Part shown: positions 1-64,000 of the stretch, piece by piece
Layout: each line of letters opens with the position of its first letter
Numbering within the stretch: position 1 is the stretch's first letter
Assembly (NCBI RefSeq): GCF_900129765.1
Contig: NZ_FQWU01000002.1
Location: 310,001-374,000, forward strand
DNA length: 64,000 nucleotides
Reading direction: 5' to 3'
DNA from: Massilia sp. CF038
GTDB taxonomy: Bacteria; Pseudomonadota; Gammaproteobacteria; Burkholderiales; Burkholderiaceae_D
The notes under the pieces: model-generated
The model's database searches: none
What the model was told of the DNA's origin: nothing
The model's input: only the letters and a program-made list of their open reading frames with translations
Program-made: the position numbers and the translations under genes

Positions 1-1158
1 CAGATCGTGGCCGATATGGCAGTCGTGGTCAAGAAGACCCAGGCGCAGATGAACGAGGCCACCTTGCTGTCGGAACAGCGCGCTTCCACCGCGCGTCAGC
101 TCACCATGGCTCTAAGTGCCGTTGCATTGATTCTCAGCGTGCTCATTGCATGGCAGATCAAGCAACTGCTACTCAAGCAGCTCGGCGGCGAACCTGCTTA
201 CGCGGCTGACATTGCCAACAAAATTTCGCGTGGCGACCTCGCAGTGGAAGTGGCGATTCAAGCAGGCGACAACGCGAGTCTGCTGTTTGCCATCAAAACC
301 ATGCGCGACAGCCTTGCGGCCATTGTCGGCAAGGTCCGCCAGGGCACTGACTCCATTACCAGCGCATCGACCGAGATCGCCAGCGGCAACGAAGACCTGG
401 CTTCGCGCACGGAACATCAGGCAGAGTCGCTGGAAAAAATCGCCAGCGCAATGGAGGAATTGACTTCGACCGTCAAGCAGAACGCCAGCAATGCCCAGCA
501 GGCCAACGCCCTGGCGCAATCCGCATCGTCCGTGTCGCAGCAAGGGGGTTCGGTGATGCTGGAAGTGACCCAGACGATGGCTTCGATTCACGATTCGTCA
601 AAGAAGATCGTTGACATCATTTCGGTCATTGATGGCATCGCCTTCCAGACCAACATTCTGGCCTTGAACGCGGCCGTGGAAGCGGCACGTGCCGGCGAAC
701 AGGGTCGCGGCTTCGCCGTGGTGGCCAGCGAGGTACGCAATCTGGCCCAGCGTTCCGCAGCTGCCGCCAAAGAAATCAAAACGCTGATCAACGACTCGGT
801 CGACAAGGTCGGCACCGGTACGACGCTGGTTCAGAAGGCCGGCACCACCATGCAGGACGTGGTTGCCAGTGTCCAGCGCGTGACGGAAATCATGAGCGAA
901 ATCAGCGTTGCCAGCGCCGAGCAAAGCAGCGGCATTGAGGACGTCAACGGCGCCATCAGCGAAATGGACAGCACCACCCAGCAAAACACGGCTCTGGTCG
1001 AAGAAGCCTCGGCTGCAGCCATGCAATTGCGCGAACAGGCAGAGGCCCTGGCCGATGTGGTCGGCCTGTTCAAACTGGCAGGCAGCGCGAGCGTCGCGCC
1101 GTCGGTACCGCAGCAGCCAGTACGCACACCCGTGCGACTGCGCCTGGCGCACGGCTAA
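1..1158 (+). CDS. Methyl-accepting chemotaxis protein, C-terminal part (5' end outside window)
   Basis: The reading frame is open from base 1 and stops at 1156-1158, so the gene starts upstream of the window. What is visible is the end of a membrane chemoreceptor: a hydrophobic helix ([15 protein letters not shown]), a HAMP region, then a long cytoplasmic signalling coiled coil. The hairpin tip is the classic receptor signature ([20 protein letters not shown]), which contacts CheA and CheW. The visible C-terminus ends in a short Pro/Arg-rich tail, with no clear CheR-docking pentapeptide. The ligand domain is not visible, so the stimulus is unknown. The next gene is convergent, with a gap of about 30 bp. 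Confidence 0.93.
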
Positions 1159-1189
1159 GGCCCGTGGCGCCAGGCGGGGTGCGCACGGC

Positions 1190-2029
1190 TTACTTGTTCA
1201 GCCGTGCCAGCAATGCCTGGCCCACCTGCAAAGCGGAAGCCGGATTCTGGCCAGTGATCAGTTCTCGGTCACTGACCACATGCGCGGTCCACGGCGCGGT
1301 ATTGCTGCTGTAGCTGGCGCCCGCCTTTTCCAACGCAGTCTGCGGCAGCAGCCTCATCACGCCGCCTTTAAGCGCCGCCTTGGCTTGCTCTTCTTCCTGG
1401 TTACTGATCACCGTCATGCGATAGCCCGCATAAATCCAGCCCTTTTTTCCCGGCGCGCCGCCCTGCTCCATCGCGCCTACCGAGGCCACCGGATCCTGCA
1501 AGGCCGCCAGCAGCGCGGCCGGGCCGTGGCACACCAGGGCAGTCGGTTTGCCACGCTCGTGGAAACTGGTCAGCAAGCGCCCCAGGGCCTTGCTGCGCAC
1601 CAGGTCCTGCATGGGCGCGTGGCCGCCCGGAATGTAGACCGCATCGTAATGGTCGTAACCAATCTGCTCCACGCGCGCCAGACTGATCACCGGCGAACGC
1701 GCGCTGGAAGTAATGCCCAGCTTGTCGGCCAGGGCCTGATACTGGGCCAGCAGCGCCGCGTCACCATTGAAGTACATGGCATCGATCGAGCTCTTGTCGA
1801 CCGCAGGCGCCCGTCCCAGCGGCGTAGCAAACGTCACCTCATGGCCGGCGTCGAGCAACAGCTTGAGTGGCTGGGTGAGTTCGTTCAGATAAAAGCCGGT
1901 GGCAAACACCTTGCCGTCTTTCAGATCCAGGTGGTCCGCATCGGACAGGACCACCAGCACGTTGGCCGCATTGGCAGCAGCGCCAATGGCAAACAGGGAG
2001 GCAGCGAGAACGGCGTGAAGCTTGCGCAT
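1190..2029 (-). CDS. DJ-1/PfpI family protein with signal peptide
   Basis: A 279-aa protein of the DJ-1/PfpI (class I glutamine amidotransferase-like) superfamily. Residues 1-22 look like a Sec signal peptide ([16 protein letters not shown] then AAANA), suggesting a periplasmic location. The nucleophile elbow is seen as [10 protein letters not shown] with Cys167, and YIPGGHAPM precedes it. Relatives include Hsp31-like glyoxalases/deglycases and proteases; which activity applies cannot be told. The start at 2029 was chosen because an AGGAAAAC ribosome site precedes it and it begins the signal peptide; a longer frame to 2110 lacks such a site. It is divergent from a LysR gene, its probable regulator. 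Confidence 0.85.
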
Positions 2030-2133
2030 GATGTTTTCCTTTTCAGGTGTGAATGAAGTGCAAGCACTATATTCCGCACGCCAAAGGAGATAAACTACCG
2101 CCAAAGCCAATCATTTATTCTTAAAAGGCAAAA

Positions 2134-3033
2134 ATGGCGCGTCGTTACGATCATCTCGGTGATGTTGAAATATTTTTGAGCGTGACCGACCATGGTTCGC
2201 TGACAGCTGCAGCGGTGGCGCTGCGCACAACTGCCTCGGTGGTCAGCCGTGCCCTCACCCGGCTTGAACAGCGGCTGGGCAGCCAGCTGCTGCGCCGGAC
2301 CACGCGCAGCCTCAGCCTGACCGACGCCGGCCGCCTGTATCTGGACCAGACGCGCGCGGCGTTCGGCTTGATTGATGAAGCCGAACGCACCATTCTGGGC
2401 GACGCCGGCCAGGTGGCAGGCCGCGTCAGGCTGAGCGTGCCGACCACGTACGCGCACTACCGGCTGCCACAGCAGCTGGCGGCGTTTTCGCGCCAGTATC
2501 CCCTGGTGCAGCTGGAACTCAATATCGCCAATCGCAATGTCGACCTGGTTGCCGAAGGTTTTGATCTGGCCATTCGCCTGGGCGAGCTGCCCGACAGCAG
2601 CCTGGTCGGGCGCAAGCTCGAAGACGCGCCCATGTGCCTGCTGGCCTCGCCTGCCTATCTGGCGCGCGCCGGCACGCCCACCAGCCTGGACGATCTGGCG
2701 CAGCACCGCTGCATCGGCTTTGTGATGCCCAGTACCGGCCGCGTTGCGCCCTGGCTGTTCCAGGACGGCGCCGAACAGCGCGAATGGAGCGCGCCGGCGG
2801 CGGCCATCGAAGTGTCGGGCGATGTGCTGGGCGTGGTGACGCTGGCGGCCGAGGGACTGGGCGTATGCCAGTCATATGAATTCATTGCGCGCGAGCGCCT
2901 CGAGCGTGGCGAGCTGGTCGAATTGCTGCCGCAGCTGGCCGGGCGCAGCCGCGCGTTCTCCCTGATTTACGCGCCGCACCGGCGCTTGTCAGCCGCTGCG
3001 CGCGCCCTCATCGATGTCCTTGGCAGCGCTTGA
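2134..3033 (+). CDS. LysR family transcriptional regulator
   Basis: A 299-aa LysR-type regulator of usual family length. The N-terminal winged helix-turn-helix (about residues 8-65: FLSVTDHGSLTAAA, then SVVSRALTRLEQRLG) is followed by a linker helix and a LysR_substrate domain from about residue 90. It resembles the CrgA/AphB-like subgroup common in Burkholderiales. It is divergently transcribed from the DJ-1/PfpI gene with 104 bp between the starts, the usual arrangement in which a LysR protein controls its neighbour and itself. An AAAGG ribosome site precedes the ATG. The inducer is unknown. Confidence 0.93.
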   Translation: MARRYDHLGDVEIFLSVTDHGSLTAAAVALRTTASVVSRALTRLEQRLGSQLLRRTTRSLSLTDAGRLYLDQTRAAFGLIDEAERTILGDAGQVAGRVRLSVPTTYAHYRLPQQLAAFSRQYPLVQLELNIANRNVDLVAEGFDLAIRLGELPDSSLVGRKLEDAPMCLLASPAYLARAGTPTSLDDLAQHRCIGFVMPSTGRVAPWLFQDGAEQREWSAPAAAIEVSGDVLGVVTLAAEGLGVCQSYEFIARERLERGELVELLPQLAGRSRAFSLIYAPHRRLSAAARALIDVLGSA

Positions 3034-3065
3034 CTGGAAAAACTTGAAATGTTTGGCCGCTCACT

Positions 3066-3093
3066 TTGCAGTTCGCGCAACAGCTGCTATAAT
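3066..3093 (+). promoter_or_regulatory. Sigma-70 promoter of tRNA-Arg
   Basis: A perfect TATAAT at 3088-3093 is preceded by TTGCAG at 3066-3071 with 16 bp spacing, placing transcription start a few bases before the tRNA at 3104. Confidence 0.75.
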
Positions 3094-3103
3094 CTTGTCT
3101 TTC

Positions 3104-3180
3104 GCGGCTGTAGCTCAGCTGGATAGAGTACTTGGCTACGAACCAAGGGGTCGTGGGTTCAATTCCTGCCAGCCGCACCA
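3104..3180 (+). tRNA. tRNA-Arg (anticodon ACG)
   Basis: A 77-nt cloverleaf. The acceptor stem GCGGCTG pairs with CAGCCGC, the discriminator is A and CCA is encoded (3178-3180). The anticodon stem-loop TTGGCTACGAACCAA gives anticodon ACG, normally edited to ICG to read CGU/CGC/CGA. The T-loop TTCAATT is intact. It is a single-gene unit with its own promoter and terminator. Confidence 0.97.
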
Positions 3181-3194
3181 AAATTCGTAAGACG

Positions 3195-3227
3195 AAAGGC
3201 CTGAAGAGCAATCTTCAGGCCTTTTTT
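3195..3227 (+). terminator. Rho-independent terminator after tRNA-Arg
   Basis: A 13-bp perfect stem (3195-3207 with 3212-3224), loop GCAA, then a T run. The A/T ends of the stem could let it also stop the minus-strand kinase transcript ending at 3263. Confidence 0.9.
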
Positions 3228-3262
3228 CTTTGTCCGGCGCCCTTGCGGGCAAGCCGCAAGCC

Positions 3263-5152
3263 TCAGGTACGCGCTTTCTTGTTGATGGCGCGATTGCCCA
3301 GAATTTCCTCGATCTGTTCAAAGCGCACCGGCTTGACCATGTGATGGTCGAAGCCTGCTTCAAACGCCAGCTGGCGATCCTTCTCCTGCCCCCACCCGGT
3401 CACCGCAATGAGCATCGTCATCGAGCCGCACGACAGACGCCGGATCCCGCGCGCCAGATCGTAGCCGGACATCTGCGGCAGACCAATATCGAGGAAGGCG
3501 TAATCGGGACAGAAGCGCGCCGCAGCGGTCAGCGCGTCCGGGCCATTGTGGGTGATAACCACGCTGTGACCCATGGCCGAGAGCAGCGCGCCGATGCTGT
3601 TGACGAAGTCGACGTTATCGTCGGCCAGCAAAATACGGTACGTCTCGGCCGTGATGAAAGACGCTGGAATCGTCTTGGCCGGCAGCTCCGGCTCGACCAC
3701 GATCGGCAGGCGCACCACAAATTCGCTGCCACGGTTGACGCCATGGCTGTGCGCTTCAATCGTCCCGCCATGCAGTTCGACCAGGCGCCGTGCCAGCGAC
3801 AAGCCTACGCCAAGGCCGGCGTTGGTACGTTCAAGCGTGGAGTCGACCTGCACGAACATTTCAAAGACTTGATTGAGCATGTCGGGCGCGATGCCAATGC
3901 CATTGTCGGCCACGTTGACGATCAGGCTGCGCTCTTCCACCCGCGCCGACAGGCTTACGCGCCCGCCCCGGTTGGTGTACTTGGCCGCGTTGTTGAGCAG
4001 GTTCGACAGAATTTGCGCCAGGCGGGTGGCGTCGCCATGCAGGAACACGGGGCGATCCGGCAAGTCAATCACCAGTTCGTGCCCGTGCAGTTCGATGTAC
4101 GAACGCACCACTTCAAGCGCGTCATTGACCACGGCTTTCAGCTCGACCCGCCCCATCTTGATGGCGAACTTGCCGGTGTTAATGCGCGACACATCGAGCA
4201 AGTCATCGACCAGGCGCACCATCTGGCGCAACTGGCGTTCCATGATGTCGGTGGCCCGCTGCGTGGCCTGGGCGTCGCCGCTGCGGATGCGCAGAATATC
4301 CAGACCGGTGCGAATTGGCGCCAGGGGATTACGCAATTCGTGCGCCAGCGTGGCCAGAAATTCATCTTTGCGGCGGTCAGCCAGCAGCAGCGCTTCTTCG
4401 GCGCGGTGGCGCACCTGCATCTCGTGTTCGAGCGTCAGATTCGATTCCTGCAAGGCGTGCGAGCGGCGCCCAATTTCGGCCAGCATGTCATTAAAGGCGG
4501 CCACCAGCACCCCGATTTCGCCGCTGTTATTGCCCGGTACGCGCAAGCCGAAGTCGCGCTTTTCCATCACTTCGCGCGCCACATCGGCCACCGCCATCAG
4601 CGGATCGGTGATGCTTTTTTGCAGACGCGTGGCCACCAGCGCCGCAATGCCCAGTGCCGCCAGCAGCACCGCCCCCAGAATGGCGGCGTAATTGAGCAGA
4701 CGCCCCAGCAGATCGAAGCGGGCACGCAGATAGACGGTGCCCAGCACTTCGCCGTTGTCGACAATTTTATGGAAGACGGTCAGTTCGCCCTTGTTGATGG
4801 CATAACCGGGCGCACCGGGCTGCGCGGGATAGGCAGCCTCGCGCGCTGCCTGGGTGTACGAAGCAAAGCGTGTCCCGCCCGCGGTGTAGATGGCACCGGC
4901 CAGAATTTGTGGCCGGGCGCGCAGCATGGCCAGGTTCTGCTGGGCGGTGCGCGCGTCGTTGAATGCCAGCGCCGGTGCGCTGGCGCTGGCGATGATGTCG
5001 GCCTGGGTGGTCAGGTCATCGACCCAGTACTGCTGAAAGGTGCGCAGGTCGTACAGCAGCATGGCGATCGAGGCGGTCAGCAGCGCCACAAACGTGGTCG
5101 CCAGCGCCATCCAGATCATTTTGCTGCGAACGGAACCAGTATCGTGCTGCAT
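3263..5152 (-). CDS. Hybrid sensor histidine kinase with CHASE8-like periplasmic domain
   Basis: A 629-aa membrane-bound hybrid kinase. In order: TM1 (about 11-34), a periplasmic domain that reads like CHASE8, the YfiN-type sensor (TTQADIIASASAPALAFND), TM2 (about 172-195), HAMP, a short coiled coil, HisKA with the H-box TLAHELRNPLAPI, HATPase_c (NLLNNAAKY, VADNGIGI, GLGVGLSLAR), and a C-terminal receiver (ILLADDN, FLDIGLPQ, VTGWG, VKPV). The start overlaps the YfiR stop as TGATG, indicating translational coupling. In known systems YfiR is the periplasmic inhibitor of a CHASE8 diguanylate cyclase; here the output is phosphotransfer instead. The partner regulator is not obvious locally. Confidence 0.9.
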   Translation of the reverse strand: MQHDTGSVRSKMIWMALATTFVALLTASIAMLLYDLRTFQQYWVDDLTTQADIIASASAPALAFNDARTAQQNLAMLRARPQILAGAIYTAGGTRFASYTQAAREAAYPAQPGAPGYAINKGELTVFHKIVDNGEVLGTVYLRARFDLLGRLLNYAAILGAVLLAALGIAALVATRLQKSITDPLMAVADVAREVMEKRDFGLRVPGNNSGEIGVLVAAFNDMLAEIGRRSHALQESNLTLEHEMQVRHRAEEALLLADRRKDEFLATLAHELRNPLAPIRTGLDILRIRSGDAQATQRATDIMERQLRQMVRLVDDLLDVSRINTGKFAIKMGRVELKAVVNDALEVVRSYIELHGHELVIDLPDRPVFLHGDATRLAQILSNLLNNAAKYTNRGGRVSLSARVEERSLIVNVADNGIGIAPDMLNQVFEMFVQVDSTLERTNAGLGVGLSLARRLVELHGGTIEAHSHGVNRGSEFVVRLPIVVEPELPAKTIPASFITAETYRILLADDNVDFVNSIGALLSAMGHSVVITHNGPDALTAAARFCPDYAFLDIGLPQMSGYDLARGIRRLSCGSMTMLIAVTGWGQEKDRQLAFEAGFDHHMVKPVRFEQIEEILGNRAINKKART

Positions 5153-5817
5153 CAGGGCGACCCTTTGTGGACTTGATTGGCGACCGTCAGAAGGCGTGAG
5201 GACAGTTTCACGCTGTTCTTGTCGGCCGCCTCGAGCGAGACATCGAAACGAACGCGCTCATCGACGATCTTGAAATTGATGACACTGCCAAGCTGCAGAC
5301 CGTTTTCCGCTTCGCTGACCAGCAGCATGGGTGCGGGCTGGGCCGCCTTGAGCACGGCCTTGACGTGGGCGCTGTCGCTGCCCCCAATGAACAGCAGGTG
5401 CACGCCGGCCGGCGCCTCGCCTTCGGCGAATACCTTGACCACGATCGGGCGCGACTGGACGCTGCGGCCACTGACGATACGGGTCAGCTCGGCTGCCAGC
5501 TCATCTGCGCCCACCACGCCGATGACCAGCGGCGCGCTGGCATCGCTGAAGGCGTTGGCAGGAAATTCAGCGTAACCGAGGAATTTGTACAGGAACGCGG
5601 CTTTGACCTTGCGTTCCAGACTGGGCGAACTGGCGTTGGCGGGACCAGGCGCGTCAGCGTGGACGCGCCCCGCCGTCACGGCCAGCGCCGCAAGCGCAAG
5701 GGCCGCTGCCGCGAACCGGCGCCGTGCGCCGCGCGGCGCCCGTGCGGTATCCACGCACCGGCTCAAGCGCGCCCATCCGGCAGGCTGGCGCTGACACTGG
5801 TGAGGCCGCTTGAGCAT
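5152..5817 (-). CDS. YfiR-family periplasmic protein (DUF4154)
   Basis: A 221-aa protein with an Arg-rich N-terminus and hydrophobic segment (RRRFAAAALALAALAVTAG), read as a signal peptide, followed by a YfiR/DUF4154 domain (KVKAAFLYKFLGYAEFP, IGVVGADELAAEL, VHLLFIGGS). YfiR in Pseudomonas binds and represses the CHASE8 protein YfiN in the periplasm. Here the gene is first in a two-gene unit with the CHASE8-like hybrid kinase (TGATG overlap), so it probably gates that kinase. The start at 5817 lacks a strong ribosome site, so a slightly later start before the signal peptide is possible. Confidence 0.85.
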   Translation of the reverse strand: MLKRPHQCQRQPAGWARLSRCVDTARAPRGARRRFAAAALALAALAVTAGRVHADAPGPANASSPSLERKVKAAFLYKFLGYAEFPANAFSDASAPLVIGVVGADELAAELTRIVSGRSVQSRPIVVKVFAEGEAPAGVHLLFIGGSDSAHVKAVLKAAQPAPMLLVSEAENGLQLGSVINFKIVDERVRFDVSLEAADKNSVKLSSRLLTVANQVHKGSP

Positions 5818-5989
5818 GACTGTCGTGGCTGTTTATGCATGATTGCTATCGTAGAACATTTTCCGCTCGCCAGAAAGGCGCGCACATACGGCGGGAGCGT
5901 CAAACGTCGTTTATTTTTCTCTATGGAGCAACTGTACAACGAACTCGTCGGCAATGTCGCACTTCAACTTGAATTTCCCTACAGCGTCA

Positions 5990-6220
5990 TTACAAGGTGC
6001 CGTACTCGGCGGCGGCCTTGGCCGCCCACAGGGCCTCGTTGTAGCTGGGATACGGCATGTCGTAGTGCTCGACGGCGCCATCGGCGTCCACAAAGCTGTT
6101 CCACCAGCCATCTGCCCGAGCGCGAATGGCAATGTCGCCCGGCTTGCACAGCGCCTCAATCTGCTCGCCTTCGTCAAGAATCACAATGTTCACCTTGCGG
6201 TGTTTCACAACGGTTGCCAT
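5990..6220 (-). CDS. Conserved-looking hypothetical small protein
   Basis: A 76-aa soluble acidic protein with no recognised domain. Features are a beta-rich N-terminus (VKHRKVNIVILDEGEQI), a central WWNSFVDADG stretch and a helical Ala-rich C-terminus (EALWAAKAAAEYG). The start at 6220 is preferred because AGAAGG lies 9 nt upstream; an in-frame ATG at 6238 has no such site. It stands alone between the YfiR unit and a candidate small RNA on the other strand. Codon use matches its neighbours, supporting a real gene. Confidence 0.6.
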   Translation of the reverse strand: MATVVKHRKVNIVILDEGEQIEALCKPGDIAIRARADGWWNSFVDADGAVEHYDMPYPSYNEALWAAKAAAEYGTL

Positions 6221-6272
6221 GGCTGCTGCCCTTCTCATACGAAATCTGGATGACTGATATCACAAATGAAAA

Positions 6273-6302
6273 TTAGCAATCTAACTTGCATTGCGGCATG
6301 AT
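6273..6302 (+). promoter_or_regulatory. Putative promoter of candidate small RNA A
   Basis: TTAGCA (6273-6278), 18 bp, then CATGAT (6297-6302). The -10 lies in a GCATGATTAC block shared exactly with a second locus near 44850. No coding gene follows before the terminator at 6342. Confidence 0.4.
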
Positions 6303-6308
6303 TACACC

Positions 6309-6371
6309 TGTCTCCTCTATTCTCTTTCCGAAAATAGATTCAGCCCGCTCCTTGTAGCGGGCTTTTTTTTT
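6309..6371 (+). ncRNA. Candidate small RNA A (shared 5' seed GUCUCCUC)
   Basis: A plus-strand unit of about 63 nt ends in a strong intrinsic terminator but has no gene upstream on that strand. Its predicted 5' end begins close to GTCTCCTC (6310-6317), a pyrimidine-rich sequence able to pair with Shine-Dalgarno sites. The same -10 block and the same GTCTCCTC occur at 44849-44868, again followed within 30-35 bases by an orphan terminator. An ATG in the shared block could open an 18-codon ORF, but a one-base indel between the two copies puts the conserved bases in different frames, so RNA-level conservation is favoured. Function is unknown. Confidence 0.45.
6342..6371 (+). terminator. Rho-independent terminator of candidate small RNA A
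   Basis: Perfect 8-bp stem AGCCCGCT/AGCGGGCT with a 6-nt loop and a run of nine T. No plus-strand coding sequence lies upstream that it could serve. Confidence 0.85.
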
Positions 6372-6473
6372 GCTGCGGCCAGCGCGTCAGCAGTAACGCC
6401 TTGCACGAGGCAATTGGTGTACGATTCATCATCTTTGCGTTTCTACAATTTCAATCCATGATACAGGCAACCC

Positions 6474-7322
6474 ATGCCCGAACCTAGCGCCAGCACCCGG
6501 CTCGCGGCACACATCAACTGGCAGGCAAGCGACCTGGGCGAACCCGCCGGCTGGACGCATGCTTTGCGCCTCAGCATCGACATTCTGCTCAACTCCCCCT
6601 GGCCGCAATTACTGGTCTGGGGCGAACGTCAAGTCATCGTGTACAACCAGGCGTATGTCGACCTGGCCGGTCCTGGCCACCCGCCCGCGCCTGGCGCACG
6701 CGCGCCCGCGCTCTACCCGCCCCTGCTGTCGGCGTCGCTCGATGCCTACCAGCGCGCCAGAGCAGGCACACCCCAGCACCTGATGAACCAGCGTCTGGCT
6801 CTACTGCCAGGCACGAATGCGACGGCCATCGATGCTGACCTGCACCTGACCCCACTGCGTGATGAACACGGCCAGGTGGCGGGCGTGCTGTATGCGGTGG
6901 CGCGCAGTGCGGCGCCCGCGCATGCGGTGCCCGATGCCACCGGCTTGCGCGTGCTGGTGGTGGAAGACAATCTCGATTCGCAATATCTGGTGTGCGAAAT
7001 GCTCAAGGCCTTTGGCCACGATGCCGATGGCGTGGCCCATGCCGAAGGCGCGCTCGACAAGCTTGCCGGCGGCCGCTACGACGTGCTGTTTTCCGACGTC
7101 AGCCTGCCCGGCATTTCCGGCGTCGACCTGGCGCGCCAGGCCTTGCAGAAAACCCCAGGCATGCATGTCATTTTCGCATCGGGCTACGGCGAAGCACTGT
7201 TGCGCCATGTGGACTTCCCGTTTCAGTCGCTGCAAAAGCCATACGAAATTGAACAGCTGCAGGCGGCACTGGCTGCTGTTGCCGGTGGCGCCCGCATTGG
7301 CAGCGGCGCGCCAAATGTGTGA
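6474..7322 (+). CDS. PAS-like domain protein with C-terminal receiver domain
   Basis: A 282-aa cytoplasmic protein. Residues 15-145 resemble the PAS-type module that in Burkholderiales often precedes hybrid kinases (LLNSPWPQLLVWG, VIVYNQAY, DLHLTPLRDEHGQVAGVLY). Residues 158-275 form a receiver domain: LVVEDN, phospho-acceptor Asp208 in FSDVSLPG, FASGYG and QKPYE. There is no kinase or DNA-binding output, so it is a stand-alone sensor/receiver. It lies about 160 bp before a large hybrid kinase on the same strand and may feed into or receive phosphate from it. Confidence 0.85.
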   Translation: MPEPSASTRLAAHINWQASDLGEPAGWTHALRLSIDILLNSPWPQLLVWGERQVIVYNQAYVDLAGPGHPPAPGARAPALYPPLLSASLDAYQRARAGTPQHLMNQRLALLPGTNATAIDADLHLTPLRDEHGQVAGVLYAVARSAAPAHAVPDATGLRVLVVEDNLDSQYLVCEMLKAFGHDADGVAHAEGALDKLAGGRYDVLFSDVSLPGISGVDLARQALQKTPGMHVIFASGYGEALLRHVDFPFQSLQKPYEIEQLQAALAAVAGGARIGSGAPNV

Positions 7323-7481
7323 CTCGGACGGCCCCGGCCGAGCTAGAATTGGCTTGACCCGGGGGCCGCAACGCGGCCGCTGTCCCGTTCACCACGAGCA
7401 CCGCACCATGATTCACAGCGAACCGATTTCGCGCCATGCCAGTCTGCCATTGCCCTTCGCCGCCATTGGCACGGAGGCTGC

Positions 7482-10466
7482 ATGAGCGACGAACAGGACG
7501 ATATTGAGCAGATGCGCACGGTAGCGCTGCGCAACGCCAACAGCGTGCTGGTCGCGCGTCAGCGGGCCCAGCAAGAGTTGCTGGAAGCGCGCGATGAACT
7601 GCGGCGCGCCAATACGCGCATGGAGAACATGCTCGAGAGCCTGACCGACGGCTTCTGCGCGGTCGACCTCGACTGGAAAATCAGCTACATCAACGGCCGT
7701 GCGCTGTCCTTGCTGTCCGCCTTGCACAAGCGCCCTGGCGATTTGCTGGGCAAGGCCATCTTCGAGGTCTTCCCCGAGCTTTCCGGCAGCACCATGGAAA
7801 CCGAATGCCGGCGCGCGCTGGCGCTGCAGCAAACGGTGAGCTTCGAGTTTTTCCACCCCCAGCTGGGCTGCTGGTTCGACCTGCGCGCCTACCCCTCGGC
7901 CGAGGGCTTGACCGTGTATTTTCAGGACATCAGCCAGCGCAAGGCCGATGAACAAGCCCTGCTCGACGGGAACAACCGCCTGCAAGTCGCACTCTCGGCC
8001 GGCCGCCTGGGCGACTGGCGCTGGGACAGCGCCACTGACCGCCTTACCCTGGGCAAGCGCGCGGCCGAGATATTGGGCCTGACGCCCGAAGTGCCGCTGC
8101 CATGGGCCGCGCTGCGCGCGCGCTTTCACGACGGCGACAAAGAACTGGCGCGTACCGAATTTTTGCAAGCATTCGCCCAGCACACCGATCTGAACATCGA
8201 ATGCCGCGTCGAACGTGCCGACAATGTGCCTTGCTGGGTGGGCGTGGTTGGCCGCGTCGACTATGACCGTAACGGCCATGTCCTGGGCATGACCGGGGTG
8301 GTGCAGGACATCAGCACCCGCAAAAGCGCGGAAGATACACTGCGCGAATCCGAAGAAGTGCTGCGCGCCCTGGCCAACTCGATTCCTCAGCTGGCCTGGA
8401 TGGCGCAGGCCGATGGCGCCATTGTCTGGTTCAACAAGCGCTGGTACGAATATACCGGCACCACGCCGCAGCAAGTGGTGGGCTGGGGCTGGCAATCGAC
8501 CCAGGATCCGGAAGTGCTGCCGCAAATGCTGCAGCGCTGGCACGAATCGATCCGCACCGGCAACCCGTTTGAAATGGAATACCCGATCCGCGGCGCCGAT
8601 GGCCAGTACCGCTGGTTCCTCACGCGTGTCAACGCGGTGCGCGACCGGCTTGGCCACGTGGTGCGCTGGTTTGGCACCAATACCGACGTCGATCAGGTCA
8701 AGCGCGTCGAACAAGCCTTGCGCGAGGAATCGAACGTGCTCGAGCTGCTCAACAGCACCGGCAGCGCGCTCGCTTCGCAGCGTGACCTGAAGTCGCTTCT
8801 GCAGACGGTGACGGACGCGGCCACCGGCATCAGTGGCGCGCGCTTTGGCGCCTTCTTCTATCATGGCAAGGACAGCGACGGCGACCTGTTCACTTTGTAC
8901 ACCCTGAGCGGGGCGGCGCCTGCCGAATTCGAGCAGTTTGGCCAGCCCCGCGCGGCCGAACTGTTTGGCCCCAGCCTGCGCGGTGAAGGCGTGGTGCGCT
9001 CGGACGACATCAGCACCGACCCCCGATACGGGCGCGGCGAACCGTTTTTTGGCGGCCCCGTAGGCCACCCCACAGTACGCAGCTATCTGGCCGTACCCGT
9101 CATTGCGCGTTCGGGCGAAGTGCTGGGCAGCTTGTTCTTCGGGCACCCGGAAGCGGGCATCTTCAGCGCCCGCACCGAACGCATCGTGGGTGGCATCGCA
9201 GCCCAGGCCGCCGTAGCGATCGATAACACGCGTTTGTACGAAGCGGCCCAGCGCGCCGCCGAAGAACGCAAGGTCCTGCTGGAAAGCGAACGCTCGGCCC
9301 GCGCCGAAGCCGAACGCACCAGTCAAATGAAAGACGAATTCCTGGCCACGCTGTCGCACGAACTGCGCACCCCCTTGTCGGCCATCCTGGGCTGGGCCCA
9401 GGTGCTGCGCCGCGGCAGCCGCGACACCGCCGACCTGCAGCGTGGCCTGCAAACCATCGAGCGCAACGCGCGTGCCCAGGCCCAGCTGATCGAAGACTTG
9501 CTCGACATGAGCCGCATCACGTCGGGCAAGGTGTTGCTGGACATGCAGACCGTGTCGCCAGCCGTATTCATCGACGCTGCCATTGAAACCGTGCGCCCGG
9601 CCGCGGACGCGAAAAACATCCGCCTTGAACGCGAATACGATCCGAATGTGGGCCAGATTGCCGGCGACCCGGCACGCTTGCAGCAAGTGATCTGGAACCT
9701 GCTGTCGAACGCGATCAAGTTCACCCCGCGCGACGGCCTGGTGCGCATCATGCTCACGCCGTTCGAGGGCCATGTCGAAATCACGGTGCAGGATACTGGC
9801 ATTGGCATCAAGCCCGAATTCAAGGCCCATGTGTTTGAACGCTTCCGCCAGGGCGACGCCTCGACCACGCGCAAGCATGGCGGTCTGGGACTGGGCCTAT
9901 CCATCGTCAAGCACCTGATCGAGCAGCATGGCGGCACGGTGCGGGTCGACAGCGAGGGCGAAGAGCGCGGTGCCAGCTTCACCATCGAGCTGCCTTCGAC
10001 CAACCGGCAGACGCCCTCCTCGCGCCCGGACCGCCCTCCTTACAGCCTGCCATCGCCACATACGCCCGACATCAAGCTGCGCGACCTGTCGCAAGTGAAT
10101 GTGCTGGTGGTCGACGACGAAGCCGACGCACGCGACTTGATCAATCGAATCTTGTCGGATTGTCATGCCAGCGTACGCACCGTGTCGAGCGCCGAGCATG
10201 CCCTGGCCGCCATTGCCGAACACGTGCCCGATGTGCTGGTGAGCGACCTTGGCATGCCCGATGTCGACGGATTCGAGCTGCTGGCGCGGGTGCAAGCGCT
10301 TGGCCCCGGGCGCGGCGGCAATGTGCCAGCCGTGGCGCTGACTGCATTCGCCCGCTCCGAAGACCGGCTCAAGGCGCTCGAAGCGGGCTTTCGGGCGCAT
10401 ATTCCCAAGCCCGTCGAACCCAGTGAACTGATTGCAACAGTGGCATCAATGGTGACGCGCCGATAG
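7482..10466 (+). CDS. PAS-PAS-PAS-GAF hybrid histidine kinase
   Basis: A 994-aa soluble hybrid kinase with no membrane segment. Order: N-terminal coiled coil (1-50), three PAS domains (about 45-155, 160-275, 290-410; the third contains GTTPQQVVGWGWQ), a GAF domain (about 430-590), HisKA with SHELRTPLSAILGW (about 620), HATPase_c (NLLSNAIKF, DTGIGI, GGLGLGLSIV), and a receiver (VVDDEADAR, VSDLGMPDVDG, IPKPVEP). A GGAGG ribosome site precedes the ATG. A 25-codon ORF (7408-7485) ends in an ATGA overlap with this start but has only a weak ribosome site. The signal is unknown; several cytosolic or redox cues are possible. Confidence 0.93.
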   Translation: MSDEQDDIEQMRTVALRNANSVLVARQRAQQELLEARDELRRANTRMENMLESLTDGFCAVDLDWKISYINGRALSLLSALHKRPGDLLGKAIFEVFPELSGSTMETECRRALALQQTVSFEFFHPQLGCWFDLRAYPSAEGLTVYFQDISQRKADEQALLDGNNRLQVALSAGRLGDWRWDSATDRLTLGKRAAEILGLTPEVPLPWAALRARFHDGDKELARTEFLQAFAQHTDLNIECRVERADNVPCWVGVVGRVDYDRNGHVLGMTGVVQDISTRKSAEDTLRESEEVLRALANSIPQLAWMAQADGAIVWFNKRWYEYTGTTPQQVVGWGWQSTQDPEVLPQMLQRWHESIRTGNPFEMEYPIRGADGQYRWFLTRVNAVRDRLGHVVRWFGTNTDVDQVKRVEQALREESNVLELLNSTGSALASQRDLKSLLQTVTDAATGISGARFGAFFYHGKDSDGDLFTLYTLSGAAPAEFEQFGQPRAAELFGPSLRGEGVVRSDDISTDPRYGRGEPFFGGPVGHPTVRSYLAVPVIARSGEVLGSLFFGHPEAGIFSARTERIVGGIAAQAAVAIDNTRLYEAAQRAAEERKVLLESERSARAEAERTSQMKDEFLATLSHELRTPLSAILGWAQVLRRGSRDTADLQRGLQTIERNARAQAQLIEDLLDMSRITSGKVLLDMQTVSPAVFIDAAIETVRPAADAKNIRLEREYDPNVGQIAGDPARLQQVIWNLLSNAIKFTPRDGLVRIMLTPFEGHVEITVQDTGIGIKPEFKAHVFERFRQGDASTTRKHGGLGLGLSIVKHLIEQHGGTVRVDSEGEERGASFTIELPSTNRQTPSSRPDRPPYSLPSPHTPDIKLRDLSQVNVLVVDDEADARDLINRILSDCHASVRTVSSAEHALAAIAEHVPDVLVSDLGMPDVDGFELLARVQALGPGRGGNVPAVALTAFARSEDRLKALEAGFRAHIPKPVEPSELIATVASMVTRR

Positions 10467-10592
10467 TTTTTTGCGAAGATTGGCATTCCTACCTGCGCAC
10501 GCGGCACTGTCCTACAAGAAATGTTCTATTCGCGTGTACACTGCAAAAGTTAATTCTGAATGCTGGACCCTGTTGATTGATCGAGAAACCGC

Positions 10593-11576
10593 ATGCCGAG
10601 CCGTGAAGACATCCTGAACGCAAAGATTCTGGTCGTGGACGATTCTGCCGACAATATCGAACTGATGGAAGAGATATTGCGCGAGGAAGGATACGCCTGC
10701 GTCAGTTCGACCATGCTCCCCGAACAGGTGTGCCCGCTGCATCGACAGCATAACTACGATCTCATTCTGCTCGACTTGCAAATGCCGGGCTTGAACGGCT
10801 TTCAGGTCATGAAGGGGCTGAAAGAAATTGAACACGGCGGCTACCTGCCCGTGCTGGCCCTGACTGCCCAGCCCAGCTTTAAAATCGCGGCCCTGGAAGC
10901 AGGCGCGCGCGACTTCATCAGTAAACCATTCGACCTGCTTGAAGTGCACAAGCGCATCCACAACATGCTGGAAGTGCGCCTGCTGTACAAAGAGCTGGCC
11001 CAGTACAGCCGTGCCCAGCAGGAGCTGGCGCTGCACGATCCGCTGACCGGCCTGCCAAACCGGCGCCTGCTGGAAGACCGCATCGAGACCACGCTCCAGC
11101 ATGCCAGCCGCAATCATCACAAGGCGGCCATCATGTACCTCGATCTGGATGGCTTCAAGGCTATCAACGACACGTATGGCCATGCATATGGCGATGAAGT
11201 ACTCAAGATCGTCTCGCAGCGCTTGCTGGCCTCATCGCGCAAGGAAGACACGGTGGCGCGCCTGGGCGGTGACGAATTCATGGTCGTGCTGGGCGAAGTC
11301 AACAGCCTGAGCGACGCCCAGGGTCCGGCGGCCAAACTGGTGGAAGCCGTGTCCGAACCCTTCTTCATCAAGGACCTGACACTGCGCCTGTCGACCAGCA
11401 TCGGCATCAGCATTTATCCCGACGATGCGGAAACCGTCGATGCCTTGATCAGCATTGCCGATTACGCTCTGTACGAAGCCAAGCGCGGCGGCAAGAACCG
11501 CTTCTGCGCGACCTCGGCTGCGCCCGCAGCGGTGCTGCCGGTCCAAAAAAAAGTTAACCTCTCGCCTGGGCGCTGA
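10593..11576 (+). CDS. Response regulator diguanylate cyclase (REC-GGDEF)
   Basis: A 327-aa protein that should make cyclic di-GMP when phosphorylated. The receiver domain (10-125) has ILVVDD, phospho-acceptor Asp61 and Lys111. After a linker helix the GGDEF domain (about 145-310) has an intact active site, LGGDEF at 224-229. An allosteric inhibitory site RKED (216-219) lies exactly five residues before it, so product inhibition is expected. The domain start LHDPLTGLPNRR is typical. It resembles WspR-like and PleD-like output proteins. It follows the PAS/GAF hybrid kinase at 126 bp and may be its target (inference). Confidence 0.94.
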   Translation: MPSREDILNAKILVVDDSADNIELMEEILREEGYACVSSTMLPEQVCPLHRQHNYDLILLDLQMPGLNGFQVMKGLKEIEHGGYLPVLALTAQPSFKIAALEAGARDFISKPFDLLEVHKRIHNMLEVRLLYKELAQYSRAQQELALHDPLTGLPNRRLLEDRIETTLQHASRNHHKAAIMYLDLDGFKAINDTYGHAYGDEVLKIVSQRLLASSRKEDTVARLGGDEFMVVLGEVNSLSDAQGPAAKLVEAVSEPFFIKDLTLRLSTSIGISIYPDDAETVDALISIADYALYEAKRGGKNRFCATSAAPAAVLPVQKKVNLSPGR

Positions 11577-11610
11577 CTGACGCGCGCCGCATTTCATGCG
11601 CGACCATGAA

Positions 11611-11639
11611 AAAAAGCGGGCATTGCCCGCTTTTCTTTT
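11611..11639. terminator. Bidirectional terminator between convergent genes
   Basis: AGCGGGC-ATT-GCCCGCT stem extended by A4/T4 on both sides, so it reads as an intrinsic terminator in either direction. It lies between the REC-GGDEF gene and the convergent gene ending at 11655. Confidence 0.88.
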
Positions 11640-11654
11640 GCCCGCTGAATTGCT

Positions 11655-12116
<462 letters not shown>

Positions 12117-12191
12117 CTATGGCATTCAGGGGAACGAACGACTGTGCGCTAGCGAACCATGCCAGCAATTGCACGTGCGCACGATTGCTTT

Positions 12192-12220
12192 TTGACACTG
12201 TCGATGGTCATTGTTATCAT
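12192..12220 (+). promoter_or_regulatory. Strong sigma-70 promoter upstream of the REC-kinase-REC gene
   Basis: TTGACA at 12192-12197, exactly 17 bp, then TATCAT at 12215-12220. Predicted start near 12227 leaves a leader of about 115 nt before the GTG at 12344. Confidence 0.7.
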
Positions 12221-12343
12221 AGAAAAAATTCGACTCGACGTTGCGCAACGTTGAACGTTTTCACAGAGAAAAATTAGCGTGCTCTGCTATCCTGTCAGCA
12301 GCAGCAATCAAGCCAAACACAACATGCGCAGCACAGGAACGAC

Positions 12344-13960
12344 GTGCCCAAAATAGAAAAACCAAAAATCCTCGTCGTCAATGATGATGCTGCGAGCTTG
12401 CTGGCACTAACCAGTCTGCTGGATCAATGGGCCGAAGAATCGGGCTACGAAGTCATCGCCGCCAATTCTGGCCAGCACGCGCTGCGCCAGGTCTTGCTGC
12501 ACGATTTTGCCGTCATTCTGCTTGACGTCAACATGCCCGGCATGGACGGCTTTGAAACAGCCGAAGCCATTCACCAGCGCGCCCGTTCGGCCGACATTCC
12601 CATCATTTTCGTGACCGCTTTCCTGGCCGATGAAATTGACCGCCTGAAGGCGTATCAGCGCGGTGCTGCCGACTTCCTGTTCACGCCCGTGATTCCGCAA
12701 ATTCTGCACGCCAAAGTGCAAGTGTTCGTGGCACTGGCCATCAAGAATGAAGAACTGAAACGCCAGGCGCACAAGCTGAGCCAGCGCACCACCGAACTGA
12801 CTGCCACCAACAAGCGCCTCACGCGCGAGATGGAAGAGCGACAGGCGGCCGAGCGCAAGAGCCACGCCAAAGATGAGTTCCTGGCGATGCTGGGCCACGA
12901 GTTGCGCAACCCCTTGTCAGCCATCAGCAGTGCGGCCGCACTGATCGGCCTGCCTGCTGCCGGCCCGGACACGGTGTCGCGCGCCAAACAAATCATCCAG
13001 CGCCAGAGCCAGCACTTGTCGCGCATCGTTGACGATCTGCTCGACCTGTCGCGTGCCATGTCCGGCAAAATATTGCTAGCGCGCCAGCCTGTCGAAGTGT
13101 CGGCGCTGGTGTCGGCCTGCCTGGACACCTTCAAGGCCACTGGCCGCACCGGCAATTACCAGCTGAACATGGCTCTGGCGCCTGGCTGGGTCGACGGTGA
13201 TCCGACCCGGCTTGAGCAGATTGCCACCAACCTGCTCGACAACGCACTCAAATACACCCCGGCTGGCGGCGCCATTGATATTGGCGTAGCCGAAGATGGC
13301 GAGCAAGTCGTGTTTACCGTGCGCGATACCGGCGTGGGCATTTCCGAAGAATTGCTGCCACATGTGTTCGACGTGTTCGTCCAGGCAAGCACCACGCTGG
13401 ACCGGGCCCAAGGCGGCCTTGGGATCGGCCTGGCGCTGGTGCGGCGCCTGGTCGAGTTGCATGGCGGTAGCGTCAGCGCCCATAGCGACGGTGCCAGCAC
13501 CGGCAGCACCTTTGAAATCCGTCTGCCGCGCGCCGTACCGGTGCAACTGGCGCCACGCGATGCGCCCAATTTCGACGATGCCGGCAAGCCCAGCGTGCTG
13601 CTGATCGAAGACAACGACGATGGCCGGGAAATGATGGTCACCATGCTCGATGCTTGTGGCTATCCCGTGGCACAGGCCGCCGATGGCTTGCAAGGCGTGC
13701 AAATGGCCCTGACCCACCTGCCCGACGTGGCCCTGGTCGACATTGGCCTGCCCGGCATTGACGGCTACGAAGTGGCGCGCCGCCTGCGCGCCGATGCCAG
13801 CACCCGCGCCATAAAGCTCATCGCCCTGACCGGCTATGGCCTGGCGGAAGACCAGCGCCGCGTGCTGGACGCGGGCTTCGACATGCATCTGGTCAAACCG
13901 GTGGACATCAACCACCTGCTTGAAGCAATCACCCGCTGCGCCCCCGCCAAGGCCGCCTGA
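12344..13960 (+). CDS. Hybrid histidine kinase with N- and C-terminal receiver domains
   Basis: A 538-aa soluble protein, REC-HisKA-HATPase-REC. The N-terminal receiver has LVVNDD and phospho-acceptor Asp61 (LLDVNMPGMDG). The conserved lysine of the KP motif is replaced by threonine (FLFTPV, Thr114), so phosphorylation-driven switching may be altered. A coiled coil leads to HisKA with His185 (LGHELRNPLSAI), HATPase_c (NLLDNALKY, DTGVGI, GGLGIGLALV) and a normal second receiver (LIEDNDDG, VDIGLPG, LTGYG, VKPVD). The start is GTG with AGGA seven bases upstream; no in-frame ATG is available. It is followed by a DesK/NarX-type kinase. Confidence 0.92.
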   Translation: MPKIEKPKILVVNDDAASLLALTSLLDQWAEESGYEVIAANSGQHALRQVLLHDFAVILLDVNMPGMDGFETAEAIHQRARSADIPIIFVTAFLADEIDRLKAYQRGAADFLFTPVIPQILHAKVQVFVALAIKNEELKRQAHKLSQRTTELTATNKRLTREMEERQAAERKSHAKDEFLAMLGHELRNPLSAISSAAALIGLPAAGPDTVSRAKQIIQRQSQHLSRIVDDLLDLSRAMSGKILLARQPVEVSALVSACLDTFKATGRTGNYQLNMALAPGWVDGDPTRLEQIATNLLDNALKYTPAGGAIDIGVAEDGEQVVFTVRDTGVGISEELLPHVFDVFVQASTTLDRAQGGLGIGLALVRRLVELHGGSVSAHSDGASTGSTFEIRLPRAVPVQLAPRDAPNFDDAGKPSVLLIEDNDDGREMMVTMLDACGYPVAQAADGLQGVQMALTHLPDVALVDIGLPGIDGYEVARRLRADASTRAIKLIALTGYGLAEDQRRVLDAGFDMHLVKPVDINHLLEAITRCAPAKAA

Positions 13961-14035
13961 CCCACCTGCCCGCATGGCGCGCACGGCTGCCGCGACAGCT
14001 CCGTGGCGCCTGTTGTATGATTTAAGAAACATTGA

Positions 14036-14767
14036 ATGAGTTTCAGCATGAGCGCATCCGACCCACAACAACTTGAAGCGGAAATCGAACGCCGCGTTGC
14101 GGCGCGCACGGCCGACCTGCGCGAGCTGCTTGGCCACCTCACCTTGTGCTGGGACGACGAACGGCGCCAGCTGGCGCGCCAGCTGCACGACAGTCTGGGT
14201 TCATCCATGACGGCGCTGACCATGCATCTGTCGCTGCTGACGCAGCAACTTCCTGGCGAATCGCCGCTGCAGCAGCGCACCACCCAGATGAAAAAGCTCT
14301 TGACGGGCATCATTAACACCAACCGCAACATGCAGCTGACCATCTGGAACGACAAGCTGGAGTTTCTGGGCATCAAAGCTGCACTGGCAGAACTGGTTAC
14401 CACCTTTGGCAGCGAACACCAGATGGTGGCGCGTGTGAGCTTGCCTGACGAAGACGTGGTCTATGGGCGCGAGCACGGAGTGGCCTTGCTGCGGGTGGTG
14501 GAAGAAGGCTTGCGCAACGTGGCAGCACATGCCGGCGCCAGCGAAGTGGACGTGATTCTGGACGACGATGACGAGATCGTCATGCTGACCGTGCGCGACA
14601 ACGGCGTAGGACCTGACAAGTATGATGCCGAGTCGCACAGCTGCCACGGCTTGCGCCTGCTGCGGGAACGCGCGCGTTATCTGGGCGGCGCGCTGGTGCT
14701 GGGGCCGGCACCGCAACGCGGCAGCGCCCTCACCCTGACCTTGCCGCGCCAGTTGCAGCAGGCCTGA
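14036..14767 (+). CDS. Sensor-less histidine kinase of the HisKA_3 (NarX/DesK) family
   Basis: A 243-aa cytoplasmic kinase without sensor or membrane segments. An N-terminal coiled coil (about 10-35) precedes a HisKA_3 dimerisation helix with the phospho-acceptor His51 in RQLARQLHDSLGSS. A HATPase_c domain follows (VVEEGLRNVAAHAGA, VRDNGVG, GLRLLRERA). Such kinases normally phosphorylate LuxR/NarL-type regulators; none is encoded nearby. It lies 75 bp after the REC-kinase-REC gene and could be cotranscribed. ATGs at 14036 and 14048 are both possible; neither has a strong ribosome site. Confidence 0.88.
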   Translation: MSFSMSASDPQQLEAEIERRVAARTADLRELLGHLTLCWDDERRQLARQLHDSLGSSMTALTMHLSLLTQQLPGESPLQQRTTQMKKLLTGIINTNRNMQLTIWNDKLEFLGIKAALAELVTTFGSEHQMVARVSLPDEDVVYGREHGVALLRVVEEGLRNVAAHAGASEVDVILDDDDEIVMLTVRDNGVGPDKYDAESHSCHGLRLLRERARYLGGALVLGPAPQRGSALTLTLPRQLQQA

Positions 14768-14776
14768 CGCCTGCTT

Positions 14777-16075
14777 TTAATGCAGCTTGACCAGTGGCGA
14801 ACTGCGCTTGATCAGGAAGCGCGCCACTGCCAGCACCCCGGTTTTGAGCGCCCCCAGCACGGCCGCATGGTGCATCAGGTGCAAGCTGGCATACATCATG
14901 CGCGCAAACAAGCCGTCGACAAAGAAATTAAGCCCCTTGAGCGAGCCCATCAGGCTGCCCACGGAATTGCGGTGCCCGAACGAGACCAGCGAGCCGTAAT
15001 CGAGATACACATACGGCGCTTCGCCTGGCGACTTGCGTGTGGCAATGCGCAGCAGGCGCTTGCGCAGATAATCGGCCTGCTGGTGCGCCGCCTGCGCCCG
15101 CGGTGGCACCTGCTTGCCGTCCGGCCCGATATTGGCGGCACAATCGCCCAGCGCATAAATATCTGTAAAACCTTTTACGCGCAACATGCCATCGACCTCG
15201 ATCTGCCCGCCCTTGTTGGTGGGCAGGCCTAGCTGGCCCAGAAATGCGGGGGCACGAATGCCTGCGGCCCAGACGCACAGACTGGCCGGATATTGCACGC
15301 CTTTGGAATCGGTGACCCGTTGCGCTTCGATGCTGGTGACGCGGCACTCCGTGACCACCGTCACGCCACGCTCGGTGAGCAGCTTGTGGGCAGCGGCCGC
15401 CACCCGTTCCGGCAGCGGCGCCAGAATGCGCGGCGCGCCTTCGAGCAAGGTGATGCGCACATCGCGCTCGGGCCGCAGATTGGCGAAGCCGTAGCTGGCG
15501 TAGACGCTGCTTGCCTCGTACAGCTCGGCCGCCAGCTCCACCCCGGTGGCGCCACCGCCGATGATGACCACGTTGACGTGCGCATCGGCACCGGCGCCAC
15601 GGGCCGCATCTGCCTGCGCCAGCTGTTTGAGCAGGGACAGACGAAAACGTTCCGCGTCTTCGGTGGCGTTCAGGGAAATGGTGTGTTCCTGGGCGCCAGG
15701 CACGCCAAAGTAATTGGAGGTGCTGCCAACGGCAATGACCAGGGAAGCGAATTCGACGACGCGCTCAGGCAAGATCTGCTCGCCATCGGGCGTGAGGACA
15801 GGGCTCACGCTCAGTTTGCGGGTTTGGGTATCGAGCGCCGTCAGCGCGCCGTAGACGAAGGTGAAACCATTGTCATGCGCCAGCATCTGGTAGGACAAGC
15901 CTTCCTGATGGGCATCGAGGGTGCCGGCAGCCACTTCGTGCAGAGACGGCTTCCAGATATGGGTCAGACGGCTGTCGACCAGCATCACGCGGGCGGGGCC
16001 CAGCTTGCGCCCCAGTTTGCTGGCCAACTCCAGGCCACCGGCCCCGCCTCCGACAATCACGATCTCGCCACGCAC
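14777..16075 (-). CDS. ndh: Type II NADH dehydrogenase (NAD(P)/FAD-dependent oxidoreductase)
   Basis: A 432-aa flavoprotein that transfers electrons from NADH to the quinone pool without pumping protons. Two Rossmann folds are visible: FAD-binding GGGAGGLELASKLG near residue 9 and NADH-binding IGGGATGVELAAEL near residue 172. The ATG-type FAD motif GFTDIYALGDCA is near 315. The C-terminal region (FFVDGLFARMMYASLHLMHH) fits the amphipathic membrane anchor of NDH-2. Length fits the family. It is convergent with the upstream kinase. It complements the respiratory genes further along the window. Confidence 0.93.
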   Translation of the reverse strand: MRGEIVIVGGGAGGLELASKLGRKLGPARVMLVDSRLTHIWKPSLHEVAAGTLDAHQEGLSYQMLAHDNGFTFVYGALTALDTQTRKLSVSPVLTPDGEQILPERVVEFASLVIAVGSTSNYFGVPGAQEHTISLNATEDAERFRLSLLKQLAQADAARGAGADAHVNVVIIGGGATGVELAAELYEASSVYASYGFANLRPERDVRITLLEGAPRILAPLPERVAAAAHKLLTERGVTVVTECRVTSIEAQRVTDSKGVQYPASLCVWAAGIRAPAFLGQLGLPTNKGGQIEVDGMLRVKGFTDIYALGDCAANIGPDGKQVPPRAQAAHQQADYLRKRLLRIATRKSPGEAPYVYLDYGSLVSFGHRNSVGSLMGSLKGLNFFVDGLFARMMYASLHLMHHAAVLGALKTGVLAVARFLIKRSSPLVKLH

Positions 16076-16151
16076 GCGCTTCTCCTGTTTACATAGATGA
16101 CAACTAGTCTACTATGCGACGCCGGAAAACGCGCGCACGCGGCGCGAAGGA

Positions 16152-16631
16152 TCAGTCCTTGTGCTTGCCGTGACCCTTGCCGTGGCCGTGACCGTGGCCA
16201 TGACCGCGGTCGTCGTCGCGGTCGTCGCGGCGGTCGTCACGATAGTCGCGGCGGTCGTCACGGTAATCGCGGCGGTCGTCGCGGCGGTCGTAGCCATGCG
16301 AGCTGCGATAGCGCGGCGCATAGGTATTGCTGTACCACTCGTCACGGACGAAATACACCTGGCGGCCGCAGGCGTTATACGCGCCGCAATGCTTGCTCCA
16401 TTTTTTCATGTGGCCAGGTGGCACGCGCAGGTACACCGGTTCTTCGCGCACATAGCGCGGGCCGCGTTCAACAATGATCGGCTGTGCGTACACCACCGGC
16501 GGAGCGCGGAAGTCACCCAGTTCGATCTGACCGTAGAAGCCAGGCTGGCCAATATTGATGCTCACGCCCACTTCGGCCATGGCGCTGGTGGCGCCCAGCA
16601 GCAGTGCAGCTGCAATGATCAGTTTTTTCAT
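16152..16631 (-). CDS. Secreted hypothetical protein with Asp-Arg and His-Gly repeat tail
   Basis: A 159-aa exported protein. Residues 1-19 form a clear signal peptide ending in AMA. The middle (about 20-115) carries a conserved-looking segment with YAQPIIVERGP, YLRVPPGHMKKW and two cysteines (HCGAYNACG). This resembles a family of small periplasmic proteins common in Oxalobacteraceae. The C-terminus is low complexity: DDRRDYR units, then alternating HG residues ending in KHKD. Such tails may bind metal or anionic surfaces (inference). The start at 16631 begins the signal peptide; a longer frame upstream has no signal and is rejected. Confidence 0.8.
   Translation of the reverse strand: MKKLIIAAALLLGATSAMAEVGVSINIGQPGFYGQIELGDFRAPPVVYAQPIIVERGPRYVREEPVYLRVPPGHMKKWSKHCGAYNACGRQVYFVRDEWYSNTYAPRYRSSHGYDRRDDRRDYRDDRRDYRDDRRDDRDDDRGHGHGHGHGKGHGKHKD
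16226..16288. repeat. Three tandem 21-bp units inside the secreted protein gene
   Basis: Three adjacent 21-bp units (16226-16246, 16247-16267, 16268-16288) begin with the same CGCGGCGGTCGTC. They encode the repeated seven-residue Asp/Arg/Tyr segment. Unit number is likely to vary between strains by slippage. Confidence 0.75.
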
Positions 16632-16764
16632 TTTAAGTACCTCTTTTATGTTAACGATACGCCCGGGGCGCAGCAGCCGCAATTGGTGCGGAATACTGAA
16701 TAGTTTAACAGAGGCAACATGAAATTCCGTACGCCAGCGCACACTGAAACCTTTCCTTACAGTT

Positions 16765-17535
16765 TTACATGTTGCGGAACAACGCCATAAAGGGTTGACT
16801 TACTGACAATGTCTCGGGGCGGTTGCGCAGTTTGACGATGCCGCGGCCTGTCTCGTCGCGGGTGATCGACGCGATCGCGCGCAAATTGACGATGGTGGAA
16901 CGGTGAATTTGCTTGAAGATATTCGGGTCGAGCACATCGAGCAGTTCGCGGATCGGTTTGCGCAGCAGCGCTTCGCCGGCCGCCGTCATCACCACCGTGT
17001 ACTTGGTATCGGACTGGAAGTAGGCGATATCCTCGATCATGATCAGGCGTGTCTCGTTGCCGGCGCTGGCGGTCAGCCAGACCAGGGGCGGCTCCTTGCT
17101 GCTGTTGGCCATGCCCTGCCCCAGTTTGGCCACCAGCTCGGCCAGCGCTGCGGCATCGTGGCCGCCGCTGGCAAGACGCGCCTTGATGCGCGCAATGGTC
17201 GCCTCCAGGCGCGGCCGGGCCACGGGTTTGAGCAGATAGTCAACCGCGCCGCGGTCGAAGGCGTCGAGCGCATACTGATCGTACGCCGTCACAAACACGG
17301 CCTGGGTCTGGGGGCTGGCCTGTGGCAGTGCGGCCGCCACTTCCAGGCCGGTCAGACCGGGCATGCGGATATCCAGAAATGCCACCTGGGGGCGATGCTC
17401 GGCGATGGCCTCGAGAGCGCTGCCGCCATCGTCACAGACGGCGACAATCTCGAGCTCGGGCCAGACCTGGGCCAGCTGCTCGACCAGGGCGTCGCGCAAC
17501 AGGATTTCGTCTTCGGCGATGACGCACTTAATCAT
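16765..17535 (-). CDS. LytTR-family response regulator
   Basis: A 256-aa two-domain regulator. The receiver (1-120) has IAEDE, phospho-acceptor Asp55 (FLDIRMPGLTG), VTAYD and LLKPV. The C-terminal half (about 150-256) is a LytTR DNA-binding domain (IEDIAYFQSDTKYTVV, FKQIHRSTIVNLRAI). AlgR-type proteins have this layout. It is the second gene of a pair with the LytS-type kinase, whose stop it overlaps by 8 bp. The ATG at 17535 follows an AAAGGAG-like ribosome site inside the kinase gene. A terminal FRNM is present. Confidence 0.93.
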   Translation of the reverse strand: MIKCVIAEDEILLRDALVEQLAQVWPELEIVAVCDDGGSALEAIAEHRPQVAFLDIRMPGLTGLEVAAALPQASPQTQAVFVTAYDQYALDAFDRGAVDYLLKPVARPRLEATIARIKARLASGGHDAAALAELVAKLGQGMANSSKEPPLVWLTASAGNETRLIMIEDIAYFQSDTKYTVVMTAAGEALLRKPIRELLDVLDPNIFKQIHRSTIVNLRAIASITRDETGRGIVKLRNRPETLSVSQPFMALFRNM

Positions 17536-18799
17536 GGTCGGCTCCTTTTTCAGCTCCCTTTGGTGCGGCGTTGGGCACGGTGATGGTGGCGGCCACCCCG
17601 CTCGGGAAGTTGGCCACAATGGCGAACGACGCAGTGCTGCCGTAAGCCAGGCGCAGACGTTCGCGCACATTCCGCAGGCCAATCCCGGTGCCCCCGCCTT
17701 CGGCCGAGAAGCCGCGGCCATCGTCGGCCACCGTGACGGCCACGCCATGGTCCGTGGTGCGCGCCAGGATCCATACTGTGCCGCCGCCCGGTTTCGGCTC
17801 CAGGCCATGCTTGATCGCGTTTTCCACCAGCGTTTGCAGCATCATCGTCGGGAACGGGAGCGCGCGCTGGGCGGGCGCCACGTCAACCTGCAGATTCAGG
17901 CGGCTACCCATGCGGATCTTGAGAATATCGAGGTAAGCCTGAACGCGTTCGAGCTCCTCGCCCAAGGTCGACAAAGCGTCTTCCGTGCGTGGCAGCGAAT
18001 GGCGCAGGTACAGAATCAGATTGCCCAGCATTTCGTCAGCACGGGCCGGGTCGGTGCGGGTGAGCAGCTGTGCGCTGGCCAGCGTATTGTATAAAAAGTG
18101 CGGCTCGACCTGGGCATGCAGCAGGCTCAGCTTGGCGACGGTGAGCTCCTTTTCGGTGGCCGTTTGCGTCACGCTGGCCGTTTCGCGGCGGCGCAGTTCA
18201 GCCACCCGGCGCGTCACCGAACGCACGATCGCCTCGGCGTTTTCCAGGTTGGTGCCAAAGTCGACGACAAAGCCATCGGTCCAGGCGCTGCGTTCCGGTT
18301 CGCACAGCAGCGTGACGCTGCCGGCGTCGCCATTGGGTGTGACCGTCATCAGAATCTGGTTGCGGCGGGTGCGGAAGTATTCCGCCAGGCGCCAGGGGCT
18401 GGCGTCACCACGGTACGGGTCGAACCGTTTGACCTTGGCACGCACCTGCAGGCTGTCGCGGGCTGTCTCGACCTCCTGGATGCCGGGCAGCTCGCGAATG
18501 GCCGCCTCCACCATATCAAAGGCGACACCGGCTTCGAACGGAATTTCGATCTGCCGGCGCTGGCGGTTTGACAGGGCAGCGGCATCAACCGCTCCCGTAA
18601 TCAAGCGCACGCGGCGCAAGTGCGAGAACGCCGTCACGATCACGATCGCGCATACAAAGGTGCCGAGCAGGACGAAATAGCCGCCCGTGTTTTCCTCGAC
18701 CTCGCGCAGGAAGGTCTCGTGGAACAGGATCGCGCTGAGCAGGTAGGCAAGAAACCAGGCCAGCGTCAGCCGAAAAATGAAGAAGAAACTAGTAATCAT
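17528..18799 (-). CDS. LytS/AlgZ-type sensor histidine kinase
   Basis: A 423-aa membrane kinase of the His_kinase (PF06580) family, which pairs with LytTR regulators. Two N-terminal membrane helices (about 1-25 and 40-62) are followed by a cytoplasmic region (about 70-200) with no recognised sensor domain. The kinase core contains the phospho-acceptor in HAQVEPHFLYNTLAS, then HATPase_c (LVENAIKHGLEP, GTGIGLRNVRERL). The start at 18799 begins the first membrane helix; the frame continues upstream, but that part looks non-coding. It forms an operon with the overlapping regulator. Confidence 0.9.
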   Translation of the reverse strand: MITSFFFIFRLTLAWFLAYLLSAILFHETFLREVEENTGGYFVLLGTFVCAIVIVTAFSHLRRVRLITGAVDAAALSNRQRRQIEIPFEAGVAFDMVEAAIRELPGIQEVETARDSLQVRAKVKRFDPYRGDASPWRLAEYFRTRRNQILMTVTPNGDAGSVTLLCEPERSAWTDGFVVDFGTNLENAEAIVRSVTRRVAELRRRETASVTQTATEKELTVAKLSLLHAQVEPHFLYNTLASAQLLTRTDPARADEMLGNLILYLRHSLPRTEDALSTLGEELERVQAYLDILKIRMGSRLNLQVDVAPAQRALPFPTMMLQTLVENAIKHGLEPKPGGGTVWILARTTDHGVAVTVADDGRGFSAEGGGTGIGLRNVRERLRLAYGSTASFAIVANFPSGVAATITVPNAAPKGAEKGADHD

Positions 18800-19004
18800 G
18801 ATGAAGGTTCCAGGACAGTGGGCTTGGAAAAAGCATAGCAAGCGCCCCACATTGGCCCCGGCATTATCCGACAGAACCGTCCAAACGCCGACGGAACCCG
18901 CAAAAACCCCTCCCCGGGACCAGACTGCGCTCCCCCGGCGAGCGCTGGAGGGCGCCACTCTGTTGCGAATCTGGCTACGATGACGTTTTTGATGGGAGGT
19001 CGCG

Positions 19005-19124
19005 ATGAACAGGATTCTTCGAGTGTGCCTGGCACTGGCAGCGGCTGCAGGTTTGCTGTTGACGGGCTGCCAGGACAAACACGAACCAGTCAAACCAACC
19101 GTTGCCACTGCCGCCATGCGCTAG
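19005..19124 (+). CDS. Small lipoprotein (39 aa)
   Basis: A short ORF preceded by GGGAGG five bases before the ATG. It encodes a charged N-terminus (MNRILR), a hydrophobic core and a lipobox LLLTGC with Cys22. A short hydrophilic tail (QDKHEPVKPTV) follows. It is too short for standard ORF cut-offs, but the signal, lipobox and ribosome site agree. It lies 80 bp upstream of rhlE on the same strand. It resembles entericidin-like and other tiny anchor lipoproteins in size only; no family is assigned. Confidence 0.6.
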   Translation: MNRILRVCLALAAAAGLLLTGCQDKHEPVKPTVATAAMR

Positions 19125-19203
19125 CAACGCTGTTTCGCCCCGCAGGGCCCGGGACAGAGTAAACTGTCGGCTTCCCCACGTTTTGCCGCCAGGCCGCTTC
19201 CCT

Positions 19204-20457
19204 ATGTCGTTCGCTTCCCTCGGTCTGATTGACCCGCTTTGCCGTACCCTTGATGCGATCGGCTATCCGTCGCCCACGCCGGTTCAGACCCAGGCCATTC
19301 CGGCTGTGCTGGCCAAGCGCGATGTCATGGCCGCCGCCCAGACCGGCACCGGCAAAACGGCCGGCTTCGCCCTGCCCCTGCTGCAGCGCCTGACCATGGA
19401 AGGCCCGCAGGTGGCCAGCAATTCGGTGCGCGTGCTGGTGCTGGTGCCCACCCGCGAGCTGGCCGAGCAGGTACACGAGAGCTTCAAGACGTATGGCGCC
19501 AGCCTGCCGCTGCGTACGGCCGTCGCTTATGGCGGCGTGAGCATTAATCCGCAGATGATGAAGCTGCGCAAAGGACTGGACCTGCTGGTCGCCACGCCCG
19601 GCCGCTTGCTCGATCTGTACCGCCAGAACGCGGTCAAGTTCAATCAGCTGCAAACCCTGGTGCTGGATGAAGCTGACCGCATGCTGGACCTGGGCTTTTC
19701 GCGCGAACTCGATGCGGTGTTCGCGGCCCTGCCGAAACAGCGCCAGACCTTGCTGTTCTCGGCCACGTTCTCGGACGAGATCCGCGCCATGGCGGGCAAG
19801 CTGCTGGCCGATCCGCTCAGTATCGAAGTCAGTCCGCGCAATACCACAGTGCAGAAGATCCGCCAGTGGGTGGTCCCGGTCGACAAAAAACGCAAGCCGG
19901 AATTGTTCTTGCACCTGCTGGCCAAAAAACGCTGGAGCCAGGTGCTGGTGTTTGTCAAAACACGCCGGGGCGTCGAGCAGCTGGTCGATATCCTGGCCGA
20001 GCATGGCGTGGCCGCCGATTCGATCCACGGCGACAAGCCGCAGCCGGCCCGCTTGCGCGCGCTCGACAGCTTCAAGGCCGGCCAGTGCCGCATCCTGGTG
20101 GCGACTGACGTGGCCGCGCGCGGACTCGATATCGACGACCTGCCGGTGGTGGTCAACTTCGATCTGCCGATTGTGGCGGAAGACTATATCCACCGCACCG
20201 GCCGCACTGGCCGGGCCGGCAATGCGGGCGAAGCGGTGTCGCTGGTGTGCGCCGATGAAGTGACCCTGCTGGCAGCCATTGAAGTCCTGACAAAACAGAC
20301 GCTCCAACGCATCGAGGAAGCCGACTTTTCACCGGAACACCGGGTCCCGGTGACGAATACGGCGGGCGAGATTGTCAAGAAACCAAAGAAGCCCAAAAAA
20401 CCCAAGACAGTGGGCGAGGTTTCCAATGTTGACGTGCGTTTTGCGCGTCGTCCATAA
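19204..20457 (+). CDS. rhlE: ATP-dependent RNA helicase, RhlE-type DEAD-box
   Basis: A 417-aa DEAD-box helicase that unwinds short RNA duplexes in ribosome assembly and RNA decay. All family motifs are present in order: Q-motif SPTPVQTQAIP, AQTGTGKT, PTRELAEQ, TPGRLLDL, DEADRMLD, SATFSDEI, VFVKTRRG, ATDVAARGLDIDDLP and HRTGRTGR. The short C-terminus is Lys/Pro-rich (KKPKKPKKPK), as in RhlE proteins and unlike the long DbpA or DeaD tails. The ATG at 19204 is used; a longer frame from 19102 overlaps the small lipoprotein and is unlikely. Confidence 0.94.
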   Translation: MSFASLGLIDPLCRTLDAIGYPSPTPVQTQAIPAVLAKRDVMAAAQTGTGKTAGFALPLLQRLTMEGPQVASNSVRVLVLVPTRELAEQVHESFKTYGASLPLRTAVAYGGVSINPQMMKLRKGLDLLVATPGRLLDLYRQNAVKFNQLQTLVLDEADRMLDLGFSRELDAVFAALPKQRQTLLFSATFSDEIRAMAGKLLADPLSIEVSPRNTTVQKIRQWVVPVDKKRKPELFLHLLAKKRWSQVLVFVKTRRGVEQLVDILAEHGVAADSIHGDKPQPARLRALDSFKAGQCRILVATDVAARGLDIDDLPVVVNFDLPIVAEDYIHRTGRTGRAGNAGEAVSLVCADEVTLLAAIEVLTKQTLQRIEEADFSPEHRVPVTNTAGEIVKKPKKPKKPKTVGEVSNVDVRFARRP

Positions 20458-20465
20458 GGTATCAT

Positions 20466-21233
20466 GTGGCGATGAACGATCTGATCCCCAGCAGCCCCGT
20501 TATCAATATCGGTACGCTCAAGTCCAGCTGCGCCAACTGCAGCATGCACCAGCTTTGTTTGCCCATGGGCCTGGACGACAATGACATCTCGCGTCTCGAC
20601 CAGATCATCGGCCGCCGCCGCCGTCTGGCGCGCGACGAGCGCCTGTACCAGATGGATGAGCCGTTCCGCAATCTGTACGCGATCCGCTTTGGCCATTTCA
20701 AGACCTACCAGGTCAACGCCGCCGGCGAACAGCAAATCACCGGATTCCAGATGGCCGGCGAACTGCTTGGCATGGATGCGATCAGCGCGGACCGTCATCA
20801 TTGCGATGCAGTGGCGCTGGAAGACAGCGAAGTGTGCGAAATTCCGTTTGGCCGCCTGGAAGAATTGTTCGGCCATGTGCCCACGCTGCTGCGTCACTTT
20901 CATCGCATCATGAGCCAGGAAATCACGCGCGAGCAGAATGTCATGCTCCTGTTGGGGAACATGCGCGCCGAGCAGCGCTTTGCGGTATTCCTGGTCAATC
21001 TGTCGGCACGCTACGCAGCGCGTGGTTATTCAGCCAACAGCTTCCAGCTGCGCATGTCGCGCGAAGATATCGGCAATTATCTGGGGCTGACCATCGAGAG
21101 CATCAGCCGCCTGCTGTCGCGCTATAAAAAGCAGGGCTGGCTCAAGGTCGACAAGCGCGAAGTCACCCTGCTCGACCCGGTCATGATCAAGGCGCTTGCT
21201 GCCGGCACCGAGCAGTGTTCGCCGATGGCATAA
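20466..21233 (+). CDS. fnr: FNR-type oxygen-sensing transcriptional regulator
   Basis: A 255-aa CRP/FNR-family regulator. It has the four cysteines expected for an oxygen-labile 4Fe-4S cluster: Cys22, Cys25 and Cys31 (SCANCSMHQLC) and Cys124 in SEVCEIPF. A cyclic-nucleotide-binding fold (about 35-150) and dimer helix lead to a helix-turn-helix whose recognition helix (TIESISRLLSR) keeps the FNR-specific E..SR residues, so TTGAT-N4-ATCAA sites are expected. Three such sites occur in this window. The GTG at 20466 has AAGG six bases upstream; the ATG at 20472 is the alternative. It is convergent with the cco operon. Confidence 0.95.
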   Translation: MAMNDLIPSSPVINIGTLKSSCANCSMHQLCLPMGLDDNDISRLDQIIGRRRRLARDERLYQMDEPFRNLYAIRFGHFKTYQVNAAGEQQITGFQMAGELLGMDAISADRHHCDAVALEDSEVCEIPFGRLEELFGHVPTLLRHFHRIMSQEITREQNVMLLLGNMRAEQRFAVFLVNLSARYAARGYSANSFQLRMSREDIGNYLGLTIESISRLLSRYKKQGWLKVDKREVTLLDPVMIKALAAGTEQCSPMA

Positions 21234-21240
21234 GCCAGGT

Positions 21241-21474
21241 TCAAAAACGGGGGTGCTCGCCCTCGGGCACCACCAGCAAATAGCAGGTCAGCAGACAGCC
21301 TAGGGCGCTCAACGCCCAGAAACCGAAAAAGCCGATGGTGTAGGTCGCCATCGGCGACATGCCGGCCAGGTGCTCCGGCTCGAACAGCGAAAACACGCAG
21401 CCCACTATCAGCGCTGCCGTTAAAAACGACGGCCACAGTACCGACATCGCCAGACGCAGCAAGCCCTTCTTCAT
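21241..21474 (-). CDS. Small two-helix membrane protein at the end of the cco operon
   Basis: A 77-aa protein with two predicted membrane helices (about 11-30 and 45-69) joined by a short loop (FEPEHLAGMSPM). No named family was recognised. Its ATG overlaps the ccoH stop (ATGA), so it is the last gene of the ccoNOQP-G-H transcript. This suggests a role in assembly or stability of the cbb3 oxidase. It ends 7 bp from the convergent fnr stop. Confidence 0.75.
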   Translation of the reverse strand: MKKGLLRLAMSVLWPSFLTAALIVGCVFSLFEPEHLAGMSPMATYTIGFFGFWALSALGCLLTCYLLVVPEGEHPRF

Positions 21475-22004
21475 GGCGTGGCTGCCTTGTCAGCCTGGAT
21501 CGAGACCGTTGCCTGAGCCGGCCAACGCCAATCCGCCGCCAGCCGCCATTCACGCTCTGCCCCCTCCACAGTCACGCCCCAGCGGGCCCGCTCAAGCGGG
21601 GCGATGGCGACGCTGAAGCGCCCTTCAGAATCAGGCTGCACGAGTAGTGCCAAGTCTTTCTCGGGCTGGGTGGAGTGGCTCATGCTGATACGCAGCGGCA
21701 GAGCCAGCGGCCGTCCAAAACTGCGTACCTGCCCCCGTAACAGCCCCGCCTGCGCGTCGTACTGCGCATCGAACGCGAGCTGCATCGCGCTGGCGGCACG
21801 GTCGCGCCGCAAATCCTGGTTAATGGCCTTGCCCTGCTTGTAGTAGTCGTCGACCACCATCGCATCCTGACGCGTGTAGGCAAGATAGCCGGTGATGGTG
21901 CCGGCGACGACGACCAAGGCAGGTCCGAGCATCAGTAGCCACGGCCAGCGCTGCGCGTACCAGGCGGGACTGTTATTCAAGGCATGGGGAACGGTGCTTT
22001 GCAT
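21471..22004 (-). CDS. ccoH: FixH/CcoH family cbb3 oxidase assembly protein
   Basis: A 177-aa protein with a single N-terminal membrane helix (about 18-42) and a periplasmic domain, as in FixH/CcoH. The family signature VDDYYKQGKAINQDL follows the helix. CcoH stabilises assembly intermediates of cbb3-type cytochrome c oxidase. AAAGGAAG precedes the start. It sits after ccoG with 13 bp between them. Confidence 0.9.
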   Translation of the reverse strand: MQSTVPHALNNSPAWYAQRWPWLLMLGPALVVVAGTITGYLAYTRQDAMVVDDYYKQGKAINQDLRRDRAASAMQLAFDAQYDAQAGLLRGQVRSFGRPLALPLRISMSHSTQPEKDLALLVQPDSEGRFSVAIAPLERARWGVTVEGAEREWRLAADWRWPAQATVSIQADKAATP

Positions 22005-22017
22005 GCTGCTTCCTTTG

Positions 22018-23409
22018 TTATCTGGGGACGATGAACACGGCTTTTTCCGTCACGCGCAAGGACGGATCGTCTTCGGCGGTCAGGATGAAGCGAATTTCGT
22101 TGGAACCTTTGTGAGCTGCGCCACGCGCCGCCTGTACCCGCACCGGCACGGCACGCGTGCTGGCGGCATCGAGTTCGGCCACGCCGCCGTCGGCCAGCGC
22201 GATGCCTTCGATGCCGGCCACTTGAATGGTGAAGCGGTGCGCGGTTTCGGCGGTATTCATGATCTGCAGCCGGTACACGTTCTCGATCATGCCGTCGCCC
22301 ACTTCGCGTCCCATCGAGCCGCGGTCACGTATCACATCGAGCTTGAGCGGCGTGCGCGAATACAGTGAGAACATAAAGCCGACTACGATCACCGCCAGCA
22401 GCGCGGTGTAGATCAGGACGCGTGGACGCGCCACCCGCCGCGCAATCTGGCGCGCATCCCAGTGCTGGCTCAGCGCGCGGTCAGTGGAATAGCGAATCAG
22501 CCCGCGCGGCAGGTCGATCTTGTCCATCACGGTGTTGCAGGCATCGATGCAGGCAGCGCAGCCGATGCACTCGTACTGCAGGCCCTTGCGGATGTCGATT
22601 CCGGTCGGGCACACCTGCACGCACATCGAGCAGTCGATGCAGTCGCCCTTGCCTTCGCGCTTGGCGCCAGCCTGTGGGCCGCGCGGCTCGCCGCGCTCGC
22701 GGTCGTAGGTGACGATCAGGGTGTCCTTGTCGAACATGGCGCTCTGAAAGCGCGCATACGGGCACATGTACTTGCACACCTGTTCGCGCAGCCAACCGGC
22801 ATTGCCATAGGTGGCCAGGGAATAAAAGCCGATCCAGAACCACTGCCATGGCCCGAGGCTAAGCGCCAGCACGGCGCCCATCAGGGAGCGGATCGGCGCA
22901 AAATAGCCGACAAAGGTGAAGCCGGTCCACAGGGCGACCGTGCCCCAGGCCAGGTGCTTGCTGGTCTTCTTGACGATCTTGTCAACGGTCCAGCCCTGGC
23001 GGTCCAGGCGAATGCGGGCGCTGCGCGCGCCCTCGATGCGACGTTCGATCCACAAAAAGATCTCGGTGTACACCGTCTGCGGGCAGGCAAAGCCGCACCA
23101 CACCCGACCGGCGATGGCAGTGACGAGGAACAGCAGATAGGCACTGATGATGAGAAGCGCGGCAAGATAGATGAAGTCCTGCGGCCACAGCACCAGGTCG
23201 AAGATATGAAACTTGCGCGCTTCCAGGTCGAACAGCACGGCCTGACGCCCGTTCCAATTCATCCATGGCAGGCCATAGAACACCAGTTGGGTGATCCAGA
23301 CACAGGCCCAGCGAATGGTGGCATAGCGCCCTTTCGCTTCGCGCGGATAGATTTCTTCGCGCGCGGCGTACATCTTGATCACCGCGCTCTTGCCTTTTGC
23401 TTCACTCAT
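22018..23409 (-). CDS. ccoG: Cytochrome c oxidase accessory protein CcoG (FixG/RdxA)
   Basis: A 463-aa membrane iron-sulfur protein that acts as a cupric reductase during cbb3 oxidase maturation. Several membrane helices occupy the first half (about 35-60, 85-110, 155-215), with a conserved GRVWCGFACPQTVYTEI. A bacterial ferredoxin-type region has two cysteine clusters (CIDCSMCVQVCP and CIGCAACIDAC) for 4Fe-4S centres. A C-terminal immunoglobulin-like domain follows one more helix. The ATG overlaps the ccoP stop. Confidence 0.95.
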   Translation of the reverse strand: MSEAKGKSAVIKMYAAREEIYPREAKGRYATIRWACVWITQLVFYGLPWMNWNGRQAVLFDLEARKFHIFDLVLWPQDFIYLAALLIISAYLLFLVTAIAGRVWCGFACPQTVYTEIFLWIERRIEGARSARIRLDRQGWTVDKIVKKTSKHLAWGTVALWTGFTFVGYFAPIRSLMGAVLALSLGPWQWFWIGFYSLATYGNAGWLREQVCKYMCPYARFQSAMFDKDTLIVTYDRERGEPRGPQAGAKREGKGDCIDCSMCVQVCPTGIDIRKGLQYECIGCAACIDACNTVMDKIDLPRGLIRYSTDRALSQHWDARQIARRVARPRVLIYTALLAVIVVGFMFSLYSRTPLKLDVIRDRGSMGREVGDGMIENVYRLQIMNTAETAHRFTIQVAGIEGIALADGGVAELDAASTRAVPVRVQAARGAAHKGSNEIRFILTAEDDPSLRVTEKAVFIVPR

Positions 23410-24332
23410 TTTTTGGCCAGCACCTTCTCTTCATTGGACAAGCTCCACACGTAAGCTGCCAGCACGTGGGCCTTGTCGTTGCCAAGGAAATCTTCGAACG
23501 CGGGCATGGTATTGCTGCGGCCCTTGCGAATGGTTTCCATGATGGTCTCGGCACTGCCGCCGTACAGCCAGATCTTGTCCGACAGGTTGGGCGCGCCGAT
23601 GGCCTGGTTGCCGCTGCCGCCGGGGCCGTGGCAGGCCATGCAGGCGCCAAACTTGGATTTGCCGAACGAGACACGAATCGGGTCGGCAGTCATGCCCGAC
23701 AGGCTCTTGACGTAGTGCGCCACATCCTCAACATCCTTTTCCGAGCCCAGGGCTGCGCCCATCGGCGGCATCATGCCGTTACGCCCCTTGAGGATGGTGG
23801 TCTTGATCACCGACGCTTCGCCGCCGTACAGCCAGTCCTTGTCGGTCAGGTCGGGAAAGCCCTTGTTGCCGCGTGCGTCAGAGCCATGGCACTGGGCGCA
23901 GTAGGTCAGAAACAGGCGCTCGCCAATGGCGTGCGCTTGCGGGTCGCGCGCCACGGTTTCCAGATCCTGGCTGGCGTACTTGGCAAACAGCGGGCCGTAG
24001 TCGGCTTTGGCACGCACCAGTTCCTGCTCGTAGGCGCCGCTCGACTTCCAACCCAGCTTGCCGGCGTAGCTGCCCAGACCCGGATACAGCACCAGATAGA
24101 CAAGCGCGAACACAATGGTCATATAGAACAGCCACATCCACCAGCGTGGCAGCGGCGTGTTCAGTTCCGTCAGATCTTCGTCCCACAGGTGGCCGGTGGT
24201 GCCGTCGGTGGCTTCGCCGGGCTGGATGCGATGGGTGGCCTGGGACCACAGCAAAATGCCGCAGCCGGCAATCGACAGCAGGGTGATGATGCCGATGTAC
24301 AGATCCCAGAATCCGCTGGTGAAATCAGCCAT
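23406..24332 (-). CDS. ccoP: cbb3-type cytochrome c oxidase subunit III (dihaem cytochrome c)
   Basis: A 308-aa subunit that passes electrons from soluble cytochrome c to the oxidase core. The N-terminus has two membrane helices (about 8-30 and 64-84). The periplasmic part carries two haem c sites, CAQCH at 145-149 and CMACH at 231-235, with axial methionines in regions such as GMMPPMG. The start at 24332 overlaps ccoQ by 8 bp; an upstream-extended frame would run through ccoQ and is rejected. Confidence 0.96.
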   Translation of the reverse strand: MADFTSGFWDLYIGIITLLSIAGCGILLWSQATHRIQPGEATDGTTGHLWDEDLTELNTPLPRWWMWLFYMTIVFALVYLVLYPGLGSYAGKLGWKSSGAYEQELVRAKADYGPLFAKYASQDLETVARDPQAHAIGERLFLTYCAQCHGSDARGNKGFPDLTDKDWLYGGEASVIKTTILKGRNGMMPPMGAALGSEKDVEDVAHYVKSLSGMTADPIRVSFGKSKFGACMACHGPGGSGNQAIGAPNLSDKIWLYGGSAETIMETIRKGRSNTMPAFEDFLGNDKAHVLAAYVWSLSNEEKVLAKK

Positions 24333-24495
24333 GACCGCTCTCCCCGTCTTCGTCGGCGAACGGCAGCGCTGCCTGGGCGGCAAAATCGGCGTTGCGTTTG
24401 AGCGCGAAGGTCCACAGCAGGATGCCAAGGAAGGTGATGAAACTAATCAGCGTCATGATGCTGCTCGCGTTGTCAAAAATTTGTTGAAGTGCCAT
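24325..24495 (-). CDS. ccoQ: cbb3-type oxidase small subunit CcoQ
   Basis: A 56-aa protein between ccoO and ccoP. One membrane helix (about 14-32: TLISFITFLGILLWTFAL) is followed by an acidic tail (FADEDGESGHG). Size, position and topology match CcoQ/FixQ, which stabilises the CcoNOP complex. The start is one base past the ccoO stop, and the end overlaps ccoP. Confidence 0.9.
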   Translation of the reverse strand: MALQQIFDNASSIMTLISFITFLGILLWTFALKRNADFAAQAALPFADEDGESGHG

Positions 24496-24496
24496 G

Positions 24497-25111
24497 TCAG
24501 TTCCTCGATTTGATCTGGGTGCCCAGGCCCTGCAGGTAGGCGATCAGCGCTTCCTGCTCGGTCTTGTCGGCCAGGGTGGCCGGGGCTGCGGCAATTTCTT
24601 CTTCCGCATACGGCACGCCCAGCCGCTTCATGGCACGCATCTTGGGAATGACCTGCTCGGGCACCAGCTTGTTGGCCGCCAGCCATGGGTAGGACGGCAT
24701 GTTCGATTCCGGCACCAGGTCGCGAGGGTTGTCCAGGTGGGTCTTGTGCCACTCGTCGCTGTAGCGGCCACCGACGCGCGCCAGATCCGGGCCGGTACGC
24801 TTGGAGCCCCACTGGAACGGGTGGTCATACACAAACTCGCCAGCCACGGAATAGTGGCCATAGCGTTCGGTCTCGGCGCGGAACGGACGGATCATCTGCG
24901 AATGGCAGTTGTAGCAGCCTTCGCGGATGTAGATGTCGCGTCCCACCAGCCGCAGTGCGGAATACGGTTTCAGACCGGCCACCGGTTCGGTGGTCGACTT
25001 CTGGAAGAACAGCGGGACGATTTCCACCAGACCGCCGATGGAAACGACCAGCAGAACCAGTCCAATCAGCAGCCAGGGATTTTTCTCGATCCACTCATGG
25101 GAAAATTTCAT
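24497..25111 (-). CDS. ccoO: cbb3-type cytochrome c oxidase subunit II (mono-haem)
   Basis: A 204-aa membrane-anchored cytochrome c. One N-terminal helix (about 13-34) is followed by the haem c site CYNCH at 66-70 in [14 protein letters not shown], the family signature. Electrons go from CcoP through CcoO to the haem b/copper centre of CcoN. Length is typical. It lies 13 bp after ccoN. Confidence 0.96.
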
Positions 25112-25124
25112 GAAGGGCTCCTGG

Positions 25125-26552
25125 TTAAGCGTGTGAAGGTAAAAGGGATGGAATCCTGGCGTCCTGACTGACGGTGTTGCGCATGGTCTGCCAGGTGTTA
25201 TAGGCCATCATGAGCATGCCGGTCAGGTACAGCAGGCCACCGCCGAAGCGAATCACGTAGTACGGATAGGTGGCCTTGACGCCTTCCACAAAGGTGTAGG
25301 TCAGGGTGCCGTCCGGATTGACGGCGCGCCACATCAAGCCCTGCATCACGCCGGCAATCCACATCGAGGCGATGTACAGCACGATGCCGATGGTGGCAAC
25401 CCAGAAGTGCAGGTCCACCAGGCTGGTGCTCCACATGGCTTTTTTGCCAGCCACGCGCGGGATCAGATAGTAGATCGAGCCCATCGTGATGAAACCAACC
25501 CAGCCCAGGGCGCCGGCGTGCACGTGGGCGATGCCCCAGTCGGTGTAGTGCGACAGCGAGTTGATGGTCTTGATCGACATCATCGGGCCTTCAAAGGTGG
25601 CCATGCCGTAGAACGAGAGCGACACGATCATGAACTTCAGGATTGGATCGGTGCGCAGCTTGTGCCAGGCGCCCGACAGCGTCATCATCCCGTTGATCAT
25701 GCCGCCCCACGATGGTGCCAGCAGAATCAGCGAGAACACCATGCCGATCGACTGGGTCCAGTCAGGCAGCGCGGTGTAATGCAGATGGTGCGGGCCGGCC
25801 CACATGTAGGTGAAGATCAGCGCCCAGAAGTGCACGATCGACAAGCGGTACGAATACACGGGACGCTCGGCCTGTTTTGGAATGAAGTAGTACACCATGC
25901 CCAGGTAGCCGGCCGTGAGGATGAAGCCGACCGCGTTGTGGCCGTACCACCACTGGATCATGGCGTCCTGCACGCCGGCATACACCGAGTACGATTTCCA
26001 CAGCGTGACCGGCATGGATGCGCCATTGACCACGTGCAGCAGCGCCACGGCGATGATGTAGGCGCCGAAGAACCAGTTGGCCACGTAGATATGCTGCACC
26101 TTGCGCTTGATGATGGTGCCGAAGAAGACCACGGCGTAGATGACCCACACCACGGTGATCAGAAGCGCAATGGGCCATTCCAGTTCGGCGTACTCTTTGC
26201 CGCGCGTGAAACCCATCGGCAGCGTGATGGTGGCCAGCACCAGCACCGCTTGCCAGCCCCAGAAGGTGAAGGCCGACAGGCCGTCCGAGAACAGGCGCGC
26301 CTGGCAGGTGCGCTGCACGACGTAGTACGAGGTGGCGAACAGGCCGTTGATGCCGAAGGCGAAAATGACGGCGTTGGTGTGCAGCGGGCGCAGGCGCCCG
26401 TAAGTGAGCCAGGCGATGTCGAAATTGAGGGCGGGCCAGGCCAGCTGGGCGGCGATGAAGACGCCGGCCAGCATGCCGATCACACCCCAAAGCACGGTGG
26501 CGATCGTGAACTGCCTGACAATCTTGTAGTTGTAATTTAATGCGGTGTCCAA
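25125..26552 (-). CDS. ccoN: cbb3-type cytochrome c oxidase subunit I
   Basis: A 475-aa catalytic subunit that reduces oxygen to water with high affinity. About 12 membrane helices are visible. Conserved histidine regions include [34 protein letters not shown] and HVHAGALGW. The start is taken as TTG at 26552, because AGGAG lies six bases upstream and the protein then begins [10 protein letters not shown], as in relatives; an ATG at 26609 would add residues reading across the predicted transcription start. An FNR box with a matched -10 drives the operon ccoNOQP-G-H-orf77. Confidence 0.95.
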
Positions 26553-26587
26553 AACACTCTCCTGGGAAATACGTCGATGACAGCAGA

Positions 26588-26629
26588 AGAGTAAATTTCT
26601 GACCTTCAAAAATCCTTGATGTGAATCAA
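26588..26629 (-). promoter_or_regulatory. FNR-dependent class II promoter of ccoNOQP
   Basis: A perfect FNR box TTGATGTGAATCAA lies at 26616-26629 and a minus-strand -10 TACTCT at 26593-26588. The box centre is 29.5 bp from the first -10 base, which puts it at -41.5 from a start near 26581. The predicted leader is about 28 nt. Confidence 0.88.
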
Positions 26630-26640
26630 AAACGGCAGAG

Positions 26641-26787
26641 TCACGTCAAATCGTCGTCGTGCAGAATGCGCATGCCCGGACCATCGAGATCGTCGAACTG
26701 GCCGCTCTCGGACGCGCCAAAGAAAATCCACACTGCCAGTACGACAATGCACAGCGACAGGGGAATCAGCAAATACAGCGCTTCCAT
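26641..26787 (-). CDS. ccoS: cbb3 oxidase maturation protein CcoS
   Basis: A 48-aa protein with one membrane helix (about 4-24) followed by the CcoS pattern [15 protein letters not shown]. CcoS is needed for cofactor insertion into the cbb3 oxidase. Its ATG directly follows the ccoI stop (TAGATG), so the two are cotranslated. The ccoN FNR box lies just downstream of its stop. Confidence 0.92.
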
Positions 26788-29208
26788 CTACACCCCCTGG
26801 CGCCGCAGGCGCAATGCATTCATGACAACCAGCGCCGAACTGGCCGACATGCCGACCGCCGATACCCACGGGTTGATCAGGCCCAGCGCCGCGGCCGGAA
26901 TGGCAAAGGCGTTGTACAGGGTGGCCCAGGCCAGGTTCTGGCGCACCACGCCCAGCGTCCGCGCGCCCACCTCGGCTGCTTCACGCAGCGAGGCCAGGCG
27001 GCCCGACATGAGCACGCAGTCGGCATGCAGCTGGGCCAGGGCCGCGCCCTCGCCCATCGCAAACGACACATCGGCGGCGCCCAGCACTGCCGCATCGTTG
27101 ATGCCGTCGCCCACCATGGCCACGCGCGCGCCCTGCTGCTGCAGACGCCGCACGTAATCGAGCTTATCGGCCGGCAGCTGGCCGCCCAGAGCCGTGCCGA
27201 TGCCAAGTTGCGCGCCCACGCTCGCGGCCACCTCGCGCGCATCGCCGCTGAGCAGCACCACCTGCTTGCCGCGCTGGCGGAAGTAGTCGACGACGGCGCC
27301 CGCTTCGGGGCGTAGCCGGTCGGCGATTTCGAAGCGTGCCAGTGGCACCCCTTCCGCAGCCAGATAAACGCAGGTCACACCCGGATCGGGCGTGTCGGCG
27401 CCGGCTTCCAGGCATACAAAACTGGCACTGCCAAGTTGATAACGCACGCCGTCAATGGTGCCGCTCACGCCTTTGCCAGCCTCGCTGTGCAGCGCCAGCG
27501 CGCTGGGCACGGGCCCGCTACAGGCAGCGCGAATCGCACTGGCCAGAGGATGAGCGCTGCCCGCTTCCAGCGCAGCGCCGATCTGGCGGCAGCGTTGCGC
27601 GTCCAGCGCGCGCAGCAGGGTCACGGCGACCACCACCGGTTTGCCTTCAGTGAGGGTGCCGGTCTTGTCGAAGACGATATGGGTGGCGCGATGCAGCGTT
27701 TCCAGCACGTGTGGACGCACCACCAGGATCCCGCGCCGGACCAGGGCGTCGGTGGCGGCGGCCAGCGCGCTGGGCGTGGCCAGCGACAGCGCGCACGGGC
27801 ACGACACCACCAGCACGGCAATGGCCACCTGCCATGCACGCGCAGGATCGATGTGCTGCCAGAGCGCGAATACCACAGCCGTGAAGACCAGCAGCGCCAG
27901 CACGAACCAGGCGGCCACACGGTCAGCCCACTGGGCCAGTTGCGGCTTGCCCAGACTGGCGCCTTCCACCAGGGCGACCAGGCGCGACAAGGTGCTGTCG
28001 CGCACGGCGCGGGTGACGCGCAGCACGAAAGCCTGCCCGGCGTTGATGGCGCCGCCGGGCGCCTCGTCGCCCGATGCGCGGGCCTGGGCCAGACTTTCGC
28101 CAGTGAGCAGCGCCAGATCAAGGCGGGCGTCGCCTTCGACAATGACGCCGTCGGCCGGCACGCTTTCGCCTGGCGCCACCATGACCAGGTCGCCCGCATC
28201 CAGTCCTGCCGCCGCCACCATGGCGCTCTCGCGGGTGCGCGGATAGTCCGTCAGCTGGCGCGCCGACGCGGGCAAGCCATTGTGCAGGCGTTCCAGTGCT
28301 TGCCCCGCCTTCTGACGGGCATGCAGTTCCAGATAGCGCGACGCCAGCAGCAAGAAGACGAACATGGTGACCGAGTCAAAATACACCTCGCCCGCGCCAC
28401 GCACGGTGGCCACGATGCTGGCGACGGAGGCCGCCACTATGCCCAGCACCACCGGCACATCCATACCCAGGGTGCGCTGGCGCAGGCTGGCCCAGGCCCC
28501 CTTCAGGAAAGGCTGGGCCGAGTACACAAGCACGGGCAGCGTCAGCAGCAAGGAAGCCCAGCGCATCAGCGCTGCCATGTCCGTATCCATGGTGCCGTCG
28601 TCGGCAATGTAGGCGGGCAGCGCGTACATCATCACTTGCATCATGGCCAGGCCGGCCACGAACAATTGGCGGAACAGGGTCTTGCGCGCCTTGTCGCGCT
28701 GGGCGCCCTGGCGCGCGGCATCGTGCGGATAGGCCACGTAGCCGGTGGCGCGCAAGGCCGCGATGATGGCGCTCGGCTTGCACAGCGCCGGATCCCAGCG
28801 CGCGTGCAGCCGTTCGGTGGCGACATTGACCTGCACTGCGCCCATCCCGGGCAGGCGTGCAAGGCGCCTTTCGATCAGCCACACGCAGGCACCGCAACGG
28901 ATGCCTTCAAGCGAAAAAACGGCGCTGCAATCGGCCTGGCCGGCCGCTGGCTGCGCCAGGGCCGGATCGCTGTCGTACAGCGCCAGCTGGGGTGGCACCA
29001 GATCGCATTCGGCTGCATTGGCGCTGAAGGCGCTGCGGTTGCGGTAATAGTCGGCAAAACCGGCATCAACAATACTGTGCGCCACCGCTTCGCAGCCGGG
29101 GCAGCACATCGGGCGCGCCTGGCCGTCAATAGTCACACGCCAGGACGCGCCGGCGGGCACCGGCAAACCGCAGTGATGGCACGCCAGCGGGGCCAGCACC
29201 GCGCTCAT
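26788..29208 (-). CDS. ccoI: Cu+-transporting P1B-type ATPase CcoI
   Basis: An 806-aa copper-translocating ATPase that supplies copper for the cbb3 oxidase. An N-terminal cysteine-rich segment (CHHC at 10-13, CCPGC at 35-39) precedes a heavy-metal-associated domain with CGAC (105-108). Membrane helices and the ion-path motif SCPCALSLATPSAL follow. The cytoplasmic ATPase part has TGES, DKTGTLT and VGDGINDAAVL. The start overlaps the preceding gene stop (ATGA). The upstream zinc-ribbon-like segment is typical of FixI/CcoI rather than CopA. Confidence 0.95.
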   Translation of the reverse strand: MSAVLAPLACHHCGLPVPAGASWRVTIDGQARPMCCPGCEAVAHSIVDAGFADYYRNRSAFSANAAECDLVPPQLALYDSDPALAQPAAGQADCSAVFSLEGIRCGACVWLIERRLARLPGMGAVQVNVATERLHARWDPALCKPSAIIAALRATGYVAYPHDAARQGAQRDKARKTLFRQLFVAGLAMMQVMMYALPAYIADDGTMDTDMAALMRWASLLLTLPVLVYSAQPFLKGAWASLRQRTLGMDVPVVLGIVAASVASIVATVRGAGEVYFDSVTMFVFLLLASRYLELHARQKAGQALERLHNGLPASARQLTDYPRTRESAMVAAAGLDAGDLVMVAPGESVPADGVIVEGDARLDLALLTGESLAQARASGDEAPGGAINAGQAFVLRVTRAVRDSTLSRLVALVEGASLGKPQLAQWADRVAAWFVLALLVFTAVVFALWQHIDPARAWQVAIAVLVVSCPCALSLATPSALAAATDALVRRGILVVRPHVLETLHRATHIVFDKTGTLTEGKPVVVAVTLLRALDAQRCRQIGAALEAGSAHPLASAIRAACSGPVPSALALHSEAGKGVSGTIDGVRYQLGSASFVCLEAGADTPDPGVTCVYLAAEGVPLARFEIADRLRPEAGAVVDYFRQRGKQVVLLSGDAREVAASVGAQLGIGTALGGQLPADKLDYVRRLQQQGARVAMVGDGINDAAVLGAADVSFAMGEGAALAQLHADCVLMSGRLASLREAAEVGARTLGVVRQNLAWATLYNAFAIPAAALGLINPWVSAVGMSASSALVVMNALRLRRQGV

Positions 29209-29963
29209 GCCATCGCCCCGTTCACGCACAGCACATCGAGCCAGCCGTGCGGCAGGCCGATGATGGCGCGCGCCATGCCAAGCAGGCCGAAGCCGGCCAC
29301 CAGTACGCCAGCGGCGCGCCGCACGGGCACGCGCTGCAGCGTAGCGTGCAAGCCAGCGCCAGCCAGGCCAAGCATCAGCAGCATCGGCAGGGTGCCCAGA
29401 CCGAAAGCGGCCATCACGGCCGCGCCGCCTGCCGCCGAGCCGCTGAACATGGCGGTCAGCAGCACGCTGTAGACCATGCCGCACGGGATCCAGCCCCACA
29501 GGGCGCCCATGGCAAACATCTTGAGCGGGCTGTCGAGCGGCAGGATCAGGCGCATCAGCGGCTGCAAACGGCGCCATACGCCCTGCCCCAGCTGTTCCAG
29601 CGCGCTCAGTGCGCGCCAGGCATCCATCAGGTACAGCCCAAGGAGCACCAGCATCAGGTTGGCCAGCCAGTAGCCAGCGGCCTGCCATTCGGCCAGTCCG
29701 GCCAGGGTGCCTGCGCCGCTGGCGAGGCCACCGGCCATGGCGCCAGCCACCGCGTAGCTGCCAATGCGCCCGGCGTTGTAGGCCAGCACGCGCGCACTGG
29801 CGGCAGCGGCGCGCGGCGCATGGTCGCTCACCACTGCCACCGGGAACGGTGCGCGCGCGACTGGCGCCAGCGAAAACGCGCTCACGATCCCGCCGCACAT
29901 ACCGATGCAATGGACGCTGCCGGCCAGCCCGACCAGGAATACCGGTAGCAGATTGACGCTCAT
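29205..29963 (-). CDS. Sulfite exporter TauE/SafE family membrane protein
   Basis: A 252-aa polytopic protein starting with GLAGSVHCIGMCGGIVSAF, the mark of the SafE/DsbD-like subgroup that sits beside ccoI in many Betaproteobacteria. About six membrane helices are visible, with a second cysteine region GWIPCGMVYS. Family annotation says sulfite export, but the paired cysteine regions and cco linkage point to copper or thiol handling in cytochrome oxidase maturation (inference). It begins 2 bp after hemN and overlaps ccoI. Confidence 0.85.
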   Translation of the reverse strand: MSVNLLPVFLVGLAGSVHCIGMCGGIVSAFSLAPVARAPFPVAVVSDHAPRAAAASARVLAYNAGRIGSYAVAGAMAGGLASGAGTLAGLAEWQAAGYWLANLMLVLLGLYLMDAWRALSALEQLGQGVWRRLQPLMRLILPLDSPLKMFAMGALWGWIPCGMVYSVLLTAMFSGSAAGGAAVMAAFGLGTLPMLLMLGLAGAGLHATLQRVPVRRAAGVLVAGFGLLGMARAIIGLPHGWLDVLCVNGAMA

Positions 29964-29965
29964 TG

Positions 29966-31396
29966 CTATACCGTGCGCGAGTGGCGCGGGCCGGCCGCAC
30001 CGGTACCAAGATAGCGGTCGAACACCATGCACACATTACGAATCAGGAGCCGGCCGCGCGCCGTGACATTGATCCAGCCCGGCTCCAGGGTCACCAGGCC
30101 GTCCTCCTGCAACTGGTCCAGCTGCGCCAGTTCGGCGCCAAAGTAGCTGGCAAAATCGATCGGGTAGGCTTGCTCGATGGCGGAGGTGGACAGCTCGAAC
30201 TGGCACATCAGCATCTGGATGATCGAACGGCGCAGCGCGTCGTCCATGTTCAGGGCGATGCCGCGTTCGATGGGCAGCTCGTTACGGTCAATCAGGTCGT
30301 AGTAGGCATCGAGCGTCTTGACGTTCTGGCTGTAGGTGGCCGCCACCGCGCTGATGGCCGACACGCCGCAGGAAATCAGATCCATCTCGGCGTGGGTGGA
30401 ATAGCCCTGGAAGTTACGGTGCAGGCGGCCCTGCTGCTGCGCCACGGCCAGGTCGTCGCCAGGCAGGGCGAAATGGTCCATGCCGATATAGACATAACCG
30501 GCCGCGGTCAGGGTGGCAATGCACAGCTCCAGCATGGCCAGGCGTGTGTCGGCAGTGGGCAATTCGCTGTCGAGAATGCGGCGCTGCGGTTTGAACAAAT
30601 GCGGCATGTGCGCGTAGTTGTAGACGGCGATGCGGTCGGGCGCCGCTTTGATCACCTTTTGCAGCGTCCTGGCCATGGTGGCGGTGTCCTGGCGCGGCAG
30701 GCCATAAATCAGGTCGATGCTGACCGAGCGATAACCAGCCTCGCGCGCCGCGTCGATGATGGCCTGGGTTTCGTGCTCTGGCTGCACCCGGTTGACGGCC
30801 TTCTGCACTTCAAGGTCGTAATCCTGCACGCCCAGGCTGATGCGGTTGAAGCCTTGCTGGCGCAGGCTGTGCACGCGCTCGCGCGACACCGTGCGCGGGT
30901 CGACCTCAATCGAGTACTCACCCACCTGGTCAGGCGCAAACTGGAACCAGCGGCGCAGATGCGCCATCAATTCGCCCATCTGCTCGTCCGACAGGTAGGT
31001 CGGCGTACCACCACCAAAATGCAGCTGTTCGATCTGGTTCATGCCGGCGAACAGGCGGCCCTGCATTTCGATCTCGCGTTTCAGGTAGCTCAGATAGACG
31101 CTGGCTTTGTCACGGTTCTTGGTCACGATCTTGTTACAGGCGCAGTAGTAACACACGGTGTCGCAAAATGGAATGTGTACGTACAGCGACATCGGCTTGG
31201 CGCTGCCCTTGGTGCGCAGGCCGGCCACCGCCTTCAAGTAATCGCGGTAGCCAAACTCGGATGAGAAGCGGTCGGCTGTCGGATAGGAGGTATAGCGCGG
31301 ACCGGACTTGGTCAGCTTGCGGATCAGCGCCGAATCGAACTGCAGATTCTGCACTGGGATGAACTGGCGTGTAACGGGCTGGGATGTTGCAAGCAT
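29966..31396 (-). CDS. hemN: Oxygen-independent coproporphyrinogen III oxidase
   Basis: A 476-aa radical SAM enzyme that decarboxylates coproporphyrinogen III for haem synthesis without oxygen. The 4Fe-4S ligands are in CDTVCYYCAC (Cys78, Cys82, Cys85). GGGTPTYL and a HemN C-terminal domain follow. The start at 31396 is chosen over 31420 because AGGAG lies nine bases before it and the mapped promoter geometry puts the transcript start at about 31420, leaving no leader for the upstream ATG. It heads the hemN-safE-ccoI-ccoS operon. Confidence 0.95.
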   Translation of the reverse strand: MLATSQPVTRQFIPVQNLQFDSALIRKLTKSGPRYTSYPTADRFSSEFGYRDYLKAVAGLRTKGSAKPMSLYVHIPFCDTVCYYCACNKIVTKNRDKASVYLSYLKREIEMQGRLFAGMNQIEQLHFGGGTPTYLSDEQMGELMAHLRRWFQFAPDQVGEYSIEVDPRTVSRERVHSLRQQGFNRISLGVQDYDLEVQKAVNRVQPEHETQAIIDAAREAGYRSVSIDLIYGLPRQDTATMARTLQKVIKAAPDRIAVYNYAHMPHLFKPQRRILDSELPTADTRLAMLELCIATLTAAGYVYIGMDHFALPGDDLAVAQQQGRLHRNFQGYSTHAEMDLISCGVSAISAVAATYSQNVKTLDAYYDLIDRNELPIERGIALNMDDALRRSIIQMLMCQFELSTSAIEQAYPIDFASYFGAELAQLDQLQEDGLVTLEPGWINVTARGRLLIRNVCMVFDRYLGTGAAGPRHSRTV

Positions 31397-31426
31397 GCTA
31401 AGAGACTCCTGATCTGACATGGTGCG

Positions 31427-31468
31427 AGTCTATTGATCAGGGTCGCCAAAATCCTTGAGGTGCATCAA
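31427..31468 (-). promoter_or_regulatory. FNR-dependent class II promoter of hemN
   Basis: A near-perfect FNR box TTGAGGTGCATCAA (31455-31468, one mismatch) and a minus-strand -10 TAGACT at 31432-31427. The box centre to -10 distance is 29.5 bp, the same as at ccoN. Confidence 0.83.
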
Positions 31469-31485
31469 AAACGGCCAAACGGGCG

Positions 31486-34167
31486 CTATTCCAGGGGCAG
31501 GCGCAGGTGCATCGTGTCGTCAGCCGGATTGGGCGTGACGTCGAAACCCAGTTTGCGCACCAGTTTGATGAGGCGCGCATTTTGCGGCATGGCCTCGCCC
31601 ACGATGGCGCGCGTGCCCCGCCGGCGGCAGTAGGCAATCAGCTTTTCCATCAAAATCGGACCCAGGCCATGCCCTTTCAGGTCGGAGCGCACCGTGACGG
31701 CAAATTCGGCCTCGATGTTATCAGGGTCGGCCACCACCCGCCCCACGCCCAGCGTCTCGGCCAGGCCGTCGGGCCCAGGCCGGGTGGCAATAAATGCCAT
31801 TTCGCGGTCGTAGTCAATCTGCGTGAAGCGTGCCAGCTGCGAAGGTTGCAGTTCGCGCACCCGCACAAACATGCGGTAGCGGACGTCGTCGGCCGTCAGC
31901 GCATTGAAGAAGGCCTGGTGGGCGACGCCATCTTCGGGCCGGATCGGGCGCAGCAACAGCGGCCTGCCTTCCCATTCGATCTGCTGCTCCAGCTCGCGCG
32001 GGTAGGGCCGGATGGCCAGGCGGTCGAGCGTGCTGGCCGATTTGTCGGCCAGCGCCACCCGCATGCGCGCGTCGAGCACGATGGCGCCGGCACTGTCGGC
32101 CAGCAGCGGGTTGATATCGAGTTCCACCAGCTCGGGCAGGTCGGCCACCATTTGCGAGATTTGCATCAGGATCCAGACAATGGCGTCCAGGTCGGCCGGC
32201 TTGCGGTTGCGGTAACCGGCCAGCAGGCGCGCCACCCGGGTGCGGCTGATCATGTCGCGCGCCAGCACCACGTTCAGCGGCGGCAGTGCCACCGCATGGT
32301 CGGCCGTAACCTCGACTGCCACCCCGCCCTGGCCAAACAGGATCACCGGCCCGAAAGTAGGGTCGGTGGCCACACCGATGATCAGTTCATGCGCATCGGG
32401 CCGGCGCGCCATCTGCTGGACCGAAAAGCCCTCAAGGTGGGCCGTCGGCGCCAGTTCAAGCAGGCGTTTCTGCATGCGCAGTGCGGCCGCGCGCACGGCC
32501 GCCGCGCTGTCCAGATCGAGGGCCACGCCACCCACATCGCTTTTGTGGGTAATGTCGGGCGAGAGCACCTTGATGGCAACCGGATAGCCGATGGTATCGG
32601 CGGCCGCCACCGCTTCGTCAATGCTCGCGACACTGCGCGTGGCCACCACCGCGATGCCATAGGCAGCCAGCACTTCCTTGGACTCCGGTTCGCTCAGCAA
32701 GGCGCGGCCCGCGTTAATAGCGCCGCGCACAATGCCGGCCGCCTTGTCGACATCGGCCACAAAGCCGGTACCGGCCGACGGGGGGACCTGCATCAGCAGG
32801 TTCTGGTTACGGCGGAACTGCACAATCTGCAGATAGGCGTTGACCGCTTCTTCGGGCGTACCGAAAGTGGGAACGCCGGCGTCGGCGCATATGCGGCGCG
32901 CCTCGGCCACGGCATCGCCGCCCAGCCAGCACGCGAGGATGTTGCGCGACGAGCCCTGTGCCAAGGGGGCGATGGCGCGTGCGATGTCGGCGCTGGGCAC
33001 AATGGCGGTGGGCGCATGAATGAACAGGATGGCATCGGTCTGCGGGTCGTCGAGCAGAATTTGCAGCGCGCGCACATAGCGCTCAGCCGGCGCGTCGCCA
33101 ATGATGTCAACTGGATTGGCGCGCGACCAGGTCGCTGGCAGCACGGCGTCAAGCTTGGTCAGTGTGTCCTGGCTCAGCTGCGCCATGACGCCTTTGCCGC
33201 ACACCAGCGCGTCGGTGGCCATGACGCCCGGCCCGCCCCCATTGGTCAGAATGACCACACGCTCGCCAAACAGGGGCCGCGCGCGCGACAGCGTTTCCAC
33301 TGCCGCAAACAGGTCTTCGGTGGCGAGCACGCGCAGCATGCCGGCGCGCCGGAAGGCGGCGTCGTACACATCGTCCGATCCGGCCAGTGCACCCGTGTGC
33401 GAAGCGGCGGCGCGCGCGCCTTCGGCCATGCGCCCGGCTTTGAGTATCAGGGTGGGCTTGCTGCGCGCGGCAGCGCGCGCCGCCGACATGAACTTGCGCG
33501 CGTGCCGCACGTCTTCCATGTAAAGCAGGATGGCGCTGGTGGCAGGGTCGCTGGCCAGGTAGTCCAGCAGATCGCCAAAGTCGACGTCGGCGCTGTCGCC
33601 CAGCGATATGAATTTGGAAAAACCAATGCCGCGTGAATTGGCCCAGTCCAGCACGCCCGTGACCAGCGCGCCCGATTGCGACACGAAGGCCAGCTTGCCG
33701 GGCAAGGCGTTGGTGTGGGCAAAACTGGCATTGAGGCCGATTCCCGGCACCAGCATGCCCACGCAGTTGGGCCCCAGCAGACGCAGTACATAAGGGCGGG
33801 CTGCGTCCAGCGCGGCCTGGCGCAGGGTTCTGCCCTGGGCGTCGACCATGCTGCCCAGCCCCGCCGTCAGAATAATAGCCGCGCGGGTGCCCCGTTCGCC
33901 CAGCTGGCGCACGATGGCCGGCACCGTCGCCGGCGGCGTGCAGATGATGGCCAGTGCTGGTGCTTCCGGCAGGGAACGCACGTCGGGATACGCCAGCAGG
34001 CCGCCCAGCGTATCGTACTTGGGGTTGACGGGGTAAATATGCCCCTTGAAGCCGCCACCGACAACGTTGCGCAAAACGGTCGCGCCCACGCTGGCGGCAC
34101 GCTCGGAAGCGCCGATAATGGCCACGGAGGCGGGGGCAAACAGGTGCTGCAGATTCCTGACACTCAT
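31486..34167 (-). CDS. Acyl-CoA synthetase (NDP-forming)/GNAT acetyltransferase fusion
   Basis: An 893-aa multidomain protein: CoA-binding domain (about 5-130), succinyl-CoA-ligase-like domains (150-450), ATP-grasp domain (about 475-700) and a C-terminal GNAT domain (about 730-893, RPIRPEDGVAHQAF, GLGPILMEKLIAY). This is the layout of the protein lysine acetyltransferase Pat/YfiQ. The putative catalytic histidine of ADP-forming acyl-CoA synthetases is kept (AAASHTGALAG, His257), so the ligase half may be active. An FNR-type promoter lies directly upstream, linking it to low oxygen. The start has no strong ribosome site. Confidence 0.88.
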   Translation of the reverse strand: MSVRNLQHLFAPASVAIIGASERAASVGATVLRNVVGGGFKGHIYPVNPKYDTLGGLLAYPDVRSLPEAPALAIICTPPATVPAIVRQLGERGTRAAIILTAGLGSMVDAQGRTLRQAALDAARPYVLRLLGPNCVGMLVPGIGLNASFAHTNALPGKLAFVSQSGALVTGVLDWANSRGIGFSKFISLGDSADVDFGDLLDYLASDPATSAILLYMEDVRHARKFMSAARAAARSKPTLILKAGRMAEGARAAASHTGALAGSDDVYDAAFRRAGMLRVLATEDLFAAVETLSRARPLFGERVVILTNGGGPGVMATDALVCGKGVMAQLSQDTLTKLDAVLPATWSRANPVDIIGDAPAERYVRALQILLDDPQTDAILFIHAPTAIVPSADIARAIAPLAQGSSRNILACWLGGDAVAEARRICADAGVPTFGTPEEAVNAYLQIVQFRRNQNLLMQVPPSAGTGFVADVDKAAGIVRGAINAGRALLSEPESKEVLAAYGIAVVATRSVASIDEAVAAADTIGYPVAIKVLSPDITHKSDVGGVALDLDSAAAVRAAALRMQKRLLELAPTAHLEGFSVQQMARRPDAHELIIGVATDPTFGPVILFGQGGVAVEVTADHAVALPPLNVVLARDMISRTRVARLLAGYRNRKPADLDAIVWILMQISQMVADLPELVELDINPLLADSAGAIVLDARMRVALADKSASTLDRLAIRPYPRELEQQIEWEGRPLLLRPIRPEDGVAHQAFFNALTADDVRYRMFVRVRELQPSQLARFTQIDYDREMAFIATRPGPDGLAETLGVGRVVADPDNIEAEFAVTVRSDLKGHGLGPILMEKLIAYCRRRGTRAIVGEAMPQNARLIKLVRKLGFDVTPNPADDTMHLRLPLE

Positions 34168-34201
34168 GTGGGCAGTATGCTTTCTCTATTAAGGCAAATG
34201 C

Positions 34202-34243
34202 AGAGTAGACGGCAGGACATGGCTTTCAGTTGATGTGCATCAA
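34202..34243 (-). promoter_or_regulatory. FNR-dependent promoter of the acyl-CoA synthetase/GNAT gene, shared with usp
   Basis: A perfect FNR box TTGATGTGCATCAA (34230-34243) lies between divergent genes. On the minus strand, TACTCT at 34207-34202 lies 29.5 bp from the box centre, identical in sequence and spacing to ccoN. On the plus strand no good -10 stands at the matching distance, so effects on the usp gene are less certain. Confidence 0.85.
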
Positions 34244-34343
34244 ATTCGCCGCAAGATTCCTTTGCTTGAAACAATTGTGGCTGGACGCTCCTCATGCTAG
34301 CGCATACGCTGGCGAAGTCCAATCAACTTGTGGAGTCAGTCGC

Positions 34344-35174
34344 ATGTCCTACAAAACCATCCTGGTGCACGTGGATGCATCGCCCCATTGCGCGTCTCGC
34401 GTTCAAGTTGCCGCCACGCTCGCGCGCGCACACGGCGCCCACCTGATCGGCGCTGCCATGACCGGCATTTCGCATTATGTCTATGCGAACGACAATGTCG
34501 ATTTCAGCCAGATGGTGGTGGCCATGCACGTGGAAGCGATGCAGGCCAAAAATCGCGCCGCGCTGGCGCAGTTTGACGCCGTTGCGCGCGCTGTCGGGGT
34601 CGACTCGTTCGAGTCGCGCCTGTTGAACGACGACCCCGAAAGCGCGCTGGTGCTGCAGGCGCGCTATGCCGACCTGGTGGTCGTGAGCCAGACCGACGTC
34701 AAGGACGCCAGCGCGCGCGTCACGCCGGGCCTGCCAGCCTATACGATGCTGGCCAGCGGGCGACCGGTATTGGTGGTGCCGTACGCCGGCACGTTTGCGC
34801 AGGTGGGCAGCAAGGTACTACTGGCATGGGACGGCGGCATGGAAGCCACCCGCGCCCTCACTGCCGCCCTGCCCTTGCTGGTGCGCGCTGCCGAGGTCTG
34901 CGTGGCGGTGTTCAATGCCGACGAAACGCACGGCGCCCAGCCCGGCGCCGACATCGCCCTGTATCTGGCGCGCCATGGCATCACTGTGACGGTCACTGCG
35001 CAGCGCACCGGTATTGACGTGGGCGAGGCCTTGCTGTCGCTCGCGGCCGACCAGCAGTCCGATCTGATCGTCATGGGCGGCTATGGCCACACCCGCCTGC
35101 GCGAACTGCTGCTCGGCGGGGTGACCGAAACCGTGCTCGGCGCGATGACGGCCCCCGTCCTGATGGCGCACTGA
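34344..35174 (+). CDS. Universal stress protein (tandem UspA domains)
   Basis: A 276-aa protein long enough for two UspA domains. The first begins YKTILVHVDASPHC. The second holds the ATP-binding pattern GGYGHTRLRELLLGGVT near the C-terminus, close to G-x2-G-x9-G-T. The ATG at 34344 has GGAG eight bases upstream; the upstream frame overlaps the FNR box and is rejected. Usp proteins aid survival under energy or oxygen limitation, which fits the neighbouring FNR site. The ligand is unknown. Confidence 0.88.
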   Translation: MSYKTILVHVDASPHCASRVQVAATLARAHGAHLIGAAMTGISHYVYANDNVDFSQMVVAMHVEAMQAKNRAALAQFDAVARAVGVDSFESRLLNDDPESALVLQARYADLVVVSQTDVKDASARVTPGLPAYTMLASGRPVLVVPYAGTFAQVGSKVLLAWDGGMEATRALTAALPLLVRAAEVCVAVFNADETHGAQPGADIALYLARHGITVTVTAQRTGIDVGEALLSLAADQQSDLIVMGGYGHTRLRELLLGGVTETVLGAMTAPVLMAH

Positions 35175-35268
35175 ACCGACGTTGTATCAGGGCCACGGCA
35201 CCGCTGAGTTAGCGCAAAGGTGAAGCAACGCATATAGGACGGCGCCAGACTAGGTTAAACTTGCCTGT

Positions 35269-36159
35269 ATGAATAATTCCCGAAAAGTGGCAAGTATTGC
35301 CGGCGCGCTCAGCGTATTGTGGGTCGGTGTGACGGCGGCAGTTGCTGCAAGCCAACGCCGGCTGGTGTTCAACCCGACCAACAAGCGCGAAGTCGACAAG
35401 CCGCGCTCAAGCGGCCACCGCACCCGTCCGATTGTGCTGCGCGCCACCGACGGCACCAAGCTGTCGGGCTGGCTGATGACGCCGCAAGTGCCGGGTCCGC
35501 ATCCCGCCGTGATTTACTTTGGCGGCCGTTCCGAAGAAGTGTCGTGGGTGGTGCGCGATGCCGGCAAGCTGTTCCCCGGCATGGCGGTGCTGGCCGTGAA
35601 TTACCGCGGTTACGGCGCCTCGCAGGGCGATCCGGCCGAGCAGCACATGGTCGAAGATGGACGCCTGTTGTTCGACTGGCTGTCCGAGCGCCACCATGTC
35701 GATCCGAAACGGGTGGCCGTCGTTGGTCGCAGCCTCGGTTCCGGCGTGGCTGTGCAAGTGTCCATGGAGCGCCCCGTACATTCGGTGGTGCTGATTACCC
35801 CTTACGATTCGATCCTGGCCATCGCCAAGCGCCGCTTCCGGGCGGTACCGGTGGAATATGTGCTGCGGCACCGCTTTGAATCGGTCAAGTATGCGCCGGC
35901 CCTGACGGCACCCACCTATGTGTTGCGCGCCGCGTTTGACGACATCGTGCCCCACTCGCATACCGATTTGCTGGTGGCCAAACTGGGCAAGTTGCATCTG
36001 GACGAAACCGTGCCGGAATCGGACCACCTGAACATCCCCTATCTGGAGGCGACCCAGACCCGGATTGCCACTTTCCTCACTGAACAGTTCAGCCGCCCGC
36101 ATCCTCTCACTGAGCCAGCAGCCGTGCTGGCCACGGCCGAAGTTTTGCCAATCAATTAA
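35269..36159 (+). CDS. Alpha/beta hydrolase with N-terminal membrane anchor or signal
   Basis: A 296-aa serine hydrolase of the BEM46/YqiA-like type. An N-terminal hydrophobic helix (about 8-27) suggests export or anchoring. The nucleophile is Ser155 in VVGRSLGSGVA, the acid is likely the Asp in AAFDDIVPHS, and the base the His in ESDHLNI. NYRGYGASQG forms the usual oxyanion-side loop. Substrate is unknown; esterase or peptidase-like activity is possible. A 94-bp gap separates it from usp. Confidence 0.85.
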   Translation: MNNSRKVASIAGALSVLWVGVTAAVAASQRRLVFNPTNKREVDKPRSSGHRTRPIVLRATDGTKLSGWLMTPQVPGPHPAVIYFGGRSEEVSWVVRDAGKLFPGMAVLAVNYRGYGASQGDPAEQHMVEDGRLLFDWLSERHHVDPKRVAVVGRSLGSGVAVQVSMERPVHSVVLITPYDSILAIAKRRFRAVPVEYVLRHRFESVKYAPALTAPTYVLRAAFDDIVPHSHTDLLVAKLGKLHLDETVPESDHLNIPYLEATQTRIATFLTEQFSRPHPLTEPAAVLATAEVLPIN

Positions 36160-36226
36160 TTTCCGTTAAGGAGTATGATGGAACATCGCCGAGACCGTTT
36201 CGGCACCTCCAGATCGGAGCAACGCC

Positions 36227-36661
36227 TTGATCATGCAACAACGACTGGCGCAATTTGCCCGCTTGCAGCAGGCCGCGCCTGCGCTCTACACCGCTTTTAA
36301 CGGACTCACCCGAGCGCACGGCTACTTTCAGGGCGCGGCGGGACTGCGCTCCATTTCCGTGTCCGACATCCTGAGCAACGGCAGCATCGAAGCCACGTTT
36401 CAGGGTGTGCGCATCAAGTTCGAGGCCTTGCTCATCCAGGGAACCGACCGCAGCCCGCGCATGCGCGTGATTTGCATGCAGTGCCACTGCACCTACGGCA
36501 AACCGGTACAGGAAATGCTGGGTTCGTTTTCCTACGGCGAGGATGGCGTGACCGACCTCGATCCGGACCGCGACGGCATGTCACCCCGCATTGACAGCGA
36601 AGCGCCGGACATTTTGCTGCACTTTCTGGACGCAGCCATCCAGGCAAATAAATCCATTTAG
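36227..36661 (+). CDS. Hypothetical protein
   Basis: A 144-aa cytoplasmic protein without recognised domains. It has a helical N-terminus (RLAQFARLQQAAPALYTAF), a beta-rich centre (IEATFQGVRIKFEALLI) and a CMQCHC cysteine cluster at about 98-103. That cluster could bind metal, but it is not a haem site in a soluble, non-exported protein. The TTG at 36227 has GGAG seven bases before it; the ATG at 36233 is the alternative. Codon use matches the neighbours. Confidence 0.65.
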   Translation: MIMQQRLAQFARLQQAAPALYTAFNGLTRAHGYFQGAAGLRSISVSDILSNGSIEATFQGVRIKFEALLIQGTDRSPRMRVICMQCHCTYGKPVQEMLGSFSYGEDGVTDLDPDRDGMSPRIDSEAPDILLHFLDAAIQANKSI

Positions 36662-36784
36662 GAAATAAAGCCACACGCGCGTGGCATGGGCGATTGAGGC
36701 ATATCAAAGTCCAGATAATTTCCGTTTGGCAACCACGTGCTTGCCGTACCTTCTGATAAAAACTCGTCAGAAAGGCGGCAACCC

Positions 36785-37192
36785 ATGCAAACCTCCCTTC
36801 TCCGCTTTGCCTTTGCCGCTGCACTGCCCGCTTGCGTGCAGGCCCAGCACGTCGATCAACAACGCGCCTGGTGGTCCATCGCCGCAACCGCCCGTCCTTT
36901 GGGCAGCATCCTTGCAACAGACCAGATGACCGAACCGGCGCAGCTGCGCCAGCGTATCCAGCCCGAGGTGTCCAGCGTGGCCCTGCTTTCCTTTCACTAT
37001 GCGTCCCGGCCGCAAGGGTCCCTGTGGCGCCCGGCCATGCGGGCGCCGGCCTTACTGCCGCCTGCCCATCATCTGTCGATCGCGGTCGCCTGGCCCCTGT
37101 CCAGCCGGCCCGAACCGCCTACCCTTGGCACCCTGCCACAGCACCCCGCCCTCTTGCCCAGCTTGCGCATCACCTTCAATACCACTTACTGA
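36785..37192 (+). CDS. Hypothetical secreted protein
   Basis: A 135-aa protein starting with a likely signal peptide ([18 protein letters not shown], cut before QH). The mature part is rich in Pro, Ala and Leu and has no recognised domain; the C-terminus [11 protein letters not shown] ends with a pattern seen in beta-barrel termini or small periplasmic proteins. The start was chosen at the signal peptide. It stands alone between two unrelated genes. Reading-frame statistics look coding, but no family was recognised. Confidence 0.5.
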
Positions 37193-37270
37193 AGGGTTCG
37201 AATTGTCCTTGGCATTGCATGGCGCAAATGCTAACGTGGGCGCGTTTTGACACAAAAGGGAAACGCTTCC

Positions 37271-38449
37271 ATGCAGGCACCGATCAACCGCCTTCCGTCG
37301 GGACGCGTCGTTTCGCTTGATGTATTTCGCGGCCTGACCTTTGTCCTGATGTTGTTCGTCAATTTCCTGGCGGGCGCCAGCGGCATTCCTGCCGGGATCC
37401 ATCATGTGACGGCTGAAGTCGATGGCATGGGACTGGCCGACGTGGTGTTTCCTGCCTTCCTGTTCGCCGTCGGCATGTCGATTCCCTTCGCCTTGAACGG
37501 GCGCATTGGCAAAGGTGACACGCCGGCCCAATTGCAGCGCCATGTGGGCTGGCGCGCTGCCAGCCTGATCATGATGGGCCTGTTCATGGTCAATATGGAG
37601 TCGGGCTATAACGAACAGGCGATGGGCATGCCAATTGCGTTGTGGGCGCTTGCTTTCTATGCGGCCGTGGCCCTGGTGTGGGGCGCGTATCGCTGCCGCA
37701 GCGCAGTCGCCGAGCGGCTCTGGCGCGCCGTCGGCTTGTTCGCCCTGCTTGCACTGGCTGCGCTTTACCGCGGCGGCGATGACGGCAGCGGCTGGATGAC
37801 CACCCAATGGTGGGGCATCCTCGGCTGCATCGGCTGGGCCTATCTGGCGGGCAGTCTGATCTATCAGCTGGCACGCGGGCGGGCGCTGCTACTCGCGTTT
37901 GCCATCGGCCTGTGCGTGGCCTTGTTTGCGGTCAGTTCCACCTTCAATATCCTGCACGTCAGCGCCATGCATGGCACCCATACGTCCATCGTACTGGCCG
38001 GGCTGCTGTGCGCACTGCTGTTCTTCGACCTGCACCAGGATGCCAGCGCAGGCACGCGCTTGCGGCGCGCCCTGGTGCTGGCGGTGTCATTGGCTAGCGT
38101 GGGCTACCTGCTGCACCTGGTCTATCCCGTTTCCAAGATCGGCGGTACCCCGCCCTGGGCCCTGTATTGCGCCGCCCTGTGCTGCGGCGCCTTCGCCCTG
38201 CTCTACTGGCTGACGGAGATGCGCCAGCTGCGGGGCTGGACCGCCCTGGTCGAGCCGGCCGCGAGCAGTCCGCTCGTCACCTACCTGATTCCCTTCGTGC
38301 TGGGCTCGCTGATGGCGCTGTTCGACCTGTCCTGGCCGGCACCGCTGGTACGCGGCACGGGGGCGCTGCTGTTTGCCCTGGTCTTTTCGGCCGCCGTTGT
38401 GGCCCTGGTCGGACAACTGAACACCATTAACTGCAAACTCAAACTGTAA
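37271..38449 (+). CDS. NagX-like membrane acyltransferase (DUF5009 / heparan-alpha-glucosaminide N-acetyltransferase-like)
   Basis: A 392-aa protein with about 10 membrane helices. It opens with SLDVFRGLTFVLMLFVN and GLADVVFPAFLFAVGMSIP, the signature of DUF5009/NagX proteins related to human HGSNAT. NagX genes occur in N-acetylglucosamine regulons of Gammaproteobacteria. Here the gene lies 9 bp before a GH18 chitinase, so a role in handling chitin-derived amino sugars is plausible. The ATG at 37271 follows AAGGGA; the upstream TTG frame is less likely. The substrate is an inference. Confidence 0.82.
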   Translation: MQAPINRLPSGRVVSLDVFRGLTFVLMLFVNFLAGASGIPAGIHHVTAEVDGMGLADVVFPAFLFAVGMSIPFALNGRIGKGDTPAQLQRHVGWRAASLIMMGLFMVNMESGYNEQAMGMPIALWALAFYAAVALVWGAYRCRSAVAERLWRAVGLFALLALAALYRGGDDGSGWMTTQWWGILGCIGWAYLAGSLIYQLARGRALLLAFAIGLCVALFAVSSTFNILHVSAMHGTHTSIVLAGLLCALLFFDLHQDASAGTRLRRALVLAVSLASVGYLLHLVYPVSKIGGTPPWALYCAALCCGAFALLYWLTEMRQLRGWTALVEPAASSPLVTYLIPFVLGSLMALFDLSWPAPLVRGTGALLFALVFSAAVVALVGQLNTINCKLKL

Positions 38450-38458
38450 AGGATCACC

Positions 38459-39766
38459 ATGAAGCGTCGCCTGCTGCCCGTCCTGCCCCTCCTGCTGGCT
38501 CTGCATGCCGCGCTGGCGGGCGCCACCGAAGTGGGCTCCTACTACACGGCCTGGAGCGCCGAGGATGGCTTTCGCCTGAAACAATTTGACCAGTCAGGTG
38601 CGGCAGCACGCTTTACCTATCTCAACTATTCCTTTGGCAATGTCTACAAGATGGACGACGGCAGCTTCCGCTGCGACAGCGGGCGCGACGTCAAGGAAGC
38701 GGGTGACGGCACCGGCATGCGCTCCACGCTCGACTATGCCAGGCGGCACAGTTCAGCCGAGTCAGTCGATGGCAGCGCCGACGCCGCCGGCCAGCCGCTG
38801 GCGGGCAACTTCAACCAGCTGCGCCAGCTCAAGCAAAAGCACCCCAAATTGAAGGTCATGATTGCGCTCGGCGGCTATCAGTGGTCGCGCTACTTCTCGG
38901 ATGCGTCGGCGACGGCGGCGCGCCGGCAGACCCTGGTCGCGTCCTGCATCGACACTTATATCCTCGGTAACCTGACCCCGCTGGATGGCCACGGCGGCAA
39001 AGGCGCCGCTGCCGGCATGTTCGATGGGATCGACATTGATTGGGAATATCCGGGCGTGCCCCTGATGGCGTACAACAGCGTCAGCCCCAAGGACAAACGC
39101 AATTTCACCTTGCTGCTGGCGGAGTTTCGCAAGCAGCTCGACGCGCTGGGCAAGCGCCAAAACAAGCGCTACTACCTGACGGCTGCTCTCAACAGCGGGC
39201 AGCAAACCACCGACGCGACCGAGCCAGAGCGCTACGCGCGTTCGCTGGACTGGGTCAACCTGATGACCTACGATTTCCACGGCGCCTGGAACAAGCAAGG
39301 GCCGGCGGATTTCCATTCGAACCTGTTTTCCGATCCTGCCAGCCCCGACCCGACGCACCCCAGCGTTGACCGTGGCGTGACCCGCATGATCAAGGCCGGT
39401 ATTCCCGCGCACAAAATCGTGATCGGCGTGCCGTTTTACGCGCGTGGCTGGTCGGGTGTGGGCGCTGCCAACAACGGCCTGTACCAAAGCGCCACCGGCC
39501 CGGCCACCGGTTTCGAAGAAGGCGCCGAACGCTACAGCGCCATCGTCAAGAGCGCGGCCCCGGTGTTCCGTCATCCGGTCACCCGGCAATTGTGGACGTA
39601 CCAGGACAACACGTTCTGGAGCTATGACGATCCGGCTGCAATCGCCGAAAAGGTGGCCTATCTGCGCCAGCGGGGGCTGGGCGGCATCATGTCCTGGTCG
39701 CTCGATCAGGACGATGCAGCGTTTTCGCTGTCAAAAGCGATGAGTGCCGTTCCTGGGGCAAAATAG
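38459..39766 (+). CDS. Secreted chitinase, glycoside hydrolase family 18
   Basis: A 435-aa exported enzyme. Residues 1-22 are a signal peptide. The GH18 barrel carries the catalytic DxxDxDxE motif as Asp189, Asp192, Asp194 and Glu196 (FDGIDIDWEYPG), with MTYDFHG and a C-terminal MSWSLDQDD tryptophan strand. There is no separate chitin-binding domain. It should cut beta-1,4 links in chitin or chito-oligosaccharides in the periplasm or outside. It is cotranscribed with the NagX-like gene. Confidence 0.93.
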   Translation: MKRRLLPVLPLLLALHAALAGATEVGSYYTAWSAEDGFRLKQFDQSGAAARFTYLNYSFGNVYKMDDGSFRCDSGRDVKEAGDGTGMRSTLDYARRHSSAESVDGSADAAGQPLAGNFNQLRQLKQKHPKLKVMIALGGYQWSRYFSDASATAARRQTLVASCIDTYILGNLTPLDGHGGKGAAAGMFDGIDIDWEYPGVPLMAYNSVSPKDKRNFTLLLAEFRKQLDALGKRQNKRYYLTAALNSGQQTTDATEPERYARSLDWVNLMTYDFHGAWNKQGPADFHSNLFSDPASPDPTHPSVDRGVTRMIKAGIPAHKIVIGVPFYARGWSGVGAANNGLYQSATGPATGFEEGAERYSAIVKSAAPVFRHPVTRQLWTYQDNTFWSYDDPAAIAEKVAYLRQRGLGGIMSWSLDQDDAAFSLSKAMSAVPGAK

Positions 39767-39808
39767 CAACACAAATTACTACTGTATAACAGGCCCAGCA
39801 AACTAGCG

Positions 39809-42800
39809 CTACACCACCGTGGCATGGCCAATGCTGGCCAGCCACGCCTCGGCGGTGGCAACGGTTTCCGCCAGCTCGCGATCGAGCTGTTCGAACAAGG
39901 GCACGATCGCCGCCCCGCCAGCATCTTCGCGCAGCAATTCCTCCAGCTGCAAGCTGACCCGAATGAAGCGGCGCGCACCGACGATGCCGACCGTGCCGCG
40001 CAAGCTGTGCAGTTCCTTGCCCGCCTCAACATGGGAATCGGCCGCATACGCCGCGCGCGCCGCGGCCAGTTGCGGCCCGGCCTTGGCCAGCACCCGGCCG
40101 ATCAGTCCGACCAGTTCCTGGCGCCGCTCGGGATGCTTTTCGTTCAGTTTCATCAGCGCTTGCACGTCAAACACTTCGGACACCATGCCATTGACAGCCG
40201 GCGCATGCCGTTTCAGCGCCGCAAACAGCGACGCGGCATCAATCGGCTTGGCCACAAAATCGTTCATGCCCGCCTCCAGACATTGCTGGCGTTCCGATGA
40301 CAGCACACCGGCGCTCATGGCGATGATGGGCATGCCGAGCTTGAGCGAATGGCGGATCTGGCGCGTGGCAGCCAGGCCATCGAGCACCGGCATTTGCACA
40401 TCCATCAAAATCAGGTCGAAACGGGCATCGAGCGCCAGCAGATCGATCGCTTCCTGGCCGTTGCCAGCGACGCGCACGGTCATGCCTTCCGCTTCCAGCA
40501 TACCGCGCGCGACGATCTGATTGAGTTCATTGTCTTCCACCAGCAGCAGGCGCAAATTGCCCAGCTGGGCTCGGGCAGGTTCGGCCCGGCCATGGTCTGC
40601 CTTGCTTGGCGCGGCGGGCAGCGACAGGACACTGGCGATGGCTTCCGTCAGGCCATCGCGGGTAACCGGCTTGAACAGGAATGTGCCGCGTCCGTCCACG
40701 CCCTGCATCTCGCCCGACTGCTGGCGTCGCCCTGCGCTGGCCAGCAAGACAAACGGCAAGCCTTGCACGCCACCCAGCGCATGGCAGGCTCGAATCGCCT
40801 CCAGGCCACTCATATCAGGCAGACTGGCGTCGACCACGATCACATCGTACGGGCAGGTGATGCCGCCATACGCTTTCAGCTCAGCCAGCGCGTCGGCGCC
40901 GCAGGCCGCCACATTGCTGTGCCAACCAAGCGCCTGTGCGGATTCCGTCAGCGCGCGCTGGCTGATGGGACTGGCCTCGATGAACAGCAAGCGCACGTCG
41001 CGCAAATTGTCCGGCAGGTCCGGCATGGCGCTGCTGTCGCCAACGATGGCGAACGGCAGCGTGACCGTGAACTCGCTGCCCTGGCCTGGCGTGCTGCACA
41101 TGGCCAGTGTGCCGCCCATCAGTTCCACCATGCTCTTGGAAATGGTCAGGCCCAGGCCGGTGCCGCCAAAGCGCCGCGTCATGGAGGCGTCGGCCTGCGT
41201 AAACGGCGAGAACAGGCGCGCCTGCTGCGCAGCATCGATGCCGATACCGGTGTCGCGCACCACAAAGCGGATCTGCACGGTGCTGCCATCGCGCCCTGCT
41301 TCTTCGGCAAACAGGGCGACGGCGCCGGCGTCGGTAAATTTGATGGCGTTCGAGGTGAGGTTGGTCAGCACTTGCTGCAGGCGCAGCGCATCGCCGAACA
41401 GGCGTGGCGGCAGCTGCGGCTGGGCCGACACCACCAGCTCGAGCGTCTTGCTACCGGCGTTGACTGCCATCATCGAGGCGCACATGTTCAGCACGCTGTT
41501 CAATTCGAAGGTTTCGGGCGCCAGCTCCATGCGCCCCGCTTCCACTTTCGAAAAATCAAGCACGTCGTTGATGATGCCCAGCAGCGACTGGCCGGAATTG
41601 CGAATCATGTCCAGGTATTTGCGCTGTTCGGGCGCCAGCGCCGTCTTGCCCAGCAAGTGGGTAATGCCCAGTACCGCATTCATCGGGGTGCGGATCTCGT
41701 GGCTCATATTGGCCACGAACTCGCTCTTGGCGCGGCTGGCCGCCTCGGCCAGTTCCTTGGCGCTGACCAGTGAGGCCTGCAGGTGCTGCTGCTGCTCAAT
41801 ATTGTGGGCAATGCCCAGGTAACCGGTAATTTCACCACTGGGGTCGCAAATGGCCGTCACCACCAGGCTGACAGGCACGTGCGTGCCATCGCGCCGCACA
41901 TAGGTCCATTCGCGCTGCTGTCCCTGGCCGGGGCGCACGGTGGCGACCATCAGAGAGAAACCGCTGCCCTCGATCCCATGTGTGCGCCTGACCTCGGCAT
42001 CGTGGGCTTCAATTTCCTCCGGCAAGTGCAGCAGCGCCGGCGTGTGCTTGCCGATTACTTCGTCCGCCGCATAGCCGAGCATGCGCTCGGCACCGATGCT
42101 GAACACCCGGATCACGCCGTCAAGGTCGGTGGCAATGATGGAAAACTCCAGCGCCGAATCGACCAGGGATTCGAACTTGTGTTCGGACGCCACCAGCGCC
42201 GACTGCATCTGCACGGCGCGCGCGGCAGCGTATTCCTCGCGCGCGGCCAGTGCCCGCACCACGCCAAAGAACAGCAGGCTGATCAGGGTACCGGCCACCA
42301 GCACGATTTGTGCCTTCTGCCGGTCGACCGCACTTTCAAAGCCCGACAGCGAGGTCACGCGGATGGTCCAGTCGTGCTGCTGCAAATGCAGCGGCACCAC
42401 GGTGGTAAACGGATTTGGATAGTCGCGCTGCTCCTGCGCCGAACGTACCGTGCTCACGTACATGGGCGAAGCGGGACCGATCCTGTCGCCGTCGAAAATT
42501 TCAAGCGCCACGTCATTGACGGCCGCATGCAGCACGCCCTCCATCAGATCGTTCATGCGAAACGGGCTGTACACCACGCCTTTGAGCGCTGCGCGCCGCT
42601 GTTCGGCCGTGGCGAGGGGGTAGCCCGTCTGGTACACCGGCACGAACATCAGAAAGCCAGCCTGCTCGGCCACGCCGCTCTCCTGCACCAGCCGGGTGCG
42701 GCCTGAAATGGCCGCTTCGCCTGACGCCTCGGCTTGCAGCAGTCCGCGCGCACGCACCGGTTCGGATAGCAGGTCGAAGCCAAAGGCACGCTGATTTTGG

Positions 42801-44182
42801 GGCGTGAACGGTTCCAGGTAAACAATGACCAGGGCGCGCTCGCCGTCGCGTTTGGGCCAGATGGCAAACTGCGGGTAGCCTTCGGCGCGCACGTCGCGCT
42901 CGACAAACGCACGCTGGCTCGGCTGCACCACGCGGGCATAGCCAAACCCCTGCACGCCCGGGAAATTTTTCGAAATGGCCATGCTGTCGACAAACAACTG
43001 CCACTCCTTGCGCTCGACCGAATCGGAAGCGCTGAACAGCGCCTTGGCGCTGCGCAAGCCTTGCTCGTAAGTACGCATGCGCTCGGCAATGCGCTGCTGC
43101 AGGCTGGCCACGCGCGCATTGAACTGGTCGCGCGCCCGATGCTCGGTGGCGGCCGACACCATCTGCCACACCAGTACGGTCATGCCGACGCACACAAACA
43201 GAATCAGCCAGTGCGCCGCCAGCCGGTGCCGCAGCGGCACTTCAGCCTTGCGTTCGCGCGTTTCATACAGGTCGGCGCACAGCACCATCCCCACCAGGCA
43301 GCACAGGGCGACGAAGGTCTGGATGCCGAACAAGGCATCGTTGAGCGTGCCGGTGGCAAACGGACCCAGACCCTGGGTGGTTCCGGCCACCGCGCCGCTG
43401 GCAATCACCAGGCAAGCGAACGTGGTGCCGCGCCGGCCATGGCGAAACGCGGCCCAGCCCAGGGCCGGCACCAGAATGTAGGCCACCCAGCGGCCGGCCG
43501 CGTCGGGTTGCACCTTGTGCCCAAAGATGGCAACCAGCACCAGGCACAGACCAGCCAGGGACAGCAGCGCTTCTGCCCGCAGCAAGGCGCGCAGGCTGCC
43601 ACCGCCGGCCTGGCGCCACGCAATCACCAGCGGCGCCAGCACCAGCACGCCCACCACATCGCCCAGCCACCAGGTACCGAGCACGGTCCAGATCAGGCCC
43701 ACCGGGACGATATTGCCAAACAACAGTGCCGAGCTGCCCACCAGCGCACTGACCGCGCAGGCACAAGCGCCAATAATGGCGAATTTATAGACTTGCTGGA
43801 GCTGGGTCAGCGGCGTCGTGTCGCCTGCCGTGCGGCGCAGCAGCCAGGCGCCCAGGACCGCCTCGCCAGTGTTACCGGCGGCAATGGCAGCCGAGATCAG
43901 GAGGGCATGCGCGCCCTGCGCGACGCCGTTCGCGTAGAACACAACCATATTAGCAACCACCGCGCCAATGAATACGCCGGGCCACAAGCGCAGGCCACCA
44001 ATGAGCAGGGCGCCGAAGGCCAGGCCCGACGGGGGCCACACGGGGCTGGCGTTGCTGCCCGCGAAAGCGAGCATCAAACCCAGGCGTGCGGCGCCGTAAT
44101 AGACGACCGCAAGCACGATGATGGGGAGCAAGCGGCTCATGGTCTGGCGCAGTCCGCCCAGCTCAGCCGCCCTGGTGGTCAT
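39809..44182 (-). CDS. MASE1/CHASE hybrid histidine kinase with two receivers and Hpt
   Basis: A 1457-aa membrane phosphorelay protein. Order: MASE1 (about 10-310, eight helices, SPVWPPSGLAFG), one helix, a periplasmic CHASE domain (about 350-620), a helix, PAS (about 670-790), HisKA (FVANMSHEIRTPMNAV), HATPase_c (NLTSNAIKF, GTGLGLTIS), receiver 1, receiver 2 (LLLVEDNELN, LMDVQMPVLDG, VAKPID) and a C-terminal Hpt (ELHSLRGTVG). Receiver 1 lacks the usual acidic pair at its start (LLFIEASP) but keeps VVDASLPD and FKPV. CHASE domains often sense small organic ligands. It overlaps the upstream receiver gene by 4 bp. Confidence 0.93.
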   Translation of the reverse strand: MTTRAAELGGLRQTMSRLLPIIVLAVVYYGAARLGLMLAFAGSNASPVWPPSGLAFGALLIGGLRLWPGVFIGAVVANMVVFYANGVAQGAHALLISAAIAAGNTGEAVLGAWLLRRTAGDTTPLTQLQQVYKFAIIGACACAVSALVGSSALLFGNIVPVGLIWTVLGTWWLGDVVGVLVLAPLVIAWRQAGGGSLRALLRAEALLSLAGLCLVLVAIFGHKVQPDAAGRWVAYILVPALGWAAFRHGRRGTTFACLVIASGAVAGTTQGLGPFATGTLNDALFGIQTFVALCCLVGMVLCADLYETRERKAEVPLRHRLAAHWLILFVCVGMTVLVWQMVSAATEHRARDQFNARVASLQQRIAERMRTYEQGLRSAKALFSASDSVERKEWQLFVDSMAISKNFPGVQGFGYARVVQPSQRAFVERDVRAEGYPQFAIWPKRDGERALVIVYLEPFTPQNQRAFGFDLLSEPVRARGLLQAEASGEAAISGRTRLVQESGVAEQAGFLMFVPVYQTGYPLATAEQRRAALKGVVYSPFRMNDLMEGVLHAAVNDVALEIFDGDRIGPASPMYVSTVRSAQEQRDYPNPFTTVVPLHLQQHDWTIRVTSLSGFESAVDRQKAQIVLVAGTLISLLFFGVVRALAAREEYAAARAVQMQSALVASEHKFESLVDSALEFSIIATDLDGVIRVFSIGAERMLGYAADEVIGKHTPALLHLPEEIEAHDAEVRRTHGIEGSGFSLMVATVRPGQGQQREWTYVRRDGTHVPVSLVVTAICDPSGEITGYLGIAHNIEQQQHLQASLVSAKELAEAASRAKSEFVANMSHEIRTPMNAVLGITHLLGKTALAPEQRKYLDMIRNSGQSLLGIINDVLDFSKVEAGRMELAPETFELNSVLNMCASMMAVNAGSKTLELVVSAQPQLPPRLFGDALRLQQVLTNLTSNAIKFTDAGAVALFAEEAGRDGSTVQIRFVVRDTGIGIDAAQQARLFSPFTQADASMTRRFGGTGLGLTISKSMVELMGGTLAMCSTPGQGSEFTVTLPFAIVGDSSAMPDLPDNLRDVRLLFIEASPISQRALTESAQALGWHSNVAACGADALAELKAYGGITCPYDVIVVDASLPDMSGLEAIRACHALGGVQGLPFVLLASAGRRQQSGEMQGVDGRGTFLFKPVTRDGLTEAIASVLSLPAAPSKADHGRAEPARAQLGNLRLLLVEDNELNQIVARGMLEAEGMTVRVAGNGQEAIDLLALDARFDLILMDVQMPVLDGLAATRQIRHSLKLGMPIIAMSAGVLSSERQQCLEAGMNDFVAKPIDAASLFAALKRHAPAVNGMVSEVFDVQALMKLNEKHPERRQELVGLIGRVLAKAGPQLAAARAAYAADSHVEAGKELHSLRGTVGIVGARRFIRVSLQLEELLREDAGGAAIVPLFEQLDRELAETVATAEAWLASIGHATVV

Positions 44183-44592
44183 GTTCGGTTGTCCCGTTCG
44201 GCGCGCTTGCGCTGCAGGTTGGCGATGGATTTTTTGACCGCGTCTTCGACGGTGCCGGCCCGGAAGGGCTTGATGATGAAGCCGGAAGCGCCGCTGGTGA
44301 CCGCGCGCTCGATCGAGTTGCGGTCGTTGTTGGCCGTGACCATCAGTACTTCCGTCATGGGCAGCGCGTCCTTGATGGCGGGCAGCACGTCAAGTCCGTC
44401 CATGCCTGGCATGACAATGTCGAGAAAAACGATATCGGGCTTTTCCCGCAGGCACAGCTCCAGGCCGGTGCGGCCGCTGCTGGCCTCGGCAACGACTTCG
44501 GTCAACTCCGGCGGCAAGGCCAGGCGCAGCGCGGACCGGGTCAAATCGTTGTCGTCAATTAATGCCACGCGAATTCGACCAGATGCTTGCAC
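44179..44592 (-). CDS. Single-domain response regulator
   Basis: A 137-aa CheY-like receiver: ALIDDND, phospho-acceptor Asp58 (FLDIVMPGMDG), VTANND and IIKPF, with a short basic tail (KRAERDNRT). It has no output domain. The ATGA overlap with the large hybrid kinase makes it a coupled partner, likely a phosphate shuttle, sink or a protein-contact output for that kinase. Confidence 0.92.
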   Translation of the reverse strand: MQASGRIRVALIDDNDLTRSALRLALPPELTEVVAEASSGRTGLELCLREKPDIVFLDIVMPGMDGLDVLPAIKDALPMTEVLMVTANNDRNSIERAVTSGASGFIIKPFRAGTVEDAVKKSIANLQRKRAERDNRT

Positions 44593-44825
44593 GTATGCCT
44601 CGATTCAAACGGTAGGGAAAACGGTTTCTCCCCTGTCTGGTACATGCTATCAACAGCGCAAAATCCTGGCAATCGTTTCCGCTATGTGAGTATTGCGACA
44701 ATGTAATAAATAGGCCATCAACAAAGATCACGGTACTTTCCACGCCGCATAATGTGAAAGCGAAGAATTTTGCTTGGCGAATGGGCTTTTGTTTGATTTT
44801 AGAAACAAATCTCTAGATGCCGCTG
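44593..44825. other. Intergenic region without recognised gene
   Basis: This AT-richer stretch upstream of the receiver gene should hold its minus-strand promoter. No ORF with a ribosome site and no repeat was seen. The candidate small RNA B follows on the plus strand. Confidence 0.5.
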
Positions 44826-44854
44826 TTTACATATTTGCGGCTATGCAGCATGAT
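44826..44854 (+). promoter_or_regulatory. Putative promoter of candidate small RNA B
   Basis: TTTACA (44826-44831), 17 bp, CATGAT (44849-44854). The GCATGATTAC block around the -10 is identical to that of the candidate at 6297. Confidence 0.42.
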
Positions 44855-44860
44855 TACTCC

Positions 44861-44921
44861 GTCTCCTCCAATTTCTCACAAGATTTTGGAATTTGCCCAC
44901 CCTCGCGGTGGGCTTTTTTTT
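44861..44921 (+). ncRNA. Candidate small RNA B (shared 5' seed GUCUCCUC)
   Basis: A plus-strand unit of about 61 nt between the divergent receiver gene and a convergent minus-strand gene. The predicted 5' end is GTCTCCTC (44861-44868), the same bases at the same distance from the -10 as in candidate A near 6310. The body (CAATTTCTCACAAGATTTTG) differs from A, and the terminator stem differs too. No plus-strand gene precedes it. Shared promoter and seed with divergent bodies is the pattern of small-RNA families such as OmrA/OmrB. Function is unknown. Confidence 0.45.
44895..44921 (+). terminator. Rho-independent terminator of candidate small RNA B
   Basis: GCCCACC/GGTGGGC stem with a 5-nt loop, then eight T. 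It has no A run on the 5' side, so it works for the plus strand only and does not serve the minus-strand gene ending at 44931. Confidence 0.85.
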
Positions 44922-44930
44922 GCCTGCAGC

Positions 44931-45431
44931 TCAGGAATCGGCGGTGTCCTTGCTCAGCCGATTCAGCCAGGCCATAGTCGAGATGCGTTTTTTCTTGCGC
45001 CCTGCCACTGCAACCTGCGGCTGGGCAGCCGGGGCGGTTTTTTTCAGAGCCTCGCCGCCACTCTTTGCCAGGCTCGGATCACTCAGCGCCACCCAGGCGT
45101 TTGCCGTCGCCGTCACAGCCTGCAAAATCGCCACCGCAGTCAGATTTTTCGCGATGTTGTCGGCCAGGGCTGCGGCAAGGTCGATGGCGCGCGCCACCAC
45201 TTCTTCCGGCGGGCCTTTGATGCCGCTGAACTTGGCCATGAAGGTCTCGTGCGCAATTTCGAGCAACGCAATTTCGCGTTCGATATCGTAGCCCGCTACG
45301 CGCGCCAGCAATTGCTCGCGCTCTGGCAGGCTGGTATCTTCCGCCTGCCGGTCAGCCTCGTCCAGCCCTGCCCGCGCAGCGTCCAGCGCGAGGAAGTAAT
45401 TCAGGATGTATGTTTCACCGGCGCTTGCCAT
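44931..45431 (-). CDS. Hypothetical helical protein, third gene of a lipoprotein operon
   Basis: A 166-aa mostly helical protein without signal peptide or recognised domain. The middle (AIDLAAALADNIAKNLTAVA) is Ala-rich and may be membrane-associated or packed; the C-terminus is basic (AGRKKKRISTMAWLNRL). A strong GGAGG site precedes the start. It follows two lipoprotein genes by 27 bp on the same strand and probably works with them, but no function can be named. Confidence 0.72.
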   Translation of the reverse strand: MASAGETYILNYFLALDAARAGLDEADRQAEDTSLPEREQLLARVAGYDIEREIALLEIAHETFMAKFSGIKGPPEEVVARAIDLAAALADNIAKNLTAVAILQAVTATANAWVALSDPSLAKSGGEALKKTAPAAQPQVAVAGRKKKRISTMAWLNRLSKDTADS

Positions 45432-45458
45432 GATGTCCTCCAGGATGGGTTTTCTGCA

Positions 45459-46001
45459 TTATTTGTTGTCGGCTTCGGCGATCTTCTTCTTGTTGGCCTC
45501 GACCGCGGCTTTGACTTCTTCATAGAACTGCCGGCTCTCGGCCAGGCGGGTTTTGTGCGACAGTTCGGTCCCCATTGCCGCCATCGGCAGCTGTACTGCT
45601 GCAATGCCCTGTGCGCTTTGCGGCAGAGGCTGCATCAGCTTGGCCAGGCGGGCATCGATCTCGGCGCTTTGCAGCTGTGCGCTGGCGCGGTCCCGCGCCA
45701 GCGCATCGGCGGAGTCGCGCACCGTTTCAAACAAGGCGGGTCCCACCGGATCGCGCGCAATGCGATGCAGGCGCAGGCGCGAAGCGGTATCAATCGCACC
45801 GTTTGCCGTGCGCACCTCAATTTTGCGCAGCGACGCCAACGACTGATCGGTAATCCGCTCCTGCACCTGGCGGAACTGGTTCAGTTCATTGTCCAGCTGC
45901 GACAGCAGGCCAACCGTGTTGTTGGCCTGGTCCATGGCCACTTTCGGGGTGCTGCAAGCGCTGAGCACGAGTGCGCACCCGATCCCAAACAAGGCTTTCA
46001 T
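45459..46001 (-). CDS. Hypothetical lipoprotein, second gene of operon
   Basis: A 180-aa lipoprotein with signal and lipobox (ALVLSACSTP, lipidated Cys about residue 16), then a long helical part (NTVGLLSQLDNELNQFRQVQERI) suggesting a coiled coil, ending in basic KKKIAEADNK. The ATG at 46001 overlaps the stop of the preceding gene (TGATG), so they are translationally coupled. No known family was recognised. Confidence 0.78.
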   Translation of the reverse strand: MKALFGIGCALVLSACSTPKVAMDQANNTVGLLSQLDNELNQFRQVQERITDQSLASLRKIEVRTANGAIDTASRLRLHRIARDPVGPALFETVRDSADALARDRASAQLQSAEIDARLAKLMQPLPQSAQGIAAVQLPMAAMGTELSHKTRLAESRQFYEEVKAAVEANKKKIAEADNK

Positions 46002-47572
46002 CAATTGACTCCCGCAGCAATGATCAGCAAGGCGACGCTATTGAGTGCGCCGATGACATGCTCGCTCTTGACGCCGGTGGCGCCAAATTGCGCCATCTGG
46101 TCGACCGAGGAACCGATCAGCGACTGCCATTGCCGCACATTGACCTCCGCCAGGCTGAGCTGCTCCTCCTGATCGGCCGCCATGATCTTGTAATCCGCCT
46201 TGCGCCATTCCGCGTCAAGCCGGCCCTTGGCATCAAAATAAATGCCCAGCGCTTCATGGATGCGGCGCCGGTCTTCCAGCTGCGGCAAGGCATCAACTTT
46301 GCGGGTCTGGGCCTGCAGTGCTGCCGGCGTCAGGCGCGACAGCGAGCCGCGCGCCTTCAGATACGCCTTTGCCTGGGCCAGTTGCGCATCGAACTTGGCC
46401 TGACCGAGTGCCAGCCGGGTTTGTTTTGCCGCGATGCGGCGGTTGGCTGCTTCCAGGTTGAGCTGTTCGAAATTACGCCGCATCACTGCCGGGACCAGCA
46501 GCGGTTTTTTGGCGTCGGCAAACCAGGACCGCGTATGGTCAGCCAGATCGGGCAACAGAATCAGGGCCATGGCAGCGCGGCCCGTGTCTGCCGGCGGCTG
46601 CGCGCCAGCCTTGGTGTCGGCAACGGCACCAAGGAAGGCGCCCACCGCGTCGCGCTTTTCCTTGGCCACGAATTGGGCGCTGAAGACGTCATCAAGTTTA
46701 AGTATGACGTCGAACCTGGCCCGCACCGTCTCGGCCAGTTGTTTGACTTTGGCGCGCGCGTCCGGGCTGGGGTTGGTGCCCAGCTGGGCTGCCAGATCGG
46801 CGTAGTCGGCGGCCGCAATACGGTAAGCGTTCCGCGCATTAAGCGAGGCTGCGCGCAATTGTTCCATGGCGGCGGCATCGGCTGCGATCATGGCGCGGGT
46901 GATGCCGAGCCGGCTGGCCGCCGCGAACGGTGTTTTCTTGCGGTCGAACTCGGCGACGCGTGCCGTTTCAGCCTGGCAGCGCTGCCCTGCCGTATCGAGC
47001 GCATGCTTGATGACAGCGCCGTCCATGCCAGGACGGGCAGCGATCCACGGGGCGAAGGCGGCACTCGCCTCGCCCGACACCAGGTCGGCGCAGGACGGCA
47101 TTTCAAAACCGAAGCGGCGCAGTTCCTTTTCGCGATCGGCCATCGCGGCCTTGAATTTGGCAAGTTCGGCCTGGTTGTCGCGCCAGTCGGTCAGCGCGGC
47201 CTCGCTGCCGGCGGCAGTGATCACGTCTTCGCCGATGGATGTATTCAATGCGGCCACGGTGCACGCGGCGCAGGCCTGGGCGGGATCGGCGCTGCCCGCG
47301 TCGTTATCGCCAAACACCAGGGCCAGAATCTGGGCGTCGCGGCTGGCAAGCGCAATACGGTCTTCGGCAGCGAGCTGCTCGGCCAGCAGACGGACATTAT
47401 TTTCGCGTTGGACCGCGATCACTTTGTCCACCTCAGCTTCAGCCCAGGCCTTTTTGACCGCTTGCCCCTGCTGGTCCCGCGTTTCGCTGTAAAGCCGCAA
47501 GGGCTGGTTGGCACAGGCGTTGAGCAGCAACAGTACGCCAACCAGCGGCGCGCAAGTTTTGAATCTAAGCAT
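46001..47572 (-). CDS. Large hypothetical lipoprotein, first gene of operon
   Basis: A 523-aa lipoprotein. The signal ends in a lipobox (LLLLNACANQP). The mature protein is largely helical and charged, with coiled-coil-prone stretches and two close cysteines (ACAACTVAAL), and ends in a hydrophobic segment (GALNSVALLIIAAGVN) that could insert into membrane. The start at 47572 has GGAG six bases upstream and begins the signal; a longer frame to 47683 has no such features. It heads a three-gene unit of unknown function, probably an envelope complex. Confidence 0.78.
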   Translation of the reverse strand: MLRFKTCAPLVGVLLLLNACANQPLRLYSETRDQQGQAVKKAWAEAEVDKVIAVQRENNVRLLAEQLAAEDRIALASRDAQILALVFGDNDAGSADPAQACAACTVAALNTSIGEDVITAAGSEAALTDWRDNQAELAKFKAAMADREKELRRFGFEMPSCADLVSGEASAAFAPWIAARPGMDGAVIKHALDTAGQRCQAETARVAEFDRKKTPFAAASRLGITRAMIAADAAAMEQLRAASLNARNAYRIAAADYADLAAQLGTNPSPDARAKVKQLAETVRARFDVILKLDDVFSAQFVAKEKRDAVGAFLGAVADTKAGAQPPADTGRAAMALILLPDLADHTRSWFADAKKPLLVPAVMRRNFEQLNLEAANRRIAAKQTRLALGQAKFDAQLAQAKAYLKARGSLSRLTPAALQAQTRKVDALPQLEDRRRIHEALGIYFDAKGRLDAEWRKADYKIMAADQEEQLSLAEVNVRQWQSLIGSSVDQMAQFGATGVKSEHVIGALNSVALLIIAAGVN

Positions 47573-47709
47573 GTTCGCTCCGAGGCGGCCGAGCACGGCC
47601 AGCGCGTCGACAAGCCTGATGTGTTTGATGGTGATCAATGCAGGAAATATTATGAACATTACACTCTTGCGCCGCTGAGTCAATGTTTTATTGCCGTCTG
47701 TTCTTCTTT

Positions 47710-48627
47710 TTACGTCAACATATCGGCCGGGGCGGCAACCAGCGACGTCTCGCCGGCGTCGTAACGCAGCAAGCGCAGCACATCCACTTCCCCGCTGCCG
47801 GTGTCACTCAGCAGCGCGCCGGGGGCAATGCCGAGGATCTGGCGGAAGTCGTGAATCATATGGGCCTGGTCGTGGTAGCCGGCCAGATTGGCCACGCCGG
47901 TGAGGATGCCGCGCTGGCCAGGCTGGCGAATCAGCATGCCGAGCGCGGTGACGTAACGCGCCATGCGGCGGTTTTCGCCCAGGGTCAGGCCGTACGCAGT
48001 GCGGTGCTTGCGTTCGAGCTGGCGCACGCTCAAACCAACCTGGCGGGCAATCTCGCTGGCCGGCGCGAACAGCATCGCTCCGGGCAGCGCAAAGCCGCCC
48101 AGCAGCCGCATTTCGCGCTGGCGCGCCAGGTTCAGCAGCCATCCTTCCATGCAAGCGACGGCGGCACGCGGCGAGACTGCACCGTGCAGCATGTGGGCCA
48201 GAGTGGCGCTATGGAGATGCGGGGCCACCATGTCGATCGGTACTGAGCGGTCGCGCAGCTCCGCCAGGTCGACCCCGAACAAGGTGCCAAAACTGGCCGG
48301 CGCGCAGATCGCCGAAACAAAGCGGGTGCCGGGCAGCCAGTGCGCTGCAATGGCAGTCGACTGGGGGCCGGACAGCAAGGGCCCGGTGTAGAGTGTGGTG
48401 ACGGCGCCAGGGCCGTGCACCACCGAGCCGCCTGACAGCATGAAGGTCAGCATGGGGTACGGCGACGCAGGAATCATCACCTGGCCAGGGGTACCCGATT
48501 CGACGTGGTAATAGCGTACCAGCGCGCGCAGCGATGGCGCGGGCGCGCACAACATGCGCCATCTGTCCTGGATTGCCTGTTCCATCATGCTGGTCCGCCC
48601 CGCCATCGCTTGCGCGCGAACGGCCAT
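47710..48627 (-). CDS. AraC family transcriptional regulator
   Basis: A 305-aa regulator. The N-terminal half (about 20-180) is a DUF6597-like sensor segment (LVRYYHVESG). The C-terminal 100 residues are an AraC-type double helix-turn-helix (ASEIARQVGLSVRQLERKHR and TGVANLAGYHDQAHMIHDFRQ). The start at 48627 is one of several in-frame ATGs, none with a strong ribosome site, so the N-terminus is uncertain by up to 13 residues. Target genes are unknown; it neighbours a NuoB paralogue transcribed in the same direction and lying just upstream. Confidence 0.87.
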   Translation of the reverse strand: MAVRAQAMAGRTSMMEQAIQDRWRMLCAPAPSLRALVRYYHVESGTPGQVMIPASPYPMLTFMLSGGSVVHGPGAVTTLYTGPLLSGPQSTAIAAHWLPGTRFVSAICAPASFGTLFGVDLAELRDRSVPIDMVAPHLHSATLAHMLHGAVSPRAAVACMEGWLLNLARQREMRLLGGFALPGAMLFAPASEIARQVGLSVRQLERKHRTAYGLTLGENRRMARYVTALGMLIRQPGQRGILTGVANLAGYHDQAHMIHDFRQILGIAPGALLSDTGSGEVDVLRLLRYDAGETSLVAAPADMLT

Positions 48628-48654
48628 CTTATCACTGGCCAACGGTCAGCCTTG

Positions 48655-49146
48655 TCAGCGTGCCAGTTCGTTGGGCGCCCTGCCGCTGCGCGGGCCCTGG
48701 ATCTTGCGCTGCAGCTGGATCAGGCCATACAGCAGCGCTTCCGCCGTGGGCGGGCAGCCAGGCACGTACACATCGACCGGTACGATCCGGTCGCAGCCGC
48801 GCACCACAGAGTAGCTGTAGTGATAGTAGCCGCCGCCGTTGGCGCACGAGCCCATGGAAATGACGTAGCGCGGCTCAGGCATCTGGTCGTACACGCGGCG
48901 CATGGCAGTGGCCATTTTGTTGGTCAGGGTACCGGCGACAATCATCAGGTCGGAATGGCGTGGCGAGGGGCGCGGCATCATGCCCAGGCGGTCCATGTCG
49001 TAGCGCGAGGATGCCGCGTGCATCATTTCAATGGCGCAGCAAGCCAGGCCAAAACTCATGTACCACAGGCTGCCCGTGCGGGCCGACTGCAGCAGCGAAT
49101 CCACCGAAGTGACGATGAAGCCATCGTGTTCCAATGTCGTATCCAT
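48655..49146 (-). CDS. NuoB-like NADH-quinone oxidoreductase subunit (solitary paralogue)
   Basis: A 163-aa protein of the complex I 20-kDa/NuoB family. All four ligands of cluster N2 are kept: Cys36 and Cys37 ([10 protein letters not shown]), Cys101 (GSCANGGG) and Cys131 ([11 protein letters not shown]). The family core [15 protein letters not shown] is intact. The N- and C-termini ([19 protein letters not shown]) differ from operon-borne NuoB. No nuoA, nuoC or nuoD lies nearby, so this looks like a second, stand-alone copy. AAGGAAAG precedes the start. It could replace NuoB in complex I under some condition, or serve another hydrogenase-like complex. Confidence 0.88.
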
Positions 49147-49236
49147 TGCTTTCCTTTTCGTTTGCGGCAACGATAGCGCAAACGCGGCGGGGAAAATTGT
49201 ATGAATGCGACATGATGCCGCCTGAGAGCTGACTTC

Positions 49237-49340
49237 TACATCGTCCTCGCGAAGGCGGCGGTCCGACGACTCGGGACGCATTCCATGTTACCGAAGTTGT
49301 TCGAGGTGCTATAGGTCCCCGCCTGCGCGAGGACGATGTA
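49237..49340. repeat. REP/MITE-like palindromic element
   Basis: A 104-bp element bounded by inverted arms: TACATCGTCCTCGCG-type at 49237-49258 and its complement at 49319-49340 (GCGAGGACGATGTA). The arms also carry GGCGG/CCGCC. The centre (CCGAAGTTGTTCGAGG) is less symmetric. This resembles short extragenic repeats common in GC-rich Proteobacteria. It lies upstream of the NuoB-like gene and next to gene debris. Confidence 0.7.
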
Positions 49341-49354
49341 AATTAACTTTGCCT

Positions 49355-49465
49355 TTACCGTTTCGTGCCTTCGATGCTCACTTCGACGCGCCGGTTCGGC
49401 TGCAGGCAGAGATCCGGCGGATCAGGACCTTCGCATTCGCTCAACGTGCGCACTGACAGGTGCAT
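49355..49465 (-). pseudogene. Possible 3' remnant of an OmpA-family gene
   Basis: A minus-strand frame of 36 codons ends at 49355 with CLQPNRRVEVSIEGTKR, the C-terminal signature of OmpA-like peptidoglycan-binding domains. The frame is closed upstream by a stop, so nothing else of the gene remains. It overlaps the 3' end of the frameshifted LysR gene, suggesting a deletion junction. The match is short and rests on motif recognition. Confidence 0.45.
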
Positions 49466-50356
49466 GTTGCGCCATCAGTTCGGTCACCCAATCGATGAAG
49501 ACACGCAGTTTTTTGCTCAGATGCCGGTTTGCCGGATAGGCGATATACAAGGGCATGGGCTCCAGCGACCAGTCTGGGAACAAGCGTACCAGAGCGCCCG
49601 ACGCCACCTGGGCCAGCGCCATGTAATCGGGAAGCCACAGGACGCCCATGCCGGCAACGCCGGCAGCCAGGTAAGCGTTGCCGTCGTCGGTGGCGACCAC
49701 ATGGTGGCCTTGAATCGTGATGCGCTCTTGCTCCCGCCGCATTGCAATAGGAAAGTAGCCGCGACTGCTCCACCGGTAGCGCACGATCCGATGCTCTGGT
49801 CTTGCAGTTCTTCAGGATGCGCAGGGATGCCGTGGCGCTCCAGGTATGCCGGTGCCGCGTACACCCCCGGCGCCAATTGGCCAATCTGGCGCACGGCCAG
49901 GGCCTGGTCAGTCATCTCGCCGCCGCGCACGACGCAATCGACCCGGTCTTCGATCAGGTCGACCTTGCGATCACTGGCCCCCAGTTCCAGTTGAATGTCG
50001 GGATATTTGGCGTGGAACTGCGGCAAAGCCGGCATGAGGATCAAGGTCGCCAGCGGACTTGGCACATCCACCCGCAACTGGCCCTGGGGTCTTGCCGACG
50101 CGCCAGGCAAGCCGCTTTCCACATCGTCAATCTGGTCCAGCAGCTGGACCAGGCGCTCGTAATACAGGGCGCCATCTTCGGTCACGTTCACTTTGCGCGT
50201 GGTGCGATGAAGCAGCTTCAGCTGCAGACGTGCTTCCAGTTGCTGCACCAGTTGGGTCACGGTAGTACGGCTCATGTGGAGGGTGGCAGCGGCTTTGGTA
50301 AAGCTGCCCGCTTCAACCACCCGCACAAATGCCCGCATTGTGTCGAACCTGTCCAT
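49422..50356 (-). pseudogene. LysR family regulator, frameshifted
   Basis: The N-terminal frame from 50356 (AAGGAG upstream) encodes a normal LysR start (TMRAFVRVVEAGSFTKAAA) through residue 190 or so, to LQDQSI. After that the frame reads nonsense, while the correct continuation (VRYRWSSRGYFPIAM and LAAGVAGMGVLWLPDYMAL) is in another frame that begins near 49790 and runs to 49422. One missing base near 49785-49795 would restore a LysR of about 310 aa. It is divergent from the RidA gene, which it probably once regulated. A sequencing error is the main alternative. Confidence 0.8.
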
Positions 50357-50485
50357 CGTTTCTCCTTCGCGATTGTTTGGATTATACAAACAGTTCTTAT
50401 CGCAACCGCGTGTTTATCTGGACAAAGGCAGGCCGTAGAGTGTGGTCAGCGCCGCCATTTGTGCGGCATAACCAAGGAAAAAATC

Positions 50486-50887
50486 ATGACTGCACGCGAT
50501 GTTGTATTCCCACCGGGTCGGCAGGCCCTGTATGAAAAGAACCGCTATTCCCCGGCGGTGCGCGCCAACGGGCTGTTGTTTGTGTCGGGCCAGGTCGGCA
50601 GCCGCGAGGACGGGTCGCCCGAGCCCGATTTACAGGCGCAGGTCCGGCTCGCGATGCAAAATCTGCTGGCGGTGCTGGGAGCGGCCAACTGCACTTTCGA
50701 TGATGTGCTTGACGTCACGGTGTTCATGACCGATCCGCAGGCGCAATTTGAACAAATCTGGCCTGTGGTGCAGGAGTTCTGGGGACAAGCACCGCATCCA
50801 ACCGTTACCGCGGTTGGTGTCACGTGGTTGTATGGGTTTAATTTCGAGATCAAGGTGATTGCGAAGGTGCCGGAACAAACGACGTAG
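50486..50887 (+). CDS. RidA family protein (YjgF/YER057c/UK114)
   Basis: A 133-aa protein of the RidA superfamily, which hydrolyses reactive enamine/imine intermediates to keto acids and ammonia. Motifs: YSPAVRANGLLFVSGQVG at the start, DDVLDVTVFMTD in the middle and HPTVTAVGVTWL in place of the usual RxxV substrate arginine region. The catalytic Arg of true RidA (PxRxAV) reads PTVTAV here, so it belongs to one of the Rid subgroups with other activity. AAGGAA precedes the ATG. It is divergent from the broken LysR gene by 129 bp. Confidence 0.88.
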   Translation: MTARDVVFPPGRQALYEKNRYSPAVRANGLLFVSGQVGSREDGSPEPDLQAQVRLAMQNLLAVLGAANCTFDDVLDVTVFMTDPQAQFEQIWPVVQEFWGQAPHPTVTAVGVTWLYGFNFEIKVIAKVPEQTT

Positions 50888-50918
50888 CGCCCCTGACGAC
50901 CTGACCGCGCCACACCGC

Positions 50919-51383
50919 CTATTCGCCGGGTGCTGACGCATTCGATTTGCGCCTGCAACCGGGCGGATTCGGTGTCATGCCCATTTTTTCTAAAGCGACA
51001 CTGGCGGTAGCTGCAGCACTTATTCCGGTCATGTTACATGCTTCACTGGAAACGATGTGCTGCAACCTGGGGGCATGGATTGCCGCGCGAAGTCCGAAGT
51101 TTCCCAGGGCGGCGGCAGTCCATAAGCGCACCGCCCCACTGGGGGAATCCAACAGGGCCGCCAGTGCGGCTAATTGGGTGTCGCCGATCTGCGCGGCCGC
51201 GCTTCCATGGGTGATATTGGCGAGCTTCTCCGCTGCCGAGTGATCGCCTGAGCCGGCTTTCTTAATCAGTGATGCCACTGTCTTCGTCAGCGGTCGGTCT
51301 ATTTCCGAAGCTAAACTTGTGCTTTGGAGTGACAGCACTGCTGCAATGAAAATGGCGGTGAATAATGGGATGGGGATGTTCAT
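50919..51383 (-). CDS. Secreted hypothetical protein with HEAT-like helices
   Basis: A 154-aa exported protein. Signal peptide at 1-25 (PLFTAIFIAAVLSLQSTSLA). The mature region has paired helices such as LAALAALLDSPSGAVRLWTA and ALGNFG, typical of HEAT/ARM-like repeats, and three cysteines (CNMTG, GCRRK). It may bind a protein partner in the periplasm. The start begins the signal; upstream, the frame runs into the hairpin region and is not coding. There is no strong ribosome site. The gene is probably single. Confidence 0.68.
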   Translation of the reverse strand: MNIPIPLFTAIFIAAVLSLQSTSLASEIDRPLTKTVASLIKKAGSGDHSAAEKLANITHGSAAAQIGDTQLAALAALLDSPSGAVRLWTAAALGNFGLRAAIHAPRLQHIVSSEACNMTGISAAATASVALEKMGMTPNPPGCRRKSNASAPGE

Positions 51384-51494
51384 TTGCAGCTTGTTTTTGC
51401 AGTTGGTGCAGTCGATGTGGCGTTCTGGGTTGCATCGTGTTTCTTGCTGAGCTTTTTTGTCAGCATACGTTAATTGCGGGGTGATGTTGGAGGG
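51384..51494. other. Intergenic spacer
   Basis: No ORF, promoter pair or repeat was recognised here; it should contain the promoter of the minus-strand secreted protein gene. Confidence 0.4.
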
Positions 51495-51646
51495 AAATTT
51501 CTGCGCAGCAGAAATTTTTCGGCGCCTGCGGCGCGCTGCCGCACAGCGGCAGCAAAGTGGGTCCCTGGCGGAGGGCGCCTCAGGCGCCCCGCCGCGAAGC
51601 GGCGGAAGATGGGCGATTCGGAGAGCCCCGCCCCGGTAGGGGCGGG
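51495..51646. repeat. Array of six perfect short-loop hairpins
   Basis: Consecutive perfect inverted repeats: 51495-51517 (10-bp stem, loop GCA), 51522-51534 (5 bp, TGC), 51535-51553 (8 bp, ACA), 51573-51589 (7 bp, TCA), 51589-51605 (7 bp, GAA) and 51627-51646 (8 bp, GGTA). Stem sequences differ, so this is not a tandem repeat. The first is AT-rich, the rest GC-rich. No ORF or RNA family explains it. Confidence 0.8.
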
Positions 51647-51648
51647 TC

Positions 51649-51671
51649 TTCGAATCCCACCGGCTCCGTCC
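51649..51671 (+). pseudogene. Truncated tRNA-Ser 3' end
   Basis: TTCGAATCCCACCG and CTCCG match the T-loop and acceptor end of the intact tRNA-Ser on the other strand, with a few changes. No T-stem 5' half, anticodon or 5' acceptor precedes it; the hairpin array occupies that place. It faces the intact tRNA tail to tail across a shared terminator. Confidence 0.65.
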
Positions 51672-51680
51672 GAACAAAAA

Positions 51681-51710
51681 AAAATGGCCTCCCGCAGGGG
51701 AGGCCATTTT
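51681..51710. terminator. Terminator of tRNA-Ser, symmetrical
   Basis: A 13-bp perfect stem AAAATGGCCTCCC/GGGAGGCCATTTT with a 4-nt loop and A/T runs on both sides. It ends the minus-strand tRNA-Ser transcript and can also act in the plus direction. Confidence 0.9.
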
Positions 51711-51720
51711 CTTTTCGTTC

Positions 51721-51813
51721 TGGCGGAGACGGTGGGATTCGAACCCACGATAGAGGTATAAGCCCTATGCATCCTTAGCAGGGATGTGCCTTCGGCCACT
51801 CGGCCACGTCTCC
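51721..51813 (-). tRNA. tRNA-Ser (anticodon GCU)
   Basis: A 93-nt class II tRNA with a long variable arm. The acceptor stem GGAGACG pairs with CGTCTCC, the discriminator is G and CCA is encoded. The anticodon loop CTGCTAA gives GCU, reading AGC/AGU. It is separate from lysC, with its own terminator at 51681-51710. Confidence 0.97.
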
Positions 51814-51911
51814 TTTCTTATCCGGAAAACTTCACCAGATCAGAAGACCGCAATGGTACCGGCTGGGAGCGTGTTTGGTCAATGGAACACGCCCACTTTT
51901 TTCGAAAAAAG

Positions 51912-53159
51912 TTATGCTTTTTCCAAATCAAAGGCCTTGTGCAGGGCCCGAACCGCCAGTTCCATGTATTTTTCATCAATCAGCACCGAAATCTTGATCT
52001 CGGAGGTGGAAATCATCAGGATGTTGATGCCCTCTTCCGACAAGGTACGGAACATCTGCGATGCCACGCCCACGTGCGAACGCATGCCCACGCCCACCAC
52101 CGACACTTTCGATACCTTGGCGTCGCCCACCAGCGTGATGGCGCTGACTTCTTCTTTCACCGCTTCCAGCACGCCCATGGCCTTGACGTATTCGCCGCGG
52201 CTGACAGTGAAGGTGAAGTCGGTCTTGCCTTCCACCGACTGGTTCTGGATGATCATGTCGACTTCGATGTTGGCATCGGCAATCGGTCCCAGGATGTGGT
52301 ACGCCACGCCCGGCTTGTCCGGCACGCCCAGGACGGTGATTTTTGCCTCATCGCGGTTGAACGCGATACCAGAAATGACGGCTTGTTCCATGTGTGTATC
52401 TTCCTCAAACGAAATCAGGGTACCCGAGTTGGCTTCTTCTTCCAGCGGCATCAGGGGATCGGTCAGCGACGACAAAACGCGGGTCGGTACGCGATAGTTG
52501 CCCGCGAATTCCACCGAACGGCTCTGCAGCACTTTGGAACCGAGCGAGGCCAGTTCCAGCATTTCTTCAAACGTAATCGTCTTCAGACGGCGCGCTTCGG
52601 AAACCACGCGCGGGTCGGTGGTGTAGACGCCGTCGACGTCGGTATAGATCAGGCACTCTTCAGCTTTCATCGCGGCGGCGATCGCCACGGCCGACGTGTC
52701 CGAACCACCACGGCCCAGCGTGGTCAGATTACCGTCGGCATCAATGCCCTGGAAGCCGGTAATGATCACGATCTTGCCTTCGGCCAGGTCAGCCTTGACG
52801 CGCTGGTCGTCGATCGATTCAATACGCGCCTTGGTGTAGGCCGAATCGGTCTTGATCGGCACTTGCCAGCCCGCGTAGGACACGGCTTTTTTGCCAATGG
52901 CCAGCAAGGCCATCGACAGCAGCCCGACGGAAACCTGTTCTCCGGTGGAGGCAATCATGTCCAGTTCGCGCGGATCAGGCTGTTCCATGATTTGCTTGGC
53001 CAGACCAATCAGGCGATTGGTTTCGCCCGACATGGCCGATGGCACAACAATGATCTGGTGCCCCGCGTCGTGCCACTTGGCAACGCGTGTCGCGACATTC
53101 TTGATGCGGTCCGTCGAGCCCATCGACGTACCGCCGTATTTGTGGACGATTAAAGCCAT
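51912..53159 (-). CDS. lysC: Aspartate kinase
   Basis: A 415-aa monofunctional aspartokinase, the first step to lysine, threonine and methionine. The catalytic domain begins ALIVHKYGGTSM and contains RGGSDTSAVAIAAAMKA and YTDVDGVYTTDPR. Two ACT domains follow (ITVLGVPDKPGVAYHILG and KVSVVGVGMRSH), so feedback control by lysine and threonine is expected. Length matches the beta-type enzymes whose gene can have an internal start for the regulatory subunit. The start is taken at 53159, where the family N-terminus begins. Confidence 0.97.
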   Translation of the reverse strand: MALIVHKYGGTSMGSTDRIKNVATRVAKWHDAGHQIIVVPSAMSGETNRLIGLAKQIMEQPDPRELDMIASTGEQVSVGLLSMALLAIGKKAVSYAGWQVPIKTDSAYTKARIESIDDQRVKADLAEGKIVIITGFQGIDADGNLTTLGRGGSDTSAVAIAAAMKAEECLIYTDVDGVYTTDPRVVSEARRLKTITFEEMLELASLGSKVLQSRSVEFAGNYRVPTRVLSSLTDPLMPLEEEANSGTLISFEEDTHMEQAVISGIAFNRDEAKITVLGVPDKPGVAYHILGPIADANIEVDMIIQNQSVEGKTDFTFTVSRGEYVKAMGVLEAVKEEVSAITLVGDAKVSKVSVVGVGMRSHVGVASQMFRTLSEEGINILMISTSEIKISVLIDEKYMELAVRALHKAFDLEKA

Positions 53160-53292
53160 AAGAGTGAAGTTTCCGCTCAAGAAGAAAAAAGGAGGAGCTT
53201 TACTCTACATGCTGCGATGCAAAAAAACAATACGCCCAGCAGGGTAATTCTATACGGTTTGGGTATAAGGTAATTACTACATCGCGTAGTCG

Positions 53293-54699
53293 TCAGGCTA
53301 AACTTGATTCCCAACGGAAAGAAACGAAGGGCCCGGAACCGGTCCCGAAGTGGTGGCAATCCATGCCGATGCCGGCGGCAAACAGCAAATCCTTGCCGCT
53401 GCTGACGATCGGCAAACGGGCCCGCTCCCATGCCGGCACGTCGCAGGCCTGGTAGTGGTATTTCAGCGCGCGGGTCGGACGGTTGGCTGCCGGCTTGAGG
53501 CGCTCGCCGCCCTGGCGGAAGTCGATCTGCAATGGCTGGGCGCGCAGCCAGGCGGAATCGAACCCCTGCTCCGCCGTTTCGATATGCAACACGCCGCCGT
53601 AAGCCGGGAACGCCAGGCTGGCCTCGCCGTTCCAGCGGAAGCGCGCGCCCTCCTTGACCAGGATGCCTTCGTCGTCCGGGTCGCGCTGCCCGGCCAGGTC
53701 GGCCAGTTTGGGCGTGATGAACAAGCGGTCGCGGTGGCGCCGGATGTGGCAGTCGGGGTGGGTCACCAGCAATTGCGCGTCGACCCGAGCCTCGACCAGC
53801 TGGGCCACCATTTCGGTCAGCCAGGCAGTTGAAGGCATGCGCAAGCCGCGCAAGGCAAACCAGTGGCGCAGCATGTTGTAGGCGCGGTCCAGGCTCATCG
53901 CGCGCAATTTGGCCACGTCGATATAGTCGTCGACCAGGCTGGCAGCGAGGTCTTGCTCGGCCAGTTCGGTCAGCAGCCGCTGGGCCGACTGGGCGTGCGC
54001 GGCGCTGCGGGCAAAGCGCTCCTGGTAGCCGGGAAACGCTTGCGCCAGGGCCGGCATGACCTGGTGGCGCAAGGCATTGCGCGCGTAACGGGGATGGGTA
54101 TTCGATTCGTCTTCCACGAACGCAATCGCATGCGCGCTGACGTAGGCCTCGAGCTCGCCGCGCGACACCGGCAGCAAGGGACGCGCCATCACCAGGTCTG
54201 GATTGTCCAGCAATTCCGGGGCCGCGTTGGCCGCATCCATGCCGGACAATCCTGCCGTGCCTGAACCTCGCAGCAATTGCAGCAGCACGGTTTCGGCCTG
54301 GTCGTCGAGATGGTGCGCGGTCAGCATCAGGCGCACGCCGTGCGCGCGGCACATGGCACCCAGCGCCGCATAACGCAATTTGCGCGCCGCCGCTTCGACA
54401 CCGGATTTGGTTTTTTCCAGCACCACGCGCGCTGCTTCAAACTCGATGCCAAGTGCGGCGCTGGTGCTGCCGCAATGGGCGAGCCAGGCATCGGCATTCG
54501 GGCTGATGCCGTGGTGGACGTGGAATGCGAACACGGCAATGCCGCGCGCCTGCGCGTAGGCATGCGCCAGGTGCAGCAAGGCGGAGGAATCGAGGCCGCC
54601 GCTGTAGGCAACGGCGATGGGGTCGGCGGAAACGCCGCGCAGGGCGTCGAGCGCCCGCGCGAACTGCACCGGGATGGTCCCGGCTTGCTGCTGGCTCAC
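53293..54699 (-). CDS. tilS: tRNA(Ile)-lysidine synthetase
   Basis: A 468-aa enzyme that converts the wobble C of tRNA-Ile(CAU) to lysidine so that it reads AUA. The N-terminal PP-loop ATPase motif is SGGLDS (33-38), followed by [15 protein letters not shown] and [19 protein letters not shown]. TilS-specific C-terminal domains are present ([17 protein letters not shown]). The ATG overlaps the accA stop (ATGA), a common accA-tilS order in Betaproteobacteria. Confidence 0.95.
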
Positions 54700-55673
54700 T
54701 CTTCGGCCGGCGTCGTTTCTTTGAACTTACCGTAGCTCATCAGTTTCTGATGACGCGCTTCCAGCAAGTCCTTGGTCTTCATGCCCTGGAACTGGCGCAG
54801 CGAATCGGCCAGTGCGCGCTTGAGCATGACACCCATCTGCTTCGGATCGCGATGGGCGCCGCCCAGCGGTTCGTTGATGATCTTGTCGATCAGGCCCATG
54901 GCCTTCAGACGGTGCGCGGTCAGGCCCAGTGCATCGGCAGCGTCAGAGGCGCGCTCCGAGGTCTTCCACAGAATCGAGGCGCAGCCTTCCGGCGAAATCA
55001 CGGAATACGTGGCGTATTGCAGCATCAGCACGGCATCGCCCACGGCAATGGCCAGCGCGCCGCCGGAGCCGCCTTCGCCAATGATGGTGGCAATCAGCGG
55101 CACTTTCAGTTCGGCCATCACGTACAGATTGTGACCAATGGCTTCGGACTGGCCGCGCTCTTCGGCGTCAATGCCGGGGAAGGCGCCAGGGGTGTCAACA
55201 AAGGTAAAGATGGGCAGGCCAAATTTTTCCGCCAGCTTCATCAGACGCATGGCTTTGCGGTAGCCTTCCGGCTTGGGCATGCCAAAGTTGCGCATGGCGC
55301 GCTCTTTGGTGTCGCGCCCTTTCTGGTGGCCGATCACCATGCAGGCTTGGCCATTGAAGCGGGCCAGGCCGCCCACGATGGACAGGTCGTCCGCATACGA
55401 GCGGTCGCCGTGCAGTTCGTGGAAGTCGGTGAAAATTTCGTTCACATAGTCCATGGTGTACGGACGCTGCGGGTGGCGCGCGATCTGCGACACTTGCCAT
55501 GGGGTGAGCTTGGCGTAGATATCTTTGGTCAGCTGCTGGCTTTTTTTGGCCAGGCGGTCGATTTCTTCGGAAATGTCGACGGCCGAATCGTCTTGCACGA
55601 AACGCAGCTCTTCAATCTTGGAGTCGAGTTCCGCAATCGGCTGCTCGAAATTGAGGAAAGTCGTTTTAATCAT
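54696..55673 (-). CDS. accA: Acetyl-CoA carboxylase carboxyltransferase subunit alpha
   Basis: A 325-aa subunit that, with AccD, moves the carboxyl group from carboxybiotin to acetyl-CoA, giving malonyl-CoA for fatty acids. Seen: an N-terminal helical part ([16 protein letters not shown]), then [35 protein letters not shown] and [20 protein letters not shown]. Length is typical. It is the first gene of an accA-tilS unit. Confidence 0.97.
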
Positions 55674-55787
55674 TCTACCTCCGGGTATTATTTTAGCCGC
55701 AACAAATCTTGCCGTACGGCTGATACAGGCGCTATTCTACCGGAATCGTGCCGAAAACAGGGAATTGGCGCGGCCTTGACCGCTGCA

Positions 55788-56450
55788 TTAATCTTGTGAC
55801 ACCGGATCCAGACTACGCCACAAATACCAGGTGGCGACCGTGCGATACGGCTCCCAGTTGGCCGACACTTCGCGCGCATCGCTGCGCGAGACCGGCTCGC
55901 CCGAGAAGTAATTCTGGCTGATCCCCTGGATCAGACCGGGGTCGTCGAGCGGCAGGACATTCGGCCGGAGCAGATTAAATATCAGAAACATCTCCGCTGT
56001 CCAGCGTCCGATGCCGCGAATCTGCACCAGTTCGGCAATGACGGCTTCGTCGTCCATTTCGGCCCACTGGTTCGCATGCACGCGTTTGGCCTTGAAGTGG
56101 TCGGCCAGATCGAGAATGTATTCGGTCTTGCGCTTGGAAAGGCCGCAGGCGCCCAATTGCTCGGCACCTGCCTTGATCACTTGCGCCGGCGTGATTTTGG
56201 GACAGACCGTCAGCAATTTATTCCAGGCCACGTCGGCGGCCTTGGTGGTTACTTGCTGGCCTACCACCGAACGGGCCAGCGTGGTGAAGGGATCGCCGTG
56301 GCCAACCAGGTGCAGGTCGCCAAATTGCGGGATCAGCTTTTTCATGATGCGGTCACGCTTCATGAGTTCGGCCTTGGCTTCTTCCCAGTAGGCAGGTACT
56401 TCCAGCACCAGGGAGGTTGCCCCCACGTTATCCTTGAGTAGTGCCATCAT
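55788..56450 (-). CDS. DNA-3-methyladenine glycosylase II, AlkA-like HhH-GPD
   Basis: A 220-aa base-excision repair enzyme that removes alkylated bases. It has [19 protein letters not shown], the helix-hairpin-helix [15 protein letters not shown] (about 144-158) and the catalytic aspartate in VLPLDDPGL (Asp170). It lacks the N-terminal domain of E. coli AlkA and is closer to the short MagIII/Mag-type enzymes. The start overlaps the cysS stop (TGATG), linking it to that gene. Confidence 0.92.
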
Positions 56451-57862
56451 GCGCGGCGCCAGTTGGTCGTACCGTCCGGCTTGTCTTCCAGGACGATGCC
56501 GGCAGCGAGCAGATCGGCGCGAATTTTGTCGGACTCGGCAAAGTTGCGCGCCTTTTTGGCGGCACTGCGGGCTGCAATTTGCGCTTCAATCGCGTCTGGC
56601 GACAGCGCGCCCTCGCCCGTGCCACCTTGCAGGAATTGCTGTGGCGTGCGCTCAAGCAGGCCAATCACGGCGGCCAGCGCTTTGAATTGACGTGCATGTT
56701 CGACCGAGCGGCTCTTGTTCAGTTCCGTGGCAAGGTCAAACAGGGCCGCCAGTGCCAGCGGCGTGTTGAAATCGTCGTCCATGGCGTCGCCGAAGCGCAC
56801 GGCATGGGCTTCGTTCCAGTCCACGACCGCCGTTCCGCTGCCAAGGTCGATGTCGGCCAGCGCGGTGTACAGGCGGGTCAGCGCAACCTTCGCGTCTTCC
56901 AGATGCACGTCGGAATAATTGAGCGGACTACGGTAGTGCGCGCGCAAGATGAAGAAGCGCACCACTTCCGGATCGAAGACCTTGAGCACATCGCGGATGG
57001 TAAAGAAGTTCCCCAACGACTTGGACATCTTCTCGCCGTCGACGCGCACGAAGCCGTTATGCACCCAGAAATTGGTCATGGGATGGCCAAACGCGCCTTC
57101 CGACTGGGCGATCTCGTTTTCGTGGTGCGGGAATTGCAAATCGGCGCCGCCGCCGTGAATGTCGAATTGTTCGCCCAAGGTCGCGCACGACATGGCCGAG
57201 CACTCGATATGCCAGCCCGGCCGGCCACTGCCCCATTTGGATTCCCATTTGACTTCGGCTGGTTCCGATTCTTTGGACGACTTCCAGAGCACGAAGTCGA
57301 GCGGATCGCGCTTGTCTTGATCCGGCTTGTCCGTATTGACGACATCGCGCGCGCCGGCGCCGGCAACCAGGTCGTCAATCGATTTGCCCGACAGCTTGCC
57401 GTAACCGGGAAATTTGCGCACCGCGAAATTGACGTCGCCATCGTCGGACTGGTACGCCAGCCCTTTTTGTTCGAGCATCTCGATAATGCCCAGCATCTGC
57501 GGCACATATTGCGTGGCACGCGGCACCACGGTCGGCGGCAAAATGCCCAGCGCGGCCGTGTCTTCATCCATGTACTGGGTAAAGCGCGAGGTCAGTGAAT
57601 AAATCGATTCGCCATTTTCCACGGCGCGCTTGATGATTTTGTCTTCGATGTCGGTGATATTGCGCACGTACGTCACCTGGTAACCCGATACCGTGAGCCA
57701 GCGGTACATGACATCGAACGCCATCATCATGCGGGCATGACCGATATGGCAGTAATCGTAAATGGTCATGCCGCACACGTACATGCCCACCTTGCCGGCT
57801 TCGATTGGGACGAATAACTGCTTATCACGGGCAAGCGTGTTGTAAATCTTAAGTTGGCTCAT
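56447..57862 (-). CDS. cysS: Cysteinyl-tRNA synthetase
   Basis: A 471-aa class I synthetase that charges tRNA-Cys. Zinc and HIGH region [17 protein letters not shown] (Cys30, His39), KMSKS loop [11 protein letters not shown] (about 267), and a DALR-type anticodon domain ([18 protein letters not shown]). The start at 57862 gives the family N-terminus (SQLKIYNTL). An upstream extension to 57910 is not supported. It precedes the glycosylase gene and is divergent from ppiA. Confidence 0.97.
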
Positions 57863-58136
57863 CAGATTTCTACTGTTTACAGCGTGCGCCGGATCCGGGC
57901 AATACGACAACCTGACGCAGTCGCCTTATGGGCGCGCACCGGGGAAATCGGGGATTGCAGCGAGATCGTCAGCGCCCTCTGTCTTGTTCTTCTTTGATAG
58001 AATGGGGCGTTCTTCGCAAAGTATAGCATTGATAAAATCCCGACTGTCCGCATATGGATCAGGTTTATTTTTGCGTTACGGGCTTGACAGCCAGTTCGCC
58101 ACTTTACCTCAAACAGTTACCGCCAAGGAAGCCATA

Positions 58137-58736
58137 ATGCAAGAATCACTGATGTTCCGCATCCCCCTGCTCGCCCGTTTCCTGACCGTTTTCTGCGGCC
58201 TGACGCTGAGCCACGCCGTCATGGCCGGCGACGCGCCACAGGTCACACTCAAAACCAGCATGGGCGAAATCGTGCTCGAACTGGACCAGGAAAAGGCGCC
58301 CAAAACAGTGGCCAACTTCCTCTCGTACGTGAAAAACGGCCACTATAAAGGTACGGTGTTCCACCGGGTGATTGACGGCTTCATGATTCAGGGCGGCGGC
58401 ATGGATGAAAAGCTGGTGACCAAACCGACCGGCAAACCCGTCAAGAACGAAGCCAAGAATGGCTTGAAGAACGTGCCCTACTCGGTTGCCATGGCGCGCA
58501 CCGCCAATCCCGATTCGGCCACCTCGCAGTTTTTCATTAATGTGGCCAACAATGAAGGCCTCGATTATCCGGGCCAGGATGGCTTCGGCTATACCGTGTT
58601 TGGCAAGGTCATTGCCGGCCAGGATGTGGTCGACAAGATCAAAGGCGTGGTCGTGGACGATGTGCGCGGCCAGCAGAACGTGCCGGTGGTCCCCATCTTT
58701 ATTAAAAACGCGAGTGTCGTCAAGCCTGTAAAATAA
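58137..58736 (+). CDS. ppiA: Periplasmic peptidyl-prolyl cis-trans isomerase, cyclophilin type
   Basis: A 199-aa cyclophilin with a signal peptide (about 1-30, cut after AVMA), so it works in the periplasm. Core motifs: NGHYKGTVFHRVIDGFMIQGGG and SATSQFFINVANNEG. It catalyses isomerisation of Xaa-Pro bonds. AAGGAAG precedes the ATG at 58137. It is followed by a cytoplasmic cyclophilin with about 55% identity by eye, a tandem duplication. Confidence 0.93.
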   Translation: MQESLMFRIPLLARFLTVFCGLTLSHAVMAGDAPQVTLKTSMGEIVLELDQEKAPKTVANFLSYVKNGHYKGTVFHRVIDGFMIQGGGMDEKLVTKPTGKPVKNEAKNGLKNVPYSVAMARTANPDSATSQFFINVANNEGLDYPGQDGFGYTVFGKVIAGQDVVDKIKGVVVDDVRGQQNVPVVPIFIKNASVVKPVK

Positions 58737-58787
58737 CGGGGCTTGAACTTCGCACACGAACAATAACTCTTTGAATTGGACATCATC

Positions 58788-59276
58788 ATGACCGTACTGA
58801 TCACTACCAACATGGGCACCATGACTGTCGAACTGGACGCTGAAAAAGCGCCAAAGACGGTTGCCAACTTCCTCGACTATGTCGCCAAGGGCCACTACAC
58901 CAACACGATTTTCCACCGCGTGATTGCCGACTTCATGATCCAGGGCGGCGGTTTCGAGCCAGGCATGAAGCAAAAGCCGGCTGACCAGACCGTCGAAAAC
59001 GAAGGCAAGAACGGCCTCAAGAACGATACCTACACCCTGGCCATGGCCCGCACCTCGGACCCGCACTCGGCGTCGGCCCAGTTCTTCATCAACGTCAAGA
59101 ACAACAGCTTCCTCGACTACCCAGGCCAGGATGGCTATGGCTACGCCGTGTTTGGCAAAGTCGTTGATGGCACCGACACCGTCGACAAGATTCGCAAGGT
59201 AAAAACTGGCCGCAGCGGCATGTTCGCCGACGTGCCAGCGGAACCAGTCATCATCGAAAAGATCGAAGTACTGTAA
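58788..59276 (+). CDS. ppiB: Cytoplasmic peptidyl-prolyl cis-trans isomerase, cyclophilin type
   Basis: A 162-aa cyclophilin without signal peptide. Motifs: KGHYTNTIFHRVIADFMIQGGG and SASAQFFINVKNNSF, near-identical to the preceding periplasmic homologue. It lies 51 bp after ppiA and may share its transcript. The ATG at 58788 is used; a TTG at 58776 would add four residues. Confidence 0.94.
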   Translation: MTVLITTNMGTMTVELDAEKAPKTVANFLDYVAKGHYTNTIFHRVIADFMIQGGGFEPGMKQKPADQTVENEGKNGLKNDTYTLAMARTSDPHSASAQFFINVKNNSFLDYPGQDGYGYAVFGKVVDGTDTVDKIRKVKTGRSGMFADVPAEPVIIEKIEVL

Positions 59277-59310
59277 TGCTGAACGGGCATCGGCGCTGGG
59301 TCACACTGCC

Positions 59311-60072
59311 ATGACGATGCCCGCGCGCACGCTTGCGCTATTTGTTTCAGACCTGCATCTGCAGCCATCGCTGCCGCACACAGCGGCGGCCTTCTTCTAC
59401 TTCCTTGAAGAACGCGCGATGGCTGCGCAGTCGCTCTACCTGCTCGGCGATGTGTTCGAGTACTGGGCCGGCGACGACGACCTTCCCGACCCCTTCCATC
59501 AGCAAGTCGTGCGCGCCCTGCGCCAGGTTGCCGATGCGGGCGTCAACATCTTCTGGATCGCGGGCAACCGCGACTTCCTCGTGTCCCAGGCGTTTGCCGA
59601 TGCAGCGGGCCTGACCCTGCTGTCCGAACCGCATGTGATCGAGCTGGCAGGACAGCGCGTGACGCTGGTGCATGGCGATGCCGAGTGCACGGGCGACACC
59701 AATTACATGGCCTTCCGCGCCCAGGTGCGCAACCCGGCCTGGCAGGCGCAATTTTTGGCCATGCCGCTGGAACAGCGCAAGGGCATCATTGCCGGCATGC
59801 GCGAAGGCAGCCGCCAGGCCCATGCCACCAAGTCCATGGAGATCATGGACCTGGCGCCGCAGGCCATCGAAGCGCTGTTCGCACGCACCAGCAGCCAAAT
59901 CATCATCCACGGCCACACCCACCGCCCAGCCCTGCACGAAGCAGACGGCAAGCGGCGTTACGTGCTGCCCGACTGGGAACCGGATGCCGAACCGCCACGC
60001 GGTGGCTGGATCGCCATCACCGCTGACGGCGCCATCACACGGTACGACCTCGACGGCAAAACGGCGGCCTGA
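59311..60072 (+). CDS. lpxH: UDP-2,3-diacylglucosamine diphosphatase
   Basis: A 253-aa calcineurin-like phosphoesterase that cleaves UDP-2,3-diacylglucosamine to lipid X in lipid A synthesis, at the inner membrane. Metal-binding motifs: SDLHL (Asp14, His16), LGDVFEYW, AGNRDFL, VHGDAECTGD and HGHTHRP. Length and motifs fit LpxH rather than LpxI. It lies 34 bp after ppiB, the usual ppiB-lpxH order of Betaproteobacteria. Confidence 0.94.
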   Translation: MTMPARTLALFVSDLHLQPSLPHTAAAFFYFLEERAMAAQSLYLLGDVFEYWAGDDDLPDPFHQQVVRALRQVADAGVNIFWIAGNRDFLVSQAFADAAGLTLLSEPHVIELAGQRVTLVHGDAECTGDTNYMAFRAQVRNPAWQAQFLAMPLEQRKGIIAGMREGSRQAHATKSMEIMDLAPQAIEALFARTSSQIIIHGHTHRPALHEADGKRRYVLPDWEPDAEPPRGGWIAITADGAITRYDLDGKTAA

Positions 60073-60133
60073 GCCCCAGCGTCCTCGCGCCCGAGCTGGC
60101 GCATGCGCCATCCCCATGCATATCAAAAACCTG

Positions 60134-60168
60134 TTGACTTCGTTTTTTGTAGTGTTATAGTTCACTAC
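60134..60168 (+). promoter_or_regulatory. Promoter with operator palindrome of the GntR/ABC operon
   Basis: TTGACT (60134-60139), 16 bp, TATAGT (60156-60161). The perfect palindrome GTAGTG-N8-CACTAC (60149-60168) covers the -10, a position that allows repression, probably by the GntR protein encoded downstream. Confidence 0.75.
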
Positions 60169-60204
60169 AACACCACTTCGATACCTCACCAACAGGGAGG
60201 CTGT

Positions 60205-60246
60205 ATGCAGCAAGCAGTAGCACACCAGCAGGGGGGCAGAACATGA
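60205..60246 (+). CDS. 13-residue leader ORF coupled to the GntR gene
   Basis: ATG at 60205 follows a very strong AGGGAGG site. The ORF (QQAVAHQQGGRT after Met) ends in an ATGA overlap with the GntR start, whose own ribosome site would be GGGGGG inside this ORF. It may serve only to bring ribosomes to the regulator by translational coupling, or be a true leader peptide. Confidence 0.45.
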   Translation: MQQAVAHQQGGRT

Positions 60247-60611
60247 CTGCCGGCTGGAACGACAACACACCTATTTACCGCCAGCTCAAGGACCGGGTCA
60301 TCGGCATGATGCTCGATGGCGCGCTCAAGGCAGGCGACGCCCTGCCCTCCGTGCGCCAGGTGGCGGCGGAATACCAACTCAATCCGATTACTGTCTCGCG
60401 CGCTTACCAGGAACTGGTCGACGAGAACCTCGTAGAAAAAAGAAGGGGAATTGGCATGTATGTGACTGAAGGCGCGAGTGAAAAATTACTGGCCAGCGAG
60501 CGCGAGCGCTTTGTGCGCGAAGAATGGCCGGCCATGATGGAACGGATCCGCCGCCTGGGCCTGAGCCTCGAGCAGCTTCTGCAAGCCAGCGCGCCGGGAG
60601 CCCCAGCATGA
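60243..60611 (+). CDS. GntR family regulator, YtrA subfamily
   Basis: A 122-aa short GntR protein. The winged helix (about 10-75: PIYRQLKDRVIGMMLDG, LPSVRQVAAEYQLNPITVSRAYQEL) is followed by a short helical dimerisation tail without an effector domain. This is the YtrA type, which usually represses a linked ABC transporter and responds to cell-envelope stress or antibiotics. It is the first full gene of an operon with the ABC genes (ATGA overlap) and likely binds the palindrome at 60149-60168. Confidence 0.93.
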   Translation: MTAGWNDNTPIYRQLKDRVIGMMLDGALKAGDALPSVRQVAAEYQLNPITVSRAYQELVDENLVEKRRGIGMYVTEGASEKLLASERERFVREEWPAMMERIRRLGLSLEQLLQASAPGAPA

Positions 60612-61465
60612 GCGCCGTCATTTCCGCCAAGGGCTTGAGCAAAAGCTACGGCAAGCATCTCGCCGTCGACAACATCAGCTTCGACATTCCGGCCGGCAGG
60701 ATCATTGGCTTGATCGGCCCCAACGGCTCGGGCAAGACCACCACCCTGAAAGCGGCCCTGGGCCTGATTCCTTTCGATGGCCAGTTGACCGTGCTGGGTA
60801 TGGATCCCCGCACCGACCGCGACGCCTTGATGCAGGACGTCTGCTTTATTGCGGACGTGGCAATTTTGCCGCGCTGGCTGCGCGTGGGTGATGCGATAGA
60901 TTTTGTCGAAGGCGTGCATCCGCGTTTCAATCGCAAAAAAGCCGAACATTACCTGGCCAACACCAAGCTCAAGCCATCGATGAAGGTCAAGGAAATGTCC
61001 AAGGGCATGGTGGCGCAGCTGCACCTGGCGCTGGTGATGGCCATTGACGCCAAGCTGCTGGTGCTCGATGAGCCCACGCTGGGGTTGGACATCATGTACC
61101 GCAAGCAGTTCTACCAGAATCTGCTGGAAGACTATTTTGACGAGAATAAGACAATTGTCATCACCACCCACCAGGTCGAGGAAGTCGAACATATCCTGAC
61201 TGACTTGATGTTCATCCGCGAAGGCAAGATTGTGCTCTCGGCCAGCATGGATGAAGTGGGCGAACGCTACACCGAAGTCATGGTCGCAGGCGACAAGCTC
61301 AACGCTGCCAACGCCTTGCAGCCCATTGACCAGCGCACGGTGTTCGGCAAGTCGGTGATGCTCTTCGATGGCGTGTCGCGCGCGCAACTGGCCGCGCTCG
61401 GTGAAACCCGCAATATCAGCGTGGCCGATCTGTTCGTCGCCACCATGAAAGGAACGTACGCATGA
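60608..61465 (+). CDS. ABC transporter ATP-binding protein
   Basis: A 285-aa ATPase of the YtrB type. Walker A GPNGSGKTT, Q-loop region VCFIADVAIL, a degenerate signature (EMSKGMVAQLHLAL, MSKGM in place of LSGGQ), Walker B LLVLDEPTLGLD and the switch ITTHQ. The SKGM form is typical of this GntR-linked group. The start overlaps the regulator stop. It pairs with the permease that overlaps its 3' end. Confidence 0.94.
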   Translation: MSAVISAKGLSKSYGKHLAVDNISFDIPAGRIIGLIGPNGSGKTTTLKAALGLIPFDGQLTVLGMDPRTDRDALMQDVCFIADVAILPRWLRVGDAIDFVEGVHPRFNRKKAEHYLANTKLKPSMKVKEMSKGMVAQLHLALVMAIDAKLLVLDEPTLGLDIMYRKQFYQNLLEDYFDENKTIVITTHQVEEVEHILTDLMFIREGKIVLSASMDEVGERYTEVMVAGDKLNAANALQPIDQRTVFGKSVMLFDGVSRAQLAALGETRNISVADLFVATMKGTYA

Positions 61466-62439
61466 AAACGATGAAATGGCTGCTCCGGCGTGAATTCTGG
61501 GAGCACAAAGGGTCGATGGCCTGGGCCCCCTTGATTGTCAGTGCCGTCATGGTCCTGCTGGTTGGCAGCATGGTCGCCTTTGGCGCAAGCCAGGGCAAGC
61601 TGACTGGCAACACCACCATCGTTCGTGATGACAATGGCGTTACCACCACGTCATTCCAGAGCATTCCGCCGGAAAAGCTGCAAGAAGTGGCCGATGCCGT
61701 GGCCAATATGTATCTGGGTGGCGCCCTTCCCCTGTTCATCATGATGGGCTTTATCGGCTTCTTCTACTGTTTGTCCGCGCTGCATGACGAGCGGCGCGAC
61801 CGCAGCATTTTGTTCTGGAAGTCCTTGCCGGTGTCGGACACGCAGACCGTGGCCGCCAAGGTGCTCACTGCGGCCGTGGTCATTCCCTTGATCACCGCAG
61901 CGATCGGCATCCTGGTGTCGCTGATCCTCTTGATCCTGGTCGGAATCGTGTTTGCCGTCAATGGGATCAATATGTTTGGCCTGGTGCTCGGCAACCGCGA
62001 CTTCTACTTTGCACCGTTGCGCCTGCTCGGATTGTTACCCGTGTACCTGATCTGGGCGCTGCCAACCATCGGCTGGTTGATGATGGTGTCGGCGTGGGCG
62101 CGCTCCAAAGTCTTTTTGTGGGCGGTGGGCACACCTGTGATCCTGGTGGTGATCGTCAAGTGGGCGGAATATATTCTTAAGACCGGTGTCAATATCGACT
62201 GGTTGGTGGAAAACGTGATTGCCCGCGGTCTGGTTGGCCTGTTCCCGGGCAACTGGTTCCCATTGACCGATGCCAGCCCCGAACAGATGGTGAACGAGCA
62301 CAGCCTGACTGTTGCCGGCGACATGTTCAGCCAGTCCTGGATGACGCTTGCCACCCCGCACGCCTGGTTCGGTGCTGCCATTGGTGCCGCCATGATCTAC
62401 GCTGCGATCCGTCTGCGCCGCTGGAAAGACGAAGGATGA
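61462..62439 (+). CDS. ABC transporter permease
   Basis: A 325-aa membrane subunit with about six helices (18-40, 95-115, 135-175, 190-215, 225-245, 300-315) and a periplasmic loop after the first helix. ABC-2 type, with a cytoplasmic LLRREFWEHKGSM N-terminus seen in YtrC-like and GldF-like permeases. It overlaps the ATPase (ATGA) and the next gene (ATGA). The substrate is unknown. Confidence 0.9.
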   Translation: MKTMKWLLRREFWEHKGSMAWAPLIVSAVMVLLVGSMVAFGASQGKLTGNTTIVRDDNGVTTTSFQSIPPEKLQEVADAVANMYLGGALPLFIMMGFIGFFYCLSALHDERRDRSILFWKSLPVSDTQTVAAKVLTAAVVIPLITAAIGILVSLILLILVGIVFAVNGINMFGLVLGNRDFYFAPLRLLGLLPVYLIWALPTIGWLMMVSAWARSKVFLWAVGTPVILVVIVKWAEYILKTGVNIDWLVENVIARGLVGLFPGNWFPLTDASPEQMVNEHSLTVAGDMFSQSWMTLATPHAWFGAAIGAAMIYAAIRLRRWKDEG

Positions 62440-63197
62440 GCCTGCGCTTGATGCAAGGCGCCGCTCTGGTCCTGGTCTGCGGCAGCTTGTTCAGTGCCGC
62501 AGCCCTGGCCCAGGAACCACCGAAGGCGGTCGAGATCAAAGGCATGAAGGACCCGGAGTTGCGCTTGTTCCGCAGTGTCACTACCGGGCTCGACACGTTT
62601 GACGAATACCGCGAGCTGGCGCCTGCGGTCGGCACACTGCGCTTTCGTCTGAAGGCGCGCGAAAGCACGCTGGATAAGTCAACCGACACGATTACGCTCA
62701 AAATTGTTGGAGACAGTCCGGCGATCCCGGTGGCAATCGAAGCAGACGGTGGCTTTACGATAGCGCGCAACCAGAGCGCTTACGACGAGAACGCCGAACT
62801 GGTGTTCAATCGCAAGCGCCGCCAGTTCATGTCAATTGCCGACATCCGCACGCCTGGCGTGCCCGCCAACGCACGCCGGCTGGGCGACTTGCGGCTCGAG
62901 TGCCTGGTTAACATTGCCATCATCAAGACCGAAATCCCGTTCCTGGTCCGGGCCACCATCAACACCTTTTTGCTGACAACAGACTGGTGCAGGAAGCTCC
63001 CGATCTATATGTCGCTGCCGCCCACCCAGCACATCAGCAAAGCAACGCTGATTTATGGCGAGCGACGGCGGGAATTGACGCACGATGAGTTCAGCAACGG
63101 CTTCGAATCGCCATTGCTGGACCCGGCATGGCCGGACGATACGCTACTGGAAATGCAATTGGCGCCCGAAATGCCGGCGCCTGTCGCGGCAAGCTAG
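62436..63197 (+). CDS. Periplasmic hypothetical protein of the ABC operon
   Basis: A 253-aa exported protein with signal peptide (about 1-25, AAALAQ). The mature part is beta-rich (TDTITLKIVGDS, IPVAIEADGGFTI) and has two cysteines (LECLVN, DWCRKL). No recognised domain. The ATGA overlap with the permease makes it the fourth gene of the GntR operon, so it may be a periplasmic partner of the transporter. Confidence 0.78.
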   Translation: MSLRLMQGAALVLVCGSLFSAAALAQEPPKAVEIKGMKDPELRLFRSVTTGLDTFDEYRELAPAVGTLRFRLKARESTLDKSTDTITLKIVGDSPAIPVAIEADGGFTIARNQSAYDENAELVFNRKRRQFMSIADIRTPGVPANARRLGDLRLECLVNIAIIKTEIPFLVRATINTFLLTTDWCRKLPIYMSLPPTQHISKATLIYGERRRELTHDEFSNGFESPLLDPAWPDDTLLEMQLAPEMPAPVAAS

Positions 63198-63200
63198 GGT

Positions 63201-63671
63201 TCAGGCAGACAGCGCAGGCGGCATGGGAATCCGCCTGCGCAATTCGATGAGCTGCGCGATACTGACCATGATCAGGACCAGCCAGGCTGCAATAGCAAGC
63301 CCGCCGCCGATCATCACGTGGTTCGGAATTGCGATCACCCAATAAAACAGGAAGTAGCCGGCAAAGCCCGATGCAGCCAGCAACAGCAAGGGTTCCCAGA
63401 AACGCCTGGCAGCCAGCGTCGCGACTGGCGCCAGAAAAACCGTGAGCACAATCAGAAAAAAACCAAGGTCGCGGGTGCTACCTGTTGCCAGATCTTCGAC
63501 CGAAGATTGGATCAATTCGCTGCCGTAAAAAACCTTGTCCGGGTCTTGCTTGCCTGTTGCCAGATTTGTTTCGCCATCGCACTTGGAGAGCGGCAAAAAT
63601 ATGCAAACCAGCAGAAGCAGCGAAGCAATCCGTTTGATCGCGCCGAGATGCTTGAAGAAGAGCCCGACCAT
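63201..63671 (-). CDS. Hypothetical membrane protein
   Basis: A 156-aa protein with four hydrophobic helices (about 11-29, 70-92, 93-112, 117-140) and a polar loop after the first (CDGETNLATGKQDPDKVFYG). No family was recognised. Its ATG directly follows the yceH stop (TGAATG), so it is cotranscribed with yceH. The 3' end is 4 bp from the convergent gene. Confidence 0.75.
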   Translation of the reverse strand: MVGLFFKHLGAIKRIASLLLLVCIFLPLSKCDGETNLATGKQDPDKVFYGSELIQSSVEDLATGSTRDLGFFLIVLTVFLAPVATLAARRFWEPLLLLAASGFAGYFLFYWVIAIPNHVMIGGGLAIAAWLVLIMVSIAQLIELRRRIPMPPALSA

Positions 63672-64000
63672 TCAGTCGAACTGCTTCTTGAATTCGTCAA
63701 ACTGCGCCTTGAGCGATGCAACCTCGCTGCGCAAGGCCGCCACTTCCTGCTCCAGCTGCCCTACCCGGCTGCCTTGCGCCGATGGCGAGGCGCTACCGAA
63801 GGAGGATTCCTGCTGCGCCAGTGCCGCATCGCCGCCGAGTAATTGCCCGTAACGGGGTTCCTTGGTGCCAGGTGCCAGTGCCAGACGCGCCACGATGGGC
63901 GGATATTTGTCGATCAAAAACTGCAGGCAGGCTTCCACATCGGCCACGGATTTGAATTCGTGCAGGCGACCGCTGCGGGTGCGAATCTCGCCGGCAGTTT
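63672..64000 (-). CDS. yceH: YceH family protein (UPF0502/DUF480), C-terminal part
   Basis: The frame is open to the window end, so the start lies beyond 64000. Visible are the second winged-helix part (TAGEIRTRSGRLHEF) and LIDKYPPIVARLALAPGTKEPRYGQLL, the DUF480 signature. A C-terminal coiled coil follows (QLEQEVAALRSEVASLKAQF). The function of YceH is not established; winged helices suggest DNA or protein binding. Confidence 0.9.
   Translation of the reverse strand, partial: TAGEIRTRSGRLHEFKSVADVEACLQFLIDKYPPIVARLALAPGTKEPRYGQLLGGDAALAQQESSFGSASPSAQGSRVGQLEQEVAALRSEVASLKAQFDEFKKQFD

Follow-up and report, generated by a model that had tools for sequence, protein, structure and literature searches.

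Two predicted double-hairpin RNA genes of the RF02278 kind in Massilia sp. CF038: family match, conserved 5' seed and candidate targets

A 64,000-nucleotide stretch of the Massilia sp. CF038 genome (contig NZ_FQWU01000002.1, positions 310,001 to 374,000; hereafter the window) holds two places at which an identical 10-nt block, resembling a promoter -10 element, is closely followed by the same short sequence, a differing body and a terminator. This arrangement raises the question of whether the two places encode related small RNAs, as the original prediction proposed, and, if so, whether their kinship extends to the promoter and what their common 5' end might do.

Architecture of the two loci

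An exact string search placed the block, GCATGATTAC, at 6296-6305 and 44848-44857 and nowhere else in the window, as had been claimed; GTCTCCTC likewise occurs only at 6310 and 44861, and the reverse complement of neither string was found in the whole window. The distance between the two elements, described earlier as the same at both places, is off by one, with 4 nt at the first locus (6309; locus 1) and 3 nt at the second (44860; locus 2), and this agrees with the one-base indel that had also been reported between the copies. Searching with the full pattern at N4 spacing, with up to 3 mismatches permitted, returned one match in the window against 0.01 expected in shuffled sequence; locus 2 is absent from that search because its own spacing is N3.

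At locus 1, a putative -10 hexamer CATGAT (6297..6302, plus strand) lies within GCATGATTAC, separated by an 18-nt spacer from a putative -35 hexamer TTAGCA (6273..6278, plus strand; 4/6 matches to TTGACA). Both were read from the sequence, and the combination (8/12 by eye) fell under the threshold of the consensus scan, which left it unreported. The same scan recovered a sigma-70-type promoter at locus 2, TTTACA-17-CATGAT, with a score of 9/12 (putative -35 at 44826..44831 and putative -10, again within GCATGATTAC, at 44849..44854, both on the plus strand). Each locus ends, as anticipated, in a plus-strand intrinsic terminator composed of a second hairpin and a T-run, at 6342..6370 (hairpin 6342-6363; 8 pairs, 6 GC, T8) and at 44895..44921 (hairpin 44895-44913; 7 pairs, 6 GC, T8). 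The nearest upstream gene-like ORFs, at 5990-6238 for locus 1 and at 44179-44592 for locus 2, are divergent and on the minus strand, so that no co-directional gene lies just 5' of either RNA gene, in line with the original prediction.

The resulting plus-strand RNAs, both of 62 nt (6309..6370 and 44860..44921), are predicted to fold into two hairpins with nt 1-7 free. The 5' seed reads UGUCUCC at locus 1 (6309..6315, plus strand), with a P(unpaired) of at least 0.98 at nt 1-7, and CGUCUCC at locus 2 (44860..44866, plus strand), with at least 0.99. Hairpin 1 follows at 6316..6338 (plus strand; nt 8-30 of the MFE fold) and at 44867..44890 (plus strand; nt 8-31), supported in both cases by the Rfam structure line and, at locus 1, by pair changes across paralogues. 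By this layout, each locus has the appearance of a short RNA gene that carries its own terminator and has GUCUCCUC at its 5' end.

Family assignment and conservation

No named family had been recognised when the loci were first described. The family is already known: it is Rfam RF02278, "Betaproteobacteria toxic small RNA", alias double-hairpin RNAs, for which expression, overexpression and target work has been published. Both loci align with the covariance model over its full length (1-64; cmscan). Locus 1 scores 60.3 bits (E 1.2e-9 in the whole window), above the gathering cut-off of 50 bits and far beyond chance, and locus 2 scores 40.6 bits (E 8.3e-7 in 501 bases), under that cut-off. With the family they have in common an unpaired, CU-rich 5' end of the UGUCUCC type, hairpin 1, and a GCCC...GGGC terminator as hairpin 2, and the proposal of two small RNAs with a common 5' seed is borne out by this match and architecture at both places. 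The model starts at the nucleotide preceding GUCUCC, ~6 nt past the putative -10, and the predicted RNA 5' end therefore coincides with that of the family. The family consensus differs from both loci in carrying a second CUCCUC in the hairpin-1 region, which is missing from nt 10-32 of either.

Across a class-wide sample of 274 genomes, 23 matched RF02278 at E up to 1e-6. Three of these, all of the same order, exceeded the cut-off, and the remaining 20, all outside the order, scored 40.6-48.7 bits, so that the score of locus 2 is by itself no proof of membership. As locus 2 lies under the gathering cut-off while sharing seed and architecture, we term it RF02278-like and stop short of formal membership.

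Both the betaproteobacterial distribution and the multicopy state expected of the family were recovered here. The whole genome contains seven RF02278 matches at E ≤1.2e-5, three of them over the cut-off, and the next best match has an E of 0.46. Counting this genome in each case, all 17 genomes of the genus have matches (E ≤0.001; 107 in total), and all 17 have one over the cut-off. Under stricter filters, matches were found in 134/145 genomes at the level of the GTDB family (E ≤0.001), 126 of which exceed the cut-off, and in 164/300 at that of the order (E ≤1e-4), where 114 do. The 134 matching genomes of the GTDB family have 1-21 matches each, compared with 7 here. By blastn, 14 of the 16 other genus genomes hold a copy of locus 1 that also matches in its flank, and the seven copies in this genome differ in which copies of other genomes their flanks match.

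Relatives thus hold not only further copies but also the seed, as the original prediction would have it. [U/C]GUCUCC forms the 5' end of 87 of the 107 genus copies (63 UGUCUCCUC, 18 UGUCUCCAC and 6 CGUCUCCUC), and 16 of the 20 that start otherwise belong to a single paralogue class (E, see below), mostly reading UGUCUCUUU. In MFE folds, nt 1-6 are unpaired in all 67 distinct bodies outside class E. Over the same 67 bodies, hairpin-1 position 10 is U-A in 34, C-G in 31, A-U in 1 and unpaired in 1, and position 12 is U-A in 33, A-U in 25 and of other types in 9, with pair types tallied by nucleotide number in individual folds rather than through an alignment or a phylogeny-aware test.

Paralogue classes, promoters and alternative readings

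By body and flanks, the genus copies sort into classes A (which includes 6309), B, C, D, E, F (which includes 44860) and G, as delimited by our own regular expressions, which left 6/107 copies unclassified; relatedness among copies was taken from blastn flank matches. The second CUCCUC of the family consensus is present in 12/15 copies of class A, 17/17 of B and 11/18 of C, and in none of D, E, F or G. Upstream sequences also vary by class. By eye, an AT-rich box of similar form recurs in A, B, C and G and is clearest in C (ATGtCtGGTATc..AAAtg.CAATTaGACatATA), and the consensus lines give ACnGTAnnnnTACnGTATTGC for class D and TTGTGTGtGTtcaCGCACaGA for class E. Class F was found in 2/17 genus genomes, G000 and G014 only. 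The response regulator adjoining locus 2 is found in 4/17 genus genomes at E up to 1e-30, among them G013 and G015 (56% and 71% identity), where no class F RNA lies within 1.5 kb on either side. Together with the occurrence of class F in two genomes, this absence beside the regulator indicates that locus 2 is lineage-restricted, by gain or by loss.

A promoter common to the two loci, as originally proposed, did not hold up. The last 22 nt upstream contain GCATGATTAC in 2/107 genus copies, namely loci 1 and 2, which fall in different paralogue classes (A and F), and at the corresponding place locus-1 copies in other genomes read, for example, GCATTATTAC, GCATACTGCA or GCATGATGCT; the looser set CATAAT, CATACT, CATGAT or CATTAT is found within those 22 nt in 69/107. 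The -35 regions and the sequences upstream of the -10 are unlike between the two loci. Among 84,980 species genomes, GCATGATTAC-N2-6-GTCTCCTC occurs in 13 stretches, so that the suggested pattern search in related genomes succeeded in part: RF02278 also matches at the pattern in four stretches, two from Duganella and one each from Pseudoduganella and Janthinobacterium, and no family match reaches the gathering score in the remaining nine. Duganella belongs to Oxalobacteraceae by lineage look-up, and we take Pseudoduganella, Janthinobacterium and the source of the window to be members of the same family. The four family-associated stretches, and the confinement of an identical 10-mer to these two places in the window, are what would speak for GCATGATTAC as a conserved regulatory motif co-regulating loci 1 and 2 specifically. 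Given its rarity among genus copies, the other strings in the relatives of locus 1, the dissimilar upstream sequences and the nine stretches devoid of a family match at the gathering score, such a motif is improbable; from the 2/107 and 9/13 counts, we discarded a conserved GCATGATTAC promoter code. The identity instead looks like a coincidence inside a -10 element, judging by the 2/107 count and the differing strings in locus-1 relatives. Somewhat less improbable, though still unlikely, is that locus 2 merely resembles the family through its promoter, CU-rich start and terminator and is no functional member. Its 40.6 bits against a cut-off of 50, its presence in two genus genomes and the similar scores found outside the order are compatible with this; against it stand the full-length double-hairpin architecture with a scored promoter and terminator, the 8 nt shared with locus 1 at GUCUCCUC, and the conservation seen in G014, whose counterpart region shares 88.6% identity across 131 nt, with an RNA body that is unchanged except for its final base.

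Two further readings would dispense with a free, non-coding RNA. A plus-strand ORF (6474-7322) begins ~100 nt beyond locus 1, which also gives weak matches to the Trp-leader (26.6 bits, cut-off 41) and Phe-leader (22.1 bits, cut-off 55) models, and both loci might on this basis be cis-acting leaders or attenuators of a downstream gene. Locus 2, however, faces a convergent minus-strand ORF (44931-45431) and has nothing to lead, kindred RNAs sit at seven genomic places with different flanks, and the RF02278 score is far above the leader scores; we rejected this reading, which we hold to be very improbable, for want of a close co-directional gene downstream of locus 2. The "toxic" in the family name, and the reports, cited in PMC4603805, that family members inhibit the growth of E. 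coli, could be taken to mean a type I toxin or another short peptide gene. Neither 62-nt body contains an ATG, on which ground a peptide gene was rejected, and TTG or GTG codons appear only from nt 27 on; the spacing indel and the changes at paired positions suit an RNA. A peptide is accordingly the least credible of the alternatives, and the earlier preference for RNA over peptide is supported.

The class-specific upstream elements lend themselves to a more speculative idea, which we regard as tentative and somewhat doubtful: that the genus runs sibling sRNAs with one anti-Shine-Dalgarno seed and several unrelated promoters, through which distinct signals would throttle the same carbon-uptake and catabolic regulon, inputs being added by the birth of copies. 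The idea draws on the box that A, B, C and G have in similar form, on sites in D and E that resemble palindromes, and on the separate promoter of F. With upstream elements that differ by paralogue class, it becomes testable whether several inputs converge on one regulon through siblings that share a seed.

Seed pairing, proposed mechanism and known relatives

The ability of the 5' end to pair with Shine-Dalgarno sequences, the functional part of the original prediction, is supported, with an accessible seed of ~7 nt (UGUCUCC or CGUCUCC), the next UC being the predicted start of hairpin 1. Using 399 crude gene starts from 464 kb of this genome and a threshold of -9 kcal/mol, we counted 44 leaders that pair at least this strongly with the locus-1 seed UGUCUCCUC, against 17 dinucleotide-shuffled leaders, 6 upstream regions (-60..-36) and 5 coding sequences; for the locus-2 seed the count was 51 leaders, against 21 shuffled, 10 upstream and 10 coding. 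Of 200 permuted 9-nt seeds, 34 paired with leaders equally well on average, so that much of this signal reflects pyrimidine composition, and the gene-start chooser scored a generic Shine-Dalgarno sequence, which favours such pairing in this test. GGAGACA was not found as a dominant leader 7-mer across these 399 starts.

An exact search for AGGAGACA-N3-9-ATG gave 24 matches in this genome and 2 for the backward control. After removal of 2 matches antisense to sRNA copies, 1 duplicate and 3 ORFs of <50 aa, 18 candidates remained, and removal of 4 ORFs of <50 aa from the 17 matches to the permuted tail AGGAGCAA left 13 controls. Genes of carbon or amino-acid uptake and catabolism make up 10/18 of the candidates against 0/13 of the controls (Fisher one-sided p = 0.001, for a sorting that was post hoc, with names seen, and that used one control tail); the control count becomes 2/13 if a PhyH dioxygenase and an aminopeptidase are called catabolic, and a cytochrome P450 and a DegT aminotransferase were kept out of the carbon count. 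These assignments draw on a Pfam search covering 16 of the 18 candidates and 10 of the 13 controls, with NCBIfam only for control L236, and L187, L188, L248 and L249 were entered as "not carbon" without a search. The ten candidates comprise a DctP binding protein, a cyclomaltodextrinase-type amylase, a pullulanase, a class II aldolase, a thiolase, two MFS sugar/metabolite transporters, an indolepyruvate ferredoxin oxidoreductase, a periplasmic binding protein and a CBM6-cellulase. Over the 17 genus genomes, AGGAGACA-N3-9-ATG matched 409 times and its AGGAGCAA counterpart, the one control tail, 269 times, with the former higher in 16/17; the 409 include antisense matches to sRNA genes.

We propose, with a probability of roughly 0.88, that each locus is the gene of a 62-nt sRNA of the RF02278 kind that acts in trans, starts from a sigma-70-type promoter, terminates at hairpin 2 and uses its 5' end to pair with Shine-Dalgarno regions and lower ribosome binding. 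Transcription would start at or beside the U or C preceding GUCUCC and end at the second hairpin, and hairpin 1 would keep the first 7 nt single-stranded. Many mRNAs with a GGAG(AC)-type Shine-Dalgarno region could then be bound there by the free 5' end, presumably in large part those of carbon and amino-acid uptake and catabolism, and their ribosome binding and translation would fall. The family match, architecture, predicted accessibility, seed conservation and multicopy state were computed here; expression, Hfq use and targets in this genome are what we infer. By analogy, papers on relatives (PMC4603805, PMC5688073, PMC7011215, PMC10987360 and PMC11722255) support the proposal: they document expression, slower growth when one member is overexpressed and, for a related sRNA and one of its targets, pairing at the ribosome-binding site backed by compensatory mutants. 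The two loci are otherwise ordinary, freshly mapped members of an already described kind, and we found no published report of the copies from this genome in the open-access literature. They add mapped members, in a high-copy group, to a family whose native role is thinly studied.

Close published parallels exist in Burkholderia cenocepacia, whose ncS03, ncS05, ncS27 and ncS62 belong to RF02278 and were detected in dRNA-seq (PMC5688073). In that study, qPCR showed ncS03, ncS05 and ncS27 to be raised by biofilm growth, by starvation and by glucose medium, and the interactions predicted for the double-hairpin RNAs fall around start regions in 55-80% of cases. Overexpression of ncS27 slowed growth and an antisense of its 5' end accelerated it in planktonic culture, and the same study reports no significant effect of ncS27 on biofilm cell counts or respiration. 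A review gives amino-acid and carbohydrate transport and metabolism as the predicted field of action of NcS27, and many of its predicted targets as affected (PMC10987360). Like the loci described here, the B. cenocepacia RNAs are short double hairpins with CU-rich single-stranded regions and several homologous copies per genome, and three of the four have a common upstream motif. The differences are that this genus has several upstream types and that three to five copies are reported for Burkholderia genomes, against seven matches here, three over the cut-off (PMC5688073). For Herbaspirillum seropedicae, another Oxalobacteraceae species, a study that gives RNA-seq profiles for predicted sRNAs reports four RF02278 copies, Hsnc059, 063, 086 and 107 (PMC7011215).

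Bordetella pertussis offers a parallel for the proposed pairing, described in a preprint on S17 and S17S (PMC11722255). Site 1 at the 5' end of S17S pairs with the ribosome-binding region of BP2158 in an E. coli reporter, repression being impaired by mutating either side and regained with the compensatory pair; two of the other candidate targets tested there were without effect. S17S differs from the loci here in being cut by RNase E from a 190-nt RNA, where our predicted transcription start is the family start itself, and in being far more abundant in the Bvg+ mode. The likeness lies in a 5' Site 1 that pairs with ribosome-binding sites, in a 5' end that its authors describe as homologous to RF02278, and in targets that include transporters and catabolic genes, as do the candidates here (PMC11722255).

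Seed and hairpin-1 variation in individual copies

The second CUCCUC, a CU-rich stretch in the hairpin-1 region of the RF02278 consensus that is present in 12 of the 15 class A copies, is absent from locus 1 (window positions 6316-6338), so that Shine-Dalgarno pairing by this RNA would be left mainly to its 5' seed. The seed itself is altered to UGUUCCCUC in the class G copy of the CF038 genome, G000 (L007; G000:C6:605058-605118, minus strand). Its flank-matched counterparts, found in 15 of the 16 other genus genomes, retain UGUCUC(C/U), and the CF038 copy appears to be either decaying or retargeted.

Upstream repeat of class D

An inverted repeat, ACnGTAnnnnTACnGTATTGC, lies at about -50 to -30 of class D copies (in CF038, L004; G000:C2:353943-354011) and differs from the box of classes A, B, C and G, making it a possible binding site for a repressor or activator.

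Distribution across the family and the status of class E

At E values up to 0.001 and with stricter filters, no RF02278 match was found in 11 of 145 family genomes (G022, G056, G064, G082, G087, G103, G106, G114, G122, G135 and G147). All 11 measure 1.7-2.6 Mb, suggesting a loss that accompanied genome reduction.

The class E RNA (L005; G000:C9:311792-311852, minus strand; further entries L206-L235) consists of a nearly invariant body, TGTCTCTTTCAGGACATCCCTAGTTTTGGACTT, and a terminator, with a palindrome-like TTGTGTGtGTtcaCGCACAGA approximately 30-50 nt 5' of the RNA. It occurs in 16 of the 17 genus genomes and, by a search with a 23-nt core allowing up to 2 mismatches, in 29 of the 145 family genomes (5/44 genera), at times in two or three copies per genome. 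Since its RF02278 score in CF038 is only ~40 bits, class E may merit a separate family of its own.
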